Assembly (NCBI GenBank): GCA_026387385.1 | Contig: JAPLLU010000087.1 | Span: 1-40,515 of the forward strand | DNA: 40,515 nt | Source of the DNA: Candidatus Omnitrophota bacterium | GTDB taxonomy: Bacteria; Omnitrophota; Gorgyraeia; Gygaellales; Profunditerraquicolaceae | Reading direction: 5' to 3' | In this document: one piece after another, positions 1-40,515 of the stretch | How the letters are laid out: every line of letters starts with the position of its first letter | Position numbering within the stretch: the first letter of the stretch is position 1 | Position numbers and translations under genes: made by a program | The notes under the pieces: generated by a model | Seen by the model: only the letters and a program-made list of their open reading frames with translations | Database searches by the model: none | Told to the model about the DNA's origin: nothing

Positions 1-3000
1 AGAGTAACTGAAAGTCCGCTCACCCCTGCGGAAGAGTCTGAAATGCTTGCCTACTTTGCAGCACATCCTGAGTTACAGCCTGGCGATATCTTTACCTTGT
101 CAACTGGAAGAATAGTACGTATTGTTGAAGAGCCGCTTACCTCAGAAGAAGAGTCTGAAATGATTGCTTATTTTGCAGCACATCCTGAATTACGGCCTGG
201 TGATGTTTTTATATTGTCCACTGGAAGAATTGTACATGTGGTTAGAGCGGAGAACGGAGATATTATTTTACAACCCGAGACCATTGTTCTCCAACCCGAG
301 ACCATTGTTCTCCAACCCGATACCATTATATTAAAGCCCGATACTATCGAACTAAAGCCGGATACTATTATCTTACAGCCCGATACCATTATGTTAAAGC
401 CCGAAACTATCGAAATAAAGCCCGATACCATTATTGCCAGAGCCGATACTATCGTAGCCAAAGCTGACACCATCAAGGCTAACGCCGATACTAACTTTAA
501 AGAACTGCGGCCGCTAAGCATTGAGTGGACCTTAACCGGGGAAACAGAAGCTTATAAAATAGAAGAATTTGTGTATTCTCAAGTGGCGGATGAACATGGC
601 TTTATTCAGGACGCCGGCAATTATATAAAGACTACTTATATACGCCGAGTAAAAGACAATAAGTTCGTACTTCTGTCACTGGAATTTTATGATAAGGACA
701 ATCTTATTACCGAGGCCATAAAATTTGATGTGGAAGGCTCTGGCGCCATATTCAAAGTGGGCGGATACAATCCTATCTCTTACAATGATTATCTGAATCA
801 AATCAGTTCTTATAATAAGCCGATTTTCAAAGATACAGATAGACAGACCGTTAATCTGGGTGCACTCCAGGGGCATTTAGATGAAATAGGAGTGGAGTTT
901 GAAGGCAGGGATGACGGGTTCAATAAAGAAATCGATAGGCTTATAACCAGCCTTGATGTTCAGGGCGTAGAATCTTTATTAGCCTATAAGAGCATATTCT
1001 ATTCCTATGAAAACGGCGTTCAGAGAGAACATGTAAGATACATCTTATATGATGGAATCTATGCCGAGCCGCGTATTACCGTAGATGATGTTCAGGTAAA
1101 TTTACAGTATCCCGCAGGCACTTATGTGAGAGATATAAAACCGCTTGATTCAAGATATTTTGACCAAATATCTATCTACGCTGCAATCACTCCTGAAAAC
1201 AAAGTGACTGTAGACGGGACTAAAATCAAAATAGGCAATGATGTCTTTATTATTCGCGGCGTTACCTACTCTGTAGTAGCAAAAGGCCAAGAATTAAAGG
1301 ATTTAATTTTGGATGCCGGCACCATAGCAAATATAGAAGATACGCTAACGAATATGCAGCAGTCCGGTATTAACACAGTACGCACCTATTATCCGCCTAC
1401 AGCAAGCCTGCTTGATGCATTTGCCAGACATAACATCAGGGTTATAGTAGGTATTCCTTATTTCGATGACAGAGATAATCCCGGCCCGGATATCGCAACC
1501 GGAACTTATCGCGGATATATTCAGGCTTACAAGAATCATCCGGCTATCCTGATGTGGGAGTTCGGGAACGAATATAATTATAATGAACAATGGTTTGACG
1601 GAGATATAAATAACTGGTATACGAAATTGGAAGAAGCAGCTAAGACTGCTAAATCCATAGATAGTAATCACCCAGTTTCTACTGCGCACGGAGAAGTTCC
1701 TACTGAAGAAGTATTGAAAAAAGTTCCTTCCGTAGATGTCTGGGGCTTAAATATTTATCGCGGGAATAATCCGCAGGGTGCCATAGATGAATTCAGAAAG
1801 ATCTCCGATAAACCTGTATATTTGTCCGAGACAGGCGCTGATTCTTATAATACGGTGACAGGAAAAGAAGATCCAAAAGCGCAGGCTGATGCAGCAGAGG
1901 CGATTTGGAATAATATTAGCGCCAGTATCAATAAAGCCGAATGTTCCGGCGTTACCTTTATGTCCTGGCAGGATGAGTGGTGGAAAGGCGGCAGCGCTGA
2001 CGCCCAGGATTTCACAGGATGGGCATCTTCTTCTTATAATAATCAGGGCGTCTATCCGGATAGTTTTGCTAATGAGGAATATTGGGGCTGGACTACAATA
2101 GATGGTAACCTTAAAGAAGTAGCTCAGAGAATGCAGAAGGTTTGGGGAGTTAACGCAGGGGCTATTGAGTTGAACAAGCAAGAAGTATTATCTAAAGAAG
2201 ATGCAATAAAACAAGGCAGGATAACGGAAGAATATATTACCCCCATGATTCCTAAGGTTACTGCTCAAGTTGTCTTGACCTATTATAATAAACCTCAGCC
2301 TAAACCTGATTTCTTGCCTGCCCCAGGCTCAGTTACTTACCTCGTAGGAACTCGTACTGATTTTGCAGGCTTAAAAATCAGCAGAGGCTATTCCGAGGAT
2401 GTTTCGTCTTTCAAAAATCTTATAAAATTCGGAGTTTATTCTGAAAGTAATGCCTTCGGAGGATGGGTTTATCGCGAACCTGTAGATGTCTTTGGCCGCA
2501 CCCGTATTAAGGCAAATTACAATTTAAGCGAAGTATATATAGTCTTAGAGTTCCAGGAAACGAATATATATCAACCCAAAACAGCCTTAAAACTTATTAG
2601 AGACCAAGATAATCCTGGCCAATATATCGCTGTCCAGGTATTTACTTCAGAGTCAGATTTGGTTTCTTTAGATGATATATTAGCAGGTTATAACCAGAGC
2701 GATATAGATAATGTCAAGGGAGCGATTGGACAAATCAAAGCAAAAAAAGTAGAAGAGCTTGGTCCAGCGGACTTATTGTTAGTAAAAAATACAGTACAAA
2801 TTGAAGGCGAAACTTATACTCAATATGGCGTGCCGGGAGATTATCTGGGCAGGTCAATTATCATTGACCGCGGGCAAACCATATTTATTGCCAAGACATT
2901 TATAGGTATTACTGATACTACCTACGAAGGATATTTTATAGATAAGGCAACCAAGACAACGTTGTTAATGTTAAAGAATACGGATGATAAAGACAACGGC

Positions 3001-6000
3001 CTGTATGGCGATAAAGATTTAGGATATGTCTTAGGGCCTGATTTAAACAGGGATTATTATCGCGTAGGTTACTATAATCCTAACACCGGTGAAGTCTGGT
3101 ATCGTTGGCACTATCCTGTCCACATCTGGGGTGGCTATGTCTATGAAGAAAGAGGGTATTTTGAGGCATTAGGAAGCGAAGAAGAAATAAAGGCTTTGAC
3201 GGAAGAAGCTAAATCAGTTGCAGCATTAATTGAAAAGAAAAGCATAACGGCAGAAGAGCTAAAAGAAATATTAGGCAAGCAAAATATCCGGGCTAAAGAA
3301 GGTAAATCCTATTTCTATATTGATAAATCAGAAAGGATGACTATAGTAACCAAGAGATGGATTCCTGAAAGCCGCCTGCGGGTAGATGAATGGGCAACCA
3401 CGCGCGATGAGCCGTCTAAGACAAAATTTGCATATGTAGTGAACGGTAGAGAATTACTGAAATATACTACAGAGACTACAGAGACTCAAGGCAGAATGCT
3501 TATAAAGGATATAATGACGCCAGAGGTAATAGATGCTTATAATAAGCGGTTCGGAAGAGATTTATGGAAGGATTTAGAGACGATAGGTATCACGCAAGAG
3601 ACAATCCTTACCCAGGTAAAATTAACCCCGATCTTCTGGCAGGGGAGTAAAGATACTGGACTTCAATCAACAAACCGTAGCGGCCCAGCCAGTTATTTCT
3701 ACACCTTACCCAGCGATCCTTTGGGAAGAGAATTATTTAAAGTAGTGCCTACTAGTGAAAATTCCTTTAAATATACCATCAATATGTGGTGGGATACTAA
3801 TGAGGCACGATCACCTTCAGGAGAATTGCTATTAGGGGTATTGCCTAAGAGCTTTACTTTGGATAACGGAGAAATAGAAGTAAGGACATTCAATAGGGCG
3901 GAAAAATATTTAGATTGGTATAATACCGAAACCCAAGAGGTAAAAACAGTTAATATTCACGATTTGCCCGGAGTGAATTATGAATACGTATATATTTACG
4001 ACGTGGTGAATTCTGATTTCAATAAGCTCTTAAGGCAAGAGATAAGATCGCCTTCAGGAAAAATGATCCAACAAATATATGGATATCAGGTGGCAAGGAT
4101 TTTGAACAAGCTGCCTCAGACCATAGGCTTTGAAGTCATACAGTATAATCCTTCTAGTTCATTTGATGAGCCGGTAGTTGCCTTCAACAAAGAAACCGGG
4201 AAATGGACAAAGATATGGAAAGGAATTGAGTATACTGATAATCCTAATGCAGTAGTAATTCATCATACTGTTGAAATTGAGCCATTAGCTCCTTATAGGA
4301 TATCAACCTGGACAAGGACTTATGACCAATATGGTAGAGAGAGCAATAAAAAGGAAGTCATGACCGACTTCATTAATGAAGTTTTGCAGCAATGGCTCTT
4401 GGTGGTGGGAATGACTGTTGCGACGGTCGGATTTTTCGCTGGCCTTATTCTTTTAGGAAAGCGTGCAGAAAAGAAAGCCAGAGACCAAGAGCTAAAAGAA
4501 AAGGCCAAGGGAGTAAAGGGTGGCAACCGTAATCCTGTTAGTGCGCTCTGGAGAGAGAAGAGAAAAGAGAGAGTAAAGGATATCCTGAAGAGCTTCACGG
4601 ACAACCCCAAAGAAATCCCCGCTAATTTAAGAATAATTAATTATGTTGTGAATGCAACATCCAAATTACCTTCCACTTATACCTTAAAAGATATCGAAGG
4701 GAATCTTGCTTATCAGGCAAAAATAAAAGCGTTTAGAGAATGGCTGAAAAGGGTCAGAAAGAGCGAAAATACTAAAGAAGGCCAAGAACTTGAACTCCTG
4801 TTGAAGCAGGCTAAAGTAAGCCCGTTAGAATTTATGGTATTAATTGAAGTAGTCTATAGTTTGGCCAAGGAATTCAGATTCTCTAATCCATCAGTTATCT
4901 GGTATCATCTGGATAAAGCCCTAAGGATGATTCAAAAAAGCGAAAAGAACGTAATAATAGAAGAAATAAGGTCAGATCTAGAAGCTTTAAGGAAACTTAT
5001 CAATCAGTCTTACCCGGTGCAGTCTGCCGCAGGACGGGATAGGCAAGGCAAACCGACAGGCTTGTTCGCCTATTACATAAATAACTTGCCTAAAAAAAAG
5101 TTGGTATCTTTGGTTGTAAAATACATAGGCATCTTTTCAACAGGAAAGATAAGAGAGCTGTTCGGAAATCATATTGCTAAATTGTATAGGGGATGGCCCG
5201 CAGCTTTATTTGAAAAATATAAAGATATCTTATCTATGAAATTAAAAGAAAAGATTATGGAGAATCCGATTAGAAAATACTATGTTACTTTTGAAGATGT
5301 AGAAGATAGGTTTAACGGTCTTAAAAGTAAGGATAGTAACGATATAGATTTCATCAAGCTTTGGGATAGCCTGGAAGGGAAACCCATGGATTATAAAGTT
5401 CAAGAATTAAAAAATTCCGGATTAAAATTTAAAACCTATTCCGATGGCATTGGCTTAAGAAGATATTTAAGAAATATTTTCCCTGTTATCGTTCCTTTGT
5501 TGCCTTCTATGATTTCAGTGATTATCCTGCCGTGGCTTATTCCTGGTTGGCTTGGCTGGGGAATTTCTTTGGCTGTTTCTTTAGGCATTGGCTTAATACC
5601 TGTTATTTCAGGAAATCGCAGTTATTATAAGGCAAACTTTGGCAAAGATAGATTAAGACAAGAAAGGCCAGGAAAAATTATAGAAATAAATAATTTCTAT
5701 AAATTCTTCGGTATCTTCACCTTTGTTTATACCTCCTGGAACTATCTTGCCCTTTCTTTCTCATATCCAGTCATTTTCAATGCTTTAATCTTATCCGGAA
5801 ATCCAGTATTAACAGGCGTAGGCGTTGTCTTATTACCGATTATCTTTGGGTTCTTAATCTTAAGTATCTGGGCAATAGCTTACCCCGTATTAACTATATT
5901 CGGTTATTACCAAGGAAAGAAAGACAGAGTAGGCAAGATTAAGAGCTGGCAAGAGGCATTAAAGTCAACGACTATCAATGAGGCTAAGAAAGGATTTAAA

Positions 6001-9000
6001 GAATTCCTTCCTGTCAGGTTACAAGACCGATGGGAATCGATTTGGGATAAATTCTGCGAAGCATTTGTAGAGAGGTTATTGAAACAGTATAAGATTTCTT
6101 CTGGTGCAAAAGATATTTTACAGAGAGTTCTTAAGAATGGGCAGATAACCGAGGACCAAAGGAAAGATTTAGGAAAAGAGGTTGACGAAGAGGGGTTGGA
6201 AAGAATCCAGCGTTTTATCGGAGCCTGGTATATGAGAATGCCTCAGGCCTTGGATTGGGATGAGCTTCCCAGTCTGACCGCGATTATTACTTGTTTTGAT
6301 GAGCAGGTAATTACTAGTTTTAAAACGTTAAATAAACCTATAAATAAAGAAAATAACAATTTCCTTATTCCTTTAAATTGGTTTATTAGTAGGTATATTC
6401 TTGATTGGATTAATTTTGCGAATCAACAAACAGAAGATATAAGAAATAAATTGCGTGCCAACATAATTATAGACGAAAAAGGAATCAGAATTAAAGACTT
6501 TAATACACCTTTATCAAATGATTTAAGTGAAGATTTAAAAGAAAAAATAGTTGAATGGGCAGGATTACATTTTATTCGTCCTGACAGAAGCATTGCCGAA
6601 GTAAATGAGATATACGAGGTTTATAAATTCTGGGCAAAGATGGCTAATAAAACAGAGGAAGACATAAAAGAAAAACTGCAGATACTTTTAATTTATGAAG
6701 GCTATAAGTTTATAAAGAACAGTATCGATGAAAGTCCGAAAGATCAAAGACTAGCGCTTATCCATGCTTTGTCAAAATATTCATTTGCTGAAGCCTATTT
6801 GGGAGATGGCCCGCTTTACCGGATCAACCCTGAATGGACAGGGAAATCTTATTTGCAGCTCAAAGAAAGCGCAAAATATTTGAAGAGCGAGCAGGATGAA
6901 AGAGATAAATTTTTTGAAGTTGTCCACACTAGTTTAGGCAATTTAGGACCGGAAGCCAAAGATAAACCCGACTCTAATTTAGACAACAGAGCTATCAAAG
7001 GTAAAACTATAGGACAGAATGCCGGTGTTGAATATGCAAGAGGGGATATTGTGCTCTTCTTTGATTCTAATGCCTCAGTAAGATTTGAAGAAGCAATAAG
7101 AATACCTGCCGTCTTAGCAGAATTTAATAAGAGCGATAAATTGGCGCAGGTTTTATTTGGCGAATATATTAATACCAAGAATTACTCCTGGATTGCTGAG
7201 GGGATGGCTTTCGGTGAAGAATCCTGGACACAGGTGATGCAGAGGATTCTGGATCTGTATGGAGCGATCGGATTCTACGGACACAGCGCCTTCATTAGAG
7301 CTGATGCATTGAAAGCAACCGGATTTTTATTGAATTTCTATGCTTCTGAAGATTTATTGGGAGCTATAAGAATGTGGGAGGAAGGCTACGATACGACACA
7401 TAGAGAATATATCTTATTCGGTAAAGGACGCGAGCGCGGTTACATTGCTTCTCATACACCATTGGGAAAATGGTCTGAAGGTTCTGCAGAATTAATCTTA
7501 GGAAGGCAGGTTGAACGTTCATTAAGAAGCGATAAGCTTCATATGGGACAAAAAATGATGCTTATCTTTGCGCTCTCATTTTATACTAAAAAGCCTTTGG
7601 TGGTAATATTAAATTATTTGTATTTGTTCGCCTTTATTTTCTTAGGCATAAGTCCTTTTATAGGATATTCCTTTGGTTTACTTTTTGGAGTAATTGGTAT
7701 ACTTATCTCTCAGGCAATCAATGCTACCGGAATCCTGTATCTTATTGAGCAAAAAGGAATAATTAGAGGCTTGGCTAAGTTTATTCATCTTTTCCCCCAG
7801 CTCTTTGCTCTGTATACTGCCGAAATAGTGGTTTATGCGCAGAGGCTATGGAAGGGCATACAAGGAGCAACGGGATTCGCAATGTCTTTAAGAGGCTTAG
7901 ATTTGGAGTTTCTGTCTTGGAGTCAAATCTGGGGAACAAGTACCCCCCGGGTAATTAAATACTTAGATAATAAAGGAACAGTATTGAAAGAAATCGCAAT
8001 TGGAAAGATTAAATTTACTAAAGATGGGAAGTCAGTGTTTAGAGGCAAGGTTATTAGCGGAAAAGATAAAGGCAAAACAGAAGAACTCAATGCAGATGAG
8101 ATTGAGGCATTAGTTAGTACAAAAGGAGCTAAGTTTGATGATGGTAAAGAAGAGAAAGTAAGCATAACCCCGCTCATAGTAACAATTTTTGCAACAGCAC
8201 TTTCTACTGCGTTTGTATTCTCTTCTTCTGTCATGGTTACTTGGGCAGGAATTATAGGCTTAGCCTTAATTCCTCTTGCGGTAAGCGCAATTTGGCGTAA
8301 AACAGTTTTTGGCCTTGGTGTGAGACTGCAGATGATTTTAGCGATACCAATGGTCGCTTTAATATTTAACGGCGTCTGGTTCTGGGGAAGTATTGCCGGA
8401 AGCCTTATATTATCTGTTTGTTGGGTTGGGTTATTCGCAACCCTGGGGATTTATATCATAGGCAGCTTCATGAATGACAAACGCATCAGCTCCTTAGGCC
8501 TCATCGCATTCTTTGGGGCATTAGTGTCCGTAACTTATTTTCAATCTGCAGTACTCTTATTGTTTATTTTCTCTATTCTCAGCTTAGCTATTCCTCTTGC
8601 CTGGTTATTAATGCCTGTATTCGGTCACCCCAGAATACGCGCTAATTTTAAATATCAAATGAAATCTTTCCTTAATTGGCTGATGAGGCGTAAGGCGGAG
8701 CCGGCTGCTCAGCCAGAAACTCCAAAAGTAACGCCGTCTGCGTCTGGTTCTCAGCTTCCGGGATCTGGATCTCAAAATCCTGGTTCGCAGAGTTCAGCAA
8801 CTGAGATACCATCTGATATCCCACCCACTACACCGTTAAATTTACCCGATTTGTCTAAAGGGAGTTTCAGCGGTAGATTTGAAGAAGCAATTACTAAAGT
8901 TGATGAAGAGCATCCAAATGTAAGGTCTCCTCCGCAGGAGCCCAGCGAAAAAGAGCAAAGCCTCATATCCGGTAAAACTATAGTTATAGTTACTCACAAT

Positions 9001-12000
9001 TTCTTAGCTTCCGGTGGAGTTGAAACATACCTGCCTTCCTTGACTTCCCGCTTAGCCAAAAATAATGCTAACCTTAATTTAATTTTAACCTACCCAGAAC
9101 ATCAACAGTTAGCCACTCAGAGCGAACTACGCCTTGAAAATGGAAGTAAAATTGTCTTCATTCCTTCGGGTTCAACATCTCATGATTTAGAGAATACATT
9201 ACAGAATATTTTCAAGCAAAACAGCGTAGATCTAATAGTCTGCCACGTACCATTTGCTATGGAGAGTACCATTGCCATTAATTTTGCCAATATTCATAAT
9301 ATTCCGATTGTGCTGTATTGGCATGGTGGTCAGATATTGACTCGCGAGGGGCAAGCATATGGAATGGAAGCCCGATTTGCAAAAGCAACTAAGATTGCGG
9401 TTGTAAGCAGGGCGGGCAAAAAACAGATAGAAGATTTCGGTTTATCTGCAGAAGTAGTTGGTCCCATGGTCGAGGTGGCTAACTTCAATCCTATTTTAGC
9501 TAATGGCGAAGAGATAAGGAAAGATTACAATTTAGCAAATAAAGCGGTTATTCTTGCTCCTAATAGAATTCATCAATATAAGGGCTCAAAAGATTTATTG
9601 GAAGCGGCGTCTCAATTGAAGAAAAAAGGTATCAATAATTTTGTAGTGGTTATGATTGGAGATGTACACGAGCAGGCATATCTTAATGAAATTCAGCAGT
9701 ATATCGATAATAATGATTTGAGAGGTAATGTGATAATGAAACCAGTTGCCATTCCTCAAGCAGAGCTTAAAAATTGGTATGCGGCTTGCGATATCGTTGT
9801 ATTACCTACCTACGCCGAAGGCCTGCCACTAGTTCTATTGGAAGCGCAATTAATGGAACGGGTCGCTGTCGCTTATAGGATTGACGGCACACAAGAAGCA
9901 ATGAAGGAAAATGAAACCGGGGTTCTGGTTGACTTGATTGGTAACGACCATAAAATTGCTGATTTGGTCAAGGCTTTACAACAATTAATTCAAGATAAAT
10001 CTCAAAGAGAAACTATGGGTAAAGCAGGCAGGCAGTTCATTTTAGATAACTTTAATCCCGATAAATTAATTGAGCGGCATGTAAGATTATATGCTGAAGC
10101 CATGGCTGAATTTCGTCCGACAGCCGCCACTATTACGATGCTACCTTTGGAAGCCATACCAGTTGCGTACTCAGGGTCTTTAGCTCCAGAATATTCAAAT
10201 AAAGAACAATTGCAAGTAACAGGACAGACCAGAGAAGAGCGCAATAGAGCTAATCTTCTTTCCATTGGCGCAAATCCCAAAACCAAGACCTTTGGTGACC
10301 TTGTCAAATACGGCAACCCTGACTTAATTGAGAAGAAGGTAAATCTTATAAAACAACTTAAGGCAGAGGGAAAGATTAACGGAAGAAATGGCGGCATTGC
10401 CGTAAGTATACTTCGTTATAGCGCAGAAACTATTAAGGCGCGTGCGGAAAATTTGGGAGGATATGGTTATTCTCTTAATGCTGGGAATATAAAATTCAAT
10501 AAATACCAGGAGATAGTCCAGAAACACCAGGAAGTAGCGACCTCATCCATTCCCATAGTTGCTATTAAAGCTAAATTAGCTAACCTGGTGTTTACAGAAA
10601 AGGATATCATAGGTGAAGGTATAGAGTTTGTAGTTTATACAAAAGAAGGTTTGGATTTTGTAGTAAAGCCGCCCAAATTCGGAGTTCTTTATAAAAACTG
10701 TAGCGAAAAAGGTTATTCTCTTGCCGGGGAATTATTACCAGATCTTATAGCTCCTTTTGTTTTAGGAGTGCCGGTTGTTATTATTGATTCCCAGGGAAAG
10801 AAGCATAATGTCCAGGCATTAATCCAAAAGAAAATCACGCCTCTTCCGGAAAGAATAAATAAACTTGTCCAATTAAACGATAAAGAAGCCATAATAGGTT
10901 TACTGAAGAAAAAAGCCGAGCTAGATATAAAAGCCTTAGAGAGAGGTTTATGGATGATGGATAACAGTGTATTTAAAAACTATGGCATAGATGAAAAAGA
11001 AAATGTAGTTTTCATGGATTTAGGCCATATCGCTCGCAAGACTTATAGCGCAGAGTTAATAGTAGAGCTTTGTAAAATTAACTCTTCATCGAGGGATGAA
11101 CTTATATCTTATGGGGTTACAGAAGAGATTATAAATGAGTTTACGATATTTTTCAAAGATAAGCTGGAATGCTGGATAAACGAACTTGAAAAACAAGGAG
11201 CGGGAATAGTCTTTACAAAACTCACAACACCATTAGAAGCTAAAGATGAAATGGAAGTCCGTTTCTTAAAAGGTGGGTATAAACAGGATGGTTACGGCGT
11301 GCCGAATGGCGCTGCAGTAGATGGGTCGCATGCTTTAATAGGAACTCAAGGTTATTATACAGAAGTAGGAAAGAAGATATTCCTGGATACGGTCAACAAA
11401 ATGAAGGGATTCTTCCAGGGGCGTGCGAAGAGAATCGGGAAGCCGATTAAGCTTGTTATCAAGACCGGCATCGGCGGCCAGCATACCCCATTCGCGGGTA
11501 TTGCCAGCGGATTTGAAGTAATAGATTCTCAGACCGGAAAGATTGTCGGTGAGTATGAATTAGGCAAAGATTTTGAGGGGGCAATATCTCAGATTCTTAA
11601 AGAGCTCAACGCTGACTGGACTCAAGTGGCACTTATTCCCAGTTCAAAGTCAGGCTCAACCGATGAAACAATGATAGTCTTTGTTGAGATATTCTATGCG
11701 CTCTTAAAACATATAGCTATGGAGAAAGGTATTAACGGAGAAAAATTCGCAAACAAGATTCTGGATACTTTGCACGAGGTTAATTTTGTTGAAGGCAAAG
11801 AGCGGAAAGGCCAGGATTTATTCAAGGGATTCAGTCTTAAACTGATAAGTGAAAAAACAGGTGTAAGCTACGACCAGGTAAAGGAAATATTCGGGATAGT
11901 ATTAGGCAATATGTTCTTTGAGACCACGGACAGGACTTCGGATAGCCGACTTTCCGCGTTTATCAGAAATTCAGGACTGGATAGAGAACTGGGAGGAGAT

Positions 12001-15000
12001 GCTCCTGGATTTGGCGCGATGTTTGATAATGTAGGAGGCCGCTGGACAGGAGACCTGCATATGATGACGTTCCTGGCTTATTACAATCTTGACGCCGAAG
12101 AATACTGGAATGCCCGTTATGAAGGTATAGATAAAGTGCGCTCAGGGGTTCATACCGGTAATATTTTAGGCAATATGATTCTGGATAATGGCATAACTGA
12201 CATTGCCCTGGTAGTCCCTGACTATCTTTTCTGGTTTGGCAAATCCTGCGAGCAGAATTTCAATGAAAGTATTTGGCAGGGAGGATTTGCTAACCTCGTT
12301 ACCATTAAAGAGAGTAAATGGCAGGCGCAGAGCAAGCATTATGAGAATAAGTCTAATCGCTTGGTGATCAATTTATCAAGCCTCAGCATCCCCGAAGCTT
12401 CATTTAACTTATTCAAAACAGCACAGCCTGATTTTACAAAATTAACCAAGCAGGAATTGGCTGATGCCTTTGCCGGGCTCTTTACCTTATTCTATGGTAT
12501 GACCAATACTGTTGGTTGCCGTTTGATTAACCGGGCATTATTAAAGGAAGGATGTACTGTAGATAATGTGGATATGAATAATTTGGATAAACGTGAGACT
12601 ACGATTGTCCAGAAAAATCTTTTCCTGCGCCAGCCTTATGTGGAATTAGGCAAGGGCCTTCTCGAAGTTAGCTTAAAAGCCTTGCAGGAGGAAGAGGCTA
12701 AGAATCAAGGGGCAATTACTAAAGCTTTAGAAGAGATCCAGCGATTAGCCAGAGAAGGACAACTTAAGACCAATATCATCGGAATTGACGCTCCCGCAAA
12801 TATAAAGAGCCCAGAAGAATTAGCCAGCCTTATTGCTAAAGTTATTGAGTTTGCAAAAGAAAATAACCGCAAATTTGTTCCGTTTATTTATCTGGAAGGC
12901 GATAAATTCTATGCCTTAAGGGATTATTTGATTGACTTAGGGATTGAATGGGTGATGCAGGGGACCGGGGATCAGCATATCAGTTATCAGCAGGTATTGG
13001 CCCAGCCAAAGAAGTATTTACCGTTTATTATATCTTTTGTCCCTGAGCAGCCACTTGCTGCCAAGCCCGCAATTGGTTTTGCCAAAGGATATTTGCATAA
13101 TGTTTCTTCTCATCTGGTGCGCGATTATTTTGGGGAGGCTTCTTATCGTGCTTTAACTGAGTCAAGAGCAGAAGAGGACGGCCTGGGATTATTCATGAGG
13201 CTGATTGACTCTTCAGATGACCACAAGATGTTAAAAGAGGCGTTTAACAGCTTAGAGAAGGCGCAAGAGGAACTGAGTCAGCAGAAGGAACTAAAAGAAA
13301 TATTCGAGGCGCAGCAAAAGAAAGACTGGCTGAAGGTGCAGCGTTCACAGGAGAGATTAAAGCAGCTGCTGCTGGGGATTTACGAGGATAAATTCCAGGA
13401 GCTTCTTTCTCAAAAGCCGGACATCAAGCCTGTTTTTGACCTGGCGAATAAATCACGGCAGTCTCAAACCATAACTCCGCAGATTGCCGATTACTATAAT
13501 TTGAAGGGGCATTATAAGGAATTTGTCTCTAAGGCTAAATTTTCCACAGCAGGAATCCGCGCCTTTATTGATATATTGCACAGCGAGAATCCGGATAAGA
13601 TGTATAACGATATGTTCATGGCACTTCTTATTGAGACAGAGGCGGAATTCTTAAAAGGCGTGCATAAGCAGATTCAAGGGCAATTAGAAAAAATCACCGA
13701 TTTAAAAGAATACTGCAAATCCTTAAGGCAGGAGATGGGCTTAGAGAACGTGAAAAGCATAGAGGAGATCTACGGAATGAGCCTGGAAGAGATACTTTTA
13801 TTCTTAAAAGTTAATATAGTCAAATTGGTGGGCGGCGAAGTAAGGGTGCATACGGCAAAGTACTGTGAGATGGAGGCACGCATCCTTGCGGAGAAGGGCA
13901 TAACCGTAATTGTGCCGCAAAATTACTCTAACAGCACAGCCATATACATATATTCATTCCTTACCTACATACTTGGAGCCTGCGGCGCAACACACTATAC
14001 TTCCAGCCACAGCGCCAACTACCTTTACGGCAGGAAGAATCTCGCTCCCGACGGAGCACAGCTCCTTCCGAATTTATATGAGAAATACATCGATATCTTA
14101 AGCCGCATTATAAATACCGAGATTTACGGGCAGGGCGGGCATACGGTGGTTATGGCCGCGGCAGATGATAAGCGCATATTGAACACTTTAAGTTATAAGC
14201 ACATGGCGAAATTATTTACTTCTATTTTGAACATCACTAAAGAAAACGTGGAGATAATCAATGAAACCGCGAAAAGAGGCCATAAAATTGTTTTGAATTG
14301 TTTGAACGGCTCAACCTGGAAGACTTTTGAGCCGATGCTTGAGGAATTAGGCATAGATAAGGGGGTATTTGATGTCATCTTTTTGGAGGAGGACGCCTTC
14401 TTCAAAGCCGGATACCAGGTTGTTCTTGATAAGCAAACAGGTAAGTATAGCGTCGAGCATTACGGGATTGACACGACGTCTTTTGATAAGGTCGTTCCGA
14501 CGATTCCTTACGTAGACAAATTAAAAGGTTACCCGGTAGGCACGTTTGTGTTCGAATGCGACCCCGACTCCGACCGTTTTGTCGTTAAGCAGATTATGGA
14601 TAAGAGTGCCATACCCTTATTGAACGAATTCGGGGTTGATTATTCCGATTTGCAGGAAGACAGCAAGATATTGGTAATGCCCACACCGAATAAGATATTC
14701 CTGGCCCTGGATATAATAGATAAAGAGAATTTGGAGGCAGCCGGAAAGTGGGGGAATTATACTTCCGTATATTACATTACTTACGTTTCTACCCGTGCCT
14801 GGGCTGAATTTGGCGATGCCCTGTACCCCGGTTTAGTCCGCGTTATGGAGATGGTCGGATTTAAGAATTTAACCGGGATGCAGAGAATCTTAGAAAAATG
14901 GTTGTTTGAAACAAAAGATCATTCTATTTCCTTTAAGGACCAGCTGGGGCGCGAGATTACCCTTAACCGCGATCGGGAAATTAGAATACATTCTAAAGAA

Positions 15001-18000
15001 GAAGAAAGCGGCGGCCGCGTTTCCGGGACAAGCAAGCCCTGTATCAACATTTTAGGACAGCGCGTCCTGGCTATGCCTGAAAAGAGCGCCGCAGATTCAA
15101 CGCTTTCGATGCTTATATTCGCGGCTAAGGAGTACCTAAATAATAAGAATTCCGGCCAGGAGGGAATGTCTAATAATTACTTAGTAATGAACTTCTTAAA
15201 AGACCGTTTCAATAAATACGGGCTGAAGTCCAAGATTGATACCCGCCTTGACCTTGTACATGCTGAACAGGGCCCCATCGCTGCTTTGCCTTATGCGGAA
15301 CAGCAAAAGGCCATGGATATAGCAGGGGTAAAGAAGTCAAACTTTAATAACCTCGCCTTCTCGTTAGGCAAGGCTGTGCGTGACGGTAAAATTAGCATAG
15401 TTCAGGCTATTGAGGTTCTTGTGAAGATTATGCCTAAATACGAAGAGACCTGGAGATGTTTAAGCGAAATAACCATGACTGAAGAGGAAGTGGTGGGCGG
15501 GGAAATGAGGCCTGAGGGTGTGCCTATGTTATTTAAGCCGAAAAATGGCCGCACGCCGTTATTTACAGAGCTTGATTTTCGTCCTTCGGGGACAGATCCC
15601 TTAAAGAGCAAGATTTACATTCACGCTGAGGCCCTGACTCCTGAACAAAAAGCAGAAATGAAGGCTTACTTTGAGAGCCTGATAGAATATAACTTTTATC
15701 CTGCGCTGGAATATTTTGGCATAGAGCCTGTGACATCCAAGAGCCCCTTGGTCGATAGGATAGGACTGCGCGCGTTAGAGTTTATGGCAGGGCCTAATCC
15801 ATCCAGCCTCCAAGGTAAGCATACGACAAACACTCCTAATGCAATTAAACAAAACCTTATTGAAAATGGCCAGAATTCAGAAAAGGCGCGCCTACTAAAT
15901 ACAAATATCATCAATACAGATGATTTGAAGGTGAAGGGAGTCGATGAGAAGGAGCGTATAGCAGTTAGCCGGGAGGAACCCGCGGTTTCTTCGTTAGCAT
16001 ATTTACGTTCGCTAGTTAAAAAATATAACCTTAATCTCTTTGGGGAGGTAAAGGCTGAAAGAGGTCCTCCAGTACTTATTAGCGAAAATCACGGCTGGGC
16101 AGAAGTTTTCTGGGGGCTAATGTGGGCAAGAAAAAAGGTTAGGGGCAAAGGCATTTTAGTTAATTTTGATCTGCATTCCGATATTGATTTTACTGGCGCT
16201 ACTTCAAGAAGTACGCTTCTGGGTGGCAATGATAATACATTTGAGCTGAGGAATAATGGGCACGTAGAGTTTATTGTTTCAGGAATCGTCAATAGACATT
16301 CAGGAATCGTCAATGGACATCAAGTAACCGTCAATGGATATATAGATGAAATTTACTGGGTAGTGCCTCATGATAATAGGGTTTATTATGGGGGCAGGAA
16401 AGAAGTAATACTATATGTTGCTTCCTATGAAGCTGATCACGGCGTTTCAGTGTATGTTTCTGAAAACAACTCAGAAGATCCTTCTGAAGGTAAAGAAAGC
16501 CTTAAGCCTATAGTAAAAACTGAAGTTAAATTGCACATAGTAACTTCTAATAACATGCCTAGTTTTGCGAATGAATCCAGGCCAGTCTTTATTAGCATAG
16601 ACGCTGATTATTATACAGCGCGCTACTTGGAATATTACAATCATAATATATTCTTGAAAAATAAAATGAATAATCCCCTTTATCAGCTTCCGGAAGGCGT
16701 AGAAACTATGGATTACCGGGCTATGATTAATTGCATTAAGGAAGAAGCCAGAAAAACTGCAGAAGCTATAAAAGCAATAAATCCGGCTTTGATAACCTTT
16801 AGTTTCTCTACGTCATCCGAGGCATACGAAAATAAATTTACCCTGAATGAGAAAACCCGTTATGCAAATGGCTTCAATGGTTACTTGCCTTTTGAATTCA
16901 GGGATAAAGTATTTTACTTTATTTTTAAGGAATTAATCGAGCAGGATGTCTTAAGGTTTGGATTTTCTCTGGAAGACTTTGAAAATGAATTCTCAGATTT
17001 TTCTGATACGGGAATAAATGTAGAAACCAGTCGTTTCCCCGATGGTGAGTGGTATTTGAGGATTTTAAATCCCGGTATAGTCAAGGGTGCCAAAGTGAGA
17101 GTGTTGCATTCTCTCGAATCCGCTGACGATTTAGTGAAATTAGTTTTATTAATGGATGCGCTGCGCATGTACGGTGCCGCATATATCCAATTAGTCTTAG
17201 ACAAGCCATACACCATTACCAATGGCTTAGATGAAGTATTGCGTTATCTCTGTAATAGTATAGCTTATCGTGATGGGGAAGAGATTAGAGAGCTTGATGT
17301 AGCTAGGCTAAAGCCTATAGAACAAATGAGGTCCTGTGTTTGGGTACATACAGTATTATATCAACATGCCCGCCTAGAGGACGATGCTAAAGAGGCAGCA
17401 AGAAACGTCAATGCCGAGTGCGCAAGGATCGAGATTATCAACAAAGGAGAGGATAATCCTTTAAATTGGAAGATATCTTTGCCAAAAGGCTTAAAAGATA
17501 AAAATGTGGTTCTGGTTCATAGCACCGAGAATAACTTCGACATTGCCGAGTTATGGCTTATGCTTATTGCTTTACGCCAAGCGAATGTAGCATGTATTTC
17601 TCTGATTGAAACCTATTCTGGTTATTCCAGACAGGATAAGAAATTTAAAGAAGGAGAGGGCGTTAGCGCAGCGACGATGTTAAAAATGATAGATGCCCTT
17701 GTGGATAAACATTTGACCTTGAATATCCATTATGGCAAGAAGAGCGGCATAGTCCAGTTAAATGATTACCCTTATCAGTTGCACAATCTGAACGCTTTTG
17801 TCCAAGTGGCAGAGAAACTGTTTGATTGGGTAGCAGGACAAGCAAAGCAAACAGGCATAGATAATCTTGTTGAGGAATTTAGTAAACATCCCCTGCTCGT
17901 ATTAGGCCCTGATGACGGAGCATTCAATTATGTCCAGGAAGCAGCAGAGGTATTAAAGAGATATATAAAAGTTAAGTACGGTGTCGAAATAGATACACAT

Positions 18001-21000
18001 TGCGGTTATATGGATAAAGTCAGAGTCAGCGCTACGCAAGTGGAGATACCAGCGTATATATTAGGCGAAAATGGCCAAAAAATTACCAAGGTAAAAGATG
18101 TAGATGTAAAGGATTGTTGGGTATTTATTATTGATGATGAAACATCCACAGGAGGAACATTATTAGCTGCAACTTACGTATTAGTAAGAGAGATGGGAGT
18201 CTCTTGGTCAAGGATTCTGACTGGCGTAGTTCACGGCAAGCTAGGAAAGGGTCTTGAACCATTTAAGACAGATCTGAATGAGGAAGAGATAAGAGCTGCT
18301 ATAAGAGATGGAATAGGCATAGAGCCAAAATCAGAATACATAAATGAAGCCAAAAAATTAATGCCTTCTCGACTATTGGTGGCTACAAAGTCAGTGGATT
18401 TAGCTTTACGATGTGAATTCCCAGAAGAACAAAAGGTTCTTATCGATCTACTTATCAGCCATGCGGTCAAACGTTATATAGGTGAGAGTATTGCTAAGCC
18501 TTCCGACACAAACACAGACTTGCCTGCTAACCAATCCAATAAATTCTATTCCTTCTTTCCTTTTACTTTCTTATCTGTTGGCTCTATACCGGTAATTTCG
18601 GATATTATTAATTGGATCTCAAATAATCCAGTTTGGGCTGGATTGATTGGGTCAGGTGTTGTGGGGTTAGGTATTGGCCTATTCTTTGCTGTTTGGCGGT
18701 ATATATTCCCGGTGAGTTGGTATCTTTGGAGACTAAAAAGTCCACGCTCTGATGCCCGCTCATCCGCAGCCGAAGCCTTAAAGAAATTAGGTGTAACTAA
18801 AGACCAATTAATAGAAGGTTACATTAAGGCATTATCATCCCGAAACTCTGATGCCCGCTCCTGCGCAGCCGAAGCCTTAAAGAAATTAGGTGTAACTAAA
18901 GACCAATTAGTAGAAAGTTACATTAAGGCATTATTATTATTCCGAATCTTTGACTCTAATGCCCGCCCCAGCGCAGCCAGAGTCTTAGGCGAATTAGGTG
19001 ACTCTAGAGCAGTCGAACCTCTGATAGAGAGATTAAACGATCCAGACTACTATGTTCGCTCCTGCGCAGCCAAAGCCTTAGGCAAATTAGGCGACTCTAG
19101 AGCAGTCGAGCCCTTGATAGAAAGATTAAGGTACTCATACTCTGATGTCTTCTTCTCCACAGCCGAAGCCTTAGTCCAATTAGCTGACAAGAGAGCAGTC
19201 GAGCCCTTGATCGAAAGATTAAGCGATTCAGAATGCTATGTCCGCACCTACGCAGCCAGAGCCTTAGGGGAATTAGGCGACTCTAGAGCAGTCGAGCCCT
19301 TGATCGAAAGATTAAGCGATTCAGGTTGCCGCACCTACGCAGCCAGAGCCTTAGGGGAATTAGGTGATGCCAGAGCCATTGCGCCCCTAGAAGACTTATT
19401 ATCTCGCACTTGGGAAAGCCGAGAGGAAGATGACTATGGGCCTTATGGAGAGCGTTGTGGGTCGCATACGGAATATAATTCTGAATATACTGAAATTTCA
19501 GAAATTATTAAGATGCTTAGAGAGAAGAATATGAATCAATCCACCAAATTCTATTCCTTCTTGCCCCTTGCCTTCTTATCTGCTGGCTCCATACCGGTAA
19601 TTTCGGATATTATCTTAACTTTACAGAATATAATTCAGCCTTTAATTAGCCTTCCGTTCTGGTGGCAATTTGCCATTTGGATAACCGCTCCTTATGTTTT
19701 ATCTTTAACTGTATATGCAATAAAGAATATTATAAGGACCAACAAATTGACTAAAAATTTCGGGTTTAATATAAGGAATAGATTTTCTATAGTTATTTCT
19801 TCAATGTTTAAAGGGTCATTAAGCAAAGATAAAAGTAGTTTTGGCATAAGCGCACTTGGACTAGCCGCTTTTTCAGTATTGGTAATATCCTTAAAATATA
19901 CAGGTGAACCCTTAGTAATAATATGGGGTTATTTTGGTTCCTTATTAGGGTTATTGATTAATTATATTGTTTTTGTTTTCGGAGTATATAGCCATTATAG
20001 TTTAGAGGGAAATTATATCATCCCGGCTATAATGGAGCGCGTAAAGAGGTGGGAGGCAGAAGATAAAAATAGACTGAAGACAATTTCTATAGAGAAAGTT
20101 TTGGAAATGCTATCAGATAATGATATACAAACTAAAAAGGCAGCCGAGGCGATATTGCAAATAAGCGGAGTCCCCAGAGAAGAAGCGATAAACGGCTACC
20201 TCAAGGCTTTATCCAACCCATACTCGTCTGTCCGTATCTACGCCATCCGGGCCTTAGTTAAAATTGGATATGAAAGGTCAGTTGAGCTCTTAAAGGAACT
20301 TTTAGCCGGGACCCCGCAATATATTAAGGAGGATATCTATGGGCCTTATGGAGAACTCAGTGGAACATGCATAAAAGAGAATCCTGAATATATAATTTTG
20401 AAAGCCCTTAATGAGCCTCAAGAACAAAAGCCGATAATCAAGAGAGAGCGTCCTTCGCCCCCCAAAGGATTAAATATTGAACTGGTTAAGAAAGCGCTTA
20501 ACACGGGTAAGGTAAATCTTGAAGATATAAAAGATCCAAGAGTGAGGGATTTCTTAACATTCTTAAAAGAAAATGGTCTTAGTTATATACTAGTTATTGG
20601 CGGAGCGGTTAGGAGTATCTTCTTTGATGAGAATGTCTATGATTTTGATATCAGTATCGGGGCAGACCTTACAGACGGAGAAAGGAAATCCTTTGCTGAA
20701 TCAGATAGCCAGATAAACCAAAGAGTTTTGAAGCATGCTTTAGATACTTTAACCAAGTTTGCGGTTAAGCGGGGTTTCAAAGTTTCCGATTTCTTGCCTC
20801 CCCATAGAGGCCGGGCAGGAGCTTTTCAAGGACTGGAAGTAGATTATTTCGGCCCGGTAGAGAATAAGAGGATTAAGAGGCCGGTTTTTGATATTCAAAC
20901 CAAACAAGGGTATTTTATGCATGACGGACCGGCTATCTTACAAATAGCAATGGATGCCGAAGGCAATCTCTATGGGCCAATTGGGAGCTTAGAAGATTTA

Positions 21001-24000
21001 TTACAAGGAAGGATTTCTATTCTTGGAAATGGACTCAATTTTGGGATTAATGATATTTTGAGGCTGTTAAGATTAAAGTACCAGTATGGTTTAGAGATTG
21101 ATCCTCAAACTTACCATTTGATGGAAAGGGTTATTGAAAAATACTTAGAGCCAACTTATGTTTTCCCTTCCCGTGTGTTAGATATTACAGAAGAATTATT
21201 TGAGAAACTTATTCGTAGAGCTATCTCTCGCGATTTAGCATACATGGAATTGGAAGATCTGGGCGTAATTTCAGTCATTGAAAAAATGCGCCGGCAAGTT
21301 AATAAGAATCTTGAGTTTGATAAGGTATCCGCATCCGTCTCTTTCCAGGGACGTCATTCTCCTGAAGACCACATAAAAGTCGACGCAGAAATACAAGAAG
21401 CTAGGTTATCACTGCATGGCTGCCTGTTATCCGGCTCAATCGCAGGCTGGCAGATGCCGTGGTGCGCGCAGGATTTAACCCAGTTTACTACAGCTAGAGA
21501 ACTTACCAAAGGTTTAGTCGCTAAACTACCGCAGGCCTTAGGACAGGTAGATGTTTATGAACTCCTAAAAGCAGCCAATGTTGTATTGATTGTTAACCGC
21601 AACCGTTCTCCGTGTAACATAGATGCGCATGTAGGCAGAGAACGTAATTCTATCTACATCCTTGTTCCTTCCGAAGAAGAGTTCCTTAATCTTCCTGTCC
21701 CAGAATTAGCCAAAATCTTAGTTCATGAGAGCGTAGAACTTGCCACCAAACTAGAATCCTCCAAAAAGGGTATAGATTGGGATTCTTTGGTGGAAGATGC
21801 CCATAAAGTTGCCTTAGAATTTGTAAAAGAGATTCAGCAAATTGTTGCTCACCGTAATGACCGTATGTTGATGAGGACTGATATGCAGCTTGCTTTTGAA
21901 GAGGGCTGGCGGGTAAAAAAGATATACCAGACCGCCTTTAATGATGTTCAGGCTAAGATGTTTGGAACTCAGATTAAGCTTATGGATTATCCTAAAGACA
22001 CCATGGTCATCCCTCTGCCAGACCCCAGTCCTTATAGGGAGAGAATAAGGGTCAGAGGCAATGGTATAGCTAATTTAGGCATTATCAGGACCCTGGTGGA
22101 GCAATTAGTACTGAGACGAGACTTAGAACCGGGGACCCATAATCTGATTGAACTATTAGGTAATAATCTCATTGTAGGTTTACACGGCGGTGGCCAATCA
22201 TCGCGCAATCCTAAATATACCCAGATAGGTAAGTTTAATGGCTATCTTCCGATAAGAAGTTTAAGACAAGACCTGCCTGCTTCATTACAGGAGGAACTTT
22301 TAGTTCCCGCGGCTGTCTTAAGTAAAATATATCCAGAGAATCTTCCTGCCTATATCAATACCTACGGCGATGCCTTGATCACCTTTAATCCCAGCGAAAC
22401 ACAGAAGATACTTAATACTAATCCTGAAATGGCTCAAGGTATGATGATCTTTTTAAGAAAAGTCCCTGCCCGGGAAGCTCCTTGTTGGGGCACCGCGGCA
22501 ATAGATGAGAAAGGCCTGATTAAGCAATTTGTAGAGAAGCCTCTGAGGGACACCGGTGAAGTAGCGCAAGGCATTGTCAGGATAAATGAACAGCTATTTG
22601 TCATCGATGAAGACTTAGAGAAAGCCAAAGAGATCCTCGCTAACAAATACAACCTCTTAGTAGATAATGAATACGTATTGATGAACACCGCCTTTGCAGT
22701 ATTAGGCCCGGCTATTTTAGTGCGCTGGGCAATCTTAGCCGGCATTGAGATAGATATTAAAGGTAACTTCACAGTAAAAGAAAAAGGCAAGGTGCCCTAT
22801 AATTCTGAAAGCCTCTACGACAAGATATTAACCTATGGCGGAGACCTGGACACCTTTGGTGATTTAGTGCCTCCTATGAACAGAGACTTAAACATTATTG
22901 AATTCATTTTTGGGAAAGGCATCAAACAAATAGAAGATGCGAAGAAAAAAAACAATAATAAAGAAATCTTGGAAGATATTCAGACATGGCTTAATGACAG
23001 GCGCGAAGACCTGACAGGAGAACGAATCTCCTTAACTGAATTAGACCTGGCCCTCAGAACATTATCCCAATTCTTAGAAAAGAGGCTTCAGGGAACCCAG
23101 GCTAAAGATGAATTTGATGCTTTAAATCTCTGCTTATCTGTTACAGTTCAGATTTTGATGCGTGAGATATTAATCAGCGTCTTACGCTCACCCGGGCCGG
23201 GTTCTAAAGCCTGGGCAGTGCCTATAGAGAGCGAGTGGTTAGATACAGGCAGGACCGTAGAAGAATCTCAGATAATATTAGGCCAGGGTAAGGCCAACAG
23301 ACAGTTAGGTTTAGTTTTTGACTTTGAAAGGACCATTGGCTCAAAGGCCGCTGTGAGAAGTTTTAGTCTTGCCAGCATCATTGAAGACCAGCCTGGCTCC
23401 CATGTCGCTCCTGATTCCATTCAGATTGCCTCCCATCTTCGCGGGAAAATCTATATGGACGCTGAATCGCAAGTCCATATGGTAGACTGGCCAGGAGACC
23501 TGCATCTTTATCCTCAGGTAGTAATGTCAGAGGCAGCAGTGACCCATCAGAATAGGAATTGGGTGGTGCATATAATCTGGAGTTTACAGGATGGCGAGAC
23601 CAATAAGATTAAAACCCATATGAACCGTTCGTTAGAAGATTGGTTTAATGAACTGCGTATACTTGAGCCGCGTATTGACATAGATAAAATCTGGGCTCCC
23701 GGGACAGCCCATCTTCTGAGTACTGCCAGGATATTCCCGGGTTTAAGCCAACAAATTCTAGAAGAGGCTCTCCCCATAGATGAGCTTGACAAAGAACTTT
23801 ATGATTCCATGTATGAGATACGGGGTTTCTTACAGGGGCATACTTCTCCTGCTCCCAAGGCATGGTTAAAAGCATTGGAACAGGAGCGTCTCTTCTCTAT
23901 AGAAGATGTATACAGAAAACCCGCAACCGAACTCTTATTGCAAAGAAGAAAAAGAATGATGGAGAAGTTAGGGAAAGCAAGTTTACCAGAATCCACTCCT

Positions 24001-27000
24001 TCAACCCCAGAACCTCAACCTCGACCCTATGCTCTGCCAGTGCCAGAAGAATTCAAGGCAAAAGCAGAAGGAATATTTGGTAAAGATTGGATATCGCAGG
24101 TATTTTCCATAGAGGATTTTGAAACATTAAAGGTAACTCAAGAGATTAAGGAAAGATTCGCTAACCTAGGTATAGACCAGGAAAAATTAAAAGAAATCCT
24201 TCAAGGAATTATAAGCCGTGCGCCTCCTGGGTCTAAATTTGTATTTACCACTAATGAAGAATATTTAAAAGATACTAAAGGAAGAATCCGCGTCATTGCT
24301 TTCAATGCGGCTGAGAACATCTTCTATATCCATCCTTGGTATTTAGAATTATCCGCTAATCCTGCCCTAAAACCCCTGATTGATGACCTCTGGCGCCACG
24401 AATACAGCGAATTTGGAAATAAAGGCCTTTCTCAAGAAGCTGCCCACGCCGCAGCCTGCCAGGCAAGTTATGATTATTTCAAAACCCACCAGAAGGAATT
24501 AGAGCAATTCTTAAAAGCAGTCAAGCAATTTAGCATAGAACTGGATGAAAATTATCTGAGTGTATTGCAAGGCATCCTTGTTTCTTCTAAAGTGATCAGC
24601 GGCAAGAGACAAACCACCACCTCAGCAATTAAGACTGATAATAACTCATCTCTGCTTAACGATGGCGGTATTCCTGTAAAGAGCGAATGTGATAATTTAG
24701 TAGCAAAAATACAGGAGGCATTCTCCGGTATACCGGGGAAATTAGCTAAGGATTTGTTAGAATCTAACCTTGAATTCTGGAAGGAAGTATTCAATAAGCA
24801 CGGCAAGGTTATCTATATCGGAAAATCTAATATCAAACAATTAGAAAAAGATTATCCTAAAACATGGATGACTATCCTGAAGATTTTAAGAGAAAAAATG
24901 CGGGTTACATTTAAAGGCGTCTCTATGCTTGAGCTGCAAAAGATGGCCACTGACTGGCCAAAAATATTACTGTTTATCTTCAAAGACGAAAAAGAATTCG
25001 AGGATATTGAGGCAAAACTGGCTTATGATAGTAAGGGTATTCCATTGGAAAAAGTTAAATTAGAATCAGATATATTAAAAATCCAACAATTTCTCTTAGA
25101 AAATAATTTGGAGGGATTAAAGAGTGTTGTCTCTACTCATAATTATCCCGTAGTTTTAGAAGTGGCTAAGACAATTAAGGCACTCTCTAAACCAGAAATC
25201 CGTAAAATAGCTATGAGATATTATTTTTACAACTGGATAGATGTTCTCAAGACCTTAATGCAGATAAGAGAGATTCAGGAACTAATTGCAAATGGTCAGT
25301 TAGAGCAAATAAAAGTTAAATTCCCGCAGATTGCCTCTGAGGTTATAGAATTAAAGGGGAAAATTAAATCTTTATCTGATACCGACATCTGGGAATTAAT
25401 AACAGAGCATTATTATAGTGCCTGGTTTAAAGTTTTAAAAGATAGAAATCCGCACAAGACAACCTTAGTTGGCGGGAAAGAAAATACCCGGAAAGACCGC
25501 AACACAACTATGCTAACCGATGGCGGCACAAGCAAAAACTCTTTTATGGCAGATACCAAACTCATCCTGGCTGAACTTGATAAATTAATGAAGGATGAGG
25601 TAAATACATTAGTTAAAACTTCCGAAGGATATGATATTAAGATATTTGGCATAAGGGGAGTAGGTGCAATGCTGGTTCCTTCTGAGTTTGGCATTGAATT
25701 CCGGAAAGATAAGGCAGTTCTCTTTATGTCTAAAGAAGTCATTGATTTATTTACATCAATAATACGAAAGAATAGAAAGTTCTTTATGAGTCTCTCCCGG
25801 GAAACTAGATTAGGAATCCAGGGGGCAGATGAATTTAAAGGACCTATTTCACCGCTAGTTCATAAAAAACGAGCTATTTTAACACTTATTCGCGAAAGGA
25901 TGGATATTGTTTCAGAGAAGTTACCCGCATATTATCCTATATTCGCCGCTTTAGCCGAAAGGGATCTGCCTATAGTTGAAATTAAAAAGATGCAAGAGTT
26001 AGCCGGTATGAGTTCGACACGGAAGCTTATTTCTTTATATCAACCAGCTAAGTTTACATTTGATTTGCAGGCAGAAGATGTCCCGATGCTTGAGATAGCA
26101 AAGAGGCTGCTTGTGAAATTTGAAGGCGAGGGCGACATAGTATATTCGCTGCAGGCTCACGGATTATGGTTATTAGAAAAATTATATAAAGGCGTAAGGT
26201 ATGAACAGAAACAAAAGGAAACGCATAATTCTATTGAATCCTTTATTGGTGAATATATCCAAAATAACACAAATATCAAAGATGTAGTAGAGGCATTTAA
26301 AGCGCAAGCCGCGTTTAAGAGCCAATCAGCATTCAACGCCCATGTCATTAGTACTCAAAGCATAAATAATAGGGAGTTCATAGACGAATTAATGGAAAGA
26401 TACCCTGAAGAAGCAAAAAGCCTGCAGTGTGCGCTTTATGCGCTCGGATATTCAACACTATGCGATTTGCTTTTAGGGGCTACTTATGAAAGGAATCAGA
26501 AAGAAAGGCATAGGTCTATAGAAGAGTTTATTGTCGAATATGTTCAGCAAATAACAGACATTAAGGACGTAAAGTATGCATTCAAGAAACAATCAGCATA
26601 CGGTGCTTTATCCAAATTTATTACTCACTTTATTAACCTAGAGAAAGTTGATAAGAGAACATTAACAGATGCGTTAATGAAGGAATACCCGAATTTAAGG
26701 AGTTTGCAGTTGGCCCTCAGGTATCTCGGATATACAAGTTTATACAAACTTATTGTTGGCGCGGTATTCGAAGAGAAACAGAAAGATAAAGGAAGATCTA
26801 TCGAGCAGTTCATTAAAAATAAAGAAGGTAAGGATAAGAAGGCTTTAGTAAGAGAGTTAGTTAATGCTTATCCTCAAACATGGAACTTTGAATATGCATT
26901 GCGCTATTTAGGACGATATGACCTAATACACTTTCTCCGAATCTATAAAATTGATAATCATGCCGGAGAATTTATTAATCAAGCACTCGATGGCGGGAGG

Positions 27001-30000
27001 ATACAGAATATTTGGCGTAAGTTCGATGAAGGCTCAGAAGCCATTATTTATGTTGGAACGCCGGGTAAGGTTGAAGCGTACGAAAAGGCCATCAGCTTGC
27101 CTGAGTCTTTGCGAGTGGCAAAACGCGTGCATTGGGGTAAGACTAAAGCAGGATACGCATCATTCTTAAAACACCTCATTTTACGCGTATTGGACGATTA
27201 TTTTGTGCAGAAAGGAACGTATAGTGTAAATCATATTCCTCAGCCGTTGGGGTTCTTTGATACTGGTTATTACTACATTTTTGTTGAAGGAGTAGAAGCG
27301 TTTTCATTGGATAGGATAGATAATGGCTTTAGGAAGTACCCGATTAGGATAAAAGAAGAAAATATTTTTACATACAACTTCGCAGGGTTTGGTTTTAAGT
27401 TATACGTCGATGAGGTTAATACTGAAGATAATATTGCACAAAATATTATTCATGAGGATTGTAAAGATGAAGATTTACTTTCCGAGCACTGGAAAAAGAT
27501 AGATTTTGGTTCTCAGAGTACCGTGTTTAACATAGGCCAGTTCTTAAAAACCCTTGAGGATTACCGCGATTCTCTGCAGGAAATTTTAGGATGGAAATAC
27601 GATTTGGTTAAATTAGCAGGCCAATATCTTAAGGTTCAACATGCAATTAGTGAATCTGTGGTCGATTCTGATAGACAGGAGTTGCATAATTTAGTAAGCA
27701 GATATTTAGATGAAACAGCCGATAAATTAAGAGCAAAGCAGGACGGCGGCAATATAATCCTGCCTCCAAGCACCACTATCCCCAGCCTCAGCGGTTACAA
27801 TAAAGCCAACTTTAAAGGTAAAATCATCTTTATAAGAGTAGATTTCAATGTCTCAGATGAGACCGGCAAGATTAAATCCGTAAAGAGAATACTTGAGGCT
27901 ATGCCTACCCTGGTTTATTTGATGGAGGCAGGTGCTACCATAGTCCTGGCCTCACACAATGGCAGGCCTTCTGGTAAGGTCGTCCCTGAACTCTCCATGG
28001 GCCCGGTAGCGATTAAACTAGCTGAACTCTTAAAGGAAAAAGGATATCAAATAGAGGTAAACTTCTTAAGCCAAAGCATCACCGAGAGCGGTTTAGCCGA
28101 AGGCCTAAAGGAAAAGATCAAGCCAGGAGCGATCAATGTCTTAGAGAACACCCGCTTCTTTAAAGGGGAAGAGAAGAACGACGCAACATTTGCCAGGCAG
28201 CTTGCAGAACTGGTAGATAACCAGATCTTCCTCTTTGATGCCTTTGGTACAGCTGAGCGGGTGCATAGCTCTACCGGTGGAGTAGCTAATTACACTAAAG
28301 AGATCCTCCTGGGCTTCCTGATGGAAAAGGAGTTCAGATATTTACAGGGCGCATTGGATAGCCTCTATGGCCTGATTATAGGCGGCGGCCCCAAGGTCAG
28401 CGAGAAGGTGCCTGTAGTCAAGAACGTCATCAAAAACATTGCCAAAGGCGGCTTCATTGTTATCGGCACCGGCCCAGCTCCGGCCTTCTTAAAGAATCTC
28501 TACAACATAGATCTTGCCCAGAAACCCAGCGATGCTGACTTAAAAGATGCCCAGGAGATAATCACTCTGGCCAAAGAAAAAGAAGTAAGGGTCATCTTAC
28601 CAGAAGATTTTGTCTTAATCGATAAGAGCCTCCTGGATAAGGCGGATGGAGAAAAGAACTATATCGACCTCAAGAAACTCCCCGCAGGCGCAAAAATATA
28701 TCGCTTAACCCTGGAACAACTGAAAACCGGCAAGTTCATTGATGATACTGCTACAGAAGTCTTAGTCAGCAGCCTCTACATCTATGATATAGGTAAGCAA
28801 AGCGAGGTCTCCTTAAAAGAAATCATCCTCAATACCCCAGCAACTCACGCCGTCTTCTACAACGGAAATGTGGGAGTAGAGGAGCTCTTGGAATTTAGCC
28901 CTGGCTCAAAGGCTATTGCCCAGGCCTTGGCAGAGGCCACCGCAAAAGGAATAATCACAGTCATAGGTGGAGGAGACACCACCAAGTCCGCAGAGAAGAA
29001 CAAGGTTGATACCAAGGTCACCCACTGTTCTACCGGCGGCGGCGCCTCAGCTGCCTTCTTAAAAGGCGAACAGCTGGCAGTGGTAAAAGAATTAGAGCGG
29101 ATCATCAGCGAGAGAAAATCCGCTCCCGCCAAACTCTTATGCGACGGCGGCAATATAATTCTACCTCTAAGCACCACTACCCTCATACTCAGCGCTTACA
29201 ATAAAGACAACGAAGGTAAAGAGACTTTGAGTAATATAGAAAAATGCTCCTTACTCAAGAATAAGTTTTTTGACGGTGATGATGCTAAAATTCTCGCTGC
29301 CTTCATTCAGTGGTTGAAGGAATATAGAGCAAAATTAAACCAGCGGCTTTCCTACGAGGTATTATTGGATAAAGAATACCTCATGGTAACTGATGAAAAA
29401 GGCAATTATTCAGGCGCAATCAGGCCAAGAGAACTTTGCCACATAGACGGAACCTGGCATAGGTCAGTGTTTGTTTTCGTTATAGATAAAGAGGGCAAGA
29501 TATTACGGCAACAGCGTTCTTTCAAAAAGGAATTATATCCCGGAGCCTATGACATTTCTGTAGGAGCGCACATCTGTTGTTTTGATGCGGATTCACGCTC
29601 AGCAGCAGCAAGAGAGTTGCTGGAAGAACTTTTCTCGGGAGAATGTTGGATTGATAAATCACGTTTAGTCCAGATAACGCAAGATGGCGAAATAGTACAT
29701 CAAATGGTCTATGCTTCGGATAGGCAGAATAATGAGCGCGCCACAGTATTCGTTTTTCATATCCAAGAAGAAGAAAAAAATAAAATTAAGTATCAGGAAG
29801 AAGAAGTTTTGGCTTCCGGGTGCAAGTGGGTTGATCTTGAAAGTGAAAGGATTGAATTTGAGAAACATCCTGAGCTGTATGCAGGCGCTTTCCAGAGAAT
29901 GTTTACAGAAAATGGTAGTAGCGATTTGCATTTAAGGGTAATGTCCCGCTTAAATAAAATAATTGATTTGATAAAACAGGGCGGGGTTGAGCAGATAGGA

Positions 30001-33000
30001 GAATTGGATATAGACAAAGATAGAGTGAATATTGGAAAAGTTGAGGGAAAACTTGATGGCGGTAAGGAGGAATTTAAGCAGCTGGCAGATATTATTGCTG
30101 AGAGGTTAACGGCCGACATTAAAATTGATAATGACAACTACATACGGCTAGAAGAATTAGTGGGCGGAGAGCTGACAGCGGAATCAATTGATTTTTCTCC
30201 TGCTAAGGAATGGCTTATCTACCCAACATATGATGATAAAGTAATCATATATGAAACTGTAGGTAAGAGAGTTTTAACGGAACAGGAGCTGGATCAGGTA
30301 ATTAAGATGTTAACAGGCATGAACCTAAAGACAACCATTGTTCTCGTAGAAAAGGACAAGAAAACAATAGTTATAGATTTAGATTTTGCCACAATCGAAC
30401 GTTATGCTAAAGCCTTAAATCTCTTAGCCGCACAGCTTGATGAACGCTTGGTAGAAGCCATTGACAACATACACGATATTCCTTATCGGGATGGCAGTAT
30501 CATCAAAATGAAATTAATGAAACTGCCATTTAGGAATTTTAAATTTCCTGATGAGCTAATTAATTTCTTGGTTAGATTTTTTAAAGTAAGGACAGCTACA
30601 TCGCCGTTATCCAAAAAATCCCTTGATTGGCTGATAGATCAATACATGCAAAAAGAAAATTATGGCCTAGATGTGCAGTCAGTATTAAAAGAGGGCAAGA
30701 AAGAATGTCAGAAGAAGTTAGCTGCTATAGAGGAATCAAAAGCAATAGCTGCTGATCCGCATTTAATGCCGGAACAAAAGGTCGGACAATTAGGTGTGGG
30801 TATTATCTATAGTGAAGAAGAAACAAACAAAGAGCTGGATATTATAGATTATCTTTTCGAGATGTTCCTCCCAGAGAAAACATTGCTTACGTTAAAGGCC
30901 TTAAGTAAATTGCAAGAAGAAAGAAATATCGTTGAATCGGTCAGAGGAGATCAATATTACTTAGATTTTAATTGCGGTATCAAAGCCATTAACGAGATAT
31001 GCGAGCATAAACCACTATTGAGTGAAGTGGAGATAGTAGATGGAAAAGGCACAAGATTAGATATTGAGGAACCCGATGAGAAAGTATTAGAAAAATTACT
31101 CGAGCAACATAAAAAAGAGATAATGTATGACTTATTAGAACAAAGTTATCCTGTTAAATTCTTAATTTCTCTTAAGAATTTCAATACAGGTGAGAAATTC
31201 TATGGTGCATATTATGAAGGGCATATTGATGAGGAAGGCAATATCTGGATTGAAGAAGTTAATTTCTTGATGTTAGGAAGAGGTCTGTTTAAAGCCATAA
31301 GTGCACTCATCTCTAAATACCTTAAACAGCTCCCACATAATATTAAGGTTAAGCTGTACATTTGGGAATTGAATTCTCTCATTGAGCTGGCAGAGAGCTG
31401 TATTAATTTTACAGATACCTGTGAGGAAAAAATTAAAGAAAGGTTGTCAAATCAAGAATGCAAGGAAGCGCTGTATAATTTACGTAGCAATATACCTTTA
31501 TGTAAAGAAATCAGAGACAGTCAGCTTGCATTCGGCTTTGGCTCAGAGCGCAGAGAGTGCATTTTAACCATGTTAGATAACCTGTATGAACTTCTGTTGG
31601 CTTGCGAGAAATCGCCATGTGACCCTGATAAAACATTATGGGGGCATATCTACATAGACTATATGAATTTATTCAATGTAGAAATAAAAGCAGTTAAGGA
31701 TGAACATGGGCAGAAGTCATTGCTATTAGTTGGTGATACAAATCCGGGCAGGTCTCTTGAGGGATTAGAATCCATAGGGCCAGAACATATAAATCCGAAG
31801 CCAGAAGAAGCGTTTGACGGAGGCAAGAAAGAGAAGGCCAAGCAAGTAAATAAATCCCAGAAAAACGATGGCGGAAATATTAAGCCTGCTAATATTGAGG
31901 TCGATGATTTAATAGATGAACTGAAAAACAAAGGAAAAATTAAGATTCGCGCCAATGACGGAGTAGAGTTTGAGTTTAGATTAAGAATCTTATGGGATGG
32001 TATGTACACTATAGAAGTTTACAAGGGAAGGGATAATATAGGTCGCGTTGACTTTGAGCTGGGAGGCATAGGTTATAGTAGTTTTGAACGCGCTCTCTCG
32101 GATAATGAACCTATAAAAGTTACAGAGAAAAATTATAAAGGTATAGGCAGGGCTTTAGTTTCGTTAGCACTTGGCCTATCAAGAGAAGAAGGTTTAAAAT
32201 GCTTTATTGCGTGGATGTCAGTAGCAGATTCATTTTGGTTAGGTTTAGGTTTTGAAAGAATAGGTGATTCATCTAATTTTAAATTCGACCTGATAAACAA
32301 AATCATACCTCCTATAGAGATAGTCGCAGAGAATACCATCTATCCCATTCCTGTCCTCCGTGGCCGGTGGGAAGAGGCAACTGTTTTCTCCCCGCGAGGC
32401 TTAAACTCTAACCAGGTCTTTTCTTTTGTCTCCGATGAGAAAACGCTTACAGACGGTGGAAGGCAATATTCTCAAGAAACGCCTCAGGAGAAATATGCAA
32501 GAATTACACATAATTTGGATAAATTAAAAGATGATGGAATTTTAATATTAAAGTTAAGAAGAACCGTTAAGCCATATAGGCTAGATATCTACTCTGCTGT
32601 ATATCTGCCGATTAATATAGCTATTTATTATAAAAATAAATCTCTCTTGGATGTTGCAAAGATAGTAATAGAAGTAGAATCTGATGGATACAATCGCCCC
32701 GTTTACTTTAGAGAAGTACCTGCCGAGAATATTTCAATACTTAATGTTGCTTTAAGCAGAGAAGTAAAGTTTGATAGTTTAGCATTACAAAATATTTCTT
32801 ATGTTGAGAAAAATAGTAGATTTGATATTGCGTTCAGTAAAGATTTCTTGCAGTCCTTCGAAGCTCTTGGAATACCAAAATATTATGCATTTAAATATGG
32901 CTCTTGCAGATTTGTTGCTCAGCCTGAAGCAGAACAAAAATTATTACTTGATGGTGGTCAAAAAGATAAAACTGCAGTTATTGCTTTAGGCGGTAATGCC

Positions 33001-36000
33001 TTCTTTAAGGAGATAGGTGGAGAGCCATATAATAAACAGTTAGAGAATCTCTCCCAGATGCTTGAGCCTGTAGTAGGGCTCATCAAGAATGATTACCAGG
33101 TAGTGATAACCCATGGTAACGGACCTCAGGTGGGAGATAGAATGCTGGAGAACGAGCGGTTTGTTGAGGAGAAAGGTAATGTTAAACGCCTGCCTCTTGA
33201 TGCACTTGTGGCTGAGACTCAGGGTGCAATGGGGTATATGATAGAGATGGCCTTACAGAGGTTGCTTATAAAGGAAGGCCTTCAGCGAACTACCGCTACT
33301 GTGCTTACTCAAGTAGTCGTGGATAAAAATGACCCAGCCTTTAATAATCCGACAAAGCCAGTTGGCCCCTATTATTCCCAAGGGCAGGCGGAAAAATTAA
33401 TAAAAGAAAGAGCCTGGAAAATGGTAGAAGTCCTGAACCGAGGCTGGAGAAGATTAGTCCCATCGCCAGCTCCAAAAGAAATCGCCAGCCTTAGCGTGAT
33501 TGAGAGGTTATTAAGAGACAATTGCGTTGTTATTGCCTGTGGTGGCGGCGGCATACCGGTTTATAAAACAGAAGGGAAGTCTCAAGAGGGAGTAGAAGCA
33601 GTAATTGATAAGGATCGGGCCTCCAGTTTACTTGCAGTTAAACTCAACGCCGATAAATTTATCATTTTAACTGAGGTAGCCGGCGTTTACTTAAATTTCG
33701 GTAAAGAAAATCAGCAAGCACTTAATGAAATAAGTATCGCCCAAGCAGAAAAATATTTGTCTGAAGGCCATTTCCCAACAGGCAGCATGGGACCTAAAAT
33801 TGAATCTGCCATTGCCTTTGTCAAAGCTACCGGCAATAAAGCTATTATTGCAAACGAGAAGAGTATTCAAGACGGATCATATACTTCAATTGTAGAACAA
33901 TTCAGTCAAACTAGACTCATGGCGGATGGAGGCAATAGCCAGCAGACAAAACTTTCTTCTGTGATTGAAGAACTCAAGTCCAGCTCTAAGTTCGTGCGTC
34001 AAACGGCATTATCCTTTGTTAAAGAATATATTCTTAAAGACAGACCGCAAATCCACCGATATCCCGAAGAGAAATATTATGAATTGATTGAAATGCTCAA
34101 TAGTCTGATTGAAGACGAACGGATCAATACCAACAATATTCTCTTAGCTAATCAAGTGAGTGAGTTCTATGATTGGTTGATAGATATATTCGTCCAAAAA
34201 GAAGATTTCATTACGGTCATCGCAGATAACAAGTCAACTTTTGATAAGGAAAAATCCAGATTAATTGAGAGCCATATTTCAGGCTTCAATCTTTCCTTCC
34301 AACAGGGATTAATAAAAGAGGCGTTTAATTCCAAGATGGTTATCATCTCTAATGAAAAAGGAAAATATTCTTCAGAAAGCATAGCTAAATTTGTAAGAAA
34401 AGCTCCTAAGGACATTTTGATAGTTATCCATCAAGGGGCCAGTTTTGACGACAACTATATTCCGTTTATTAAAGGTACGCAGAAAATTATTATCCTGAGC
34501 ACATTTCCGCAAGGGCTTAAGCTGGCAGGAGAGCCTTTAGCTTATTCTATTTCCAGGAAAGATATTAGGGAACTTCTGCTTAAAGTTAAGAACCCTTTCA
34601 ATATAAATATTATTGATCTTTTAGTTGCGTTACACGTTATTGCAGAGTGCGTCACAGAGCCTATTAAGGAGGCAAAAGCCAAATTTATAGTTGAGGAGGA
34701 TGCTTATCAGATAGAATTACGCTCTATGATAAGAGCGGCTATCCAGAATCCCGGGCTTCAACCCTATATCCCTGGCAAGGGACCAAAAGAAATTTGGACT
34801 GAATTAAATGAGCTGTATCCTAGGAAATACAAACCTGAAGATATCGGCAAACTATCCTCTAATGAAAATCCAGAGATTCTTCCCTTAAAGGCAAGAAAGG
34901 CTTTAGTAGGGTTATTGCTGTCTGCGATGCAAGGAAAACCTTTTGATTACCAGAGAGAATTACAAAAAACCAAGGAGATTATCTCCCGGCAGTTAGGTAT
35001 TGAAGACAGACAGATTTTCTTAGGCAACGGCGCATCCGAGGCAGTGGGAAGAATTATCTCTGCCTTAGCTAAGGAAGGAGACACTATAGTTTTCCCTGAG
35101 AAGACATTTACGCTATATCCTTTAGTAGCAATGGCTCAAGGGTTGAATATGATTATGGTCAAAAACAAGATGAATCTTGAAGAGGGATATATTGATACTG
35201 ATTTTGAAGGCCTTTTGAAAGCAGTTAGCAATAATAAACCGCGATTATTAATATTAGTCAATCCCCGCAATCCCCTCGGGTTGGTAATCACTAGAAAAGA
35301 ACTGAATAGCTTTATTTCCCAAGTTAAAGCAGCCTCACCGAGTACTATAATTATCATTGATGAGGCGTATTATGAATTTGCAAAATATCAAGCAGGGCAA
35401 GAAGGCTGGGAATACCCAAAGACCATACGAGACTATATTAGAAAGAATGATAAAAACATTATTGTAATCCGGAGCTTCTCAAAAATATTAGGCCTTGCAG
35501 GTATGCGCGCGGGTTATGCCATAGCGCACGCCGATATTATTAAGAAACTCGAGAGAATAAAACGATCCTACAATGTTAACGCCTGGGCCTTGCCCCTGAT
35601 TAGAGAAGGCATAAGACAAAAGGCCTGGATTAAAGAGCAGTGTAAAAGCAACTATGAGAATAGGCAGTATCTTTTAGAGAACCTTAAAAATCATCCTCAG
35701 CTCGATTACATTAGAAAAAAGAGAACCTCAGGTAATTTCTTATGTCTATGGGTAAAATCCGGCTATGATGTTAAGGAAGTTATGAATAAAATTAAAAAAG
35801 AGGGCCTGATTATCCGTCCTGTTGGGGAGCGGTTTATTCGGGTAAGCCTGGGTGGGACCTGGCAGCAACTGGGCAGATTAGTTGCTTCTGAGTCGGATTT
35901 AATTCTGGTGGTAACCCATGACAAGCCAAAACGCAAAACCCATAAAAATATATCTTTACTTTTGGACAGTCATGATGTGTTCATCAACAAATTTATTATT

Positions 36001-39000
36001 ACTAATTGTTATTATCCAGGAGAAGAAATAGTATTTGGTGTAGAAAAGAAAGATGTCAAACCTACAGAATTCCAGTCATATTGTTTACTTAATAGAAGCG
36101 GAATAGTTCTGGTTGGTGAATACTTAGAATGCTGTATATTCACCGCCTTTAAGACTTGTGTGACACAAAAATTAAAGCATCACTTGAAAGCAAAGGTTAA
36201 TATTATTAGGGATGCCACTACGATGCGCCTGGAGGAGTATAAGGATAAAGACAAAACCGTCCCCGTTGTTAAGCGCTTACCGGTTGCGGCAGAATATCCC
36301 TACCGCACGGAAAATGAATTTAACACCTTCCTGAGAGAATTTCACATAGAGCATCCCGATATCAGAAAAGAACCCATAAGCTTTGAAGTTCTTATTGATG
36401 GCTATCCATTTTTTAGAGAAGGTAAAGGAGAGCCCGAGATCAGGCTGCACTGGATTTCAAGTACCGATAAATTCTTAAGGCAGCGCAGAAATAAAATTGG
36501 TTCAGCGGAAGCGGATAATATTCAATTTGATGGAGGCAGTAGCGCTGGATTATTAACAGAAGACGGCCGATTAAAATCCGATGTCTTAGAATATGTTTAC
36601 AATATCGATAAGCTTATTAACTTCGTCCACGATAAATCCGCTTTTAGTGAAGATCAGTTGCGTATGGAAATACGGAAGTATTGTAAACAGGCAATGAGCG
36701 AGAGATTTGTTAGGGCCTATAGAAAGGGTAAGATTATAGTTATGGTACCTGATCTGTCAGACCTTGACTTCATGGGGCTGGGCGATTACTTGGCATACAG
36801 TGGATTAATGAAAAAAGATGCTGAATATGTCCAGAATCATGAAGAGGAGATTGAAGAAATCCTCAAGTCTGGTACGCGAATATTGACTTTTAGAGCAAGA
36901 GATAAACAGGAAATACAGGCATCGCAATCGTTAAGAGATACAGAGATTATACCCCACAGACAGGCCTATGCAGGGTTATTTGCTGCTACTTTTGGCAAAG
37001 GCCTCGATCGTAACGCAACCTTAAATTTAGGTTATGAAGGATTTGATAAAGAGGCTTTGGGCTTGAAAGATATGCAGATGAAATTATACGATAATGCCAA
37101 CATGAGGTTAAAACAATTTATAAACTATATAGCAAGTAAGGATTTGATTAAGATTGAAGGCATGACTGAAGATGGCCAGCCTATTAGATTATATATATCC
37201 AGATCAGATTCTAAATCAGAAATATTTGCTTATCTCTTCAGGTTACAATTTAAGGTTTCCCAGGATTTCACTAAAGACAAAAAACCAATTATCCTTTTCT
37301 TTGCTCCAGAGTTGACGAACAATGCCTCAAGATACCTTTTCTTAGACCAGGGCGTTGGTTTCTGCTACGGGAAGGATTATTACGGAGAGATTACCGATAG
37401 TATTAAAATTTTAGCTCAACATAGGAACAAAGAAGCAGACATAGGTCAAGTGAGTTCCCATATAGAAGATTACTATAGCTTAGCGATTAACAGAGATTAC
37501 TTTGTTGATGACGATGGTTTGTTCCATCTGGAAGGAAAACAGTGGCCACTTATCGGAGCATTAGATTTTGACTTCCATCCGTATCTGGGAGATAAAGTTC
37601 TGACGCCGCAAGATAAGCTACATTATTCGCTAAATAAGGTTTTGGGTAATTTGGAACACTTCGCATCCAGGTGTGACGATTATACCCAGAAAACAATGAC
37701 TGAACTCAAAAGTATTGTTAAAAAATACTCGACACAAGTAATGAGCGAGGAATTTATTAGGGTAGCAAGAGAGGGTAGATACGTTGTGCTCTACAAAGAT
37801 CAACTTAGTTTTGATCGGGTTAAGGATTATATAAGGCTAGAAAAATTTGTATTAATGAAGGCTCGCGATATACAGAACAATGAAGATAGGGTATTAAAGA
37901 TATTATCTGAGGATAAGATAATTATATTAGATTGTAAGGCTAAGTTTTCGCCTGAAAATTTTGTACCGTTTACACGCCAAAAGGCCTATGCAGGAATCAT
38001 GGTTCCTTCAAACAGGAAATCTCGAGACAAAGAGCATACCATACATTTACCTTCCAATTTTACATTTGAAGATTATCTTAATCATCCTACTAAAAAGATG
38101 CTCTATTCTGAGGCGGACACAAGAATTAAAGAATTCACCAAATACATCCTCACCAAGGACCTTGTTAAGATTGAAGGTAGCCTGGGCGGGATTTTCCCGA
38201 TAAGACTTTATATCTCTAAGGCTGACCCCAGAGCTGAGAGATATGCCTATTTCTTCCGTTCGCAGTTTAGGGCACCGCTTGAAAAATTACCTAAAGGCAT
38301 GATGATGATGCAGCCATTAACGTTAGTTTTTGCACCCGAATACAAGACTAACGAGGCTTCCAAATATATGTTTTTGGAACAGGGACTGGGTTTGTGCTGG
38401 GGCATGGATTATGGCGGTGAGATCAAGAAAGGTTTCTTGACTATGGGTAATTACGAAGCGCGTAAGCTTGATTGGTTAGGTTTACACGCTGGCTTAAGGA
38501 TGGTTACCTTAAGACATAAAGTCACAGGAGAGATTCTAAGGTTAACACAGGTATTCTTTGGCTTATCCGGCTCGGGTAAGACTACCTACTCAACGAGTGA
38601 ATTAGGATTAAATGAGGCATTAAGAAAACAGTATTCTGATTGGGAAATCGTTGTTGACGAAACCGGACTGGTCAATGACGACATGCTCTATTTAGTAACG
38701 AAAGATACAGAATTCAATGGCAAACTATATAAGAAAGGCCAGATTGTCGGAACAGAAACCAATGTTTTTGCTATTATCTCTAAGCTTAAACAGAAACAGC
38801 AGCCTGAGGTTTGGGATGCAACCTTTAATAATTACTTCTGCTATCTGGAGAATGTGGACTACACAATTGGCTCAGATGGTTTATATACTGTCAATGTGAT
38901 GAATGATATTCCTTCCGGTAACATGCGCGTAACAGCGGTAAGAGACGCTATAAACACAAAAGCCCAAAAATCATTACCCTTGGAGACTCCATCATTTGAG

Positions 39001-40515
39001 GAAAAAGCTAGAATTCAATTTATATTTTTATCGCCAATGATTAACAATTACATACAAGACCCATGGATGGATGGATTACCTATTCAAAAGCTTACTCCTG
39101 GACAGGCAGCCCTTGCTTTGATTGCCGGCATATCTGTGAAAACTCCTGCCTCAACCCACATTGTAGAAAACTGGGGTAAGTCAGCTATTTCACGCTTCTT
39201 CAATCCATTTACACATGGAGACCCAGTACTATACGTCTCAGATTTTTACAACTTCCTACAGGAAAACCCTGATAGAGTCAGTGCCTGGATAGTCAACACC
39301 CGCGCAGGGCAAAAAATGAATGAAGATGGTTCTTTCGATTCAGCCCACAGAATTCATATCCCCCAGAGCGTGCGAAACGTCTTACACGCCACATTGGAAG
39401 GTTTAGGTTTAGAAAAATTAAACTATAGGCAACACCCAGTGATGAGAACGCTCATTCCCGAAATCAAAGATAATGATTTAAGCGGGCTTAAAATAGGCGA
39501 ATTCAGCCAAGAAGAGAGATGGCGTTCTCCCGATGATTTCCGAAAAAGAATTATTGTCTACGCCAAGAAGAATTTCCCTGGATTGCCAATAGAGGTACTT
39601 AATGCCTTTGGAAAGGAAGAACAAGAGGAAAAGAATGATGGTGGAAGAGTAGGTTACGGGTCTCAGGCCGCAGGCTACAGGTATCAAGAAGATGTTCGAT
39701 ACGATGGCGGTATCCCAATTGAAAAACTCATTGCCCACAGAATAGAAAGTAAAGAGCAGTTAGAAGACGCCGTCAAAAACGGTATAGAGAGAGTAGAAAT
39801 TGATGTGCAGCTAACCAAGGATAATGAGTTAGTAGCTTTCTGGGGAAAATTAAAAGACGGGTTTGTTTATGATTATACATCGCAAGAATTAGAAAAAATG
39901 TTAGAAAAAAATTTACTCAATTTAGAAAGGGCTTTCAAAGTTGGCAAGGAAGAAAATCTTAAGTTCAATTTGGATATTAAAGATTGGGCCTCTGAAAAAT
40001 ATATTGAATATGAAGAAAAAGTGCTGGATAAAATTAAAGAATTGATAGAAAAATATAATCTTCAAAATCAAGTATCAGCGGATTCATTCAATTGGGGTTA
40101 TCTGGGAAGATTAAAGCAGCTAGCCTCTTACGTAAACACATACTTGGGCACTGAAAAGGAATTCAAGGATTTAGAAGTGATAATTAAAGAAGCAAAGAGG
40201 ATGAATGCTTCTGGTGTATGGATTTATTCTGAAAATTTGTCCCTCGAGCTCACAAAGAGATTACATCGAGAAAATTTAAAAATAATCACTAATTTTGAAG
40301 GCCTAAGGGAGGAATTTAAAGCAGAAGTAGATTTAATAGTCAAAAATTTTGTTAACGAGAGAGAATCCGCTCCCGCCAGGCTCTTACCTGACGGCGGCAA
40401 TATAATCCTACCTCCAAGCACCACTATCCCCAGCCTCAGCGGTTACAATAAAGCCAACTTTAAAGGTAAAATCATCTTTATAAGAGTAGATTTCAATGTC
40501 TCAGATGAGACCGGC
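1..40515 (+). CDS. Internal fragment of one giant multidomain ORF (>=13,505 aa), open at both ends
   Basis: Frame 1 translates continuously from RVTESPLTPAEESEMLAYFA to ...KANFKGKIIFIRVDFNVSDETG. No in-frame stop was seen while reading, and family motifs remain in the same frame from end to end. Window length is divisible by 3. No listed + ORF is in frame 1. Confidence 0.95.
10..243 (+). repeat. Two tandem 117-bp (39-aa) repeats; array probably continues upstream
   Basis: ESPLTPAEESEMLAYFAAHPELQPGDIFTLSTGRIVRIV followed by EEPLTSEEESEMIAYFAAHPELRPGDVFILSTGRIVHVV. The first residues (RVTESP) align with RIVEEP at the internal junction. Confidence 0.92.
271..501 (+). repeat. About 10-11 tandem 21-bp (7-aa) repeats, consensus [QK]P[DE]TI[VIE][LI], decaying at the 3' end
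   Basis: caacccgagaccattgttctc repeated in register: QPETIVL QPETIVL QPDTIIL KPDTIEL KPDTIIL QPDTIML KPETIEI KPDTIIA RADTIVA KADTIKA NADTNFK. Confidence 0.95.
1201..2160 (+). other. Domain: clan GH-A glycoside hydrolase (TIM barrel, GH2/GH17/GH72-like)
   Basis: FIIRGVTYS...SGINTVRTYYPPTASLLDAFARHNIRVIVGIPY...YKNHPAILMWEFGNEYNYN (acid/base NE at about 1567-1572)...KPVYLSETGADSYN (candidate nucleophile E at about 1828)...MSWQDEWWKG. Confidence 0.8.
2260..4380 (+). other. Long beta-rich region of unknown function, aromatic-rich and probably extracytoplasmic
   Basis: TQYGVPGDYLGRSIIIDRGQTIFIAKTF..., YYRVGYYNPNTGEVWYRWHYPVHIWGGYVYEERGYF, YQVARILNKLPQTIGFEVIQYNP. Lies between the GH domain and the first TM. 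Confidence 0.5.
4396..4461 (+). other. Transmembrane helix
   Basis: WLLVVGMTVATVGFFAGLILLGKRAEKKARDQELKEKAKG: hydrophobic span followed by a strongly basic segment. Confidence 0.85.
5430..8670 (+). other. Domain: multi-TM GT48-like 1,3-beta-glucan (callose/FKS) synthase
   Basis: ERIQRFIGAWYMRMPQALDWDELPSLTAIITCFDEQVITS; FLIPLNWFISRYILDWINF; KPDSNLDNRAIKGKTIGQNAGVEYARGDIVLFFDSNASVRFEEAIRIPAVLAEF; ASEDLLGAIRMWEEGYDTTHREYILFGKGRERG...LILGRQVERSLRSDKLHMGQKMMLIFALSFYTKKP. These correspond to remembered GT48 motifs (FxxxMPxAP, ...NQDNYLEEAFKMRNLLEEF, LSEDIFAG...EGxxTHHEYIQxGKGRDVG...LSRDxYRLG...SFYFTT). TM clusters near 5480-5640, 5690-5910, 7550-7770 and 8160-8640. Confidence 0.8.
8695..8880 (+). 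other. Low-complexity Pro/Ser/Gly/Gln linker
   Basis: AEPAAQPETPKVTPSASGSQLPGSGSQNPGSQSSATEIPSDIPPTTPLNLPDLSKGSFSG. Confidence 0.85.
8970..10110 (+). other. Domain: GT-B glycosyltransferase, GT4 / group 1 family
   Basis: KTIVIVTHNFLASGGVETYLPSLTSRLAKN...LAPNRIHQYKGSKDLLEAASQLKKKG...GNVIMKPVAIPQAELKNWYAACDIVVLPTYAEGLPLVLLEAQLMERVAVAYRIDGTQEAMKENETGVLVD. Confidence 0.93.
10580..11220 (+). other. Domain: protein-kinase-like fold (putative)
   Basis: IIGEGIEFVVYTKEGLDFVVKPPKF (N-lobe Lys), LIAPFVLG, then KALERGLWMMDNSVFKNYGIDEKENVVFMDLGHIAR (catalytic/metal-loop-like). Confidence 0.5.
11260..13160 (+). other. Domain: phosphoglucose isomerase
   Basis: IKTGIGGQHTPFAGI (GIGG), ALIPSSKSGSTDETM (SIS SKSGSTxET motif), DNVGGRWTGDLHMM (PGI signature-like), KSCEQNFNESIWQGG, HNVSSHLVRDYF. 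Confidence 0.9.
13500..15720 (+). other. Domain: phosphoglucomutase/phosphomannomutase superfamily
   Basis: KAKFSTAGIRAFIDI (FGTSGIRG-like), CGATHYTSSHSANYLYGRKNL (catalytic SSH loop), ECDPDSDRF (metal loop, 14560-14577), ELDFRPSGTDPLKSKIYIHAE (phosphate loop, near 15580). Confidence 0.92.
16060..16830 (+). other. Domain: UPF0489 / arginase-deacetylase-like (putative)
   Basis: PVLISENHGWAEVFWGLMWARKKVRGKGILVNFDLHSDIDF...RPVFISIDADYYTARY...LITFSFST: E-x-H, D-x-H-x-D and D-x-D metal-ligand pattern. Confidence 0.55.
16279..16341 (+). repeat. 21-bp tandem repeat, 2 near-identical copies plus 1 degenerate copy
   Basis: tcaggaatcgtcaatagacat / tcaggaatcgtcaatggacat / caagtaaccgtcaatggatat; encodes SGIVNRH SGIVNGH QVTVNGY inside the putative UPF0489 domain. 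Confidence 0.9.
16990..18480 (+). other. Domain: ribose-phosphate pyrophosphokinase (PRPP synthetase), with an extra N-terminal half
   Basis: ETSRFPDGEWYLRI...; NVVLVHSTENNFDIAELWLMLIALRQANVACISLIETYSGYSRQDKKFKEGEGVSAATM; LLVLGPDDGAFNYVQEAAEVL; WVFIIDDETSTGGTLLAATYVL. Confidence 0.88.
18532..18730 (+). other. Short hydrophobic/TM module, copy 1
   Basis: NKFYSFFPFTFLSVGSIPVISDIINWISNNPVWAGLIGSGVVGLGIGLFFAVW. Confidence 0.75.
18745..19410 (+). repeat. HEAT / PBS-lyase-like repeats (about 31-33 aa units)
   Basis: SDARSSAAEALKKLGVTKDQLIEGYIKALSSRNSDARSCAAEALKKLGVTKDQLVESYIKAL...[43 protein letters not shown]...; consecutive copies are strongly similar at DNA level. Confidence 0.95.
19537..20410 (+). 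other. Second TM + HEAT-like module (copy 2)
   Basis: TKFYSFLPLAFLSAGSIPVISDIILTLQNIIQP...; TM helices to about 20000; HEAT-like KKAAEAILQISGVPREEAINGYLKALSNPYSSVRIYAIRALVKIG; IYGPYGELSGTCIKENPEY echoes DYGPYGERCGSHTEYNSEY of copy 1. Confidence 0.8.
20460..21300 (+). other. Domain: CCA-adding / poly(A) polymerase head-type nucleotidyltransferase
   Basis: ILVIGGAVRSIFFDENVYDFDISIGADLTDGERK (GGxVRD...DxD-like), followed by PIGSLEDLLQGRISILGNGLNFGINDILRLLRLKYQYGLEID. Confidence 0.8.
22080..23830 (+). other. Domain: L-fucokinase / fucose-1-phosphate guanylyltransferase-like nucleotidyltransferase
   Basis: NNLIVGLHGGGQSSRNPKYTQIGKFNGYLP (HSGGxSxRxP-like), INTYGDALITFNP, GTAAIDEKGLIKQFVEKPL, MNTAFAVLGPAILV, KTHMNRSLEDWFNELRILEPRIDIDKIWAPGTAHLLSTARIFPGLS. 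Confidence 0.75.
24060..24540 (+). other. Small HExxE...AH domain, copy 2 (copy 1 at about 21560-21850); function unknown
   Basis: NIFYIHPWYLELSANPALKPLIDDLWRHEYSEFGNKGLSQEAAHAAACQASYDYF; compare NSIYILVPSEEEFLNLPVPELAKILVHESVELATKLESSKKGIDWDSLVEDAHKVALEFV. Confidence 0.5.
26130..26960 (+). repeat. About 94-95-aa (282-285 bp) helical tandem repeats
   Basis: Motif recurs: YEQKQKETHNSIESFIGEYIQ..., YERNQKERHRSIEEFIVEYVQ..., FEEKQKDKGRSIEQFIK...; preceded by LQAHGLWLLEKLYKG / LYALGYSTLCDLLLG / LRYLGYTSLYKLIVG / LRYLGRYDLIHFL. Confidence 0.88.
26998..27600 (+). other. Domain: second protein-kinase-like domain (putative)
   Basis: IWRKFDEGSEAIIYVG...LRVAKRVHWGKTKAGYASFLKHLILRVLDDYF...YIFVEGVEAFSLD...WKKIDFGSQST (VAxK-like and DFG-like). 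Confidence 0.5.
27742..27867 (+). repeat. Long direct repeat, copy A (partner at 40390-40515)
   Basis: gacggcggcaatataatcctgcctccaagcaccactatccccagcctcagcgg...gatgagaccggc; I count a single mismatch over 126 nt against 40390-40515. Confidence 0.95.
27757..29115 (+). other. pgk-like: Domain: phosphoglycerate kinase (complete)
   Basis: IIFIRVDFNVSDETGKIKSVKRILEAMPTLVYLMEAGATIVLASHNGRPSGK; NVLENTRFFKGEEKND; FDAFGTAERVHSSTGGVA; GLIIGGGPKVSEK; FYNGNVGVEELLEF; VIGGGDTTKSAEKNKVDTKVTHCSTGGGASAAFLKG. Confidence 0.95.
29143..29223 (+). repeat. Degenerate third copy of the DGGNIILPPSTT linker / PGK N-terminus
   Basis: gacggcggcaatataattctacctctaagcaccactaccctcatactcagcgcttacaataaagacaacgaaggtaaagag = DGGNIILPLSTTTLILSAYNKDNEGKE vs DGGNIILPPSTTIPSLSGYNKANFKGK. 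Confidence 0.88.
29290..29920 (+). other. Domain: Nudix hydrolase (isopentenyl-diphosphate isomerase-like subgroup)
   Basis: DGTWHRSVFVFVIDKEGKILRQQRSFKKELYPGAYDISVGAHICCFDADSRSAAARELLEELF: Nudix-box-like with AARELLEEL. Confidence 0.85.
31880..32325 (+). other. Domain: GNAT-type acetyltransferase-like
   Basis: YTIEVYKGRDNIGRVDFEL...NYKGIGRALVSLALGLSREEGLKCFIAWMSVADSFWLGLGFERIG (QxxGxG/A-like loop and terminal LGFxxIG). Confidence 0.7.
32962..33915 (+). other. arcC-like: Domain: carbamate kinase
   Basis: [163 protein letters not shown]. Confidence 0.96.
34750..35900 (+). other. Domain: histidinol-phosphate aminotransferase-like (PLP fold type I)
   Basis: PYIPGKGPKEIWTELNELYPRKYKPEDIGKLSSNENPEILP; FLGNGASEAVGRIISALAKEGDTIVFPEKTFTLYP; LVNPRNPLGLVITRKEL; IIIIDEAYYEF; VIRSFSKILGLAGMRAGYAIA (PLP Lys codon at 35482). 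Confidence 0.93.
36540..37620 (+). other. Extra, partial ATP-PEP carboxykinase N-terminal domain
   Basis: QAMSERFVRAYRKGKIIVMV...HRQAYAGLFAATFGKG...IRLYISRSDSKSEIFAYLFRLQFKV...PIILFFAPELTNNASRYLFLDQGVGFCYGKDYYGEI parallels the following copy; no P-loop before copy 2 begins. Confidence 0.8.
37640..39600 (+). other. pckA-like: Domain: phosphoenolpyruvate carboxykinase (ATP)
   Basis: FVPFTRQKAYAGIMVPSNRKSRDKEH; IRLYISKADPRAERYAYFFRSQFRAP; FFGLSGSGKTTYSTSE (kinase-1 motif, 38557-38601); PIQKLTPGQAALALIAGISVKTPAST; SAWIVNTRAG. Confidence 0.9.
39712..40370 (+). other. Domain: glycerophosphodiester phosphodiesterase-like (probably degenerate active site)
   Basis: IPIEKLIAHRIESKEQLEDAVKNGIERVEIDVQLTKDNELVAFWG...KFNLDIKDW...YNLQNQVSADSFNWGYLGRLKQL; GDPD spacing, but the usual HRG and HD motifs are altered. 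Confidence 0.65.
40390..40515 (+). other. Start of a second phosphoglycerate kinase copy, truncated by the window end
   Basis: DGGNIILPPSTTIPSLSGYNKANFKGKIIFIRVDFNVSDETG; near-identical DNA to 27742-27867. Confidence 0.93.

Follow-up and report, generated by a model that had tools for sequence, protein, structure and literature searches.

The window, by which we mean the whole 40,515-bp stretch of DNA analysed here, is a complete contig (C45; G000:C45) of an Omnitrophota genome of 1.57 Mb that is 98% complete and divided into 149 contigs. From end to end (1–40515, + strand) it is an internal slice of one giant gene, and all features described below lie on the + strand. Frame +1 contains no stop among its 13,505 codons, as originally predicted, while the other five frames contain 503 to 1308 stops each and no open run longer than 175 codons. 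Given the base composition of the window, the probability of such an open frame arising by chance is about 10^-420; the longest ordinary frame among twenty sampled contigs of the same genome has 996 codons. A codon-usage model trained on 150 open reading frames (193.6 kb) of this genome scored frame +1 highest in all 135 consecutive 300-nt windows, and the synonymous codon usage of the joined giant gene (see below) correlated with that of the genome at r = 0.976. Because codon usage favours frame +1 throughout, this is the native, continuous coding frame, with no visible frameshift.

The frame continues upstream through two further contigs. Contig C110 (7,278 bp), read as its reverse complement, ends in exactly the 113 bases with which the window begins (1–113). 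One frame of 2,425 codons is open throughout C110, and the other end of C110 shares an exact 141-base overlap with the end of contig C75. The final k-mer size of a common assembler is 141. No third contig matching either overlap end was found among the contigs of the host genome, and both joins, C75–C110 and C110–C45, keep the frame without a stop. The second join falls within an array of 38-residue repeats, where the number of repeat units may be wrong; the frame is unaffected by this. The joined frame starts at nt 13,459 of C75 and runs for 23,239 residues to the end of the window (69.7 kb open). The window corresponds to residues 9,735 to 23,239, and the extension thus added 9,734 residues to what had been taken, rightly, for an internal slice of a giant protein. 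At the 3′ side, the last 126 bases (40390–40515) equal 27742–27867 except for one base (125/126); in them, a second phosphoglycerate kinase (PGK) module begins with its linker and first strand. Searches of the genome bin with the last 3 kb and by PGK family found no 3′ continuation. Extending the frame into its flanks, as had been proposed, therefore reached the real start but not the stop: the 3′ side ends at this repeat and the C-terminus lies outside the assembled sequence, so that the openness of the frame at both ends, also noted originally, is due to the contig ends. The giant protein has at least 23,239 residues (about 2.6 MDa). As a side observation, this repeated PGK start at the very end of the contig suggests that a module beyond the window was duplicated internally, and recently.

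The giant gene starts 38 nt downstream of the end of tadC on the same strand of C75. Further upstream on that strand lie tadB, TadE/TadG-like genes, and six short pilin-like genes with a Flp signature; gene names were assigned from sequence reading and from homologous runs in relatives. The six tandem Flp-type genes (L014:5291-7628, C75) form an unusually large set of paralogues for one Tad locus. Where about 5.9 kb or more of sequence was available upstream in a relative, tadB and tadC preceded the giant gene in the same orientation in 21 of 29 cases from the same GTDB family and in 14 of 17 from other families; in some relatives, tad genes were lacking within 6 kb. In several relatives, including L082 (G084), a gap of 0.4–1.7 kb without any frame of at least 80 codons separates tadC from the giant gene, and this gap may hold a long leader or an RNA. 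From gene order, we infer that the Tad genes and the giant gene may be co-expressed; synteny by itself leaves a joint function unproven. In the parts of Seymour et al. drawn on here, Tad and giant ORFs are handled as separate traits (PMC10066038).

The N-terminus of the giant protein (its head) consists of a signal-peptide-like stretch ending in PEHAAWA, followed at residues 213–344 by a Peptidase C39 domain (PF03412, 33 bits, cut-off 22). A structural model of the head of a relative, L148 (pLDDT mostly >90 in the peptidase part), matched 6mpz, 3zua, PCAT1, and ComA in Foldseek (E 5.8e-6), the nearest folds being those of GG-motif proteases with their leader peptide. The catalytic Cys and His are invariant in the head alignment. 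A Gln near, and before, the Cys is present only in the head type of our giant and is lacking in other head types, and the catalytic Asp position is read from the alignment as Glu in our clade. The head thus shares fold, Cys, and His with the C39 double-glycine peptidases of ABC transporters (PCAT1, ComA; 6mpz, 4ry2, 3k8u), as well as, in our clade, the Gln before the Cys. It differs from them in carrying Glu as its acidic residue and in heading a giant chain behind a signal peptide rather than being fused to an ABC transporter.

Relatives of the first 1,400 residues were found in 55 of the 108 genomes of the GTDB family, and a search with the head alignment found the head in 142 of 285 Omnitrophota genomes, the weaker matches covering the C39 part only. 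Lengths of the head-bearing frames include 57,756, 42,913, 39,957, 39,687, 35,884, and 35,009 codons. Contig ends truncate many of them, but those of G068 (35,009) and G069 (30,185) end inside contigs. The suggestion that the giant belongs to a type known from Omnitrophota agrees with the public records: of 45 that bear the same head, 42 are titled Omnitrophota or Omnitrophica, two are titled ‘bacterium’, and one comes from a Dehalococcoidia bin. The last (L148, CAIWXV010000015.1) has a giant head 55% identical to ours and is probably an Omnitrophota contig placed in the wrong bin. Two further frames, L087 (G038:C15) and L075 (G063:C18), carry the same head in only about 410 codons (409 in G038); they may represent a stand-alone form of the head, the source from which the giants grew. 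We define the giant family by a signal peptide and C39 head and by a position behind tadBC, and the gene described here has both.

Behind the head, the giants share a SecA-like region, a GH2-like glycosidase, and an FKS1/BcsA-related glycosyltransferase, in combinations and orders that varied in pairwise comparison. In our protein, the SecA-like region contains SecA_DEAD, PP_bind, and P-loop domains. The window itself opens, after the overlap with C110, with a 21-nt (7-residue) tandem repeat of PDTIxLK type (271–491, Tandem Repeats Finder) and a glycosidase TIM-barrel (1345–1884; Pfam Glyco_hydro_2_C) whose nearest solved structure is GH158 (E 2.8e-11). A beta-glucan-synthase-like glycosyltransferase follows (7000–7626; PF02364, 53.7 bits), for which the PDB search returned FKS1, a remote match at 26 bits, and BcsA; this module is 50% identical to that of G177. 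Hydropathy identified seven hydrophobic, probably transmembrane, segments after it (7597–8607) and about 38–39 such segments in the joined protein, which has multiple predicted transmembrane helices. With some 38 segments, the membrane side on which the tail lies is uncertain. A segment of about 140 residues within C110 is present in two copies (giant residues 7429–7568 and 8023–8173) whose last 70 residues are 94% identical (GPPVVAYRKNGQVIWNLTEKEIETILTQNHYDKET...), which hints that modules have been shuffled between linkers.

Beyond the synthase, the window contains both halves of a glycosyltransferase family 4 domain (9013–10035, Pfam), a weak phosphoglucomutase/phosphomannomutase-like segment under the curated cut-off (14242–14397), a PRPP-synthetase-like domain pair (17467–18273), HEAT repeats present in part as 93- and 99-nt tandem copies (18747–20328), and sugar nucleotidylyltransferase or fucose-pyrophosphorylase-like domains, the first part of which is under the cut-off (22366–23745). 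The enzymes of the tail come next, in the order PGK (27802–29070), NUDIX (29458–29847), carbamate kinase (32968–33873), an aminotransferase of class I/II nearest to histidinol-phosphate aminotransferase (HisC) with an SFSK lysine motif (34849–35886), a divergent ATP-type phosphoenolpyruvate carboxykinase (PEPCK)-like domain with the P-loop GLSGSGKTT (38350–39462), and glycerophosphodiester phosphodiesterase (39754–40284). The domain scans thus confirm that several enzyme domains follow one another in the same frame. The tail is lineage-specific, unlike the phylum-wide head and the recurrent core; that of G099, for example, carries different enzymes (ICMT, SPase-II-like, M28, and GNAT). The PGK, carbamate kinase, HisC-type aminotransferase, and ATP-PEPCK domains belong to the same sequence families as the stand-alone enzymes and have their active-site motifs, but they are joined in one chain and are either divergent from the stand-alone copies of the family or have no such copy there.

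Several of these domains retain active-site motifs. The host genome encodes a normal stand-alone PGK (537 bits) in addition to the embedded one (283 bits). The embedded domain keeps 20 of 21 motif positions (substrate and nucleotide residues) vs 80 of the 169 remaining positions at which stand-alone PGKs are invariant (p = 1.1e-5), a pattern that, at the level of sequence, speaks for selection for catalysis. The carbamate kinase domain scores 356.3 bits against TIGR00746, slightly under the cut-off of 358.25, and its motifs align to those of its nearest solved relative, 1e19 (300 residues, E 2.2e-81). Full-length carbamate kinase was found in three of the 108 family genomes, each time in a large frame, and no stand-alone carbamate kinase was found among the 108. 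The PEPCK-like domain scores 82.6–85 bits, over the cut-off, in a match spanning model positions 155–457 only; within the family, PEPCK_ATP exceeded the cut-off in our giant alone, and no stand-alone PEPCK gene was found. Because the family has no stand-alone copies of either enzyme, an outside source is more probable for both than duplication of a gene that the family already had.

Besides the host genome, 23 genomes of the GTDB family encode a PGK embedded in a large frame. By a simple heuristic, a signal-peptide-like stretch opens all 17 embedded-PGK frames whose start could be read, compared with none of 30 stand-alone PGKs; L126, which has no clear start, and one cut frame were left out. 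Signal-like starts were also scored in 37 of 84 other frames of at least 300 codons; export may thus be common among the large proteins of this group in any case. Most embedded-PGK proteins have no hydrophobic segment between the signal and the PGK. A tree of the embedded PGKs, drawn for the question of a single origin, has long branches. Two of these PGKs, in L125 (G066:C3) and L132 (G069:C4), are circularly permuted, with the C-terminal part first, and hold 20–21 of the 21 motif residues. Many of the embedded-PGK proteins (L125–L147) carry a D-x-L-R-P-like motif just past the signal, and a second type of start, MWRK..ELNLAGHL..RFRPVHIRFFSYD, recurs in five of them.

The linkers of the tail are marked by the tripeptide Asp-Gly-Gly (DGG), found there 15 times from 24661 to 40398. 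Across six giants or giant fragments with our head type, DGG was seen 51 times (15 expected), with EGG (4 vs 20 expected) and NGG (5 vs 19 expected) depleted. The other proteins of the host genome showed no DGG enrichment (5 vs 11 expected). As a mark of all Omnitrophota giants, DGG was rejected, as it is not enriched in G068, G069, G095, G105, G050, G075, G048, G175, G179, G177, or G225. In our tail, none of the 15 DGG lies inside a domain, compared with 15 of the 20 other xGG (exact count, p ~5e-6). The distance from DGG to domain edges was borderline in our tail and not significant in G099. An insertion site at the DNA level was ruled out by the 11 codon combinations observed at 18 sites; since the codons vary, it is the protein motif that is retained.

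We propose, with somewhat better than even confidence, that the gene encodes a giant envelope protein with a phylum-wide head, a recurrent core that includes a membrane-embedded synthase, and a lineage-specific tail of captured enzymes with retained active-site motifs (PGK, carbamate kinase, aminotransferase, PEPCK-like, and glycerophosphodiester phosphodiesterase), acting in export, glycan metabolism, and contact as follows. The head would direct the chain into the envelope. The core would anchor it there and would synthesize or remodel beta-glucan that forms a coat or a tether. In contact with other cells, the giant protein would act jointly with the Tad pilus, and the tail enzymes may act on host-derived metabolites or on glycan precursors. 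Counting against the placement in the envelope, kinases that use ATP would find no substrate outside the cytoplasm unless it were host-derived. In another reading, a cytoplasmic mega-enzyme, the membrane segments of the core would keep the tail in the cytoplasm, where a single scaffold would combine sugar activation and glycan synthesis with the regeneration of the required ATP by PGK, carbamate kinase, and PEPCK. The presence in one tail of three ADP-phosphorylating enzymes with retained motifs, on the same chain as sugar-nucleotide and glycosyltransferase domains, would suit such an arrangement. Yet the head carries a signal peptide, the PGKs embedded in relatives occur in proteins of exported type (all 17 readable starts, most without a membrane segment before the PGK), and the tails of other giants hold unrelated enzymes, and on balance we find this arrangement doubtful.

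An unlikely though still credible variant, suggested by sequence comparison, would have the chain process itself: the N-terminal C39 peptidase, or a partner, would cleave after the DGG of the linkers and free the modules of the tail, each then an enzyme exported or delivered on its own. In its fullest form, which we likewise put forward only tentatively, an exported polyprotein of more than 23,000 residues would have its DGG linkers cut by its built-in C39 protease, releasing active metabolic enzymes at the site of contact made by the Tad pilus. The head fold nearest to GG-motif proteases with their leader peptide, the invariant Cys and His, the Gln confined to our head type, and the DGG pattern (enriched with EGG and NGG depleted only in giants of that head type, variable in codons, and absent from the interior of tail domains) all fit such cleavage. 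Against it, the pattern was noticed post hoc in one clade and amounts to a single evolutionary contrast, Glu occupies the catalytic Asp position in that clade, no leader-like pattern precedes DGG, and the distance to domain edges was not significant in G099. Should the signal peptide be cleaved, the head would also have to share its side of the membrane with the linkers. To our knowledge, C39 peptidases cleave N-terminal leaders, not internal linkers. The tail might also have no function at present, having grown by neutral accretion in which loss of stop codons and recombination fused passing genes to a giant gene that tolerated them. Tails that differ wholly among lineages and the duplication of linkers and modules could be explained in this manner, which we nevertheless hold to be improbable, for the active-site residues of PGK are retained far above the rest of the domain, the aminotransferase and carbamate kinase motifs are intact, and frames of tens of thousands of codons are open throughout the phylum. 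That the gene is an artefact of assembly or annotation, or several genes with internal starts, is the least credible explanation. The genome is fragmented, its contigs end at repeats, and the joins rest on overlap only, but the single 40,515-bp contig has a uniform, stop-free frame, the overlaps are exact, unique, and in frame, and comparable frames occur in genomes of one or few contigs; the stop-free frame, codon usage, and unique exact overlaps rule out both the artefact and the multi-gene reading. Megasynthases of the NRPS/PKS type are, like our giant, very long bacterial chains built of many enzyme domains, but the modules of our giant are not iterated, and this candidate was rejected as Pfam scans found no condensation, adenylation, ketosynthase, AT, or carrier domains.

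These results bear on giants that have so far been puzzling: little seemed common to them, and few of their domains were known. They gain a common identity in the form of an alignable head, a preferred place behind Tad genes, a recurrent glycan-synthase core, and a tail that recruits enzymes whose active sites are retained, and they become linked to an attachment machine that predatory bacteria use. What was ‘function unknown’ turns into testable questions, namely whether the head is a protease, whether DGG is cut, and whether the core makes beta-glucan, and a further question arises as to why glycolytic and carbamate kinases would reside within an envelope protein. Other giant genes of the phylum, reportedly encoding up to 85,804 aa, are the subject of a preprint by West-Roberts et al., in which they are said to be read in terms of cell-wall degradation and predation; our giant has in common with them the phylum, the size class, membrane segments, and carbohydrate-active domains. 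In the literature searched, we found neither Omnitrophota and C39 together nor a description of a double-glycine giant polyprotein. Tad linkage, a shared head, an intact enzyme tail, and inter-domain DGG were not found there either, the West-Roberts et al. preprint being outside the scope of that search. Within that literature, what looks new is the family of heads, the rule of Tad linkage, the retention of active sites in the enzyme tail, and the DGG pattern.

Giant Omnitrophota proteins as such were already known (PMC10066038; PMC11573180; preprint cited in PMC12057145), and our gene shares with Omnitrophota giant ORFs a frame of >20 kb, the phylum, and multiple predicted transmembrane helices. 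In Seymour et al. 2023 (PMC10066038), Ca. Velamenicoccus archaeovorus LiM is given a giant ORF of 39,678 aa and a Tad locus at CP019384 12382-29832, and proteomics, for which this species is the single reported case, found giant-ORF peptides to be up 3-fold in V. archaeovorus cells attached to larger cells. One of our genomes, G175, consists of a single contig (1,974,201 bp) on which a frame of 39,687 codons begins at 29,823, directly behind Tad genes; from the giant length and the Tad coordinates, we infer that it is LiM or a near twin. Its giant has the same head as ours in the same place behind Tad genes, a SecA-like module, and glycosyltransferase 2, GH2-like glycosidase, sugar nucleotidylyltransferase-like, and starch-synthase-like domains. 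It differs from ours in a partly rearranged core order, the lack of DGG enrichment, and different active-site surroundings, and also in its tail, which carries lysine-decarboxylase-like, HD, response regulator, GFO/IDH, M48, and APH domains.
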